Shown: piece by piece, positions 1 through 37,113 of the stretch
Layout of the letters: each line of letters starts with the position of its first letter
How positions within the stretch are numbered: position 1 is the stretch's first letter
IMG/VR virus record: IMGVR_UViG_3300044631_000684
Coordinates: 1-37,113 of that record
Direction: 5' to 3' (one strand)
Length of the DNA: 37,113 nucleotides
Origin: a virus
The notes under the pieces: generated by a model
Seen by the model: only the letters and a program-made list of their open reading frames with translations
What the model was told of the DNA's origin: nothing
Database searches by the model: none
Position numbers and translations under genes: made by a program

Positions 1-567
1 GTGAAGCGTGTTGAGACTGTAATCGAAAACCAATTGTTTACTGGTAACGGTACATCTCCTCAGCTTGCTGGTTTGCTTTCTAAGTCTACCACTTTTACTG
101 GCGGTTCAATGGCTGGTGGTGTTGAGTCTGCTACAAACTGGGATGTTATTCACGGAATCATCGCTCAAGTAAGAGCTGCTAACGGAACTGCAACTGGAGT
201 ATTTGTTGAGACTGGACAGTATCACTTGATGCTTTCTGAGAAGGATGCAGAGAAGCAATATATCTTGCCAGCTGGCGTTACTTTCAACGCGAACGGTGGA
301 ATTACTGCATGGGGAGTAAACATTATCCCTACTAACGCTTTGACTGGAACGGCTGCCAACTTTGTAGGTGGTGACCTTTCAGTTATCAACGTACGTTTGA
401 GAAGCGGACTTCAGGTTGCAATTGGAGAGTCTGGCGATGACTTTATCGACAACTTGAAGACTGTAAGAATCGAGCAAAGATTGGTTCAGTTCATCTCTGC
501 TAACGATACTCCAGTATTGGTTAAAGGAACTTTTGCAGCTGCAAAGGCGCTTTTGGAAACTACTTAA
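1..567 (+). CDS. Major capsid protein, C-terminal part (left copy, cut by window edge)
   Basis: This is the C-terminal 188 residues of an HK97-fold major capsid protein, the subunit of the icosahedral shell. It aligns without gaps to residues 236-423 of the complete capsid gene at 33975-35246. By hand count about 54 of 567 bases differ, but only two residues do (N to Q near residue 94 and L to I near the C-terminus of this fragment). The GTG at base 1 is an internal Val codon, not a start. Almost all changes are synonymous, so both copies have been under protein-level selection. It is followed by a terminator at 595-624. Partial only because the window begins here. Confidence 0.9.
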   Translation: MKRVETVIENQLFTGNGTSPQLAGLLSKSTTFTGGSMAGGVESATNWDVIHGIIAQVRAANGTATGVFVETGQYHLMLSEKDAEKQYILPAGVTFNANGGITAWGVNIIPTNALTGTAANFVGGDLSVINVRLRSGLQVAIGESGDDFIDNLKTVRIEQRLVQFISANDTPVLVKGTFAAAKALLETT

Positions 568-594
568 TTTTATAGGTGTTTTGTTTAATGGTAA

Positions 595-624
595 AAGGGC
601 GGGAATTTTTCCCGCCTTTTTTTG
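595..624 (+). terminator. Rho-independent terminator after capsid gene (left copy)
   Basis: An 8-bp stem GGCGGGAA / TTCCCGCC with a 3-base loop is followed by a run of seven T. It lies about 30 bases after the capsid stop codon. The same hairpin is kept in the right copy at 35279-35304 although the sequence between stop codon and hairpin differs. That conservation supports a real terminator isolating high-level capsid transcription from the glycosyltransferase genes. Confidence 0.9.
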
Positions 625-669
625 TTTAACGCGTTTAAAATCATTTACTTTAAAAATAAATAATAAGAT

Positions 670-846
670 ATGGCAGATTTTACAATGTGTAAGCCGCAAA
701 GATGCAAGCTTAAAAACACTTGCGAGCGGTACACGGCTAAGGCTGGAGAAATGCAAATTTACTTTAATCAAGAGCCAAGCAACCAAGACGGAACAAAATG
801 CGAAATGTATTTCAAGAAAAATTGTAAACCTTGCGGAGAAATATAA
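670..846 (+). CDS. Cys-rich mini-protein (58 aa), putative metal-binding
   Basis: This 58-residue protein has cysteines at 7, 12, 18, 44, 52 and 55, giving C-x4-C-x5-C-x-R-Y near the N-terminus and two further Cys near the C-terminus. The spacing suggests a small zinc- or disulfide-stabilised fold; this is inference. A second gene at 24059-24265 starts with nearly the same pattern (MSDVTMC, then C-x4-C-x5-C-x-R-Y), so the phage carries two members of one family. The right-end copy at 35351-35527 has the same length and all the cysteines. It follows the capsid terminator and starts the glycosyltransferase cluster. Function unknown. Confidence 0.8.
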   Translation: MADFTMCKPQRCKLKNTCERYTAKAGEMQIYFNQEPSNQDGTKCEMYFKKNCKPCGEI

Positions 847-848
847 TA

Positions 849-1388
849 ATGAAAAAACCTACAAAAAAAACGCTTAATTCAATTGACATGATTAAAATCA
901 TGGAATCAATTCCTGATAATGATACCAATTTACAATATATTGACAAACCAGCTGGAATTGAGCATTACAGGCTTTTAGTTTGGTTAGGTGGTCAGGTAAA
1001 AGGAAAAATAATGGAGCTTGGAAGTTTACGCGGTCATTCAGCTTTTTGTTTAGCTCAATGTGAAAATGAAGTTTTAAGCTACGATATTGAAAATAAAATT
1101 TCTCTTAATTATAAGCCAAAAAATCTAAATTTCTACCTTTCAGAAAAGGGACATTTATTAATTGACGATTCTTTTGATTTATTGTTTATTGATACAATGC
1201 ACGATGGCATTTACGAACAAGAAGTATTAAACCATTTAAGAGAAATTAAATGGAAAGGAATAGTTCTAATGGATGACATTTTGCTTTTTAAGGAACTATA
1301 TAAACTTTGGAAAGAAATACCAGAGCAGAAAGCAGATTGGACAGATATTGGTCATCATTCAGGTACAGGAATAATTTGGTTTAAATGA
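849..1388 (+). CDS. Class I SAM-dependent methyltransferase-like protein, present only in the left copy
   Basis: This 179-residue protein resembles small Rossmann methyltransferases (Methyltransf_24-like). The motif I region ELGSLRGHSAFCLA (about residues 57-70) fits SAM binding, and FDLLFIDTMHDG and GIVLMDD fit the following strands. I chose the ATG at 849 rather than the in-frame TTG at 831, which lies inside the preceding gene. The stop overlaps the next start as ATGA. It sits with glycosyltransferases, so it may methylate a sugar or a glycan precursor; that is inference. The gene is absent from the homologous right-end region, where the Cys-rich gene is followed 12 bases later by the glycosyltransferase. 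Confidence 0.7.
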   Translation: MKKPTKKTLNSIDMIKIMESIPDNDTNLQYIDKPAGIEHYRLLVWLGGQVKGKIMELGSLRGHSAFCLAQCENEVLSYDIENKISLNYKPKNLNFYLSEKGHLLIDDSFDLLFIDTMHDGIYEQEVLNHLREIKWKGIVLMDDILLFKELYKLWKEIPEQKADWTDIGHHSGTGIIWFK

Positions 1389-2695
1389 AATTATCAATTT
1401 TAGTCCCTTCAGTAGCAGGCCGAAGAAATACCTTTTTGCCTAAATCATTGGATATGCTTTATGGTCAATTAGAGGCATTGCCTGAACAAGACCAAAAGGA
1501 GGTTGAAATTATTTATTTAATTGACAATAAAACCATTATGCTAGGTGATAAAAGAAATCTTATGATTAGCATAGCAAGCGGTAAATACATTTCATTTGTT
1601 GATTGTGACGACCGCATTGAGTCAGATTACATTTTAACTATTTTAGATGCAATTAATTCAAATGCAGATTGTATAACCTTTGAGGTTTCTGTTTCACTAA
1701 ATGGCAACAATCCTAAAATCTGTTACTATTCTAAAGATTTTCCTAACGACTATAATACTGAGGAGGCTTATTATAGATTGCCAAATCACATACCAGTAAT
1801 AAAAAAAGAAGTTTCAACTAAGGTTTCTTTTCCAAGTTTACCAAGAGCGGAGGATGCTGGTTACGCAAAGATTTTAAAACCACATTTAAAGTCTGAGTTT
1901 AAAATAAATAAAGTCCTTTATCATTATGATTATAGCGATTTAACAACCGTTGCTCAAGAGTATATTCCAAACATAAGAAATAAACGAAAAATTAATATGA
2001 ATCCAATTGTAGACGTGGTTTTTATATCAAACGCGACGAAAATAGGCCCAAGGATGACTCAGAATGCGATTGATAGTTGCATACAAGCCGCAAATGGTTT
2101 GGAAGTCAATTGTATTGTAATAGAAGAGAAGACTAATTTATTCTATAAAAATGCAGCCACATACAATCCCCATTCCCAATTTAATTATAACAAATTTTTA
2201 AATTTTGGTGCAGTTCGTGGTAATGCTCCATGGGTAATGTTTTGTAATAATGATTTGATATTTAAAAATGGCTGGCTACATGGTTTATTAGCTGCGGATT
2301 ATCCTATTGTTAGTCCTATTGCAATGGCTGACTTTAGACAAAAGGATGTTACAGAAAATGAAATAGGCTGGCAATGTGGTAGAAATTTATCAGGTTGGGC
2401 GTTTATGATGAAAAGGTCATTGTATAAAGAAATTGGTGGACTTGATGAGGATTTTGATTTTTGGTTTGCTGACAATTCTTTAATTGAGCAATTAAAAAAA
2501 ATTGATATGCCTCCAATGTTAGTTCCTTCTGCTAGAGTAAATCATTTGGGTAGCCAAACATTAAAAGAAAGAAACCTTAATGATAGAAATGATTTGATGT
2601 GGTCTAAGCTAGAATTGTTTAATCAAAAATATAATCAAACTTTATTTTCAGAACATCCAAAATTCTTAGAATGGAAACAATCGCAATCTGTATAA
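1385..2695 (+). CDS. Two-domain family 2-like glycosyltransferase (436 aa)
   Basis: The protein has two GT-A-type halves. The first (about residues 1-200) opens with the strand KLSILVPSV and carries an acidic DCDD at 73-76, typical of nucleotide-sugar and metal binding in GT2. The second (about 207-430) opens with PIVDVVFISNA, has CNND at 287-290, and carries GGLDEDFDFWFADN at 351-364, which resembles the GT2 acceptor-side signature. Donor and acceptor cannot be read from sequence. It overlaps the methyltransferase by ATGA and the next glycosyltransferase by 25 bases, so the cluster is probably co-translated. The right-end copy (35540-36859) is very similar but begins MSDIKLSIL. Likely decorates virion proteins or a host or phage glycan. 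Confidence 0.82.
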   Translation: MKLSILVPSVAGRRNTFLPKSLDMLYGQLEALPEQDQKEVEIIYLIDNKTIMLGDKRNLMISIASGKYISFVDCDDRIESDYILTILDAINSNADCITFEVSVSLNGNNPKICYYSKDFPNDYNTEEAYYRLPNHIPVIKKEVSTKVSFPSLPRAEDAGYAKILKPHLKSEFKINKVLYHYDYSDLTTVAQEYIPNIRNKRKINMNPIVDVVFISNATKIGPRMTQNAIDSCIQAANGLEVNCIVIEEKTNLFYKNAATYNPHSQFNYNKFLNFGAVRGNAPWVMFCNNDLIFKNGWLHGLLAADYPIVSPIAMADFRQKDVTENEIGWQCGRNLSGWAFMMKRSLYKEIGGLDEDFDFWFADNSLIEQLKKIDMPPMLVPSARVNHLGSQTLKERNLNDRNDLMWSKLELFNQKYNQTLFSEHPKFLEWKQSQSV

Positions 2696-3366
2696 CTACA
2701 AGAAATAGGCATTCTGTTTTAGATTTTTCTTTAGCTGAATGGAAAAAGTATAAACCTAAAAATGCTAAAATATTTATTGTTGATGATGCATCTACTATAC
2801 CAGTAAAGAATTCAAGTTTTAGGTTTGATAAGCAACAAGGCATAGCAAAAGCAAAAAATAAATGCTTAGAATTAGCAGATGATTTTGATTTTGTTTTTTT
2901 AGCAGATGACGACATCTATCCAAAAGTTAAAGGATGGGAAAAGCCTTATATTAAATCCAACCTAAATCATTTGGCTTTGACATTTGAAAAAAATCACAGA
3001 AATCAATTTTATAGTCCTTCAGTTAGAAAAGAAGGAGAATGGAACGGATTTACAACTTATAAAGCTCCAAATGGATGTTTACTTTTTTTAACACAAAAGG
3101 CAATCAAAACGGCTGGAGGTATGAGGCCAGAATTTAGCATTTGGGGATTTGAACACGTCGAATACAGTCAAAGAATTAACCTATTAGGATTAACTCCTTA
3201 TCCTTACATTGATGTGCCAAATAGCCTAGATTTATTTCACGTTTGCGATTATTACAATGAGGTTAGAAGTTCAATTCCAATAGATGTAAAAAGAGAAAGT
3301 GGAAAACATAATTTAAAAGTATGGCAGGAACTTGGAGGCAAACCAGAATTTGTTTCTTATAAATGA
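2671..3366 (+). CDS. Family 2-like glycosyltransferase (231 aa)
   Basis: A single GT-A domain carries the expected landmarks in order: CITTRNR (7-13), IVDDAST (36-42), QQGIAKAKNKCLE (55-67), and the acidic LADDD (77-81). A later GFEHVEYSQR block resembles the acceptor or base region of GT2 enzymes. The start ATG lies 25 bases inside the end of the preceding gene, and this overlap is the same in the right-end copy (36835). The stop overlaps the next gene as ATGA. Substrate unknown. Together with its neighbours it forms a three-enzyme sugar-transfer cluster directly after the capsid gene. Confidence 0.82.
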   Translation: METIAICITTRNRHSVLDFSLAEWKKYKPKNAKIFIVDDASTIPVKNSSFRFDKQQGIAKAKNKCLELADDFDFVFLADDDIYPKVKGWEKPYIKSNLNHLALTFEKNHRNQFYSPSVRKEGEWNGFTTYKAPNGCLLFLTQKAIKTAGGMRPEFSIWGFEHVEYSQRINLLGLTPYPYIDVPNSLDLFHVCDYYNEVRSSIPIDVKRESGKHNLKVWQELGGKPEFVSYK

Positions 3367-3905
3367 AAATATTTTATTCAAACCCTTTCGACTTAGACAA
3401 AAATATAGGTAAAGCCTATAATGAGTATTTAAGCAGCCTAAACGCTGAAGATGAGGATTGGGTCGTAATGCAAGACGGCGACATTCTGTATTTAACTCCT
3501 GACTGGGGTAAAAGAATTCACGATGCCTTGTCTTTAGACGGAGACAAATTTGGATTAGTTGGATGCTATACCAATAGGCTTAGATCAAAGCATCAATTGC
3601 ATAAAAAAGAGTTTAGTTACGACTTGAACTTAAAAAATCATTACGATATAGCCAAGAGTTATGAGGGGGGTGGGGTGGAAGAAATTAAAGAATACATTGC
3701 TGGGTTTTTTATGGCGTTTCAATACAAGACTTGGAAAAAAATAAATTTTACTGAGGATAGCCTAGCATTCGATTCATTGTTTTCGATGAGAGTAAAAGAA
3801 TTAGGATTAAAGATTGGATTAATCCGCTCGCTTTACGTTTTCCATAGTTACAGACTTTGGGCAGACGATGAGCCTTGGAATGAGAAAAAGCATTTACTAA
3901 AATAA
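3363..3905 (+). CDS. Small glycosyltransferase-like protein (180 aa)
   Basis: The short protein has VVMQDGDILYLTPDWG (34-49), with DGD matching the acidic motif of GT2-type folds. The region YIAGFFMAFQYKTW plus FDSLFSMRVKELG resembles the second half of small GT-A enzymes that recognise an acceptor. The N-terminal half of a full GT2 domain is not present, so it may work with another enzyme of the cluster; that is inference. It contains one of the genome's G-tract motifs (3665-3678), read here as three Gly and a Val. It is the last gene of the ATGA-linked cluster. Confidence 0.65.
   Translation: MKIFYSNPFDLDKNIGKAYNEYLSSLNAEDEDWVVMQDGDILYLTPDWGKRIHDALSLDGDKFGLVGCYTNRLRSKHQLHKKEFSYDLNLKNHYDIAKSYEGGGVEEIKEYIAGFFMAFQYKTWKKINFTEDSLAFDSLFSMRVKELGLKIGLIRSLYVFHSYRLWADDEPWNEKKHLLK
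3665..3678 (+). repeat. G-tract motif copy 1 (G6-T-G4-T-GG)
   Basis: Six G, T, four G, T, GG, inside the small glycosyltransferase gene and read as GGG GGT GGG GTG. One of seven similar G tracts on the + strand of an AT-rich genome. Confidence 0.8.
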
Positions 3906-3916
3906 GTAGTATCTTT

Positions 3917-4057
3917 ATGATAAAATTATTGATTGACCTATTACCATTTCAAAAAGGAGAGGTGTTAACTGTAGGTAAGACTTACGACACTTACTTGGTT
4001 GACAAAGGGATGGCAATTTGGGTTAAAGTGGACAAAGAAAAAATTAAAACGAAATGA
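3917..4057 (+). CDS. Hypothetical small protein (46 aa)
   Basis: This 46-residue open frame begins at an ATG 11 bases after the last glycosyltransferase and overlaps the next gene as ATGA. It reads as a short hydrophobic N-terminus (MIKLLIDLLPFQKG) then a mixed-strand body ending in Lys-rich sequence. It looks like a small beta-barrel or SH3-like domain (GEVLTVGKTYDTYLVDKGMA), but I cannot assign a family. The junction overlap and position between two real genes are the main support. Confidence 0.6.
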   Translation: MIKLLIDLLPFQKGEVLTVGKTYDTYLVDKGMAIWVKVDKEKIKTK

Positions 4058-4521
4058 GCGCGACTAAACCTTTAGAAATTGCGTACAATTACCAGGTAGC
4101 GACTGAGCCAATTACCTTGGCCGAGGCTAAGGCTTGGATGCAAATCGATTACACAGACTGGGACAGTTTAATTACCAACCAATTGATTCCAGCGGCTAGA
4201 ATCGAATCTGAGAAAGCCAGCGGAATGCTTTACGTTCAACGAAATGTGACTATTTCAAATAACAAGCGTGACGAGCGAATTTATCCAATTGGGCCTTGGG
4301 TTGCTGACGTTACAACCGACGAAACCGAGATTGAAAATTATGTTTATTCTGCTGGTTTTAACAATTCTAATCTTTTGCCACAAGACCTTAAAATTGCGAT
4401 GCTCAGAAGGATTGCAACCGATTTTGCATATCGTCAAAACCTAATAACAGTCCAGGAGCAGTACGCTCAAAAGAATAGCATTACTACTGAGTTAAAATAT
4501 AGAGCCGACCTATTCGTATGA
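4054..4521 (+). CDS. Head-tail connector protein (gp6-like)
   Basis: The 155-residue protein resembles the HK97 gp6 and SPP1 gp15 adaptor family, which forms the ring joined to the portal. The diagnostic region is EPITLAEAKAWMQIDYTDWDSLI followed by a helix with an IPAARIESEKASG stretch. The C-terminal helical segment (LKIAMLRRIATDFAYRQN) also fits. The size is usual for the family. It is first in the usual order connector, head closure, tail completion, tail terminator, tail tube. ATGA-type overlap links it to both neighbours. Confidence 0.85.
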   Translation: MSATKPLEIAYNYQVATEPITLAEAKAWMQIDYTDWDSLITNQLIPAARIESEKASGMLYVQRNVTISNNKRDERIYPIGPWVADVTTDETEIENYVYSAGFNNSNLLPQDLKIAMLRRIATDFAYRQNLITVQEQYAQKNSITTELKYRADLFV

Positions 4522-4844
4522 TTAACTTTGGAAAATACGACCAGAAAGTTACTTTTATAAACTTTCAATCTGTAAGTGATGGGGCTGGAGGTACAACTCT
4601 GACTCCATTAATTTCTTTAATTACCTTTGCGTCAATAAAGCAAACTAAAGGAACTGATGGTCTAGAATCTGGTCAGATGGTTCTACCAAACACATATGAG
4701 GTAAGAATTCAATATAGAACTTCATTTATTCCAGATATTTATTTCCAAATTTTATACAGATCGAAATACCACAAAATTATTGGAATAAAGTTGGATGAAA
4801 TGAGGCAAAGAAAAGAGTTTGTTATAACAATGATTGGAATATAA
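4518..4844 (+). CDS. Head closure / head-tail joining protein
   Basis: The 108-residue protein fits the SPP1 gp16 and HK97 gp7 type head-closure family (phage head-tail joining). It opens with the strand pattern NFGKYDQKVTF, followed by a D-G-A-G-G turn, a T-x-W-like central strand region and a C-terminal KYHKIIGIKLDEMRQRKEFVITM block typical of the family. It would sit below the connector ring and close the head exit. It overlaps the upstream gene by 4 bases and the next by 1 base. Confidence 0.82.
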   Translation: MINFGKYDQKVTFINFQSVSDGAGGTTLTPLISLITFASIKQTKGTDGLESGQMVLPNTYEVRIQYRTSFIPDIYFQILYRSKYHKIIGIKLDEMRQRKEFVITMIGI

Positions 4845-5323
4845 TGACTGTAAAGGTTAAAGGATTGGATAAGGCTCTTGCTGATTTAGATAAAAAAAGC
4901 GAAGCAATTGTTGATGCGGTTAAATACGTTTTGGCAAATACCGCTACTGATATTGAAATAGATGCTACTAGAAATGCGCCAAATTCGTATCAGATTGGAG
5001 ATGCTACAATTAATTTAAGTTTTATTAAGCAAAAAATTAATAAAAACGTTTTAAATAATGGATTGTTTTGGCAAATTGGATTAAGCGTTCCAACTACTGG
5101 AGAACAATGGGAGGCTTGGATGGAGTTTGGTACTGGTTTGAGTGCTAGAGACATTTTATCTAATCCTCAATATTCTCAAGAGGTTAGAACTCTTGCTAGG
5201 ACATATTATAGAAATGGTGAAGGCCGAATCATTGGAAAACCTTATCTTATGCCAGCCTTTTTCAGGAATACGGATAATTTAGTGACTGATATGGTAAAAG
5301 AAATAAATAATGCTCTAAAATGA
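4844..5323 (+). CDS. Tail completion / neck protein (HK97 gp10-like)
   Basis: The 159-residue protein matches the HK97 gp10 family. It starts with VKVKGLDKALADLDKKSE, continues with a helix TDIEIDATRNAPNS, and has the late YLMPAFFRNTDNLVTDMVKEI region seen in this family. These proteins act at the neck, where tail attaches to head. The stop overlaps the next start as ATGA. The order with neighbours strongly supports the call. Confidence 0.82.
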   Translation: MTVKVKGLDKALADLDKKSEAIVDAVKYVLANTATDIEIDATRNAPNSYQIGDATINLSFIKQKINKNVLNNGLFWQIGLSVPTTGEQWEAWMEFGTGLSARDILSNPQYSQEVRTLARTYYRNGEGRIIGKPYLMPAFFRNTDNLVTDMVKEINNALK

Positions 5324-5769
5324 GAGATATATCTACCGACATACGCATTGCAATAATAAACGCGATTTCTCCTTTAACTTTGAGCGGAACAATTATTCCA
5401 GTTCACGATACGGAATTGCCTATTGGAATAGCACCGGCGTTTTATCAAACTTCTCGCTCTTACGTTTTAATTACAGATCAGAACGAATCAGAGACAACAA
5501 ATAATGACTGCTCAATTAGACAAAATGTAACTGTACAAATTAGCATTATTACCAAATTCCCACAAGGAAACGGAGGCAAGAAACTTTCTGAGAATATTTC
5601 TAGTGCTATTCAACAAAAGATGACTTTGCAGTACTTGACTTTTCCAGCCGACTTGCAAGCGATAAACATCCGAAAAAACTTTTCTAGAGTACAAATTGAG
5701 GAAGGTAGTTCTCAAATAGCCTATCAAAAAATATTGTCATATACCTTGGATATTTTCTTCGTATCTTGA
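5320..5769 (+). CDS. Tail terminator / tail completion protein
   Basis: The 149-residue protein lies where siphophages code the tail terminator (lambda gpU or HK97 gp11 type, DUF3168-like). It has a helix at the N-terminus (RDISTDIRIAIINAI), a beta-rich core and a predicted strand-forming C-terminus ending ILSYTLDIFF. The assignment is mainly from gene order and fold-like pattern. The -33 element of the tail tube promoter overlaps its stop codon. Confidence 0.7.
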   Translation: MRDISTDIRIAIINAISPLTLSGTIIPVHDTELPIGIAPAFYQTSRSYVLITDQNESETTNNDCSIRQNVTVQISIITKFPQGNGGKKLSENISSAIQQKMTLQYLTFPADLQAINIRKNFSRVQIEEGSSQIAYQKILSYTLDIFFVS

Positions 5770-5805
5770 TAATTAAAAATTTATGTATATTTGTTAAAAC
5801 GAATA
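5766..5805 (+). promoter_or_regulatory. Late promoter upstream of major tail protein
   Basis: TTG at 5766-5768, a 17-base spacer, then TATATTTG at 5786-5793, followed by a TTAAAACGAATA leader. This fits the Bacteroidetes TTG/TAnnTTTG promoter type. Core and leader recur at 14743, 30733 and 32941. Confidence 0.8.
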
Positions 5806-5809
5806 AGCA

Positions 5810-6226
5810 ATGGCAACATATCAATTAGGCAATTTCTTTACTTTCGAGTGGAACAATCTTCCAGTCGTTTGTAAAACTTCCGCTTCTGTGTCCATTTCAA
5901 ACGAATCAGTTGTTGTAAGAAACGACTGCACGGGTGACTATGGAGTAAGACTTGAAGGCGGAGACAAATCAGGTTCTTTTTCTTTCTCTGGAGACCTTGA
6001 TTTTGCATCTACTGGAGCATCTAACCTTTCAGCATTTGACTTGATGGAAGACATCGGTAAAGTGTTTGAATTGGTTTTCGGAGGCACTGATTCAGGTGAT
6101 AAAATCATTACAGTTGACGCTCAGTTAAACTCAATTGAAATTACTGCTGAAAGAAACTCTCAAGTATCTTTTACAGGAACTTTCGACTTTGCTGGCGCTC
6201 CAGTAATTAGCGTAATACCAACCTAA
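5810..6226 (+). CDS. Major tail (tube) protein
   Basis: The 138-residue protein forms the tail tube. Support: it has its own strong late promoter; it lies between the tail terminator and the tail-chaperone pair; it is beta-rich with a TSASVSISNESVVVRNDCTGDYG region and a C-terminal EITAERNSQVSFTGTFDFAG block like the TP901-1-type tube proteins. The strong promoter fits a protein needed in many copies per virion. Confidence 0.82.
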   Translation: MATYQLGNFFTFEWNNLPVVCKTSASVSISNESVVVRNDCTGDYGVRLEGGDKSGSFSFSGDLDFASTGASNLSAFDLMEDIGKVFELVFGGTDSGDKIITVDAQLNSIEITAERNSQVSFTGTFDFAGAPVISVIPT

Positions 6227-6235
6227 TAAACATAT

Positions 6236-6565
6236 ATGGCTAAGTACCATTCTGCACCTTTTAAAGAAGGTGAGATTTTCTTTTACCCAAATTTGGGCGC
6301 TCTGGCTAATTTTGAGGACTTTACAGGACAAGGAATTGCCGAAGCATTTAGCGGAAAATCAATACCAAAACTAGATTTAATCTATGTTTTGTTGCTTGAA
6401 TGCCATAAAGTGGCGTGCATTCGTAAATCTCTCCAACCAATAGAAATGGAGGAGTTAAAAACTTGGATTGATGGACAAGATGTTATGAAGTTGTTTAATG
6501 AGATTTTAAATGATCTTTTAATTGAACTTGGCATTGGAAATCCTACCGAAGAAAAAAAAAGGTAA
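6236..6565 (+). CDS. Tail assembly chaperone, short form (gpG-like)
   Basis: The 109-residue protein lies between tail tube and tape measure, the standard place for the tail assembly chaperone. It is helical and acidic toward its end. It terminates just after a run of nine A (6552-6560). A -1 shift at the heptamer AAAAAAA (6553-6559) would bypass the stop and join the downstream frame into a product of about 227 residues, as in lambda gpG/gpGT. Chaperones of this kind coat the tape measure before tube assembly. Sequence similarity alone would not identify it; position and the slip site do. Confidence 0.75.
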   Translation: MAKYHSAPFKEGEIFFYPNLGALANFEDFTGQGIAEAFSGKSIPKLDLIYVLLLECHKVACIRKSLQPIEMEELKTWIDGQDVMKLFNEILNDLLIELGIGNPTEEKKR

Positions 6566-6589
6566 ATAACGATGAGCAGACAACTGCTC
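6553..6589 (+). promoter_or_regulatory. Programmed -1 frameshift signal
   Basis: Slippery A-AAA-AAA (6553-6559, zero-frame codons AAA AAA) is followed by the zero-frame stop TAA at 6563 and a perfect hairpin: GAGCAG, loop ACAA, CTGCTC (6574-6589). After a -1 slip, reading continues without a stop through 6601 into the next open frame. Spacer to the stem is 14 bases, somewhat longer than usual. Confidence 0.75.
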
Positions 6590-6600
6590 GGGAGTATTTA

Positions 6601-6918
6601 ATGCTGCTTGTTGGGCGTTTAAAGATGCCTTATGAGCAGCTTTTTTCTTTAAATATGAAAGAGATTAATGCATTGATAAAAGGTCACGAAATAGATTATA
6701 AAGACCTAATTGAAAGCCTTAGAGTTCACGCATTAATTGCATTGCAGCCACATTTAAAAAAGGGAACAAATATAAGTCCCTCTAAAATATGGCCTTTACC
6801 TTGGGATACTACATCAAAGGCTTTAGAGTCAACTCCTCAAGACTTTGCTAAAGCGAAGAAATTATTGGAAATTGCAAGTAAACTAGAAAGAAATGTCAAA
6901 TCCAAGAATAGAAGTTGA
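6601..6918 (+). CDS. Tail assembly chaperone extension (gpT-like, read by -1 frameshift)
   Basis: This open frame has an ATG at 6601, but it stays open upstream to the slip site at 6559, adding a stretch beginning KVNNDEQTTAREYL. The natural product is therefore probably the fused 227-residue chaperone, not a free protein. The segment is helical (PYEQLFSLNMKEINALIKG; SLRVHALIALQPHLKKG) and would bind tube subunits in the lambda GT model. Its last 26 bases overlap the tape measure start, which is usual for this gene pair. Whether the internal ATG is also used cannot be told. Confidence 0.72.
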   Translation: MLLVGRLKMPYEQLFSLNMKEINALIKGHEIDYKDLIESLRVHALIALQPHLKKGTNISPSKIWPLPWDTTSKALESTPQDFAKAKKLLEIASKLERNVKSKNRS

Positions 6919-8890
6919 TGTAGTTGCAAACGTCGCTGGTATAGCAAGCGGAGTTAATACCGCTACATCACAACTTGAAAAATTAGGAAATGCGGCACAA
7001 TCAACTGCACCTAAATTTGAGCAATTAGGAAAAGCGACTAGTAGGTATAATGCTATAGGAATTGATTTTGCTAGAGTAATTCAAGACGCTCCTTTTGGAA
7101 TTATTGGCGTTGGTAACAACATTACCCAGTTGGCCCAATCATTTTCTGGTTTAGGCAAGGCTGGTGATTCATTAGGGTCAAGATTACAATTAGCATTTGG
7201 TCAAATTTTTAGTTCTGGGAATCTTTTAGTTTTAGCCGTATCTGCAATAACAACTGTATGGACACTTTATGAAAAAGGCGCTTTTAAATCTGAAGAGGCA
7301 ACAAAATCATTAAGTGAAAGATTAGATGAATACAGAGAAAAATTACAAGGTGTTACAAAAGCCAATTTAGAAGGTCAAATTTCTGCTCAAAAAGAATTAT
7401 CCAATCTTAAGTTACTTCAAATTCAGGCTCAAAATACCAATATTTCTTTAGAAAAAAGATTAGAAGCGGTAGATCAATTAAAAAAACAATATCCTGAATA
7501 TTTAAAAAATTTAACCGATGAGCAGATATTAACTGGAAAAGTTGGTGAATCTTATAAAAATTTAACAGACGATATAATTGCATTAGCAAAGGCAAAAGCA
7601 TTATCGGCTGAATTAGATAAAAAAGCAAGTGATATTTTAACTCTTAGACTTCAAGAAGAACAGAGAGCAAACGAAATTTTACAATTAAGAGAAAAATTAC
7701 AAGTTGCTATAAACAATAAAATTGACGCCGGTGCTAGAGTTGCTGGTCAATTTACTGCGGAGAATGACGACGCAATGATTATTCAGATGAATATCGATAA
7801 ATTGATTAAGGAACAATTAAAAAGTGCAGAGGATAGAAACAAAATAGCAAAGGAGCAATTATTTATTGAATCTCAAATTGTAAATGAAAATTCAAAAGGT
7901 GCAAATTTTGCTAAGCAGACAGGTAAAGAAATTGATGCAAATACGGATAAATTAAAAAAATATTCTCAGGGTTGGGATGAGTATAATTTACAACAAGAAA
8001 CTGCTAATTTTCTAGCAAATAAATATTCAGTAACTCAAAAAGACTTAGAAAAAAATATTAGAGGTGTTTTAACTGCTATACCAAAAGAACCAGTTAGAAT
8101 TATCTCTGATGATGAAGCACTACAGGCTTACAATGATGAGTTATTAAAAACTCAAAAAGCTGCTTACCAAGTTTCTTTGGAGTTAATGCGTGGTTCAGAT
8201 TCTGCATTTAAATTTTCAGATAATTTAGACAAAATTAGTGGTAAAGACGTAAAAATAAAACTAGATGTTGAAGGATTTGGCGATGAACAAGTTGGGCCAA
8301 CTCCGTTTCAGAATTTTCTAGATTCAGTAGCATTACAACTTGATAGACTTCCAGAATTAGAACAAAGAGTTGCCGATTTTGCCAAAACAATTAATGAACT
8401 GATTGCAACAAATGTTACAGATGCTTTTATTGATTTAGGTTACACTATAGGAGAGACTTTAGCAAGTGGTGGAAATGTTCTAAAAGCAATAGGAGGCTCA
8501 TTACTAAAATCTTTTGCTAGGTTTTTAGGTCAATTTGGAGAGCAGTTAATTGCTTACGGTGTTGCAGCAGGAGCATTTGGAAAATTAAGCGTAGCATTGG
8601 CAGTTCCTGGAGCAGCAATTATTGCAGCACCATTAGCCATTGCTGCTGGTGTTGCTTTGACTGCAATCGCTGGAGTAATTGGAGGCTTAGGCAAAAAAGG
8701 AATGGGAGGCGGAGGAGGTGGAGGCGGTGGAGGTTCTGCTGGCGCCGGAGGAGGTTCTCAATTTACAGGTCTTGGCGCCCAAGGTGGATTATTTGCACAG
8801 AACAGAGATTTAAATGGCGAGTTAGTAGTTAGAGGCCAAGACTTAGTTTATGTATTTGGTCAGGCTAATAATAGAATAAACAAAGGATAA
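6893..8890 (+). CDS. Tape measure protein (665 aa)
   Basis: This is the tail length ruler and DNA-ejection factor. It has a polar, helical N-terminus (VANVAGIASGVNTATSQLEKLG), a hydrophobic segment (about residues 100-125), a long coiled-coil-rich middle (about 140-350), and a hydrophobic Ala/Val-rich region (about 545-620). It ends in a Gly-rich stretch (about 604-627) followed by a short charged tail. At roughly 1.5 angstrom per residue, 665 residues suggest a tail near 100 nm. The poly-Gly stretch is written with GGA, GGT and GGC codons and no G run, in contrast to the G-tract motifs elsewhere. Confidence 0.85.
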   Translation: MSNPRIEVDVVANVAGIASGVNTATSQLEKLGNAAQSTAPKFEQLGKATSRYNAIGIDFARVIQDAPFGIIGVGNNITQLAQSFSGLGKAGDSLGSRLQLAFGQIFSSGNLLVLAVSAITTVWTLYEKGAFKSEEATKSLSERLDEYREKLQGVTKANLEGQISAQKELSNLKLLQIQAQNTNISLEKRLEAVDQLKKQYPEYLKNLTDEQILTGKVGESYKNLTDDIIALAKAKALSAELDKKASDILTLRLQEEQRANEILQLREKLQVAINNKIDAGARVAGQFTAENDDAMIIQMNIDKLIKEQLKSAEDRNKIAKEQLFIESQIVNENSKGANFAKQTGKEIDANTDKLKKYSQGWDEYNLQQETANFLANKYSVTQKDLEKNIRGVLTAIPKEPVRIISDDEALQAYNDELLKTQKAAYQVSLELMRGSDSAFKFSDNLDKISGKDVKIKLDVEGFGDEQVGPTPFQNFLDSVALQLDRLPELEQRVADFAKTINELIATNVTDAFIDLGYTIGETLASGGNVLKAIGGSLLKSFARFLGQFGEQLIAYGVAAGAFGKLSVALAVPGAAIIAAPLAIAAGVALTAIAGVIGGLGKKGMGGGGGGGGGGSAGAGGGSQFTGLGAQGGLFAQNRDLNGELVVRGQDLVYVFGQANNRINKG

Positions 8891-11800
8891 ATGAACGATT
8901 ATAGGTTATTGCTTGCCGTTCGAGAAGGTCTTGGTACGATTACCGTTAACGGAGTTGCGCCTGTGGAATTCTATACCGAAGGGGATACTTTGACAATTGC
9001 TGTAAGTCCAGATGCTGGATTTCACACTGCAAAATGGTATTCAAGTCCAGGTAATAGTTTAATCAGTTCGACTTTATCGTTTAGTTTTACTATGCCGTCA
9101 AACGACGTTAAAATGTACGTTGTTCTTACTGGTCAAAATACTCCGATTAACGATTACGGCTTAAAATATGAGGGGGGGTATGCTACTAACTACGGCGGCT
9201 TAGTTTGGAACTTACAAATTCTTAGAACTGGCTATTCAGGTGCCGTTATTCCATTACAGATTAACGATATTACATACAATTGGGGAAATACTGGAAATGA
9301 TCCGATAGAGACAATTATTGGCTCGTCTGTTGACTTTACAATTGCTGGAGAAACTGGAGACTTTAACGAGTTTCTAGTTGGAGGAAATAGAACTTGGAAA
9401 GTAAACCTAAATCAGATTGGAACAAATGGAGATATTACCAACTGGCAACAAGTAACCAATACAAATAACTTTATTGGAGTTGCTTATGGAAACGGCATAT
9501 TTGTAGCCACGAGATCAAACGGAGTACATTATTCTACTGATGGAATAACTTGGAATGCAACCAACCCAGTTGGATTCGTTGGAGGTAAAATCACATTTGG
9601 TAACGGATTATTTGTAAATGTTGGAATCTCAGGAACAGACGCAAAGGTTTTTACCTCAGTAGATGGATTTGTTTGGGATTTCAGACAGACTGTAAGCGGT
9701 GGAACGATGAGTTTCACTGACATTGAATATGCAGACGGAAAATATGTTTGGTTAATTCAAGACGCAAGTTCAAAGAAAGTTTATAATAGTACTGACGGAA
9801 TAACTTGGACTTTAGGCTCCACCATTTCGGTAAGCGGCAACCTAACTGGAATTACTTACGGAGTTGGTACTTGGGTTATTTCTCTTACTGGTTCTCCAGG
9901 TACAATGCTAACCTCTTATGATGGTGTTACATTTGACAACCAAAGTACTGGTTTTTCAAGTTCAACTGTTTTCTACGCTGATGGAATTTTTACAACTGGT
10001 AAGCATTATTCTACAAATGGAATTGTTTGGAACGCTGCAACCTCACCAAATACTCCAGTTTCTATAACGTACGGAAATGACTATTTTATGGCCGTTACAG
10101 ACACTGATTTAAAATACTTGTATTCTACTGACGGAATCAATTGGACGGCTGACACGCCACCAAATACGTCAAATTTTAAAGATGTTACATTCGGTGAAAA
10201 TACCTTTGTTTCAGTTGGTAGCGGAGGAACAAACAGAATAAACTACCTTTTATTTGAAGGCCAAATACCTTTCTTTAGCGGTTACATTGCTCCGGACTTT
10301 ATTACGTCTCCATTTACAAGTGGCCCTAAACTATTCTCTTTTACAGCAATTGATGGACTAAAAGGATTGGATGCAATTCGCTCAAACTTTACCTCTTGGC
10401 CTGACCCACGGACGCAAGCAATTTCTGGAATTATTGGCTCGCTTAACCAGTCTTTTGTTGAGCAGCGTCAAGTATTAGTTGGTTGCGAAATCCACGAGAC
10501 CAGAATGGACTCGGACTTGAGCGTTTTCCGTCAATTTAACGTGCCACCAAATGCTATTTACACCGATGGAGAAGCCGCTAAGTTTACCAATGGGGTAAGA
10601 ATTGAAAACGAGCAATTGTATCTAAAGGAAACAATCGAAAGGCTGGTAAATCCTTTCTTATGCCGCGTTTTCTTATGGAAAAACAAGTTTTATATTGTCC
10701 GATTAAACGAGTTAATTAAAACGGATTATAAGGCTTATACATTCAATCCTGATACATCAATTGAGGCAATAGAAACGATTGTAAATGGCGACGATATTAA
10801 CGCGGATATTAACCGACCCGAAGAGACCGCTCGACGTGTCTTTACCGAGTTTAATGCTTACCTAAACCTTGGTATTTTGGACAAAGATTCTCAAGGCGGA
10901 GTTTTCGATGCTAAGTTTGAATCTCCAGAATGGAATCTAAATAGCGCCGCTTCGCCTTATCCAAATACCTACCAATTAAGTCTTTGGGATTACCATAATG
11001 CAATACCATCTTTGCAGCCCTCTAGCGTTCCAAGTGGAGGAACTGCTTTGGTTCAGTACGTTGCAGATTCAAGCGGTGAATATTGCCAAATTTGGACAAC
11101 AACAACAACTGCTGGAACTAGCGACCCGAATTTGTCCTACATTTCAGCGAATACAAATAGCACAGGCGGAGCGATAACAATCGCACAAGAAACGGCTAAT
11201 ACTATTTCGTTGACATTTGAGTACATGGTTGAGCGAGTTGGTTCGGCTTACCCGATAACGCCAGGAAGCGGAACGCACGCGGTTGGCTTAATGATTAAAA
11301 TTGGAAACCAGTATTTATTCAGAGACACGACAACGACATTTGATTGGACGGCAACGCCTACGGTTATGGAGTTCGCGGTTACCGCTGGCTCGGTTTGGAA
11401 TAGTATCGCAATTAATAACGTTTTAGTCCCAGTAGACGGCGAGGTTGAAATTAGATTGCACCAACTTATTTGTAATGGCGGAACGGCTAACAGATACGTT
11501 ATTCGTTACGATAACCTTTCTCTAAAGATTGAGAAAACAGATGGACTTTCTCTTTCTAAGTTGGGAGTCAAAGCGGTTACTGGCTCGCCTTACGCAAACG
11601 TGCATCCCGATTATAACACATACATCGGCGATGCAATTACTAGCAACTCGGCTTCTGCGATTAGGTTGATTAACGTTAATAATGAGGTATCAGAGGGTTG
11701 GAGTCGAGATGGAGTTGAGGACTTACCTTTGTTAGATATTATTGTGCAAGAATTGGCTAACTTGAAAGGTAGAACAAACTACAGAATTTTAGCAACTTTG

Positions 11801-11938
11801 GAACGTCGACCGATTGACCCATTCAGAGCGTTTTTATTTAATGAGCGTTATTGGGCTTTGGTTAGTTATCAGTTAAATTGCAGAACTGGAACGGCACAAA
11901 TTGAATTGTACGATTTAGGAATTGAACCAACTACATAA
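8891..11938 (+). CDS. Tail hub / tail-tip protein with inserted beta-propeller
   Basis: This 1015-residue protein directly follows the tape measure. Residues about 1-80 resemble an InlB-type B-repeat (beta-grasp). Residues about 90-177 begin a hub-like domain ending RTWKVNL. Residues about 183-455 hold seven repeats of the pattern G-I-x-Y-G-x-G-x-F-V ... S-T-D-G-I-x-W, a BNR or kelch-like propeller. Then the hub fold resumes (FFSGYIAPDFI, FSFTAIDGLKGLDAIR). The region around 690-880 is beta-sandwich-like, possibly carbohydrate-binding, and the end (RPIDPFRAFLFNERYW...) looks like a hub or baseplate segment. Probably receptor-contacting. The start ATG abuts the tape measure stop. Confidence 0.7.
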   Translation: MNDYRLLLAVREGLGTITVNGVAPVEFYTEGDTLTIAVSPDAGFHTAKWYSSPGNSLISSTLSFSFTMPSNDVKMYVVLTGQNTPINDYGLKYEGGYATNYGGLVWNLQILRTGYSGAVIPLQINDITYNWGNTGNDPIETIIGSSVDFTIAGETGDFNEFLVGGNRTWKVNLNQIGTNGDITNWQQVTNTNNFIGVAYGNGIFVATRSNGVHYSTDGITWNATNPVGFVGGKITFGNGLFVNVGISGTDAKVFTSVDGFVWDFRQTVSGGTMSFTDIEYADGKYVWLIQDASSKKVYNSTDGITWTLGSTISVSGNLTGITYGVGTWVISLTGSPGTMLTSYDGVTFDNQSTGFSSSTVFYADGIFTTGKHYSTNGIVWNAATSPNTPVSITYGNDYFMAVTDTDLKYLYSTDGINWTADTPPNTSNFKDVTFGENTFVSVGSGGTNRINYLLFEGQIPFFSGYIAPDFITSPFTSGPKLFSFTAIDGLKGLDAIRSNFTSWPDPRTQAISGIIGSLNQSFVEQRQVLVGCEIHETRMDSDLSVFRQFNVPPNAIYTDGEAAKFTNGVRIENEQLYLKETIERLVNPFLCRVFLWKNKFYIVRLNELIKTDYKAYTFNPDTSIEAIETIVNGDDINADINRPEETARRVFTEFNAYLNLGILDKDSQGGVFDAKFESPEWNLNSAASPYPNTYQLSLWDYHNAIPSLQPSSVPSGGTALVQYVADSSGEYCQIWTTTTTAGTSDPNLSYISANTNSTGGAITIAQETANTISLTFEYMVERVGSAYPITPGSGTHAVGLMIKIGNQYLFRDTTTTFDWTATPTVMEFAVTAGSVWNSIAINNVLVPVDGEVEIRLHQLICNGGTANRYVIRYDNLSLKIEKTDGLSLSKLGVKAVTGSPYANVHPDYNTYIGDAITSNSASAIRLINVNNEVSEGWSRDGVEDLPLLDIIVQELANLKGRTNYRILATLERRPIDPFRAFLFNERYWALVSYQLNCRTGTAQIELYDLGIEPTT
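9172..9180 (+). repeat. G-tract motif copy 2 (G7-TA, shortened)
   Basis: Seven G then TATG, inside the tail hub gene, read as GAG GGG GGG TAT. It lacks the second G run and is the weakest of the seven copies. Confidence 0.5.
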
Positions 11939-14098
11939 ATGGCAGACGTAAATATTAGCAAATACAGGGCGCAAGTTGTAAGGGAAGGGTCAAGACCAGC
12001 CTCGCCAGGCTTTGTGGTTAATGAAGGGCAGAATCCTGTTGACCCAGCTGGAAGCGGTCAAAACCATTTGCCAGTAACAATTGCGTCTGCTTCTACTGGT
12101 TTGGCAATTACCGACTCTCAGGTTTTAGGTGGCGCTGGAACTGTTGCGCAATACATTAGAGGCGATGGCTCATTGGCCGATTTCCCAGCAACTACGGGAG
12201 GCGGTGCGTCAGTTAGTTATTATTTAAACGGATCAGTAAGCCAAGGCACAATTGGTGGCGTTGCTTATCGTGAGGTTAACAGAAATCCAGTTTTCGGCGC
12301 TGGAACTGACATAAGTATAAGTTCAGACGGCTACATTGCCTCATTTATAACCGACGCTGGCGACCCAAATAAATTAGAAATTCCCGCTGGAAATTGGAAC
12401 TTAGAAACCTATTTTAGCGCGTCAAGTAGTGGAGGCTCGCCGTCTTTTTATGTTGAATTGTACAAATACAATGGCTCAACGTTTACATTAATTGCATCTA
12501 GTAGCACGGCTCCTGAATTAATCGCGTTTGGAACTAATCTAAACCCATACTTTAGCACGCTAGCGGTGCCACAAACAACCTTGGCGTTAACAGATAGGTT
12601 GGCCTTAAGATACTACGTTAACACCTCAGGACGCACAATTACGCTGCATACAGAGAACAACCATTTATGTCAAGTTATTACAACTTTTACCACGGGTTTA
12701 ACGGCTTTAAACGGATTGACTAGCCAAGTCCAATTCTTTGCGGTTGGGACTAGCGGAACGGACTTTGCAATTTCCAGCGCGACCGATACCCATACCTTTA
12801 ATTTACCAACGGCAAGCGCGACAAATCGAGGCGCTTTGAGTGCAGCGGATTGGTCTACGTTTAACGCAAAGATGCCAGCCATTACTTTCAATGCTCCTTT
12901 GTTTATTGCAAGTGGCGGTGAGGTAGGTATTACTCAAGCAAGTGGCTCTACCAATGGATTCCTATCATCAACTGATTGGACAACGTTTAACAACAAGCAA
13001 AACGCTTTAACTAACCCAGTAACAGGAACAGGAACGACTAACTATTTGTCTAAGTTTACAGGCAGTACAACGATTGGGAATAGTCAGATTTTTGACAACG
13101 GTACAAGTGTTGGCATTGGTACAAATAGTTTAAAAACAGTTTCAAGTGGTTTTACATTAACAATAGGCGATGGTTCAACTCAAGTTCAACCTTATATCGC
13201 TTTATCAAGAAATTCGTTAGGTGGATTTTGGTCAGGAATAAGATGGTATGATGGAGATAATATAAAATCAGTAATTCAAGAAGATTCTGATTTTAATTTA
13301 AGAATTAGTACAAGTAACACAGAACGTGCAAGAATAACCAGCGGCGGCAACCTACTTGTCGGCACGACAACGGACGCTGGCTATAAACTAGACGTTAGTG
13401 GTACTTTGAGGTCTACTGGAAGAGCATTGTTAGGTAACTCAATGTTTATTGGTGAAGTTTCAGGTTCCTATTCAATTATTGAAACAACAGGAAGCAATGG
13501 GATTTGGTTAAGACCAGCTGGAGTTTCCTCACCTAGTGGAATGTTTTTAACCTCAGGCGGCAACGTGCTGATTGGAACTACAACGGACAATGGGGCGAGG
13601 TTGCAGGTTAGTGCAAATACTGGAATAACAATTGGTTCAACAAGTCGGGCATTTATAAGGCAATCAGCTGGTGGAGATGCTGAAATTGGAGCAGCTTTAA
13701 ATGGACAATTATTTGTGTATTCTAATAATTCAATTGCATTAACATTTAGTGGCTCTGGCGCAGCTACCTTTAGCAGTTTAGGAACAGGAACGGTTTACTC
13801 AAATGGCGGAACGCTTACAAATACTAACCCATCTGACCTAAATTTAAAAACTAATGTTGCGCCAATAAATTACGGACTCGATGAAATCCTAAAACTAAAT
13901 CCAGTTACTTTTGATTGGAAAAATGACACAATAAATCAAGGCAAGCAATACGGATTTATCGCACAAGAAGTACAAAAAATAATGCCTGACCTAGTTAAAC
14001 AAGGCGAGTATTTAGGACTTGACAAAGAGGCAATATTTACAACTTTAGTAAAAGCAATACAAGAATTAAAACAAGAAATCGACACTTTAAAAAACTAA
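11939..14098 (+). CDS. Tail fibre with C-terminal S74 intramolecular chaperone
   Basis: The 719-residue fibre ends in a Peptidase_S74 domain: SDLNLKTNVAPINYGLDEI, then FDWKNDTINQGKQYGFIAQEVQ and a C-terminal helix (TLVKAIQELKQEIDTLKN). In this family the Ser-Asp near the domain start carries out self-cleavage after trimer folding. The body is Gly/Ser/Thr-rich with repeated collagen-free beta motifs (GNLLVGTTTDAGYKLDVSG, GNVLIGTTTDNGARLQVS), typical of trimeric fibres. The N-terminus (about 1-90) probably attaches to the tail tip. It starts immediately after the hub stop codon. Confidence 0.88.
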   Translation: MADVNISKYRAQVVREGSRPASPGFVVNEGQNPVDPAGSGQNHLPVTIASASTGLAITDSQVLGGAGTVAQYIRGDGSLADFPATTGGGASVSYYLNGSVSQGTIGGVAYREVNRNPVFGAGTDISISSDGYIASFITDAGDPNKLEIPAGNWNLETYFSASSSGGSPSFYVELYKYNGSTFTLIASSSTAPELIAFGTNLNPYFSTLAVPQTTLALTDRLALRYYVNTSGRTITLHTENNHLCQVITTFTTGLTALNGLTSQVQFFAVGTSGTDFAISSATDTHTFNLPTASATNRGALSAADWSTFNAKMPAITFNAPLFIASGGEVGITQASGSTNGFLSSTDWTTFNNKQNALTNPVTGTGTTNYLSKFTGSTTIGNSQIFDNGTSVGIGTNSLKTVSSGFTLTIGDGSTQVQPYIALSRNSLGGFWSGIRWYDGDNIKSVIQEDSDFNLRISTSNTERARITSGGNLLVGTTTDAGYKLDVSGTLRSTGRALLGNSMFIGEVSGSYSIIETTGSNGIWLRPAGVSSPSGMFLTSGGNVLIGTTTDNGARLQVSANTGITIGSTSRAFIRQSAGGDAEIGAALNGQLFVYSNNSIALTFSGSGAATFSSLGTGTVYSNGGTLTNTNPSDLNLKTNVAPINYGLDEILKLNPVTFDWKNDTINQGKQYGFIAQEVQKIMPDLVKQGEYLGLDKEAIFTTLVKAIQELKQEIDTLKN

Positions 14099-14102
14099 TA
14101 AA

Positions 14103-14384
14103 ATGAGACAAATTGAACCAATCCAAATTTGGAAAGATGGCGAGCAATTCGAAGCCATTTACCTAAACGCAACAATCGTAAACGACAACTTGCAAAGTGC
14201 TTGCTCGTTTTACTATTCGCTAAACGCTGGCGGACAAGGAACAGAGGCAATGCCAATTGTTATGGGGCAATTATTAACAGAGGGAAATATTCCGCTAGAC
14301 GGCGAGAATTATTTGGCTTGGGATGGATCAAACGATTACGCGTTTTCCTATATTGCCGAAAAATTAAACCTAACCCTAGTTTAA
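14103..14384 (+). CDS. Conserved-looking hypothetical protein (93 aa)
   Basis: The 93-residue acidic protein follows the fibre by four bases. It has a beta-type N-terminus (IEPIQIWKDGEQFEAIYLNATIVNDNL), a central GGQGTEAMPIVMGQL loop and GENYLAWDGSNDYAFSYIAEKLNL at the end. I associate this pattern with small proteins next to tail fibres in Bacteroidetes phages, perhaps a fibre accessory or chaperone, but cannot name a function. An alternative frame at 14129-14392 is a shadow. Confidence 0.65.
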   Translation: MRQIEPIQIWKDGEQFEAIYLNATIVNDNLQSACSFYYSLNAGGQGTEAMPIVMGQLLTEGNIPLDGENYLAWDGSNDYAFSYIAEKLNLTLV

Positions 14385-14388
14385 ACTT

Positions 14389-14676
14389 ATGATTGTCAAC
14401 CTAGCAATCGCCTTGCAAGACATTGAGGGCAACAAAATAACAAATGAAAACGGCGACCAAATGTTTTTGTCTAAAATGGTCGGAAATGCTTTGTTTAGCG
14501 CCGAGGAAAAAGACGACCCAATTCGACTTTACGAGTTGGCAAAGAAAATTTACTATTCTGAGGGCGACATTGAACTAAGCAAAAGCGATGCAGACCTAAT
14601 TAAGGAAAAGGTCAAGGCCAAAGGCTTCACCGTGCTTGTTTTAGGGCCGCTTTACGAGGCTTTAAAGGAAAAGTAA
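14389..14676 (+). CDS. Hypothetical protein (95 aa) after fibre module
   Basis: The 95-residue protein starts at ATG 14389, four bases after the previous stop. It is largely helical with a segment SAEEKDDPIRLYELAKKIYYSEGDIELSKSDADLIKEKVKAKG and a hydrophobic end (FTVLVLGPLYEALKEK). No catalytic motif is visible. It closes the tail transcription unit: a strong terminator follows 25 bases downstream. Function unknown. Confidence 0.65.
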   Translation: MIVNLAIALQDIEGNKITNENGDQMFLSKMVGNALFSAEEKDDPIRLYELAKKIYYSEGDIELSKSDADLIKEKVKAKGFTVLVLGPLYEALKEK

Positions 14677-14701
14677 TGGTAAACCACCACCAACAATTTA
14701 G

Positions 14702-14724
14702 AGGGCTAGAAATAGCCCTTTTTT
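14702..14724 (+). terminator. Rho-independent terminator ending the tail unit
   Basis: Perfect 7-bp stem AGGGCTA / TAGCCCT with a GAAA tetraloop, followed by six T. It separates the tail genes from the lysis module. Confidence 0.9.
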
Positions 14725-14742
14725 ATTTGGTTTAAAATACTT

Positions 14743-14760
14743 TATTTTTGGTAAACGAAT
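14743..14760 (+). promoter_or_regulatory. Late promoter of the lysis module
   Basis: TATTTTTG at 14743-14750 followed by GTAAACGAAT, matching the core and leader of the three other late promoters. The -33 element is unclear: a TTTG lies only 13 bases upstream of the -7 box. Confidence 0.6.
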
Positions 14761-14773
14761 TAATTTAAATGCA

Positions 14774-14983
14774 ATGCACCACATTCCTCCTTTTGAACAA
14801 GTCTTAGGCTTAGGCATAATTGGCACGCTTGCCTCGATTATTGATATGAACGAAAGCCTTAAATTTCTCATTCTGCTTTTAACGTTTGTAGGTTTAGTTG
14901 TGAAGTTGTGGGAGCAAATTAAAAAAAGCGAGTTTTTCTTAAAGGACATCCAAGGCATTTGGAGAAAAATATTTAAGAAGTAA
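14774..14983 (+). CDS. Candidate holin (69 aa membrane protein)
   Basis: The 69-residue protein has two hydrophobic segments (about 10-25, VLGLGIIGTLASIID; about 29-46, LKFLILLLTFVGLVVKLW) and a basic C-terminus ending WRKIFKK. Size, topology and position at the head of the lysis module, upstream of an M15 endolysin, fit a small holin that forms inner-membrane holes at lysis. No family signature is visible. Its stop overlaps the next ATG (TAATG). Confidence 0.6.
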   Translation: MHHIPPFEQVLGLGIIGTLASIIDMNESLKFLILLLTFVGLVVKLWEQIKKSEFFLKDIQGIWRKIFKK

Positions 14984-15105
14984 TGGCAAAGGCAGTACAA
15001 GCAAGTAAACCAACCTCATTTGGAAAAAGAAGACACGGCAAAGCGAAAAAAGCCTATTCCAAAAGTGAACAAAAGCCAAAAAAATATCGTGGACAAGGAC
15101 GCTGA
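14983..15105 (+). CDS. Lys/Arg-rich 40-aa protein
   Basis: This 40-residue, strongly basic protein begins at the ATG overlapping the holin-candidate stop (TAATG). It has a central GKRRHGKAKKAYSKSEQ stretch and ends KKYRGQGR. I recall similar short KR-rich proteins ending in KYRGQG in Bacteroidetes phages, which favours a real gene. It may bind nucleic acid or acidic surfaces; that is inference. It overlaps the following membrane-protein frame for up to 86 bases. Confidence 0.6.
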   Translation: MAKAVQASKPTSFGKRRHGKAKKAYSKSEQKPKKYRGQGR

Positions 15106-15247
15106 AAAATCAAAATATATCCGCCTAGGAATTTGGGCGGTTTTTTTAATTGTGGTGAGTGGTGTTGCCGCTTTCTTTCTACCTGAGCATTCTGTAGAGT
15201 CGTTTTTTGACCTACTCAAAACAATAATAACCAGCCTAATCCTATAA
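15020..15247 (+). CDS. Single-span membrane protein, start uncertain (75 or 53 aa)
   Basis: The frame is open from a TTG at 15020, but a GTG at 15089 gives a shorter product of about 53 residues that overlaps the basic 40-aa gene by only 17 bases. I think the GTG start at least as likely, since the first 23 residues of the longer form are the shifted image of the KR-rich gene. The body has one strong membrane span (LGIWAVFLIVVSGVAAFFL) and a hydrophobic amphipathic tail (FFDLLKTIITSLIL). Its stop directly abuts the next ATG. In a lysis module it could be a holin partner or antiholin; not proven. Confidence 0.55.
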   Translation: MEKEDTAKRKKPIPKVNKSQKNIVDKDAEKSKYIRLGIWAVFLIVVSGVAAFFLPEHSVESFFDLLKTIITSLIL

Positions 15248-16129
15248 ATGGAAGTAAAAAGAATTTCGAGGAATTTGCACCAAATCAATCTCGACCAAAC
15301 TGAGTCCAAAATTGCTTTATTATCGGACATACATTGGGACAATCCTAAATGCGACCGCGAGAAATTAAAGCGCCATTTGGACTATTGCAAAGAGCAAGCC
15401 ATTCCTATCTTTATAAACGGCGATTTCTTTTGTTTAATGCAAGGCAAGTACGACCCAAGGCGAAGCAAAAAAGACGTTTTGCCCGAACATAACAAAGCGA
15501 ATTATATTGACGCAGTAATTGAGGACGCCGTGGATTGGTGGACAACTTACGCGCATTTGCTTACGGTTATCGGTTACGGCAACCACGAGACGGCAATTAT
15601 TAAGAATTTGGAAACTGATCCTTTGCAGCGCTTTGTTGATTTGCTAAACTACACGAATAAAACGAGCGTTTTTAGTGGCGGTTATGGAGGCTGGCTTGTT
15701 ATTAAAAGCCAAGTCGAAGGCAATACCTACATTTCTAAGATGCTTAAATATTTCCACGGGTCAGGGGGGGGTGGGGTCGTTACCAAGGGCGCCATTAACT
15801 TGACGCGTGCGCTTGAACTTTACGAAAATATGGACATCTTTATAATGGGCCACATTCACGAAAACGCCAGCCGTAACGACGCAAGGGATACCGTACAATA
15901 TAACCCAGGTAAGCATTGCCACGAGATTGTGCAAAAGCAAATCCATTTGGCAATTACTGGCTCTTATAAAGAAGAATTCGAGGACGGCTTTGGAGGATGG
16001 CACGTTGAACGTGGCGCCCCTGTTAAACCAACTGGCGGCCGAATTCTAACCTTAGACGCAAATCGAATTAGAAGCCAGCAAAATGACTATTGGGAAATGC
16101 TGGTTGATTCTTGTAAATTTCCGATATGA
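15248..16129 (+). CDS. Calcineurin-like metallophosphoesterase
   Basis: The 293-residue enzyme has the full metal-binding set of the family: DIH (27-29), GD (58-59), GNHE (111-114), FHG (169-171) and GHIH (201-204). Such enzymes hydrolyse phosphomono- or diesters with two metal ions. Its substrate is unknown. The position is unusual, between the small membrane proteins and the endolysin; it overlaps the M15 peptidase by ATGA. A role in cell envelope or nucleic-acid processing late in infection is possible. A G-tract motif falls right after the FHG motif (15764-15777), read as SGGGGVV. Confidence 0.88.
   Translation: MEVKRISRNLHQINLDQTESKIALLSDIHWDNPKCDREKLKRHLDYCKEQAIPIFINGDFFCLMQGKYDPRRSKKDVLPEHNKANYIDAVIEDAVDWWTTYAHLLTVIGYGNHETAIIKNLETDPLQRFVDLLNYTNKTSVFSGGYGGWLVIKSQVEGNTYISKMLKYFHGSGGGGVVTKGAINLTRALELYENMDIFIMGHIHENASRNDARDTVQYNPGKHCHEIVQKQIHLAITGSYKEEFEDGFGGWHVERGAPVKPTGGRILTLDANRIRSQQNDYWEMLVDSCKFPI
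15764..15777 (+). repeat. G-tract motif copy 3 (G8-T-G4-T)
   Basis: Eight G, T, four G, T in the metallophosphoesterase gene, read GGG GGG GGT GGG GTC. One of the best copies. Confidence 0.8.
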
Positions 16130-16503
16130 AACTTTCTACCAACTTTAGCCTCGACGAATTTGCTAGCGCTGACGGAACGGCGCCAAGCGGTGAAGTGCTT
16201 AAAAACTTGACCGAATTGGCCAAGAATTTGGAGGTTTTGCGCAAGCATTTGGGCCAGCCTATTCGCATAACGTCAGGCTTTAGATCTAAGGAACACAACG
16301 CAAAAATCGGAGGCGCTTTAAATTCGTTCCACGTTTTAGGAATGGCGGCCGACATCCAAGTTGCAAAGATCAAACCTGAGGACGTTGCAAAGGCGATTGA
16401 ATTGTTGATAAAAGAGGGCAAAATGAAAGAGGGTGGAATTGGAATATATAAAACGTGGACGCACTATGACCACAGAAACGTAAAAGCACGCTGGAAAATA
16501 TGA
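16126..16503 (+). CDS. M15 family zinc peptidase endolysin
   Basis: The 125-residue protein is an M15A-type D,D- or L,D-carboxypeptidase domain that would cut peptidoglycan stem peptides at lysis. Visible motifs: SGFRSKEHN (50-58), SFHVLGMAAD with zinc ligands H69 and D76, and WTHYD with H113 and the catalytic-region D115. It has no signal peptide, so export would depend on a holin. It is a full-length single-domain enzyme without a separate wall-binding domain. It overlaps the genes on both sides by 4 bases. Confidence 0.9.
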   Translation: MKLSTNFSLDEFASADGTAPSGEVLKNLTELAKNLEVLRKHLGQPIRITSGFRSKEHNAKIGGALNSFHVLGMAADIQVAKIKPEDVAKAIELLIKEGKMKEGGIGIYKTWTHYDHRNVKARWKI

Positions 16504-16721
16504 ACGGAATATTAGAATTTAACTTGCCTGAGGAAAATGAGGACTTTGAAGCCGCATTAAATGGGCATAAATATAAAAGAGCGCATTGGGAATTTAACCA
16601 GCGTCTGCGTTCTGAGATGAAGTACAAGGAACTTTCTGAAGATACTTACCAGGCTTATAAATTTTGCCGCGAAGAATTAAGAAAAATATTAGCAGAGGAC
16701 AATTTATTTATCGAACAATAA
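16500..16721 (+). CDS. Hypothetical protein (73 aa)
   Basis: The 73-residue acidic helical protein contains LEFNLPEENEDFEAALNGHKYKRAHWEFNQRLRSEMKY, a pattern I associate with small phage proteins of unknown role. It is flanked by 4-base and 1-base overlaps with its neighbours. Its place in the lysis block does not by itself show a lysis role. Confidence 0.7.
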   Translation: MNGILEFNLPEENEDFEAALNGHKYKRAHWEFNQRLRSEMKYKELSEDTYQAYKFCREELRKILAEDNLFIEQ

Positions 16722-16864
16722 TGCCATTACCTAAGCCAAAACCAGCCGAAAGCCAAAGCGATTTTGTCGCTAGATGTGTAGCCGACCCAGTAATGGAGCG
16801 TGAGTTTCCGCGTATGGATCAGCGATTAGTAATTTGCTACGTTCAATTTAAAGGCAAAAAATGA
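16721..16864 (+). CDS. Hypothetical protein (47 aa), head-module-like motif
   Basis: The start is the ATG at 16721, which overlaps the previous stop (TAATG). The protein reads KPAESQSDFVARCVADPVMEREFPRMDQRLVICYVQF. This S-x-x-x-F-V-x-R-C ... M-x-x-E-F-P-x-x-x-Q-R-x-x-x-C pattern is one I know from short proteins or domains near portal and prohead protease genes in other phages. Here it stands alone in the lysis unit. Function not established. Confidence 0.65.
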   Translation: MPLPKPKPAESQSDFVARCVADPVMEREFPRMDQRLVICYVQFKGKK

Positions 16865-17409
16865 GACAATTACTGGACGACGAGCGCATTCGCATTGCAA
16901 TTATTTCGTTTTTAATAGGGGTTGTTTTAACCTTTGTCGTTTATCCAAAGCCTGAGTTTGAAACGGTTTACAAAACCAAAACTGAGCGATTGACCGATAC
17001 GCTTTACATCACCTCAACCGATACGGTTTACATTCCAAAAACTAGGATTAAAACCGAAGTTTTACGCGATACAGTACTAATCGATTTTAAGCCACAAATA
17101 AGCCGTTTTAGGGCTACTTTCCCAAGCGACTATGGTAATACCTACATTAATGGAGAAGTCCTCGGAGAAGTGCTTAAAATGACCGCTACGAACGATTTTA
17201 AAATACCAGTCGTGACGAATACAATAACCGAGACAAAAACCGAGACAATTGTTGTAAAGCCTAAAGGAATTTATATGGGGGGTGGGGTTAATTCATTGAT
17301 CCAGCCTAGCGCGTCAGTTTCTTATTTGGACAACAAGTATTTGTTTACTTACCAATTCGAACCATTGCAAAAAGTGCATCAAATCGGAGTTTCTAAAAAG
17401 ATTTTTTGA
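16861..17409 (+). CDS. Membrane-anchored protein, possible spanin-like
   Basis: The 182-residue protein has an N-terminal membrane anchor (about residues 11-28, IAIISFLIGVVLTFVVYP) followed by a Thr/Lys/Glu-rich periplasmic stalk with repeated T-D-T and T-E-T-K blocks, and a C-terminal beta region (GVNSLIQPSASVSYLDNKYLFTYQFEPLQKVHQIGVSKK). This resembles DUF6808-type Bacteroidetes phage proteins. As the last gene after the endolysin it is a good candidate for outer-membrane disruption; no lipobox is seen. Confidence 0.6.
   Translation: MRQLLDDERIRIAIISFLIGVVLTFVVYPKPEFETVYKTKTERLTDTLYITSTDTVYIPKTRIKTEVLRDTVLIDFKPQISRFRATFPSDYGNTYINGEVLGEVLKMTATNDFKIPVVTNTITETKTETIVVKPKGIYMGGGVNSLIQPSASVSYLDNKYLFTYQFEPLQKVHQIGVSKKIF
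17277..17288 (+). repeat. G-tract motif copy 4 (G6-T-G4-T)
   Basis: Six G, T, four G, T inside the spanin-like gene, read GGG GGT GGG GTT (residues GGGV). Confidence 0.8.
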
Positions 17410-17457
17410 GTGTAAAAAATTGTAAAATTTACCTTTGTTATTCGGTTGTTATCCGAG

Positions 17458-17709
17458 TTATCCGCTAATTTTTAGCAATACCAGGTAACCGATTAAATCG
17501 TTTACAACGTCTTCGTCGTCTTTTTCCAATGATCCGTTTTTAATTCGCTTTAGTTTGTCGTCAATTCTAACAAGTAGGCCCTCTTTTGCGGACAACTTAC
17601 TGAAGACACCTAGAGGCTCAAGTGCTGAGTTTCCGTATTTCTTATTTTTATAAACCAGTAGGTCTTTAATCTCAATTAAGACTTCTGAAACTTGTTCATC
17701 AAATGTCAT
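17458..17709 (-). CDS. MazG-like / DUF1599-type protein (83 aa)
   Basis: The short helical protein has KNKKYGNSALEPLGVFSKLSAKEGLLVRIDDKLKRIKNG followed by DVVNDLIGYLVLLKISG. This fits the all-alpha NTP pyrophosphohydrolase superfamily, in particular DUF1599-type proteins linked with phage nucleotide metabolism. The acidic E and D residues on the helices (KEG..., DDEDVVNDLIGY) could bind Mg. It is the last gene of the leftward early unit and converges on the late unit. A role in trimming the dNTP pool is inferred. Confidence 0.65.
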   Translation of the reverse strand: MTFDEQVSEVLIEIKDLLVYKNKKYGNSALEPLGVFSKLSAKEGLLVRIDDKLKRIKNGSLEKDDEDVVNDLIGYLVLLKISG

Positions 17710-17796
17710 AAGTGTATTTCTGTAAATTTAGTCCATCATAAGGCTAGAGTCATAATCAATGTTATGAACCCTAACCAAAAGGTAAATTGTTTGATT

Positions 17797-17988
17797 TTAT
17801 TTAAAGAATCTTTTGATAACACTTTCTTTCTGCTCCTTATGTAGGTAAAGTTTCTGTCTGATAATTTCAATCAACTCAATTGCTATGTGATTATCAATCT
17901 TAGTATTACTTTTTAGATTGTCAATAACTAGTTGTCCTGTTTCAGTATCGACATAGAAGTTCATATCTTCAATGCTGTATTTAATCAT
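17797..17988 (-). CDS. Hypothetical protein (63 aa)
   Basis: The 63-residue protein starts MIKYSIEDMNFYVDTETGQLVIDNLKSN and continues with an amphipathic helix (HIAIELIEIIRQKLYLHKEQKESVIKRF). The start overlaps the upstream stop as ATGA, which supports translation coupling. No family is recognised. Confidence 0.6.
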   Translation of the reverse strand: MIKYSIEDMNFYVDTETGQLVIDNLKSNTKIDNHIAIELIEIIRQKLYLHKEQKESVIKRFFK

Positions 17989-18215
17989 TTGTAGTTGTGT
18001 ATTAAGTGTCTTTGAATTAATTCTAACTTTAGTATATACCTAGGATTCTGTAGGAGTTCACTAAGTCTTGGTTCGGATAAACCGCAGAAGTAGTTATAGA
18101 AGATATCTCCTGCATCCGGATGGTCTTCCATTTCCATATCTGCTTTGATTCCATTGCGTTCACAGAACACGCAAGATCGGACTGCTCTTTTAATCTGTTC
18201 CTTTGAGTATTTCAT
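17985..18215 (-). CDS. Hypothetical protein (76 aa)
   Basis: I use the ATG at 18215; a TTG at 18218 gives one extra residue. The protein begins MKYSKEQIKRAVRSCVFCERNGIKADMEMEDHP and has three cysteines (C-V-F-C near residue 15 and one in YFCGLSEPRLSELLQ). The C-x-x-C could bind a metal, but no second pair is clear. Its first 26 bases overlap the preceding small membrane gene. Function unknown. Confidence 0.6.
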   Translation of the reverse strand: MKYSKEQIKRAVRSCVFCERNGIKADMEMEDHPDAGDIFYNYFCGLSEPRLSELLQNPRYILKLELIQRHLIHNYK

Positions 18216-18357
18216 CAATAATGATGTTTAAGTAAGTCATGAAAATAGCAAGTACCAATGCAAACATTCCTAAAGACTTAGAAATTAAATATAGGCAGGT
18301 CATAAAACCCAAGGCTACATTTATAAATTTAAGTAATTGAAAAAGACTCTTTTTCAT
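18190..18357 (-). CDS. Small membrane protein (55 aa)
   Basis: This 55-residue frame has two hydrophobic segments (KFINVALGFMTCLYLI and GMFALVLAIFMTYLNIIID) separated by a short SKSL loop, so it looks like a two-span inner-membrane protein. The ATG overlaps the upstream stop as ATGA, and its end overlaps the next gene by 26 bases. The coupling is the main reason to accept it. Role unknown; host-takeover membrane proteins are common in early regions. Confidence 0.5.
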   Translation of the reverse strand: MKKSLFQLLKFINVALGFMTCLYLISKSLGMFALVLAIFMTYLNIIIDEILKGTD

Positions 18358-18614
18358 TTCGGTGTAAATTTAATTGGATGTGATATTTCATTTCCATTGA
18401 AGTCTAGTAGTTTACCATTCATTTCAAAGTGTACTTCCATATGTTTATTCTTATAATTCTGAATAAGCAACTTTATTTTGTCTTGAACATCTTCAATGGA
18501 GAGAAACTCTCCATATCCGATGTCTTGCCAATCTGTGTATTCGTTAAAATTATTGATAAATCTACGTTTGAGAATAAATTTAGAATGGGAGGTCGTTGCT
18601 TTCTTTCTCGGCAT
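18354..18614 (-). CDS. Hypothetical protein (86 aa)
   Basis: The 86-residue basic protein starts MPRKKATTSHSKFILKRRF and contains EYTDWQDIGYGEFLSIEDVQDKIKLLIQNYKNKHMEVHFEMNGKLLDF. The end is beta-rich. It overlaps the end of the SSB-like gene by 35 bases and the next gene by ATGA. I recognise no family. Confidence 0.6.
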   Translation of the reverse strand: MPRKKATTSHSKFILKRRFINNFNEYTDWQDIGYGEFLSIEDVQDKIKLLIQNYKNKHMEVHFEMNGKLLDFNGNEISHPIKFTPK

Positions 18615-18894
18615 ACTGATCTTTAGATTGATGTGCTTGCTTTTTCTCTATTACCATTGCTGGTTTACCATCAGACCAAAATACTTTGCCGGAGCCTGTC
18701 CAGAACTTAGGTTTTTTAGCCTCTCTGTCCTCTTTTGTCTGAGATACATAGGATTGAACATTCTGTCCGTAATCGTTAGCCTCATCGTTCATAGAGATGG
18801 TTAATGAGACTCCTTTCAGACCTTTTGCCTTTACTGTGCTAAGTAGGGTTTCTAGTGTTTCCTGCTTTAGGAAGATTTCTGATAAATTTGCCAT
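18580..18894 (-). CDS. Putative single-stranded DNA-binding protein
   Basis: The 104-residue protein ends KESNDLPF, the acidic-hydrophobic tip seen on bacterial SSB (DDLPF in Bacteroidetes), which recruits partner enzymes. The body has a beta-rich part (LKGVSLTISMNDEANDYGQNVQSYVSQTKEDREAKKPKFWTGSGKVFWSDGK) consistent with a small OB-type fold, with aromatic and basic residues that could stack on DNA. It lies in an early cluster with nucleases, annealing protein and primase-helicase, which fits. I did not verify the fold, so the assignment is moderate. Confidence 0.65.
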   Translation of the reverse strand: MANLSEIFLKQETLETLLSTVKAKGLKGVSLTISMNDEANDYGQNVQSYVSQTKEDREAKKPKFWTGSGKVFWSDGKPAMVIEKKQAHQSKDQYAEKESNDLPF

Positions 18895-18928
18895 TTTTTT
18901 TTAATTGTTTTTGGTTTGTCTTGTAATA

Positions 18929-19411
18929 TTAAGTTATTGATTTATTGGATTCAAGAAAATTCTGATATTTTTCATAGAAGTCAGCAAAGTTTTTTACTAT
19001 CCAGTACTGACCTCCAGACTTTTCAATTGCTTGTTGGTAGACTTTCTGGTCTTCAGACTGCCTGTCTCTGCCTATCTTTACTTCTATCTTTACCGACCTT
19101 CCAAGGATTGTAGCAGAGATATCTGCTGATCCTTTTGTTGCTGTAGACTTTCCCCAAGTCATAGAACCGATAGTCTTGGTTCTGCCTAAAACATCTGTTA
19201 CTTGCTTTCTGTTGTCGATAGGTCTGCCCATAGTATTTATTCGCTCTGCTTGATATCCACTAAGTTCTAGAAACTCCTTTACGCACTTGGTAAGTCCATT
19301 GGCTGTCTTATCCTCATACTTTGGTGCTGAAATAGCATACTTAGGCACATTAGGATAGGATTCTAGCATCGAGTCTTGCTTGAGTTGTTTAAGAATTTCT
19401 AATGGCTTCAT
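18929..19411 (-). CDS. VRR-NUC-like PD-(D/E)XK nuclease
   Basis: The 160-residue protein has KGSADISATILGRSVKIEVKIGRDRQSEDQ with D97, E110-x-K112 and Q122, followed by KSGGQYWIVK. This is the core of VRR-NUC and related nucleases: G-x-x-D, E-x-K, then a Q-helix. These act on structured or branched DNA in phage recombination and replication. The N-terminal 90 residues are less distinctive. It overlaps the cytosine methyltransferase end by 23 bases. Confidence 0.8.
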   Translation of the reverse strand: MKPLEILKQLKQDSMLESYPNVPKYAISAPKYEDKTANGLTKCVKEFLELSGYQAERINTMGRPIDNRKQVTDVLGRTKTIGSMTWGKSTATKGSADISATILGRSVKIEVKIGRDRQSEDQKVYQQAIEKSGGQYWIVKNFADFYEKYQNFLESNKSIT

Positions 19412-20462
19412 ATTGTTCGATTGCTTTGAATATCTGGTAGACTACCTGAGGTACTACTGCGTTCCCTCCGGCTTTGATTGATTCGTTTCTCCATTTAGAA
19501 AAGGTAATAGAGTCCAGTCTGTTGGAAAGCCCATCATCTCCATTACAAATTGGGGCGCAAGTTGGGAATTTTTCCCATCTACTGAATTCATTGTTGCCCA
19601 ACTCCCCAAATCGTTTTTTTCTCCCCTTCCTCTTTTTATCAATGCTTCCCTGCTGCCGCTCCCCAATCTGTCCGATGCAGTTGGAGTTGGTAGCATCGAT
19701 TGAAACATTATCGCATCCAATATACTGTTCGGCCGATTTGCTCCATTGTTTCTGCTTAACATTTTTGTTGCTCCAGTTTCTATTAAAGCCTCCACTCGTT
19801 CTGGGTGATTCCTTTGAACTGATGTCGGAGTCGGTAGCATTCCTGAATAAAGGATTTGACTCAGTAGGCAATTGTATTTGTTGTTCGGGTGAGGTGATTG
19901 ATTCAATCCCTTTTCTGTCCTTTTCCTTTGTCTCGACTGGTATTCTTGTGGAGTTTCTGCTATCTGCACAAGACTTGGAGTAAGCAACAAACCAAATTCG
20001 GTCTCTTTTGTGGGGGGCGTTGACGCTTGCAGCAGGAAGTAGAAACGGTGAGACTTCGTAGCCTTGAGCCTCCAAGTCAGCCTGCACCTCGTCGAATACC
20101 AACCCTCCATTCCAATTAGTAAGCCCGCGAACGTTTTCGCCCACAACCCAGGTCGGTTGAATCTCTCGAATTGCTCTAAGCATCTCTGGCCATAAATGGC
20201 GCTCGTCTTCTTTTCCGAGTCGCTTCCCAGCAGATGAGTACGGCTGGCAGGGGAATCCGCCTGTAAGGATGTCAATTGTTCCTCGGTGAATAGTGAAATC
20301 TGTCTTGGTGATATCATTGTATGTTATTGCTTTAGGCCAGTAATATTTTAAAACTTTTTGTCCGAACTCATTCCATTCGCAATGGAATACGTTTTCCCAA
20401 CCCATCCATTCTGAGGCTAAATCAAAACCTCCAATTCCGCTAAATAATGATCCGTGTCTCAT
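19389..20462 (-). CDS. C5-cytosine DNA methyltransferase
   Basis: The 357-residue enzyme (start ATG 20462; an upstream start at 20480 lies inside the neighbour) has the catalytic motifs: FSGIGGFDLA (motif I, 7-16), GGFPCQPYS with catalytic C72 (IV), GENV (108-111, VI), RDRIWFVAY (153-161, VIII) and GNAVVPQV near residue 335 (X). It would methylate cytosine in phage DNA, probably to resist host restriction. The zone between motifs VIII and X (about 165-330), where the target domain normally lies, is Ser/Asn/Lys-rich and low in hydrophobic residues. The same DNA is open in a second frame with its own motifs (19454-20317). Confidence 0.9.
   Translation of the reverse strand: MRHGSLFSGIGGFDLASEWMGWENVFHCEWNEFGQKVLKYYWPKAITYNDITKTDFTIHRGTIDILTGGFPCQPYSSAGKRLGKEDERHLWPEMLRAIREIQPTWVVGENVRGLTNWNGGLVFDEVQADLEAQGYEVSPFLLPAASVNAPHKRDRIWFVAYSKSCADSRNSTRIPVETKEKDRKGIESITSPEQQIQLPTESNPLFRNATDSDISSKESPRTSGGFNRNWSNKNVKQKQWSKSAEQYIGCDNVSIDATNSNCIGQIGERQQGSIDKKRKGRKKRFGELGNNEFSRWEKFPTCAPICNGDDGLSNRLDSITFSKWRNESIKAGGNAVVPQVVYQIFKAIEQYEAIRNS
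19454..20317 (-). CDS. Overprinted protein nested in the cytosine methyltransferase gene (287 aa)
   Basis: This frame is +1 relative to the methyltransferase, on the same strand and wholly inside it, beginning at ATG 20317. It is not a random shadow: it carries GMEGWYSTRCRLTWRLKATKS, ETEFGLLLTP, two LPTPT blocks (MLPTPTSVQ, MLPTPTASD) and a C-terminal APQFVMEMMGFPTDWTLLPF then NGETNQSK. I recall these motifs as conserved in phage proteins found beside or annotated as cytosine methyltransferases. The DNA for MMGFPTDWT also encodes DDGLSNRLD in the methyltransferase frame. Function unknown; perhaps a partner of the methyltransferase. Expression is not shown by sequence alone. Confidence 0.6.
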   Translation of the reverse strand: MISPRQISLFTEEQLTSLQADSPASRTHLLGSDSEKKTSAIYGQRCLEQFERFNRPGLWAKTFAGLLIGMEGWYSTRCRLTWRLKATKSHRFYFLLQASTPPTKETEFGLLLTPSLVQIAETPQEYQSRQRKRTEKGLNQSPHPNNKYNCLLSQILYSGMLPTPTSVQRNHPERVEALIETGATKMLSRNNGANRPNSILDAIMFQSMLPTPTASDRLGSGSREALIKRGRGEKNDLGSWATMNSVDGKNSQLAPQFVMEMMGFPTDWTLLPFLNGETNQSKPEGTQ

Positions 20463-20463
20463 A

Positions 20464-20685
20464 CTAAAAAGGCAAATCAAAAGCCTCTAAATGCAATACT
20501 GGAGTCTTATAGTCTGTTCCAAACCTGCTTAGGTATTGAAATGCGAGTACCCTATTATCTTCTCGCATTTTTAACCAAATCCCTTGAGTATAGGTCTTGT
20601 CATATTCTCCAGGTCTTTCTTCCATAAATTTATCCCAGAATACATCAAATGGGATTTGTGATACTTCGTCTAGTGCTTCAATCAT
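20464..20685 (-). CDS. Hypothetical protein (73 aa) ending in SSB-like DLPF
   Basis: The 73-residue helical protein has VFWDKFMEERPGEYDKTYTQGIWLKMREDNRVLAFQYLSRFG and ends LEAFDLPF. The last residues match the tip of the SSB-like protein (NDLPF), so it may bind the same partners; inference. The helical core resembles small replication accessory proteins, but no family is assigned. It lies directly between the primase-helicase and the methyltransferase and overlaps the former by 4 bases. Confidence 0.65.
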   Translation of the reverse strand: MIEALDEVSQIPFDVFWDKFMEERPGEYDKTYTQGIWLKMREDNRVLAFQYLSRFGTDYKTPVLHLEAFDLPF

Positions 20686-22889
20686 TTCTTTAAGTGTTTA
20701 TAAATAGTGGTTCTACTAACATTTAGTAATTCTGCCAACTCAGATCGGTTAAAATCTGGAATTGTCTTATAAATCATATCGATTTTCTTTTCTATAGACT
20801 CATTTTTCATCGACCGAATAATCTCACTAAGTTCATTGGACTCTAAACTGCTTACCTTAATCTTCTTAGACATTGCAATGAAGTAGTTACTTAACTTCTC
20901 TGCTTTTAGCAATGATTCCTTAGTAACAAAATCAAAATCTTTACCTGTCTCGAATGACCATAGAGTATTAATCAACAGAGCAAATCTTGGTACATAGGCC
21001 TTCTGCTTACTCAACATCGATTTCACATATTCTGAGATATCATCAGAGTTCTGCAAATCGGTGATGTTATTAAATATACGCTCCCACTCAATATCTGCTT
21101 GGCTATCGAATCGAATAATTCTACTTTCAATCTCTCCAAACTTATTGTACTGCAAAACTTGATTTCTTACAAGGTTATAGAACTGACTAATGTAAGCCTC
21201 GTACCAATCCAATATTTCTTGGTCAATCGAGTTCTTATTGTAATGCTCAATCTCTTTGTCCGGATAACTTACAAGCAATCGATCTAAAAATCCGTTGTCT
21301 TTGTTTTCCATTGTGGAAATCTGAGAAAATATTCCAGGTTGTATACCACCTAGCACCGGAATCAATGGACTTTGAACAAAACTACTTTTTGCAGTCTTAC
21401 GAGTTAGAATTGCTGCTTGATTAGACCAGCAGGACAACCAGAACTCGAGATCAGAACCTGGCTTATACTTATTCATATCCTTAATCCAACCATTTAGTTC
21501 ATCCTTGAACACTGCAATCCCTACTTGGTTTTCTTCGTGCAAATCCGCCAAGGCTTCAACTGTAATGTCATTAACAATCAATTGCTTTCTTACTGGCTCC
21601 TTAACTTCCTCAACATCTTTCTTTTCTTTTGATGTCAATCGCTCGTATTCCTTGTATTTCTTATACTCATTCTGAAAGTGCTTAATCTCAAAACTGTTTT
21701 TCTTAGCAATTGGAAATATAATGGCATTTATACTAGGTGTTTTTCCTAATCCAGCCTTACCAATCAAGCCAATCCAAATGTTGCAAGATTCTCTCCAACC
21801 AGTTTTTACCTCTACCTTGCAAGCGTTACCGATGCATAGTGAAAGAAGCCAAAGCAAGGAACATCCCATATAGTCGATAGAATGATTAAGTGTTTTCTGA
21901 TTTAACAGAATATAACTCTGTATTGAGTCTGGAAACACATCAATCGGAAATATCAAGTCTTCCTTTGGAATCTCAATCTTCTCAATCTCTACTTTTCGAA
22001 TTTTACGTTCTCCGTAGCCTTCCTTGTAAAGTTCCTTAGCAGCCAACGAGAAGTCTCCATTAAAGTACTTGTAGGCATAGATAGCAAATGGAGTTAAAGG
22101 TGTTTCGTGAGGATAGATTGTTGCAGTAGTAAATAGGTAACATAAACCTGTATCCTTGTAGATAAATCCGTGCAAAGCATCCTTACTTTCTGACTTGCGT
22201 AGAACTATTCGGTCAGATAGGTGCTTAATGGCCATAAATTCGCCTTGTAAAAGGTCAATTGCCTTGTTCCTATGGTTATAGTCATCCCAAGGAGTTAAAC
22301 CGCTGTAATCGCCTTCTTTTGGCTTTATTTCCTCTGTCTTTTCCTCGTAATGAAAATACTTACATAGATTTATCAACAGATCACGTTCCTCTAGAGTAAT
22401 TTCTTGAATCTGCTCATAAGATAATTCACTTACCTGGTTGTCGTAGATGTAAATATATCCGCCAGTACCTCTAGTTTCAATTAAAGCCTGAGAATGCCCC
22501 TTGAGTGTAGCAAGTTTTCTGTTTCCCTCTACCTTAGAACATCTATAGATGATGTGGTATCCGGAGTTAATGGTTTTGTAGATTACGAACTTTCTAGCAA
22601 AATCATCTATGTAATCTGAAACGAATGCTATAAACTCATTCCAAAATTTCTTACCCTCTTGTACACTAGGAAATACTTTTAAGTCGATGTCTATACATTC
22701 AGTACCATAAAATCCTGTAATAATACCATAACCCTTGGTTTTAGACTCTAGCCTTTCTAACTCGGCTTTTTCTATCTTTTTTGTCTGGTATTCTTTCCAT
22801 AAAATCAAAGGTTTTTTACCCTCAGATATTGGCATTACACTGAAACCTGAGTTCAGTAAGTTAATTGCTCTTCCTAATGTTACGTTCAT
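20682..22889 (-). CDS. Primase-polymerase / DUF3987 helicase-like replication protein
   Basis: The 735-residue protein (ATG 22889; the frame extends upstream to 22967 but that adds an unlikely G-tract-encoded PPP segment) has an archaeo-eukaryotic primase-type N-terminus with TECIDIDLK (D67, D69) and a KTINSGYHIIYR block. A P-loop GKAGLGKT lies at 377-384, then FKDELNGWIKDMNKYKPGSDLEFWLSCWSNQ and a GGIQPGIF motif typical of DUF3987. A HTH-like tail (SELAELLNVSRTTIYKHLKK) ends it. It is the likely replicative primase-helicase. A repeat-rich intergenic region lies directly upstream, which could be an origin. Confidence 0.85.
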   Translation of the reverse strand: MNVTLGRAINLLNSGFSVMPISEGKKPLILWKEYQTKKIEKAELERLESKTKGYGIITGFYGTECIDIDLKVFPSVQEGKKFWNEFIAFVSDYIDDFARKFVIYKTINSGYHIIYRCSKVEGNRKLATLKGHSQALIETRGTGGYIYIYDNQVSELSYEQIQEITLEERDLLINLCKYFHYEEKTEEIKPKEGDYSGLTPWDDYNHRNKAIDLLQGEFMAIKHLSDRIVLRKSESKDALHGFIYKDTGLCYLFTTATIYPHETPLTPFAIYAYKYFNGDFSLAAKELYKEGYGERKIRKVEIEKIEIPKEDLIFPIDVFPDSIQSYILLNQKTLNHSIDYMGCSLLWLLSLCIGNACKVEVKTGWRESCNIWIGLIGKAGLGKTPSINAIIFPIAKKNSFEIKHFQNEYKKYKEYERLTSKEKKDVEEVKEPVRKQLIVNDITVEALADLHEENQVGIAVFKDELNGWIKDMNKYKPGSDLEFWLSCWSNQAAILTRKTAKSSFVQSPLIPVLGGIQPGIFSQISTMENKDNGFLDRLLVSYPDKEIEHYNKNSIDQEILDWYEAYISQFYNLVRNQVLQYNKFGEIESRIIRFDSQADIEWERIFNNITDLQNSDDISEYVKSMLSKQKAYVPRFALLINTLWSFETGKDFDFVTKESLLKAEKLSNYFIAMSKKIKVSSLESNELSEIIRSMKNESIEKKIDMIYKTIPDFNRSELAELLNVSRTTIYKHLKK

Positions 22890-23206
22890 TTTGTTTTTAC
22901 AAAGTTTTGAAAAATAGGGGGGGGGTAGGGTATTTTTTGGCTGTTTTTGGCAAAAAAGTGTACACAAGTTTACACTAAGTTTACACTAGGTGTAAACCCC
23001 CTAAAAGTGCTTACACGCTTTAATTTGACCGATTTTTGCCACTTTTTTGACTCAAGTTTACAAGTTTACACTTTTTTTCGTAATGTATTTTTTTTTGACT
23101 CGATAAAATTTATTTTTTTTTATTTTTGTCAAAAAGTGTTCAAAGTGTTCACTTATTGCGTTTGGAGCCAATGGAGGCTGATTTTGGTTTACACTTAGGT
23201 GTACAC
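22890..23206. other. Repeat-rich intergenic region, candidate origin or control region
   Basis: About 317 bases without a gene, very AT-rich with poly-T. It holds several copies of GTTTACACT or its complement AGTGTAAAC: a cluster at about 22963-23000, one at about 23053-23072, and one at about 23188-23225 that also reads into the end of the HTH gene. The last cluster contains GTGTACACTTAGTGTAAAC-type inverted repeats. It lies between the primase-helicase and a three-HTH protein. A replication origin or an autoregulatory site is the most likely role; inference. Confidence 0.55.
22917..22931 (+). repeat. G-tract motif copy 5 (G9-TA-G3-T)
   Basis: Nine G, TA, three G, T in the intergenic region upstream of the primase-helicase. 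It shares flanks AAAATA...TAT with copy 6, although it is non-coding in the chosen annotation. Confidence 0.75.
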
Positions 23207-23662
23207 TTAGTGTAAACTAGTGTACACCCCAGTTCTGATCTTTCTGACCCAATACTGAACTTGTCCATATGGTACTTCTAACTTGTAAGAAATGTTAGCG
23301 ATTTTATATCCATCCTTCCATAAACGTTCTACTTCTCTAAGATTTTTTATGGTTATTCCTTGACGCCTACGAAAAGTAGTCAACTTAATCAAATCACAGA
23401 TTTGATAATGTTTTAATCCAGTACGCTCAGAGATTTGCTTGTAGGGATAATCATTTTTATACATTTCAATCACCAGATCGGCTTGCTTATAATGTTCTGA
23501 GGTATACTTAGACCGCTCATTTTTCTTTAGGTAATCTTTGTAGAGATAATTGTTTACCAAGTGTTTTGAAACCCCTACAAAAGTGGCTATGTTTTTATTT
23601 AAAATCTTTAACTTATATAGCCTTACTATTTCGTCTTTCTGTTGCTGTGTTAGTGATGTCAT
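23207..23662 (-). CDS. Putative DNA-binding protein with three HTH units
   Basis: The 151-residue protein has three similar helix-turn-helix blocks: TQQQKDEIVRLYKLKILNKNIATFVGVS (5-32), YKQADLVIEMYKNDYPYKQISERTGLK (58-84) and IKNLREVERLWKDGYKIANISYKLEVP (104-130). Each reads as a resolvase- or sigma-like HTH (…LY…G…I…). Its end lies in the GTTTACACT repeat cluster, so it is a natural candidate to bind those repeats. The role could be origin recognition or transcription control. No enzyme motif is seen. Confidence 0.7.
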   Translation of the reverse strand: MTSLTQQQKDEIVRLYKLKILNKNIATFVGVSKHLVNNYLYKDYLKKNERSKYTSEHYKQADLVIEMYKNDYPYKQISERTGLKHYQICDLIKLTTFRRRQGITIKNLREVERLWKDGYKIANISYKLEVPYGQVQYWVRKIRTGVYTSLH

Positions 23663-23853
23663 TTCTTTTCGTAGGTTTCGTTGTAGTATCCTTCTCCATC
23701 TAAGAATTCACCATTAAATATACCTTCCCAATAAGCATCTTCAATCTGCTCCTTTTCCATTTCTATTGCTTTAAGAAATAAACTTGCTAAACTTACTTGA
23801 TTTTCAGGCTTTATAAATTCATCAAATAGCCATTTTACTGCTGTCTGTTTCAT
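23659..23853 (-). CDS. Hypothetical protein, tandem paralogue A (64 aa)
   Basis: I use the ATG at 23853, which overlaps the upstream stop as ATGA; the frame also runs upstream to 23892. The protein has MKQTAVKWLFDEFI ... EMEKEQIEDAYWEGIFNGEFLDGEGYYNETYEKK. The pattern MKxTAVxxLF ... EMExxQIxxA ... G-E-x-Y-Y-x-E-x-Y recurs in the next gene upstream, so the two are tandem paralogues. I know this family as common in Bacteroidetes phages; its role is unknown. Confidence 0.72.
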   Translation of the reverse strand: MKQTAVKWLFDEFIKPENQVSLASLFLKAIEMEKEQIEDAYWEGIFNGEFLDGEGYYNETYEKK

Positions 23854-24062
23854 CCGTAGTTTTCTCTGTAGTATTGTTCGCCTGTCAACCAATATTCATA
23901 ATTTCCAGCAGTTTGAGTTTTCTTTAATTGCTTTCCGTGAGCCTCAACTATCTGCTGTCTTTCCATTTCCTTAGCATCTATTAAAAATTTATACCAGGTA
24001 AGTTTGTCTTTTGGATTATCCCATAATTTCTGAAATAAGAAATCTACTGCTGTTTCTTTCAT
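23850..24062 (-). CDS. Hypothetical protein, tandem paralogue B (70 aa)
   Basis: The 70-residue protein begins MKETAVDFLFQKLWDNPKDK and has FLIDAKEMERQQIVEAHGKQ then LTGEQYYRENYG at the end. It shares the MKxTAVxxLF, EMExxQIxxA and YYxExY landmarks with its downstream neighbour, and both are joined by ATGA. It is probably a product of tandem duplication. Function unknown. Confidence 0.72.
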   Translation of the reverse strand: MKETAVDFLFQKLWDNPKDKLTWYKFLIDAKEMERQQIVEAHGKQLKKTQTAGNYEYWLTGEQYYRENYG

Positions 24063-24265
24063 AGTTCGTTTTGTTCTTTTGTGTTTACAAATTTTTTATT
24101 GCTTAAATCTTGTTCTTCCTGCAGAGAAATAAATTTATCGCAGTACTCATACTCAAAAGGAGTTTTGATAAAGTAGAACTGATAGTAATTTGGAATTGCA
24201 CAATATCTGTAGCATTTACTTCTGATTGGACAATCTATTCCCTCGCACATAGTTACATCGCTCAT
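24059..24265 (-). CDS. Cys-rich mini-protein, early paralogue (68 aa)
   Basis: The 68-residue protein has cysteines at 7, 12, 18, 22 and 42, with the N-terminal C-x4-C-x5-C-x-R-Y spacing identical to the late gene at 670-846 (MxDxTMC start). This suggests a common metal-binding or structural core placed once in the early and once in the late region. The C-terminus (SLQEEQDLSNKKFVNTKEQNEL) is polar. It overlaps genes on both sides by 4 bases. Function unknown. Confidence 0.7.
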   Translation of the reverse strand: MSDVTMCEGIDCPIRSKCYRYCAIPNYYQFYFIKTPFEYEYCDKFISLQEEQDLSNKKFVNTKEQNEL

Positions 24266-24861
24266 ACCAGTAGTTGTTTAACGTACTCACGACATTCTAA
24301 TACCTTAGCCTTAGCAGATTCAATCACGTTCGAATCATAATCAATGTTAAATTCCTTTATTCTGTACTTGTTTTCCACGTGCGAGTAACTTACCGGTTCC
24401 TCATAAGTTAAATAGTCTGGAGTGTCCTGAAGTGTGTAAACCAATTTGGCCTTTTTTAAGCCCGTCAGATGCATATAAACTTGCAGTTGATAGAAGTACC
24501 CATTGTCAGGCTGTTCGTCGAACAGAGGGAATGTAAAGCAGTCCCACGAGGTTTTAAAATCGTATACTACTCCTTCGTGTAAACAGTCTGGAGTTCCAGT
24601 AAAGAAATCATCTTCAAATTTATCCAGGTTTTTAATCATAAAACTCTGATCCATTGCAATAGAATAAAATTCAATCGCCATATCTTCCAAGGCTAATCCT
24701 TTTTGGATGTACTTGGACTTGATTTGCTTTTTTACTCCGTAAATCTGCTCTTTGTACCAATCTTCCAGGTAACTTTTTGCAGTTTGGGATAAAGTTTCGT
24801 TTTTACTGCGTGCGCTGGTCATCAATTGACCAAGCGCACTTGCTCTGCATTTAAAGTTCAC
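24262..24861 (-). CDS. PD-(D/E)XK exonuclease-like protein (YqaJ/lambda-exo type)
   Basis: The 199-residue protein has ALED (E59), GTPDCLHEGVVYDFKTSWD with D92, D101-x-K103, and a following Q-helix YQLQVYMHLTGLKKAKLVYTLQDTP. This is the active-site layout of the YqaJ and lambda-exonuclease fold. Such enzymes chew double-stranded DNA to give single strands for an annealing protein. The neighbour upstream is an ERF annealing protein, and the ATGA overlap fits a paired recombination system. Confidence 0.85.
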   Translation of the reverse strand: MNFKCRASALGQLMTSARSKNETLSQTAKSYLEDWYKEQIYGVKKQIKSKYIQKGLALEDMAIEFYSIAMDQSFMIKNLDKFEDDFFTGTPDCLHEGVVYDFKTSWDCFTFPLFDEQPDNGYFYQLQVYMHLTGLKKAKLVYTLQDTPDYLTYEEPVSYSHVENKYRIKEFNIDYDSNVIESAKAKVLECREYVKQLLV

Positions 24862-25379
24862 GATAATAGAAGTTTTTCGTTTTGTGATGTTAAAATGTAT
24901 ACCGACTTAATTTGCTCCATTGAAACTTTGCCATTTGCCAAAGAATCCTTGGCTCCTTGCCACTTGACGTGAGCCGGAGTTAATTCCTCTTTTTTACCAC
25001 CGTGATCGTTGGTTGAATCTGGGTCTTTTGTATCATCTATGAGGAAAAGACCGTTAAGCGCGTATTTTCGAGCATAACTAGACGACGAGCCGAAACTTTG
25101 AGCCACATCCATACCTTTTCGATTTACGTCTATCCCGGCCTGCGCAGTAACTGCTCTACCTTCCATATCTTTTTGAATTGCAGCAGTAGATTCTATGAAT
25201 ACAATACCACCTACTTCTTTGACTTCGTCTTCGATAGTCAAGGTACATTCGTACTTTAGAAGCAATGGCTTCAAAGCCTCTAAAATATCTTCAACAGATC
25301 GGTACTTATACTTCCCGAAGGCGTTAAACTGGTTCTTTGGAGCCTTTAACTCCGATTGGATTGCAATTAGTTCTTTCAT
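24858..25379 (-). CDS. ERF family single-strand annealing protein
   Basis: The 173-residue protein matches the ERF superfamily: LIAIQSELKAPKNQFNAFGKYKYRSVEDILEALKPLLLKYECTL, then a beta region and the signature GMDVAQSFGSSSSYARKYALNGLFLIDDTKD, which fits the G-x-A-x-S-Y-x-x-R-Y/K-x-L block. It anneals complementary strands during recombination-dependent replication. It overlaps the exonuclease gene by 4 bases. The leader upstream is A/C-rich with no Shine-Dalgarno. Confidence 0.88.
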   Translation of the reverse strand: MKELIAIQSELKAPKNQFNAFGKYKYRSVEDILEALKPLLLKYECTLTIEDEVKEVGGIVFIESTAAIQKDMEGRAVTAQAGIDVNRKGMDVAQSFGSSSSYARKYALNGLFLIDDTKDPDSTNDHGGKKEELTPAHVKWQGAKDSLANGKVSMEQIKSVYILTSQNEKLLLS

Positions 25380-25406
25380 TTTGTGTTTGTGTTTTTTTAA
25401 AGTGTT

Positions 25407-25583
25407 TTACTTAGAAAAAATAGGGGGGGGTGGGGTATATTTTTCTAGCGTCTTAATTTCAGCATACCTAAAGTTGAATTGATCCCAATACAACTCAAAA
25501 GTGTTTGCTATCTTTTGTTTTACACTACGTTCTAAATCACCGTAGTTTTCCAAAATCCATTCGTTTATTCTATGCTCTACCAT
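25407..25583 (-). CDS. Small hypothetical protein (58 aa) with G-tract-encoded proline tail
   Basis: The frame runs from ATG 25583 to TAA 25407. The protein begins MVEHRINEWILENYGDLERSVKQKIANTFELYWDQF and ends TPPPPIFSK. The four Pro are coded by the C complement of the G-tract motif (25423-25436). It overlaps the excisionase-like gene by 14 bases. It has normal amphipathic helical character for its first 45 residues. I find it plausible but cannot name it. Confidence 0.5.
   Translation of the reverse strand: MVEHRINEWILENYGDLERSVKQKIANTFELYWDQFNFRYAEIKTLEKYTPPPPIFSK
25423..25436 (+). repeat. G-tract motif copy 6 (G8-T-G4-T)
   Basis: Eight G, T, four G, T on the + strand, antisense to the leftward 58-aa gene. 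It shares flanks with copy 5. Confidence 0.8.
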
Positions 25584-25746
25584 TTTCTATCCATTCTTTT
25601 GATACAAATACTATCCATTGGTTGCCTATTTTTTTAGGCGCTTGAGTCCACTCTGAAGGAAATATACCTGATCTGATAATCTGGTGAACTCTAGTTGATT
25701 TTTCGCTATAGCCTTTAAGTACTCCGTACTCTGTGGCTGACATCAT
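25570..25746 (-). CDS. Excisionase/MerR-like DNA-binding protein (58 aa)
   Basis: I chose ATG 25746 because it overlaps the upstream stop as ATGA; ATG 25758 would add four residues. The protein has MMSATEYGVLKGYSEKSTRVHQIIRSG (a winged-helix-type HTH), then PKKIGNQWIVFVSKEWIENGRA (wing and strand). Such small proteins bind DNA as excisionases or regulators. No integrase is seen, so a regulatory role is more likely. Confidence 0.6.
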   Translation of the reverse strand: MMSATEYGVLKGYSEKSTRVHQIIRSGIFPSEWTQAPKKIGNQWIVFVSKEWIENGRA

Positions 25747-25982
25747 TTCGTAAAGCATTTTGTAACTTCGATTTCTAATTGTTCAATAATAAAAGGATCA
25801 AGAATTGCACAAATCGTGCGGTAATGGTCAGAGAATTTTTCGGTTAGGGAATCGTAAATGTCGAAAGTGATTGATTTTCCACTACCGAAATAAAGTTCTA
25901 AAGCGATTCCGTCATTTTCAAACGACTCCAGTTCTAAGGTTAATCCTGACTGGTCTAAGCAGTAATAATGATCTTTTAACAT
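25743..25982 (-). CDS. Hypothetical protein (79 aa)
   Basis: The 79-residue acidic protein has strands GLTLELESFENDGIALELYFGSGKSITFDIYDSL followed by helices. It is the first gene downstream of the TTTTCCACTA repeat array, and the strand carries a leader with the ACTAAACAAACAAA pattern. A promoter candidate CTTGCA...TTATAATTTTA lies at about 25998-26035. Function unknown. Confidence 0.55.
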   Translation of the reverse strand: MLKDHYYCLDQSGLTLELESFENDGIALELYFGSGKSITFDIYDSLTEKFSDHYRTICAILDPFIIEQLEIEVTKCFTK

Positions 25983-26059
25983 TTTTTTGTTTGTTTAGTG
26001 TGATGTAAAATTATAATTTGTTGTAATGCAATGCAAGAGAATTGTAAAATTTATTTTTG

Positions 26060-26472
26060 TTTTCCACTAGCGGTAATTTTTTTGTTTTACTGGTTTTATT
26101 TTCCACTACCGATTTCGTTTTCCACTACCGCGTTGCAAATTTCGTTTTCCACTACTGGTTTTATTTTCCACTACTACCTAGGATTTCGTCTAGGTTTTGG
26201 ATTTCGTCTAGGGTTTTATATTTCCACTAGGTATTTAGATTTCCACTACTGGTTTTAATTTCCACTAGATCGCGGCCTTGTTTCTGTTTTCTTCTACTAA
26301 TTAACCGCGCAAATTTACAAGGCGTTTAAATTTTAGAACTGGTTCTAACTGGTTCTTTTTTTTGTTTTCGTCTACTAGTTTGGATTTCGTCCACTACTTT
26401 TGTTTTATACTACTGGTTTTATTTTCCACTATGGATTTTAATTTTCCACTAGGTATTTGGTTTTCCACTACG
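26060..26472 (+). repeat. Array of about 17 TTTTCCACTA repeats in non-coding DNA
   Basis: The non-coding stretch 25983-26564 contains about 17 copies or variants of TTTTCCACTA, all in one direction. Clear copies start near 26060, 26098, 26117, 26145, 26164, 26220, 26239, 26258, 26422, 26442 and 26461; variants read TTTCGTCTA or TTTTATACTAC. Spacing is irregular and often close to multiples of about 20 bases. Spacers include CGGTAA, GGTATTT and CTGGTTTTA patterns. No CRISPR-like uniformity is present. The open frame read through it is low-complexity and looks spurious. Confidence 0.8.
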
Positions 26473-26564
26473 CTCGCGCGCTTGGTTTATTTGGCTATTT
26501 TTAAGCCCATAGACAAACGATAAATTTTTACTAGTGGTAATATATACGCGAAAATTTAAACGTC

Positions 26565-26756
26565 TTAAAACGCCGTTATTTTTTGCAGGTTGTACGCGAC
26601 GCAATCTAAACCGTACTCAATCGAATAACCTATTTTAAATAAGTCGTTTTCAAGTCGTATTAAGTTCGTGTAGTTTTGTTCCTTGGTTAAATAATGCGCT
26701 AAAATAGCCCGCAAGTTAGCGGGCCAAAGTTCAGGGAATTCGAATAAATCTTCCAT
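26565..26756 (-). CDS. Conserved hypothetical protein (63 aa)
   Basis: The 63-residue protein starts MEDLFEFPELWPANLRAILAHYL and ends GYSIEYGLDCVAYNLQKI. The pattern L-P-x-x-V/L-x-x-I-L ... G-Y-x-x-x-Y-G-L-D-x-x-x-Y-N-L is one I know from short proteins in Bacteroidetes mobile DNA. It is helical throughout. It lies just left of the repeat array on the same side as the early unit. Function unknown. Confidence 0.65.
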   Translation of the reverse strand: MEDLFEFPELWPANLRAILAHYLTKEQNYTNLIRLENDLFKIGYSIEYGLDCVAYNLQKITAF

Positions 26757-26788
26757 TTTTGTTTGTGTTTTAAGTTAGTAATAAAGAG

Positions 26789-26832
26789 AAGCCACGGCGG
26801 GAAACGATTCCGCCCAGGTTCCAAAGTGGCTT
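26789..26832 (-). terminator. Two-part RNA stem after the 62-aa gene
   Basis: On the - strand, AAGCCAC pairs with GTGGCTT around an internal GGCGG / CCGCC stem, and a T-containing tail follows (TCTCTTT). It sits three bases after a stop codon. It may be a terminator or an RNA element; the T run is imperfect. Confidence 0.5.
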
Positions 26833-26834
26833 TA

Positions 26835-27023
26835 TTAACCGCCGAAAATTACGCCTAACGAAATCGGGGTAAAATGAAATTCAAAATAAAAATCTGAACT
26901 AGGGTAAAGATTTCTAGCGAGTTCTAATTTTTCGGGCGTGTTTTCAATATTTGCGCGAAGTACGGAAAAAGAGCGGCTTTTCAGGGCCGCGATAGAATGA
27001 ACAGAGAATAAAGGCGTTTTCAT
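26835..27023 (-). CDS. Hypothetical protein (62 aa)
   Basis: The 62-residue protein begins MKTPLFSVHSIAALKSRSFSVLRANIENTPEKLELARNLYP and ends FTPISLGVIFGG. It has a basic amphipathic first half and a hydrophobic end. Its leader is GAAAACACAATG, matching other early genes. A structured element follows its stop. No family recognised. Confidence 0.55.
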   Translation of the reverse strand: MKTPLFSVHSIAALKSRSFSVLRANIENTPEKLELARNLYPSSDFYFEFHFTPISLGVIFGG

Positions 27024-27042
27024 TGTGTTTTCGTCTATTGAA

Positions 27043-27276
27043 TTAAATCGATTTTACTAAATTTACGGTCGCTTGAATGTCGTAAGACTGGAATACAATA
27101 CAGCCTCCGAAATCCTTCCCTCGGTAAACTTTCCCGCCTATTTTTCTAGACTTTTTTACCACTAGGTCGAATTTTTCTAGAATAGTAAGGCCTTCGCCTT
27201 CGCCGTCTCTAAGTAGGTCGTAAAAATGTACCACGTATCGAGGATTTCCGTTTATGTCGTTATTTATTCGTTTCAT
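27043..27276 (-). CDS. Hypothetical protein (77 aa)
   Basis: I use ATG 27276, one base after the upstream stop; the frame extends to 27354 but the preceding part overlaps the neighbour. The protein reads MKRINNDINGNPRYVVHFYDLLRDGEGEGLTILEKFDLVVKKSRKIGGKVYRGKDFGGCIVFQSYDIQ. I have seen this mixed alpha/beta pattern with G-x-x-R-Y-V-x-x-F in Bacteroidetes phage proteins, but no function is known. Confidence 0.6.
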   Translation of the reverse strand: MKRINNDINGNPRYVVHFYDLLRDGEGEGLTILEKFDLVVKKSRKIGGKVYRGKDFGGCIVFQSYDIQATVNLVKSI

Positions 27277-27277
27277 T

Positions 27278-27793
27278 TTATTGAGCGTTTTGTATTGTGT
27301 ATACTTTTTGTCTGGATAATTCGTAATTTTTAAAATCCCAATTTCTAGGAACATTTAGGCCAAATAGCTCGCTAATTTCTTTAATGTCGCTTATCAAGTT
27401 GTTAGCCAAATAAAAATTTACCGTACTTTTGCGGGCGGTCAACTGCTTTGCCAAATATCCCTCAGCCTGTTCCGTCATTACTTTGATAATTGTCGGTAAT
27501 TGATCCAAGTCAAAAACACGCGGCAAAGGAACTCTAAAAACTTTTATATTGTCTGGGATTGCGTTCCATAGTTCCGAGCAATGCTTTGCAGTCGTTGGGC
27601 TGTAATATCTTGAATTTACAAAACAAACTTTTTCGCCGTTGTTAGCCGTTACAAACTTTGCTCCTATGTAGTGATAACCGTAGGAATAGGCCGTGCTATA
27701 TTCAAAAAACATTGACTTTGTGCGGCCGTGTGTTTGTGATTGAATCGCAAAAGTTTGGGCCAATTGATTGTTTGAATTAAAAACCGTTTTCAT
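27278..27793 (-). CDS. Conserved hypothetical protein (171 aa)
   Basis: The 171-residue protein has NSNNQLAQTFAIQSQTHGRTKSMFFEYSTAYSYGYHYIGAKF near its start. The F-F-x-x-x-x-x-Y-S-Y-G-x-H block recurs in phage and plasmid proteins of unknown function. The rest contains a helix-rich AEGYLAKQLTARKSTVNFYLANNL region. No catalytic motif is obvious. Its leader matches the A/C-rich consensus (ACTAAACACACAAACGAA). Confidence 0.6.
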   Translation of the reverse strand: MKTVFNSNNQLAQTFAIQSQTHGRTKSMFFEYSTAYSYGYHYIGAKFVTANNGEKVCFVNSRYYSPTTAKHCSELWNAIPDNIKVFRVPLPRVFDLDQLPTIIKVMTEQAEGYLAKQLTARKSTVNFYLANNLISDIKEISELFGLNVPRNWDFKNYELSRQKVYTIQNAQ

Positions 27794-27813
27794 TTCGTTT
27801 GTGTGTTTAGTGA

Positions 27814-28098
27814 TTAATATCTAGTTCCTAAATGCTGGTTCAATTCCTCGATTGATTCGAAGGCGAATTCGTCGTCGTTATCGAAGTCATAAACGTAAAA
27901 TTCAACTGGTTGACCGAACGCGCTTGCAATAGTAACGCCGTTTTCCAAGGCTATATAAACGTTTCCGCTGTTTAGGTTAAAGCCTTCCTCCATTATATCT
28001 TCGCCTGCGAAGTGTTCAGCGTACGCGGCCCAAACGATTGATTTTGATCTGGCATCTGAGTAGGAAAATGATGTCTGGTTTTGTGTGTGTGTGTTCAT
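27814..28098 (-). CDS. Hypothetical protein (94 aa)
   Basis: The 94-residue acidic protein begins MNTHTQNQTSFSYSDARSKSIVWAAYAEHFAGEDIMEEG and has a beta-rich body ending in FESIEELNQHLGTRY. Aspartate and glutamate are enriched in its last third (DFDNDDEFAFESIEEL), giving a DNA-mimic-like charge; that is only a charge observation. No family recognised. Its leader is the same A/C-rich type. Confidence 0.55.
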   Translation of the reverse strand: MNTHTQNQTSFSYSDARSKSIVWAAYAEHFAGEDIMEEGFNLNSGNVYIALENGVTIASAFGQPVEFYVYDFDNDDEFAFESIEELNQHLGTRY

Positions 28099-28117
28099 TT
28101 TTTTTAGTGTTTAGTGT

Positions 28118-28231
28118 TTAAAATAAGATAGGTAGTAAATATCCGCAATCAATTAAAACGGATAAGACTAAGGCCTGCAAGGTTTCTACCTTTGTACCTT
28201 TGAAGTTTGGGAGTACGATTAGTGTTATCAT
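28118..28231 (-). CDS. Very small hydrophobic protein (37 aa)
   Basis: The frame runs from ATG 28231, one base after the preceding stop, for 37 residues (MITLIVLPNFKGTKVETLQALVLSVLIDCG then LLPILF). It is mostly hydrophobic and may be a small membrane protein. The tight spacing in a row of three such genes supports expression, but evidence is limited to this. Confidence 0.4.
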   Translation of the reverse strand: MITLIVLPNFKGTKVETLQALVLSVLIDCGYLLPILF

Positions 28232-28232
28232 T

Positions 28233-28334
28233 TTAGAGTAGTTTAAGGCCTAACAAGTAACCTAGAAAAAATATAGGCGTAAATGCCAGGATAAAATATA
28301 GAATAGTTCCAATTACTTTAACTGTTTTTTTCAT
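28233..28334 (-). CDS. Small single-span membrane protein (33 aa)
   Basis: The product is KK at the N-terminus followed by one long hydrophobic stretch (VIGTILYFILAFTPIFFLGYLLG), the typical small membrane peptide. It starts at ATG 28334, one base after the neighbour's stop, and its stop lies one base before the next ATG. Function unknown. Confidence 0.45.
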   Translation of the reverse strand: MKKTVKVIGTILYFILAFTPIFFLGYLLGLKLL

Positions 28335-28335
28335 A

Positions 28336-28476
28336 TTAGTACCCGATAGCGTCCAACTGTATGCCGTAAAAAATACCCGCGATAATTACCACGGCCATAA
28401 TACCAAACGCGATAAGGTTTGCTTTTGTGTTATCGCTCATTTTGCTTGCTGTGGTGTTTGTGTTTGAAGTTGTCAT
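28336..28476 (-). CDS. Small single-span membrane protein (46 aa, or 34 aa from the inner ATG)
   Basis: Two in-frame ATGs are possible: 28476 (46 residues, with a Thr/Asn-rich N-terminus) and 28440 (34 residues). The first fits the leader ACTAAACACACACACAAATG. The membrane span is LIAFGIMAVVIIAGIFYGIQ. It heads a row of three tiny membrane genes and is preceded by a promoter at 28510-28540. Confidence 0.5.
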   Translation of the reverse strand: MTTSNTNTTASKMSDNTKANLIAFGIMAVVIIAGIFYGIQLDAIGY

Positions 28477-28509
28477 TTGTGTGTGTGTTTAGTGTTTGTG
28501 ATTGTTTAG

Positions 28510-28540
28510 TAAATGTACAAAGTTTTGTAAATGTATGCAA
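28510..28540 (-). promoter_or_regulatory. Early promoter 2
   Basis: On the - strand: TTG (28540-28538), 20-base spacer, TACATTTA (28517-28510). The spacer contains a near-palindrome TACAAAACTTTGTA overlapping the -7 box (28516-28529). Confidence 0.65.
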
Positions 28541-28558
28541 GTAATTTGGTAATTTTTT

Positions 28559-28642
28559 TTACTTTTTTTTATTTATTTTTTCGTTTAAAATATTTGGAAC
28601 TTTATCCAATTCGTTTTCGAATATTTCAAGTAGTGGTTTCAT
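28559..28642 (-). CDS. Very small protein (27 aa)
   Basis: A 28-codon frame from ATG 28642, two bases after the preceding stop, giving a charged peptide (MKPLLEIFENELDKVPNI and a KINKKK tail). Support is spacing only. Low confidence. Confidence 0.35.
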   Translation of the reverse strand: MKPLLEIFENELDKVPNILNEKINKKK

Positions 28643-28644
28643 TT

Positions 28645-28884
28645 TTATTTTGTTTTGCCTTCCAATAAATCCTCAGCAAAATAGTTTGCCATTCTAACCC
28701 AATCTTTTTTGGTTGAATTATTATAGCCATCAAAATGAATTGGAAATCCGTTTCTATAAATATTTATTCCCCAATATTTTGAAGTTCCGTTATTAATACC
28801 AAATTCATAAAAATTTCCATTTACAGTGATTGATGCTTCGTAGTTGTGTGCTTTGCCTTTTTTGAATTTTAGTACCTTTTCCAT
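28645..28884 (-). CDS. Hypothetical protein (79 aa), first early gene
   Basis: I use ATG 28884; an upstream TTG at 28917 would overlap the promoter -7 box. The protein begins MEKVLKFKKGKAHNYEASITVNGNFYEFGINNGTSKYWGINIYRNGFPIHFDGYNN and ends in a Lys-rich helix. It is beta-rich with basic patches. It is the first gene after the early promoter at 28915-28945, so its product should be made first. Function unknown. Confidence 0.6.
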   Translation of the reverse strand: MEKVLKFKKGKAHNYEASITVNGNFYEFGINNGTSKYWGINIYRNGFPIHFDGYNNSTKKDWVRMANYFAEDLLEGKTK

Positions 28885-28914
28885 TTTGTCCTTTGTTTTA
28901 GTGTTATTGTTTAC

Positions 28915-28945
28915 CAAATGTACAAACGTTTGTAATTATGTGCAA
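28915..28945 (-). promoter_or_regulatory. Early promoter 1 with perfect palindrome
   Basis: On the - strand: TTG (28945-28943), 20-base spacer, TACATTTG (28922-28915). The perfect 14-base palindrome TACAAACGTTTGTA (28921-28934) overlaps the -7 box, so a bound repressor could block it. Confidence 0.75.
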
Positions 28946-29025
28946 GTATTTGTAAAAATATTTTTTATTTTTTTTTATTTTTTTTCAATTACCTTTAGGA
29001 CTGAATAAACAGTTTTTATCACTTT

Positions 29026-29039
29026 TGCAAACCTTTGTA
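29026..29039 (+). promoter_or_regulatory. Operator-like palindrome before the small terminase
   Basis: TGCAAACCTTTGTA, four bases before the terminase ATG (29044). It resembles TACAAACGTTTGTA at 28921 and TACAAAGTTTTGTA at 28516, forming a candidate operator set around the early/late divergence. Confidence 0.5.
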
Positions 29040-29043
29040 AACT

Positions 29044-29355
29044 ATGGGACAAAACGGAGGCGCTAGGCCTGGCGCTGGTCGGAAGCCTAAAATATTAGAA
29101 ATCAAGTTAATTGAACAAATGGACGCGCTCGCAGTCCCCGAGCAAATTTGGAACGCGCTTTTATTTAAATGCCAGCAAGGCGATACCCAAGCGATTAAAC
29201 TTTGGCTGTCTTATCGTTTTGGATTGCCAAAGCAGCAAATTGACGTAACTACGAATGGTGAAAAAATAGCGCCTCCTATTCAGTGGATTGGGAAAAATAT
29301 TGCGATTGAAGCGGCAAAGGTGATAAATGAGGAAGACGAACTAAACGAAATTTAG
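29044..29355 (+). CDS. terS: Small terminase subunit-like protein
   Basis: The 103-residue protein starts GQNGGARPGAGRKPK, a basic Gly-rich N-terminus common to many phage small terminases and DNA-binding proteins, followed by a helical segment. Its place four bases before the large terminase gene makes the small terminase call likely. It would recognise the packaging site. The operator-like palindrome lies directly upstream of its start. Confidence 0.7.
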   Translation: MGQNGGARPGAGRKPKILEIKLIEQMDALAVPEQIWNALLFKCQQGDTQAIKLWLSYRFGLPKQQIDVTTNGEKIAPPIQWIGKNIAIEAAKVINEEDELNEI

Positions 29356-29358
29356 TAA

Positions 29359-30570
29359 ATGATCAACCTACTTGAGGATTATAAACCGTTATTTTACGAG
29401 CAGCCAGAAACCAGGTATTATTTAATTACTGGCGGCCGCGGTTCGGGCAAAAGTTGGACGTTGGCGCTGTTCCTTCTTAATTTAACGTATCAAAAAGGAC
29501 ACGTGATCTTGTTCACGCGATATACCTTAGTTTCCGCGTTTATTTCGATTATCCCCGAGTTTTTAGATAAAATTGAGATAATGGGAAAAGTTAACGACTT
29601 TGAGGTAACTCAATCCGAGATCATTAATAAATTAACAGGATCAAAGATTCTATTTCGTGGAATCAAAACAAGTTCAGGCGTTAATACTGCGAATCTTAAA
29701 TCAATCGCTGGCTTATCAACTTGGGTAATTGATGAAGCCGAGGAATTAACCGATTCAGACGTTTTCGATAAAGTCGACTTGTCAATACGAGCGAAGGAAA
29801 ACTACAACCGCGTTATTTTAGTAATGAATCCGGCTTATAAGTCACATTGGATTTACAAAGACTTTGTAAAAAAGAAAAGAAAGGATACTACCTACATTCA
29901 TACAACTTACCTCGATAATAAAGAAAACTTAAGCGATTCGTTTATACAGGCCGCGGAAAAAACCAAACGAGAGAATCGCGCGCGATATGAACACCTATTC
30001 CTTGGTACTTGGTTGGATGACGCCGAAGGAATGCTCTGGAATCGCGCGATTATTGGAAAAGCGCGAATAGATGAAGCGCCGAACCTTTCTCGAATTATAG
30101 TCGCAATCGATCCCGCGACGACTGCAAATATGAATAGCGATGAAACTGGCTTAGTAGTCGTTGGAAAAGACAGCGAAGGTTTTGGATATGTGTTGGAGGA
30201 TTTAAGCGGCAAATATTCCCCGAATCATTGGGCAAAGGTTGCAACGGATGCGGCGTTTAGGTGGAACGCGGATTGCATAGTAGCCGAGAAAAATCAAGGC
30301 GGCGATATGGTCGAAGCCGTATTGAAATCTCAAGGAACTAATTTCAGGATTAAGTTAGTAACGGCAACAAAGGGAAAATATGTGAGAGCAGAGCCAGTTT
30401 ATTCGCTTTATGAGCAAGGCCAAATATTTCACGTTGGAAGTTTCCCTATTTTAGAATCGCAAATGGTAACCTTTGATCCTGACAAAGGGAAAAGCCCTGA
30501 CCGCGTAGATGCGCTTGTTTGGGGATTAACTGAATTAATGGTAAAAAATAACTTTGAATTCTCAATATGA
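29359..30570 (+). CDS. terL: Large terminase subunit (ATPase-nuclease)
   Basis: The 403-residue packaging motor has Walker A GGRGSGKS (25-32), Walker B VIDEAEE (123-129), and the RNase H-like nuclease motifs AIDPATT (D251), AEKNQGGD (E310) and SPDRVDALVWGL (D381, D384). The layout fits the PBSX/Terminase_3 group. Its stop overlaps the next ATG as ATGA. It is preceded by the terS-like gene, four bases apart. Confidence 0.93.
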   Translation: MINLLEDYKPLFYEQPETRYYLITGGRGSGKSWTLALFLLNLTYQKGHVILFTRYTLVSAFISIIPEFLDKIEIMGKVNDFEVTQSEIINKLTGSKILFRGIKTSSGVNTANLKSIAGLSTWVIDEAEELTDSDVFDKVDLSIRAKENYNRVILVMNPAYKSHWIYKDFVKKKRKDTTYIHTTYLDNKENLSDSFIQAAEKTKRENRARYEHLFLGTWLDDAEGMLWNRAIIGKARIDEAPNLSRIIVAIDPATTANMNSDETGLVVVGKDSEGFGYVLEDLSGKYSPNHWAKVATDAAFRWNADCIVAEKNQGGDMVEAVLKSQGTNFRIKLVTATKGKYVRAEPVYSLYEQGQIFHVGSFPILESQMVTFDPDKGKSPDRVDALVWGLTELMVKNNFEFSI

Positions 30571-30731
30571 AAAAAGAAACTATTGCCTCGCTTATTTTGA
30601 TGTTTATCACTTACATTTTAATTGTTTTTGTAACGTTGGATTTTAGCGTTTTGAATTGGCATTGGAGCGCTCGCGCCGTTATGGTTGTAACTTGGTTTTA
30701 CGGAGTTACATTTTTAGAAAAGAATAAATAA
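30567..30731 (+). CDS. Small membrane protein (54 aa) between terminase and portal
   Basis: Begins at ATG 30567, overlapping the TerL stop by ATGA. The product has one strong span (ASLILMFITYILIVFVTLDFSVL) and a second weaker one (ARAVMVVTWFYGVTFLE). A membrane protein is unusual between packaging and portal genes. It overlaps the region of the portal promoter. Function unknown. Confidence 0.55.
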   Translation: MKKETIASLILMFITYILIVFVTLDFSVLNWHWSARAVMVVTWFYGVTFLEKNK

Positions 30732-30749
30732 GTATATTTGTCTAAACGA
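30713..30749 (+). promoter_or_regulatory. Late promoter upstream of portal
   Basis: TATATTTG at 30733-30740 followed by TCTAAACGAATA. A TTT (30713-30715) lies 17 bases upstream where the other late promoters have TTG, so it may be weaker. Confidence 0.7.
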
Positions 30750-30756
30750 ATATAGG

Positions 30757-32139
30757 ATGGTACTAAGTGCGCTAAGAAATTACCTTGCTCCAACGATTGT
30801 TGAGGCTCCAAAGGGAACGGATGCAAATCTATTAAATAGGATGCTATACGGCCAATTTACGGCTTCAACGATGGTTGTATGGTACGATTCAAACCAGCAG
30901 ACATTTATTGACAAAGGTTATAAAGGTAATGCGCTGGTATATTCTATAATTAGAAAAATAGCGGAAAAGGGCAAGCAATGCCCTACTTATGTTTATAAGG
31001 AGACTGAAGCGGCTAAGAAATACATAGGAAGTAAATACAGTGCAAAGGAGTTGAATAGATGGCAAGGGATATCCTTGAGAAAAAAGGAACTGCAAGAGGT
31101 TAACTATTCTGATCCTGTAAGCCAATTGATTAAGAATCCAAATCCGATGCAAACTTGGAGCGAGTTTTTGGATGCGATGTTAACTTGGTACAACACTAGC
31201 GGAGAAATCTTCATTTATGGATTTTCTCCAAATGATGGTTTGAATAAGGGCAAGATTAAGGAAATGTATGTTATGCCTTCAAACTATGTTGAATTAGTTG
31301 CTGGTAACTTGTTTCAGCCTGTAAAGGGTTATAAGTTGATTATTGGGGATCAGAACATTGAGATTCCTGCAAATCAGGTTTTGCACATTAAGAACACGAA
31401 TCTTACTTGGGATTTGAATGGAGCGCAACTGAGAGGAATGCCTCCTCTGTTGCCAGGTTTAAAGACATTGCAGGCAAATAACGAATCGACTGAGGCAAAG
31501 CAGAAGACTTTTCAGAATGGAGGTGCTAAAGGCATTATTTCTCCAAACGTAAATAATCCAGAGTTTTGGCCGTCTCCAGATCAGCGTGCTAAGATGGATG
31601 AGCGGATAGATGAGAGGATAAACGGTAATAAGAACTTAAATAAGATTGTTGCAAGTTCTATTCCGTTGCGATACGATGCGATTGGATTATCTCCGGTTGC
31701 GATGGATATCATTAACTCTCAGAATATGGACTTGCAGACGCTTTGCGGTTTGTGGGGAGTTAATCCTGTATTGTTTACTTCAAACGCTACATATGCCAAT
31801 TTGGAGGGCGCTCAAAAGGCTTTGGTTACCGATGTGATTATGCCACAACTTCAAATGATTGAGGAGAAGTTTACACAATGGATTGGTGAGTCATATGGAA
31901 TGGATTATGTGATTGATTTCGACATTTCCAGTTTTAGTGAGTTACAACCAGACGTAAAGGTTATTTTGGACACATACGGAAAGTCTCCTTACTTTACTGG
32001 TAACGAAGTCAGAAGTCTATTGAACTGGGAAGCGAGCGAAGACCCAGCAATGGATGTACATTGGATTCCTAGTAACGTGATTCCAAGTGAGGAGGCTTTA
32101 GGAACTGCTGCAACGGACTTTGTGGATTTCCAAGCATAA
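30757..32139 (+). CDS. Portal protein (HK97-type)
   Basis: The 460-residue protein is a phage portal of the HK97 family. It has YKGNALVYSIIRKIAEKGKQCP near the start, the NPNPMQTWSEFLDAMLTWYNTSGEIFIYG block, and a conserved core (NQVLHIKNTNL ... RGMPPLLPG) and a long LQTLCGLWGVNPVLF and LQMIEEKFTQWIGES helix region. It forms the ring at one vertex for DNA entry. Its own late promoter precedes it. Confidence 0.88.
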   Translation: MVLSALRNYLAPTIVEAPKGTDANLLNRMLYGQFTASTMVVWYDSNQQTFIDKGYKGNALVYSIIRKIAEKGKQCPTYVYKETEAAKKYIGSKYSAKELNRWQGISLRKKELQEVNYSDPVSQLIKNPNPMQTWSEFLDAMLTWYNTSGEIFIYGFSPNDGLNKGKIKEMYVMPSNYVELVAGNLFQPVKGYKLIIGDQNIEIPANQVLHIKNTNLTWDLNGAQLRGMPPLLPGLKTLQANNESTEAKQKTFQNGGAKGIISPNVNNPEFWPSPDQRAKMDERIDERINGNKNLNKIVASSIPLRYDAIGLSPVAMDIINSQNMDLQTLCGLWGVNPVLFTSNATYANLEGAQKALVTDVIMPQLQMIEEKFTQWIGESYGMDYVIDFDISSFSELQPDVKVILDTYGKSPYFTGNEVRSLLNWEASEDPAMDVHWIPSNVIPSEEALGTAATDFVDFQA

Positions 32140-32142
32140 GGA

Positions 32143-32910
32143 ATGAGAAAAATTAATTACTCCAAGGTTAGAAGGTCAGCACAAGCAGACTTGAAGAGAT
32201 ACGAGCGCATTGGGGTAAAAATATTTACTGAGGCATTAAGAGAGCAAGCAAAGCCAGTTGTTCCCTTGTTGCCGATGCAAGAGGCTTATATAAAGTTTTA
32301 TCAGACTGTATTTGTTGATTCTGCAACTAAAGAGTTTAATAGAATTCGTCAAGATAATCGAGAGAAGGCTTTTCTGCCGGATGATTTTTTTCTTAGCGCT
32401 TGGCTTGAGTTTATAAAGAATTGGGTAATTCTGAATTTAGGGCAGTTAATATTTGATGTAACAGATACTAGTCAGAAAAGAGTTAACGAGATAATTGCTC
32501 AAGGTATTCAAGATGGATTAAATCCAAGACAGATTGAAGAATTATTGATTCAGCAGATTCCTGACGTAAAGCGAGCGAGAGCCATTGCTAGGACTGAATC
32601 CACAAGAGCATATAATGAAGGTAAGATGAAGTCTGCAATTGATTGGGCAAATCAGACTGGAACTAGACTTTGGAAGATTTGGATTCACGGAGGAGCGAAA
32701 GAGCCAAGGATTCAGCACATACAAGCGCAGAATAAACCGATTAGAGCAGATCAGCCATTTGTGTTCTTTACAAATGGTGTTCAAGTATTAATGGACAAGC
32801 CTGGTGATTTAAACGGTGGAGCCGCTCAGACCGTAAATTGCAGTTGTGTTGTGGTTTACGTTTCAGAGAGTTATGCTAGGAGATACTTTAAAGATACGTT
32901 TGTTCTATAA
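32143..32910 (+). CDS. MuF-like minor head protein
   Basis: The 255-residue protein matches the Mu gpF/SPP1 gp7 minor head family. The signature is RARAIARTESTRAYNEGKMKSAIDWANQTGTRLWKIWIHGGAKEPRIQHI and a closing NCSCVVVYVS, which mark the C-terminal domain. These proteins sit at or near the portal inside the capsid. It lies in the classic order portal, MuF, protease, capsid. Confidence 0.87.
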   Translation: MRKINYSKVRRSAQADLKRYERIGVKIFTEALREQAKPVVPLLPMQEAYIKFYQTVFVDSATKEFNRIRQDNREKAFLPDDFFLSAWLEFIKNWVILNLGQLIFDVTDTSQKRVNEIIAQGIQDGLNPRQIEELLIQQIPDVKRARAIARTESTRAYNEGKMKSAIDWANQTGTRLWKIWIHGGAKEPRIQHIQAQNKPIRADQPFVFFTNGVQVLMDKPGDLNGGAAQTVNCSCVVVYVSESYARRYFKDTFVL

Positions 32911-32919
32911 TCAATTTTG

Positions 32920-32961
32920 TTTGTTAATTTTATTTCTTTGTATATTTGGGTAAACGAATAA
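32920..32961 (+). promoter_or_regulatory. Late promoter upstream of protease-capsid
   Basis: TTTG (32920-32923), 17-base spacer, TATATTTG (32941-32948), then GGTAAACGAATA. Strongest of the four late promoters by match; drives protease and capsid. Confidence 0.85.
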
Positions 32962-32964
32962 GCA

Positions 32965-33987
32965 ATGCTAGACAAAGCCGAGCAAACGTATTCTGATTAT
33001 CCACAGGCAGTTAGAAATAACGCTAAGAGGGTTTTGAAATATGTTGACGAGAATGGTTGGGGGCCTTGTGGAACGCCAGTAGGCAAGCAAAGAGCGAATC
33101 AACTTGCAAAGGGTGAGCCTTTGTCTGTTGATACGATTAAGAGAATGTATAGTTATCTTAGCCGGCACGAAGTTGATTTAGAGTCTTCTTCATCTTATTC
33201 TGATGGTTGTGGATTGTTGATGTACGATGCTTGGGGGGGTAGGGCTGCTTTGACTTGGAGCAGAAATAAATTAAAGGAATTAGAAAAGACTACGGATATG
33301 GGTTTTGTAAAAAAAGGATTAAACCAAGGCTTTGCTGAAAGCGATATGAAACAAGGAGTTGTTTCTGGCTACTTCGCTGTTTTCGGTAACAAAGACCTTG
33401 ATGGTGATATTATCGAGCCAGGAGCGTTTACCAAGACAATTATGGAGCGTGGGCCACAAGGAAAGCAATTAATCAAGTATTTGCTAGATCACGATAAAAA
33501 TAAGGTAGTCGCAAAAATTACCAATCTTTACGAAGACAATAAAGGCTTGCGTTACGAGGCTAAGATTGGAAGTCACGCTGCTGGGCAAGACTTTCAGAAG
33601 ATGATTGAAAGTGAACTAATCAACCAGCATTCGTTTGGCTTTAGAACTATTAAAGAGCAGTTCGACCAGCAGGCTAAAGCGAACTTAATTAAAGAGGTTA
33701 TGATGTACGAAGGATCAGCAGTACAATTCTTGGGTGCTAATCCGGAGACTACGTTTATTGACCTTAAAAGCGAGGCGGATGCATTCGAATATCTTGAAAG
33801 ACTTGAGAAGTTTGTAAAGACCTCAGACGCAACTGACGAAACACTTGAAAAACTAGAAAATCAACTCAAATCACTTTTGGAGTTTCTAAAGCCAGCAGAT
33901 CCTACTTTAGAAGAGAAGAAAGCCGAGGCGGTCGAAATAATAACAATTAACGAACTTAAAAAAGAATTAGAAAAATGGAAAATCTAA
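32965..33987 (+). CDS. Prohead protease (HK97/S78 type) with extra N-terminal domain
   Basis: The C-terminal part (about 112-260) is an HK97-type prohead protease: GVVSGYFAVFGNKDLDGDIIEPGAFTKTI, LLDHD with catalytic H176, and INQHSFGF with catalytic S223. The first about 105 residues form a second domain with WGPCGTPVGKQRANQLAKGEPLSVDTIKRMYSYLSRHE and DAWGGRAALTWS. I know this domain as occurring in phage head modules beside proteases. Here it is fused. The C-terminal acidic tail (about 280-340) may act as scaffold. A G-tract copy (33233-33244) falls in the WGGRA codons. Confidence 0.85.
   Translation: MLDKAEQTYSDYPQAVRNNAKRVLKYVDENGWGPCGTPVGKQRANQLAKGEPLSVDTIKRMYSYLSRHEVDLESSSSYSDGCGLLMYDAWGGRAALTWSRNKLKELEKTTDMGFVKKGLNQGFAESDMKQGVVSGYFAVFGNKDLDGDIIEPGAFTKTIMERGPQGKQLIKYLLDHDKNKVVAKITNLYEDNKGLRYEAKIGSHAAGQDFQKMIESELINQHSFGFRTIKEQFDQQAKANLIKEVMMYEGSAVQFLGANPETTFIDLKSEADAFEYLERLEKFVKTSDATDETLEKLENQLKSLLEFLKPADPTLEEKKAEAVEIITINELKKELEKWKI
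33233..33244 (+). repeat. G-tract motif copy 7 (G7-TA-G3)
   Basis: Seven G, TA, three G, C in the extra domain of the protease gene, read TGG GGG GGT AGG GCT. Confidence 0.7.
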
Positions 33988-35246
33988 CCATCGACGCCGT
34001 AAAGGCAGTCATCGCAGAGGCTGGCGAGGCTCTAAAGGCCAAGGCTAGCAACGCCGAAGTAAAAGCAAATGAGGCTTTCGAAAAGGCAGAATCATTGTTG
34101 AAATCTCTATCTGGTGTAGTAACCAAAGAAGAGGCTGCAGAAATGCAAAAGCAACTTGACAAGTTGGACATCGCTATGCAGAAGAATGCAGTAGAGAAAG
34201 AAGTAAGTGCTGAAGATTTCAAAAGCGCTTTTATCAAGGCTTACGCTCCAGTACAAGCTGAAATCGAAAGATTGAAGTCTGAGCCTAACGCTCGTCTTAA
34301 GGCTCCTTTGGTATTTGAAATTAACGAGAAGTCAGTTGGAACTATTACTTTGGCTTCTACTATCGCTAACGAAGCGTCTTCTGGACAAGTAACAATCTCT
34401 GAGTTTACTGGTGTTGTTTCTCCTATCCGTCAGCGTTTGCTTACTTACTTGGCTAACGCCTCTGTAGGTGCAATCGGAACTCAGTACGCAGTATGGGTTG
34501 AAGAATACGACCAGCAAGGTACTCCAGTAATGATTGGCGAAGGTGTTGAGAAAACTCAAATTGACGTACAATACAAAGAGCAGCGTGCTAAAGTTGAGAA
34601 GATTGGTGTACATATGAAGGTTTCTATGGAAATGTTGGAAGATGCCGCTTACTTGGCTTCTTACATTCAAACCAATGGCGTTAAGCGTGTTGAGACTGTA
34701 ATCGAAAACCAATTGTTTACTGGTAACGGAACTTCTCCACAACTTGCTGGTTTGCTTTCTAAGTCTACTACTTTCACTGGAGGTTCTATGGCCGGTGGGG
34801 TTGAGTCTGCTACTAACTGGGATGTAATTCACGGAATCATCGCTCAGGTTAGAGCTGCCAACGGAACTGCAACTGGAGTATTTGTTGAGACTGGACAGTA
34901 TCACTTGATGCTTTCTGAGAAGGATGCAGAGAAGCAATATATCCTTCCTGCTGGCGTTACTTTCAACGCTCAAGGTGGTATTACTGCTTGGGGTGTAAAC
35001 ATTATCCCAACCAATGCTTTGACCGGAACAGCTGCTAACTTCGTAGGTGGTGATCTTTCTGTAATCAACGTACGTTTGAGAAGCGGTTTGCAAGTAGCAA
35101 TCGGAGAGTCTGGTGATGACTTTATCGACAACTTGAAGACTGTCAGAATCGAGCAGCGTTTGGTGCAGTTTATCTCTGCTAACGATACTCCAGTATTGGT
35201 TAAAGGAACTTTTGCAGCTGCAAAGGCTATCCTTGAGACTACTTAA
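33975..35246 (+). CDS. Major capsid protein (HK97 fold)
   Basis: The 423-residue protein has an N-terminal helical delta domain (about 1-95; NLTIDAVKAVIAEAGEALKAKASNAEVKANEAFEKAESLLKSL) that helps assembly and is normally removed by the protease, then the HK97-type core: VGTITLASTIANEASSGQVTI, RVETVIENQLFTGNGTSPQLAGLLSKST, and a late IGESGDDFIDNLKTVRIEQRLVQFISANDTPVLVKGTF. It overlaps the protease end by 13 bases, so the two are co-translated. Residues 236-423 also appear at the left end of the window (1-567) with about 90% DNA identity. Confidence 0.92.
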   Translation: MENLTIDAVKAVIAEAGEALKAKASNAEVKANEAFEKAESLLKSLSGVVTKEEAAEMQKQLDKLDIAMQKNAVEKEVSAEDFKSAFIKAYAPVQAEIERLKSEPNARLKAPLVFEINEKSVGTITLASTIANEASSGQVTISEFTGVVSPIRQRLLTYLANASVGAIGTQYAVWVEEYDQQGTPVMIGEGVEKTQIDVQYKEQRAKVEKIGVHMKVSMEMLEDAAYLASYIQTNGVKRVETVIENQLFTGNGTSPQLAGLLSKSTTFTGGSMAGGVESATNWDVIHGIIAQVRAANGTATGVFVETGQYHLMLSEKDAEKQYILPAGVTFNAQGGITAWGVNIIPTNALTGTAANFVGGDLSVINVRLRSGLQVAIGESGDDFIDNLKTVRIEQRLVQFISANDTPVLVKGTFAAAKAILETT

Positions 35247-35278
35247 TAGTGTTTTGTGTTTGTGTTTAGTGTTAAAAG

Positions 35279-35304
35279 GGCGGGAATTTTTCCCGCCTTT
35301 TTTT
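35279..35304 (+). terminator. Rho-independent terminator after capsid gene (right copy)
   Basis: Same GGCGGGAA / TTCCCGCC hairpin with T run as at 595-624. The sequence between stop codon and hairpin (TTTGTGTTTGTGTTTAGTG) differs from the left copy. Confidence 0.9.
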
Positions 35305-35350
35305 GTTTAATGTTTTGAAAATCACTTACTTTAAAAATAAATAATTCAAT

Positions 35351-35527
35351 ATGGCAGATTTTACAATGTGTAAGCCGCAAAGATGTAAGTTGAAATTGAC
35401 TTGCGAGCGGTATACGGCAAAGGCTAGCGAAATGCAAGTTTACTTTACTAAAGAGCCTAGCAATCAAAACGGAACGTCTTGCGAAATGTATTTCAAAAAG
35501 AATTGTAAGCCTTGTGGCGAAATCTAA
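35351..35527 (+). CDS. Cys-rich mini-protein (right copy, 58 aa)
   Basis: Second copy of the 58-residue late Cys-rich protein, same length with cysteines at the same positions (7, 12, 18, 44, 52, 55). Differences from the left copy include N to L at 16, G to S at 26 and I to V at 30. All metal-candidate residues are kept. The next gene follows 12 bases later, without the methyltransferase seen at 849-1388. Confidence 0.8.
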   Translation: MADFTMCKPQRCKLKLTCERYTAKASEMQVYFTKEPSNQNGTSCEMYFKKNCKPCGEI

Positions 35528-35539
35528 TTAGGACAACTT

Positions 35540-36859
35540 ATGAGCGATATTAAATTATCAATTTTGATTCCTTCAGTATCTGAGAGGAGAAACACTTTTT
35601 TGCCTAAATCCTTAGAAATGCTTTATGGTCAACTAGAAGGTTTGGATGCGGAAAAGCAAAAACAAGTTGAAATTATTTATTTAATTGACAACAAAACAAT
35701 TATGCTTGGGGATAAGAGAAATCTTATGATTAGTATGGCAAGCGGTAAATATATTTCATTTGTAGATTGTGACGATAGGATTGAGCCTGATTACATTTCT
35801 ACTATTTTGGAATCTATTGATTCAAATGCGGATTCTATTGTATTTGAGGTCTCAGTTTCATTAAATGGCAATAATCCTAAAATCTGTTACTATTCTAAAG
35901 ATTTTCCTAACGACTACAATACTGAGGAGGCATATTTTAGGTTGCCAAATCATATTCCAGTAATAAAAAAGGAAATTTCTACAAAGGTTTCTTTTCCAAG
36001 TTTACCTAGAGCTGAGGATGCTGCTTATGCTAGGATTCTAAAATCACATCTAAAAAGTGAATTTAAAATCAATAAAGTTCTTTATCATTATGATTACAGC
36101 GATTTAACAACCGTTGCTCAAGAGTATATCCCTAATATTAGAAACAAACGAAAAAGTAATATGAATCCAATAGTAGATGTAGTTTTTATTTCAAACGCTT
36201 CAAAATTAGGGTCTAAAATGACTCAAAACGCGATTGACAGTTGCATTCAAGCAGCAAATGGATTGGAGGTTAATTGCATAGTAATTGAGGAAAAGACTAA
36301 TTTATTTTACAGAAATGCAGCGACATACAATCCTCATCAAAAATTTAATTACAATAAGTTTTTAAATTTTGGTGCAGTTAGAGGCAAGGCTCCTTGGATT
36401 ATGTTTTGTAATAATGACTTGATATTTAAGAATGGTTGGTTGCATAATTTATTGGCTGCTGACTATCAAATAGTAAGTCCTATTGCTCCTGGTGATTTCA
36501 GACAAAAGGATGTTAATGAAAATGAAATAGGGTGGCAGTGTGGCAGAAACTTATCTGGTTGGGCATTTATGATGAAAAGGTCATTATACAATGAAATTGG
36601 TGGACTAGATGAGGATTTTGATTTTTGGTTTGCAGACAATTCTTTAGTCGAGCAATTAAAGAAAATTGATATGCCTCCAATGTTAGTGCCTTCTGCTAAA
36701 GTAAATCATTTGGGTAGCCAAACATTAAAAGAAAGAAGCATTAGTGATAGAAATGATTTAATGTGGTCTAAACTAGAATTATTTAATCAAAAATATAATC
36801 AAACTTTATTTTCAGATCATCCAAAATTCTTAGAATGGAAACAATCGCAATCTGCATAA
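35540..36859 (+). CDS. Two-domain family 2-like glycosyltransferase (right copy, 439 aa)
   Basis: Counterpart of the 1385-2695 gene, with three extra N-terminal residues (MSDIKLSIL). The acidic motifs DCDD (first half), CNND and GGLDEDFDFWFADN (second half) are kept. The linker after the first helix differs most (LDAEKQKQ versus LPEQDQKE). The 25-base overlap with the next gene is kept. Here the gene has its own start context (AGGACAACTTATG) because the methyltransferase is absent. Confidence 0.82.
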   Translation: MSDIKLSILIPSVSERRNTFLPKSLEMLYGQLEGLDAEKQKQVEIIYLIDNKTIMLGDKRNLMISMASGKYISFVDCDDRIEPDYISTILESIDSNADSIVFEVSVSLNGNNPKICYYSKDFPNDYNTEEAYFRLPNHIPVIKKEISTKVSFPSLPRAEDAAYARILKSHLKSEFKINKVLYHYDYSDLTTVAQEYIPNIRNKRKSNMNPIVDVVFISNASKLGSKMTQNAIDSCIQAANGLEVNCIVIEEKTNLFYRNAATYNPHQKFNYNKFLNFGAVRGKAPWIMFCNNDLIFKNGWLHNLLAADYQIVSPIAPGDFRQKDVNENEIGWQCGRNLSGWAFMMKRSLYNEIGGLDEDFDFWFADNSLVEQLKKIDMPPMLVPSAKVNHLGSQTLKERSISDRNDLMWSKLELFNQKYNQTLFSDHPKFLEWKQSQSA

Positions 36860-37113
36860 CTACAAGAAATAGGCATTCTGTTTTAGATTTTTCTTTAACT
36901 GAATGGAAAAAGTATAAACCAAAAAATGCTAAAATATTTATTGTCGATGACGCATCTAGTATACCAGTAAAGAAAGCCAGTTTTAGGTTTGATAATCAAC
37001 AAGGTATTGCAAAGGCAAAAAATAAATGCTTAGAATTAGCAGATGATTTTGATTTTGTTTTTTTAGCAGATGACGACATCTATCCAAAAGTTAAAGGATG
37101 GGAAAAGCCTTAT
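36835..37113 (+). CDS. Family 2-like glycosyltransferase (right copy, cut by window edge)
   Basis: N-terminal 93 residues of the counterpart of 2671-3366. Differences include LTEW for LAEW, SSIP for STIP, and KKASF for KNSSF. The acidic LADDD motif is present. The gene is open to the end of the window, so its stop lies outside. Confidence 0.85.
   Translation, partial: METIAICITTRNRHSVLDFSLTEWKKYKPKNAKIFIVDDASSIPVKKASFRFDNQQGIAKAKNKCLELADDFDFVFLADDDIYPKVKGWEKPY

Follow-up and report, generated by a model that had tools for sequence, protein, structure and literature searches.

Does a G-tract word that recurs on a single strand of a phage genome serve the protein, the transcript or the DNA itself, and if it serves the DNA, which enzyme reads it? 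We addressed this question in a window of 37,113 bases, the whole stretch analysed of an IMG/VR virus record, in which words of the form G6-9, T or TA, G3-4 were sought.

The G-tract word is confined to one strand

A first-pass annotation had listed seven copies, of which six proved to be full copies and one, at 9172, lacks the second G tract. All six lie on the + strand and none on the reverse strand, in agreement with the polarity claimed there, and C runs on the + strand reach 5 at most, as expected from the claimed absence of CCCCCC. The full copies take the form A-G6-9-T(A)-G3-4. The copies are as follows:

3665..3675, + strand: motif copy GGGGGGTGGGG (G6TG4), in the + gene at 3363-3905, read as GAG GGG GGT GGG GTG = EGGGV
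9172..9178, + strand: half copy G7TATG, second G tract missing, in the + gene at 8891-11938
15764..15776, + strand: motif copy GGGGGGGGTGGGG (G8TG4), in the metallophosphoesterase gene (15248-16129, +)
17277..17287, + strand: motif copy GGGGGGTGGGG (G6TG4), in the + gene at 16861-17409, in this phage only
22917..22930, + strand: motif copy G9TAGGG, between genes and 28 nt upstream of the ATG (22889) of the leftward primase
25423..25435, + strand: motif copy G8TGGGG, between genes and 44 nt upstream of the ATG (25379) of the leftward erf
33233..33244, + strand: motif copy G7TAGGG, in the head maturation protease gene (32965-33987, +)

The lengths of G runs in the window are bimodal, with 24 runs of G4, one of G5 and eight of G6-9, and the runs outside the motif include G6CG at 20012 and the G5 at 33059. 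The + strand encodes the large terminase, portal, head protease and major head protein, while the leftward early unit comprises a C5 DNA methyltransferase, the primase/helicase, a RecE-like exonuclease and an Erf-like annealing protein. Four genes are referred to below:

20682..22889, - strand: primase/helicase, used for the tree of motif presence
24262-24861, - strand: RecE-like exonuclease, a recombination gene of the phage itself, common to motif-free relatives
24858-25379, - strand: Erf-like ssDNA annealing protein, likewise the phage's own recombination gene and common to motif-free relatives
29359..30570, + strand: large terminase (PHROG 979, 2, 3717), whose coding strand is the motif strand

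The annotation had proposed a count on both strands against a codon-shuffled genome. Under a null of synonymous shuffling per gene and Markov intergenic sequence (400 shuffles), 0.21 and 0.005 copies are expected on the two strands, compared to 6 and 0 observed, and the shuffles held at most 1 copy. This null is conservative, because the shuffled pools include the motif's own GGG codons. GGG accounts for 8.5% of the Gly codons in the window, and only 5 of 63 Gly-Gly runs start with it, exactly the flagged sites; the poly-Gly stretch at 8703-8760 uses no GGG codon at all. The GC skew changes sign with the direction of transcription and is negative in the leftward region, yet the G tracts there remain on the + strand.

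The word keeps its polarity in related phages

A terminase scan of IMG/VR confirmed at least 597 relatives and a primase scan yielded 128. For counting, 160 related IMG/VR loci (1.54 Mb) were turned to phage orientation, and the word was found 111 times forward and once in reverse, which bears out the polarity that the annotation had wished to see in related phages. Since the loci are partly overlapping fragments, the 111:1 ratio does not stand for 111 independent events, the independent unit being the ~11 positions together with the lineage changes. The single reverse copy (locus L027) is not a true reversal: the contig is an assembly chimera, in which 24276-26248 is joined inverted beside the same region of a further strain in forward orientation.

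Mapped on the window, the copies of the relatives occupy about 11 positions in the leftward and rightward units, all on the motif strand:

3665, 15300, 15764, 17277, 19415, 20450, 22917, 23650-23900, 24200, 25423, 33233

The methyltransferase cassette is flanked by positions 19415 and 20450, one at either edge, and in genomes without this cassette the two may be a single site. G6AGGG words near 29380 in another lineage were excluded from the motif counts, and G6AGGG upstream of the terminase was not taken as the motif in the tree labels. Among the relatives, position 22917 has 36 motif entries, 25423 has 34, 33233 has 24 (every one G7TAGGG) and 3665 has 14; at the latter, motif-free relatives have no word or a recoded one. 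Genomes carry about 6-9 sites, and in near-complete and circular relatives every copy points one way round. As the word occurs in both transcription units on one strand, it follows the DNA strand and not the transcript.

Of 70 distinct copies, 33 have a TA spacer, 25 T, 11 A and 1 AT; the base before the G tract is A in 59 and the base after the last G tract is T in 64. Each copy contains 9-14 Gs, most often 12, a number that would suit a G-quadruplex or a G-loop hairpin acting when the motif strand is single-stranded. However, the four G3 tracts with loops of a three-tier G-quadruplex are not present, and a stable one is impossible with 9-14 Gs and one interruption of 1-2 nt. An RNA-parameter model gave two-tier structures only, and none at 33233 or 17277, while the conserved T/TA spacer and following T are not needed by a quadruplex. 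Complementarity between the flanks of the copies exceeds that of shuffled flanks (mean stem 3.72 vs 3.21; 0/500; relatedness ignored), but most coding copies show no stem. We therefore regard folding of the G tracts as a very unlikely function.

Copies with a TA or A spacer, about 44 of the 70, raise another reading, that of a KOPS-like sequence orienting FtsK, since GGGTAGGG and GGGGAGGG match and contain E. coli KOPS GGGNAGGG. The 25 copies with a T spacer do not fit. Moreover, KOPS have opposite polarity on two arms converging on dif, and no such convergence was seen here, where all copies run one way round the circular relatives; a KOPS-like role is thus highly improbable.

The word is maintained at the expense of codon preference

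Within genes the word is kept by codon choice. At 15764 the peptide FHGSGGGG is encoded with GGG GGG GGT GGG in motif-bearing phages, whereas motif-free relatives encode the same peptide with GGA GGA GGT GGT, GGA GGT GGA GGT and similar combinations of GGA, GGT and GGC. At 33233 motif-bearing phages have WGGR (TGG GGG GGT AGG) and motif-free relatives WGGK (e.g. TGG GGA GGT AAG); at this site Lys became Arg. At 17277 this phage alone has MGGG, while others have mostly LGAG, LGVG or LGGG and no word. Upstream of primase and erf, the word is itself an inserted cassette, of varying exact sequence, that is absent from motif-free relatives.

The annotation had argued that amino-acid need does not explain the G tracts, and both the poly-Gly stretch without GGG and the recoding of the same Gly runs in motif-free relatives agree with this. 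Selection has thus acted against the codon preference of the phage. Variable run lengths indicate that homopolymer slippage contributes, but an origin by chance, codon bias or slippage with no function has a next to negligible probability and is refuted by the counts: about 0.2 forward copies are expected, recoding runs against a GGG usage of 8.5%, and the polarity is 111:1. Polarity, null model, recoding and site turnover strongly support the view, already put forward in the annotation, of a polar, repeated element under selection at the level of DNA and not of protein or RNA. The word is built even at the cost of changed codons, and looks like a DNA signal that is read in one direction.

Whole sets of sites are gained and lost without a matching phage gene

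Three relatives (G012, G014 and G015; 20, 18 and 19 kb) contain no motif copy, and they are as near to the window as motif-bearing relatives (80-83% DNA identity). Where their contigs cover these genes, terminase, portal, exonuclease, Erf and primase are all present. On the primase tree, motif presence changes 5 times, 4 of these changes being forced by well-supported branches, and 0/500 shuffles gave a number as low; motif presence has therefore switched at least 4-5 times. With the variable tape-measure gene and some small genes set aside, the latter not being widespread in genomes that carry the motif, none of the window genes compared is restricted to relatives with the word, so that a phage-encoded reader is not indicated. 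As whole sets have been gained or lost repeatedly without a matching phage gene, the reader is best explained as belonging to the host. A phage reader with changed specificity within the same gene family is possible.

A signal for replication or packaging on one strand, e.g. for assembly of primase/helicase or for a primer start in unidirectional or rolling-circle replication, would account for the single strand genome-wide and for the conserved copies upstream of primase and erf. We consider it decidedly less probable than a signal read by the host, because motif-free relatives have a primase about 90% and a terminase 90-97% identical. The copies are also too few for Okazaki starts, and their positions vary. 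Phage cos and pac sites are likewise directional signals, but the word has several copies per genome and is independent of terminase type. With motif-free terminases this similar and about 6-9 sites per genome, a packaging signal, one of the functions offered by the annotation, is unlikely.

The host is probably a member of the Bacteroidota

The distant relatives of terminase and primase include Bacteroides and Cellulophaga phages, along with further ones, for instance Arthrobacter phages, and several genes are preceded by TATATTTG boxes that resemble Bacteroidota promoters. Because of these two features, the host is probably a member of the Bacteroidota; for a fresh-water habitat we can offer a guess only. 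Similar DNA was not found in the phage collection when the first 25 kb of the window were searched. Terminase matches in genome contigs included no Bacteroidota genome; one match of 64% was in a Sulfuricurvum MAG contig, and further ones were Sphingomonas, other proteobacterial, verrucomicrobial or unassigned. The Sulfuricurvum MAG was dismissed as a host lead, with 0 copies of the word in that genome.

A Chi-like site as the proposed explanation, and nicking as its closest rival

Of the three functions that had been offered for the G tracts, a putative Chi-like site is the best fit. We tentatively propose, with somewhat less than even confidence, that the G tracts are a Chi-like polar signal read by a host enzyme of the RecBCD/AddAB kind. 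The word would be one polar DNA signal, 5'-A-G(6-10)-[T/TA/A]-G(3-4)-T-3', read by a protein on one strand and in one direction. From the enzyme onwards we infer the following steps. Once packaging or a break has left a right-hand end exposed, the putative host reader would travel leftward on the phage DNA and meet the word from its 3' side. There it would cease degrading and switch to recombination, which would save the remaining concatemer and supply either the phage's Erf/exonuclease or the RecA pathway of the host. Phages that lack the word may infect hosts in which this enzyme differs or is missing, or may neutralise it in another way.

In the lambda map convention, the Chi orientation active in lambda is that of the terminase/late strand, and the motif strand is the terminase/late strand here too, the polarity of packaging being taken by analogy with lambda. 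The density of Chi in E. coli is similar to the six copies per about 34.5 kb of this phage, and an over-represented polar word, as Chi is, was found in the phage DNA. RecBCD must come at 5'-GCTGGTGG from the 3' side, and lambda offers only its right end (PMC2082072). Known Chi words are short, polar, mostly G-rich and vary between taxa (PMC8022716). The G-tract word resembles the Chi sites of E. coli (GCTGGTGG), H. influenzae (GNTGGTGG), S. aureus (GAAGCGG), L. lactis (GCGCGT(G)) and B. subtilis (AGCGG) in being a short G-rich polar word with many copies, whose orientation would suit RecBCD arriving from the 3' side on the terminase strand. It differs from them in its unrelated sequence, a long G homopolymer of variable length. 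This homopolymer counts against the Chi-like reading, and so does the fact that no Chi from Bacteroidota was found in the literature searched.

Site-specific nicking, which was not among the options of the annotation, is the closest rival of the Chi-like reading and a serious one. Late in infection, a host or phage nickase would cut every copy on the motif strand, leaving virion DNA with fixed single-strand interruptions. Such interruptions are known from T5, phiKMV-like phages and Pseudomonas phage tf. The last of these is a precise formal precedent: its genome, whose two gene sets converge, is nicked at 14 places in a 9-nt word that occurs on the top strand only (PMC3517423), and 60 relatives of phage Rembedalsseter keep a polar word in and out of genes (PMC11780129). 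The layout of the tf/LUZ24-like (TACT/RTGMC), phiKMV-like and T5 words is matched here, with many copies confined to one strand in both transcription units, genic and intergenic, and kept family-wide. However, the sequences are unrelated, and known nick words are not homopolymers. The nick-site model differs from the Chi-like reading mainly in calling for a dedicated nickase, which would be expected to accompany the word, yet the presence of the motif is not followed by any window gene. It would also be odd if a system with its own enzyme had repeatedly lost and regained all its copies among close relatives. We therefore judge nicking to be unlikely, while giving it more weight than the other alternatives.

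There are few polar DNA signals with visible selection at the codon level, and only a small number of bacteria have an established Chi word, while the purpose of one-strand nicking has been obscure for decades. Close relatives that differ cleanly in a polar word constitute a natural experiment, which would either uncover the Chi site of an aquatic group without cultured members or add new phages to those with one-strand nicks. It is conceivable, albeit doubtful, that the word represents the first Chi-type site for a Bacteroidota host, based on a G homopolymer, with whole sets gained and lost upon change of host; such words could report the recombination specificity of hosts from viral metagenomes.

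Use of the word by other phages was followed with two 14-15-mer scans of viral contigs, and 50 low-GC records from the matches listed were searched whole. All but one were single-copy, one of them with one copy per strand; the exception, G055, has three copies and belongs to this phage family. Other phages of the same host are therefore not visibly using the word, an observation that stands against the Chi-like reading, as does the phage's possession of its own Erf and exonuclease. As a replacement polar word in motif-free lineages, GTGATGT was considered and rejected: its strand ratios of 27:1 and 9:0 at discovery were not borne out, since genomes with the motif gave 19:5 and held-out loci 32:13.

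Discussion

Several positions of the G-tract word coincide with module junctions, and this coincidence suggests a link of the word to mosaic exchange. The window phage carries a C5 methyltransferase cassette with an edge at 20450, precisely the position at which the motif stands in several relatives. Two unrelated capsid/portal types, with a portal identity of ~26%, occur in the family behind a nearly identical terminase (e.g. locus L176, 2543-3955), and the motif is absent from almost all relatives having the second type. In some motif-free genomes (e.g. G004 and G005) GTGATGT is commoner on the + strand, and as a candidate polar word of these lineages it was rejected, since the strand bias failed to hold in held-out loci. 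The IMG/VR contig L027 (1-11660) is a chimera, in which two strains are joined with inverted orientation.

The two window ends (1-2949 and 34680-37113) share ~88% identity, contain no full motif copies, and both map to one single-copy region of the circular relatives G002 and G008. The record is probably self-closing via two strain alleles, and the real genome size would then be ~34.2-34.7 kb.

Two further elements of the window recur in relatives:

26055-26489, repeat array, ~10 copies of a 19-nt unit with TTTTCCACTA at the unit end
22958-23227, GTGTACAC palindromes within long inverted repeats, upstream of the primase gene

The array is conserved among relatives and resembles an origin of replication of the iteron type. 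The palindromes, which are abundant in relatives too, are probable operator sites.

Follow-up and report, generated by a model that had tools for sequence, protein, structure and literature searches.

An uncultured phage carries, in front of its replication operon, a conserved array of oriented repeats that we propose, with a probability of about 0.6, to be the iteron-type replication origin of its lineage. The window, by which we mean the whole analysed stretch of 37,113 nucleotides, contains a single array of this kind; the array is real, its place, orientation and gene context are conserved among relatives with one array per genome, and it is probably functional. We favor an iteron origin because the array is single and oriented, its unit has the length of an iteron, AT-rich DNA flanks it, it precedes the replication operon, and it is absent at similar promoters. 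Beyond these observations, we infer that a protein binds the array, which protein it is, that the strands open and that the site acts as an origin. The original prediction, made from the letters of this DNA, had offered three readings of the repeats; of these the iteron origin is now the favored one, a general regulator is less probable, and a decoy for a host factor gained no support beyond the repetition itself.

The array lies in a non-coding gap of 582 bases (25983-26564) between the 79-aa gene, p79, and a 63-aa gene (26565-26756, - strand). On the - strand, which is the coding strand of the genes flanking the array, the T of TAG in successive units falls at 26470, 26451, 26431, 26412, 26396, 26374, 26296, 26267, 26248, 26229, 26210, 26192, 26173, 26154, 26127, 26108 and 26069. 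The core TAGTGGAAA is present in 11 of the 17 units; on the + strand, eight of these 11 are exact copies of TTTTCCACTA and three read ATTTCCACTA. The remaining six are variants (TAGACGAAA three times, and TAGTATAAA, TAGTGGACGAAA and TAGAAGAAA once each), all of which keep TAG and AAA. Direct reading of the positions thus bore out the earlier count of about 17 copies, with the copy coordinates correct to within one base and all 17 units in the one orientation claimed for them. The motif TTTMCACTA occurred 11 times in the gap, whereas 1000 dinucleotide shuffles of the gap averaged 0.026 copies and never exceeded 1. When at most one mismatch was tolerated and the entire window was searched, 19 copies were observed versus 5.2 expected, and none of 100 shuffles reached 19. 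An extra exact copy lies within the p79 gene (25875-25884). The coordinates of the array and its surroundings are collected in the table.

Features of the array and the replication region in the window
Feature	Position	Strand	Remarks
Direct-repeat array	26060..26473	-	17 units nnnTAG...AAA, most steps 19 nt
AT-rich left block, TTTAAATTTTCGCGTATATATTACCACTAGTAAAAATTTATCG...GGGCTTAAAAATAGCC	26474..26564	-	sequence conserved; 94/96 genomes by anchor
AT-rich spacer and operon promoter (TTG-N-TAnnTTT), leader CACTAAACAAAC	25983..26059	-	
p79, 79 aa, first operon gene	25743..25982	-	adjoins every array whose contig reaches it
p62, 62 aa, predicted winged helix	25570..25758	-	leading candidate binder
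Erf-type single-strand annealing protein	24858..25379	-	PF04404, 2.3e-33
Exonuclease, YqaJ/RecE/Cas4-like	24262..24861	-	phrog_5715, 7e-55
HTH3, 151 aa, HTH segments	23207..23662	-	another candidate binder
Primase-polymerase/DUF3987 helicase, C-terminal HTH	20682..22886	-	

Two other accounts of the repeats were tried and rejected. A coding explanation fails on the open frames across the array (26031-26258 and others), which are read-through of the repeats, and on the array filling the gap between two conserved genes. Against an RNA element stand the lack of any Rfam match and the place of the repeats, upstream of the operon promoter; a fold of the array strand was more stable than shuffles (z -3.3), a value from one sequence only, to which we give no weight. 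Inside the array, at 26319-26380, there are also AACCRGTT dyads (AACCAGTTAGAACCAGTTC), which are present in about half of the genomes.

Relatives were gathered with a primase-helicase scan, which yielded 80 loci on uncultured viral contigs, and with further pattern, p62 and HTH3 scans, after which duplicates were removed. Directly 5' of the p79 gene, 95 distinct uncultured relatives carry 3-16 forward copies of TAGTG(G/T)AAA and no reverse copies. This motif search in relatives had been set beforehand as the refutation test, and it revealed no drift; place, orientation and core are all kept in the 95 relatives, which supports a recognised site. In a pattern scan for two neighbouring units, clusters of at least five copies were found in this lineage alone and adjoined p79, save on contigs ending at or near the array, and the other matches had 2-4 copies each. 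Each of nine long records of relatives (27-37 kb) holds one cluster and a few strays; a tenth long record lacks the region, and its primase sits at the record end. Two relatives also have a pair of motif copies, spaced by about 38 nt, upstream of HTH3 (4873 and 4911 in L042; 474 and 511 in L044).

Outside the lineage, a scan of about 85,000 prokaryote species, with one genome per species, found no arrays of this kind; the best host-genome matches were pairs or small unrelated groups, and the two-copy matches look like chance. Searches for cultured relatives returned none for p62 or HTH3, one insignificant match for p79 and only distant ones for the primase, and no plasmid relatives of p62 were found. 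Nor did 299 genomes from the family to which an Aquimarina genome belongs yield p62, a negative result that carries little weight. Nine of these genomes have DUF3987 helicase halves, whose short flanks, with one exception, contained no 9-mer repeated four times. Given the Bacteroidetes-type promoter described below and the resemblance of this Erf to the Erf proteins of Riemerella phages, the hosts of this phage and its lineage are probably flavobacteria, as far as sequence can indicate. The array itself could serve to recognise members of the family in metagenomic data.

Across 666 copies, the unit is approximately CCnTAGTGKAAAAyAAAAC, with a length of 17-19 nt; these copies were picked by the core TAGTG(G/T)AAA, so only the flanking information is unbiased, and to it belong the CC before the core and the AyAAAAC after it. 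Steps between neighbours are mostly 19, 27, 29, 39, 17 and 33 nt. They follow 10-bp increments in two main classes, 17/27 and 19/29/39, which is not one clean helical phase and is a pattern whose reading is limited by shared descent. The most constant units are the promoter-proximal ones, at -87 and -126. The choice of G or T at core base 6 tracks the p62 and p79 types better than the erf, exo, HTH3 or primase types, and the 148-aa type of HTH3 occurs with both motif classes. Because p62 and p79 adjoin the array, this covariation may reflect physical linkage.

Downstream of the array, the operon on the - strand runs p79, p62, a 58-aa gene, Erf, exonuclease, HTH3 and the primase-polymerase/DUF3987 protein. 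The last of these is likely the replicative primase-helicase, and its C-terminal HTH is present in 18 of 18 members. For p79 we obtained a confident alpha/beta fold prediction with no confident structural match. The recognition helix of p62, EKSTRVHQIIRSG, does not vary among 40 different sequences, and the AlphaFold2 model is a winged helix (pLDDT 87). Among structural matches to this model, lambda Xis with DNA ranked first, at Z 4.7 and 16% identity (1.8 A over 45 residues). The match is modest and not much above unrelated rows, and a Z below 8 may reflect no more than a shared arrangement. Foldseek E-values for p62 were not significant, and TubR was among its weak fold matches. We found no tyrosine or serine recombinase in the window, and an excision role for p62 is therefore unlikely here. 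As a proposed origin, the array would probably be bound by p62, by the primase-helicase, or by both.

AT-rich DNA lies on both sides of the array. On the promoter side, the stretch 25960-26019 ranks in the lowest 1% of 60-bp windows for stability; the lowest values of the whole window occur at two other early promoters, 28947-29006 and 28550-28609. On the other side, the left block is a candidate auxiliary origin element. It has no significant hairpin (stem-loop z 0.5). Nearly all relatives contain TATCG and GGGCTTAAAAATAGCC in the left block, and TTTTAAGCC-like repeats are found in relatives. Between left block and array, several relatives (L046, L066, L007 and L085) have short tandem repeats, GCCATG-like or GACCGACC-like, whose GC content is higher.

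The replication-operon promoter is of the Bacteroidetes type, with TTTG near -33 and TAnnTTTG near -7 (consensus in PMC6847099). A relaxed pattern recovered it in 79 of 96 genomes, it is visible in the alignment, and the array ends about 30 bp upstream of its -33 element. It is one of three near-identical early promoters on the - strand that share CTTGCA-N-TAnnTTT and similar leaders (28882-28946, 28474-28541 and 25980-26037). Upstream of the replication operon there are 11 core copies, versus 0 and 0 upstream of the other two, so the repeats are not a standard component of such promoters. In the two array-less promoters, the spacer contains a dyad, TACAAA-N-TTTGTA, which may be an operator. 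GC skew, which had been suggested as a check for an origin, gave weak support at best: measured on the coding strand, it is near 0 on the left side of the array and about +0.1 on the right side, without an abrupt shift at the repeats themselves, and most of it is accounted for by the direction of the genes.

Three further features of the window lie outside this region. The C5 cytosine methylase gene (19389-20480, - strand) contains a 287-aa open frame (19454-20317) on the same strand in another frame. Two glycosyltransferase paralogues (phrog_8858) are found near both record ends, at 1385-2695 and 35540-36859. Finally, 27043-27354 (- strand) is a good match, in a probable flavobacterial phage, to the terminal-repeat-encoded protein TreK of a Staphylococcus phage (PF24229).

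In the mechanism we propose for an iteron origin, an early DNA-binding protein of the phage would bind the units cooperatively and distort the DNA, an adjacent AT-rich stretch would then open, and the phage primase-polymerase/DUF3987 helicase would load at the opened stretch. The 62-aa winged-helix protein is the first candidate for the binder, with the C-terminal HTH of the primase-helicase as the alternative. As the array is upstream of the operon promoter, binding would probably also tune expression of the replication operon. More speculatively, and with considerable doubt, the array may be a new type of iteron origin at which a 62-aa Xis-like protein, rather than an initiator of the RepE, TrfA or O type, would coat the oriented repeats as a filament and recruit the primase-polymerase/DUF3987 helicase. 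If so, an excisionase-type fold would serve as the replication initiator in a lineage without an integrase. To our knowledge, the origins of phages that encode a primase-polymerase/DUF3987 helicase have been little studied. With a conserved, sequence-defined array and few candidate binders, the replication start of an uncultured family becomes directly testable at the bench.

The rival to which we give most weight, as possible though on balance unlikely, is an operator array, at which p62 (or HTH3) would bind cooperatively, in the manner of phage 186 Apl or P2 Cox, and repress or activate the replication-operon promoter with no direct role in initiation. The short distance from array to -33 element, the good conservation of that promoter and the constancy of the units nearest to it speak for such an operator, as does the predicted Xis-like nature of p62, and the sites of Apl are likewise oriented direct repeats beside early promoters (PMC7498355). 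However, Apl sites have five or seven repeats in steps of 10-11 bp, whereas the steps here are 17-39 bp and carry the array to 400-500 bp from the promoter. We prefer an origin to a general regulator because each genome has one array, beside the replication operon, and because the two similar early promoters have none; a single site per genome fits an origin at least equally well. By analogy with autoregulated replicons, both may be true.

The other rivals have far less in their favor. A partition site resembling a centromere, with TubR/ParR-type direct repeats upstream of an operon in a phage that has a plasmid stage, is improbable: oriented repeats do precede an operon that encodes a small winged-helix protein, and TubR appeared among the fold matches, yet Pfam and PHROG scans of the operon genes found no ParM-, TubZ- or ParA-type NTPase, the window yielded neither recombinase type, and there is no pointer to a lysogenic plasmid stage. 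Still less probable is an array that serves a host factor, such as DnaA or a regulator, as decoy or binding site. Many copies could titrate a protein, and TTTTCCACTA resembles the DnaA box TTWTNCACA save at the last position, but variants such as TAGACGAAA break the CAC core while keeping TAG and AAA, and the scanned prokaryote genomes have no such array. True DnaA boxes were also rejected, as no array copy matches TTWTNCACA and the window has three matches versus 5.3 expected, none of them near the array. Terminases can recognise repeated sites, and a candidate small terminase gene lies about 2.6 kb away (29044-29355); even so, a packaging (pac) region to which the small terminase subunit binds is the reading we consider most remote, given that the array does not adjoin the terminase genes and is tied to p79, while genes on the terminase side vary among relatives.

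Among known systems, pRN1-type replicons combine a primase-polymerase, a helicase and a winged-helix/HTH domain in one protein and have a small DNA-binding protein in the operon (PMC4234260); this phage likewise encodes a primase-polymerase/helicase with an HTH in one protein and a small predicted DNA-binding protein in the same operon. That comparison also speaks against an iteron origin, as other primase-polymerase replicons use a stem-loop instead, and pRN1 requires one of 100 nt 3' of the gene (PMC4234260). A stem-loop origin of that type was rejected here: the 3' end of the primase gene (20682) falls within the following gene (20464-20685), so there is no room for it. SaPI Rep and SCCmec Cch2 are self-encoded helicase/primases whose C-terminal domain binds short iterons (PMC7581432), and our phage resembles them in encoding its own helicase/primase; their repeats are directly downstream of the helicase gene, whereas here some 3 kb and several genes separate the array from the primase-helicase gene downstream of it. 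A non-coding region also holds the repeats bound by RepA of V. cholerae PLE (PMC7145576). The systems of phage 186 Apl, lambda Xis and P2 Cox have a small winged-helix protein, a fold predicted here for p62, and, like our system, oriented repeats near an early promoter (PMC7498355). The repeats of Apl and other excision factors are one helix turn apart (PMC7498355, PMC11963761), in contrast to steps of mostly 17-39 bp here, in a window in which no integrase was found.

In the early region of phage lambda, iterons of about 19 bp adjoin an A+T-rich stretch (PMC5043065), as do those proposed here. They are near-perfect inverted repeats inside gene O that bind dimers, while the present units are oriented and non-coding, and we saw no lambda-type O/P pair in this phage. 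Iteron plasmid origins (RK2, F, P1, R6K) have 2-7 oriented direct repeats of 17-22 bp, an AT-rich neighbour and winged-helix initiators (PMC4980987, PMC5043065). The phage arrays differ from these in having more copies (3-16) at variable steps, with no RepE/TrfA-type initiator found here and no DnaA boxes near the array. They have in common with the iteron class multiple oriented repeats of one 17-22 bp sequence, and the unit lengths of 17 and 19 nt match those of the RK2, F and P1 iterons (PMC4980987).
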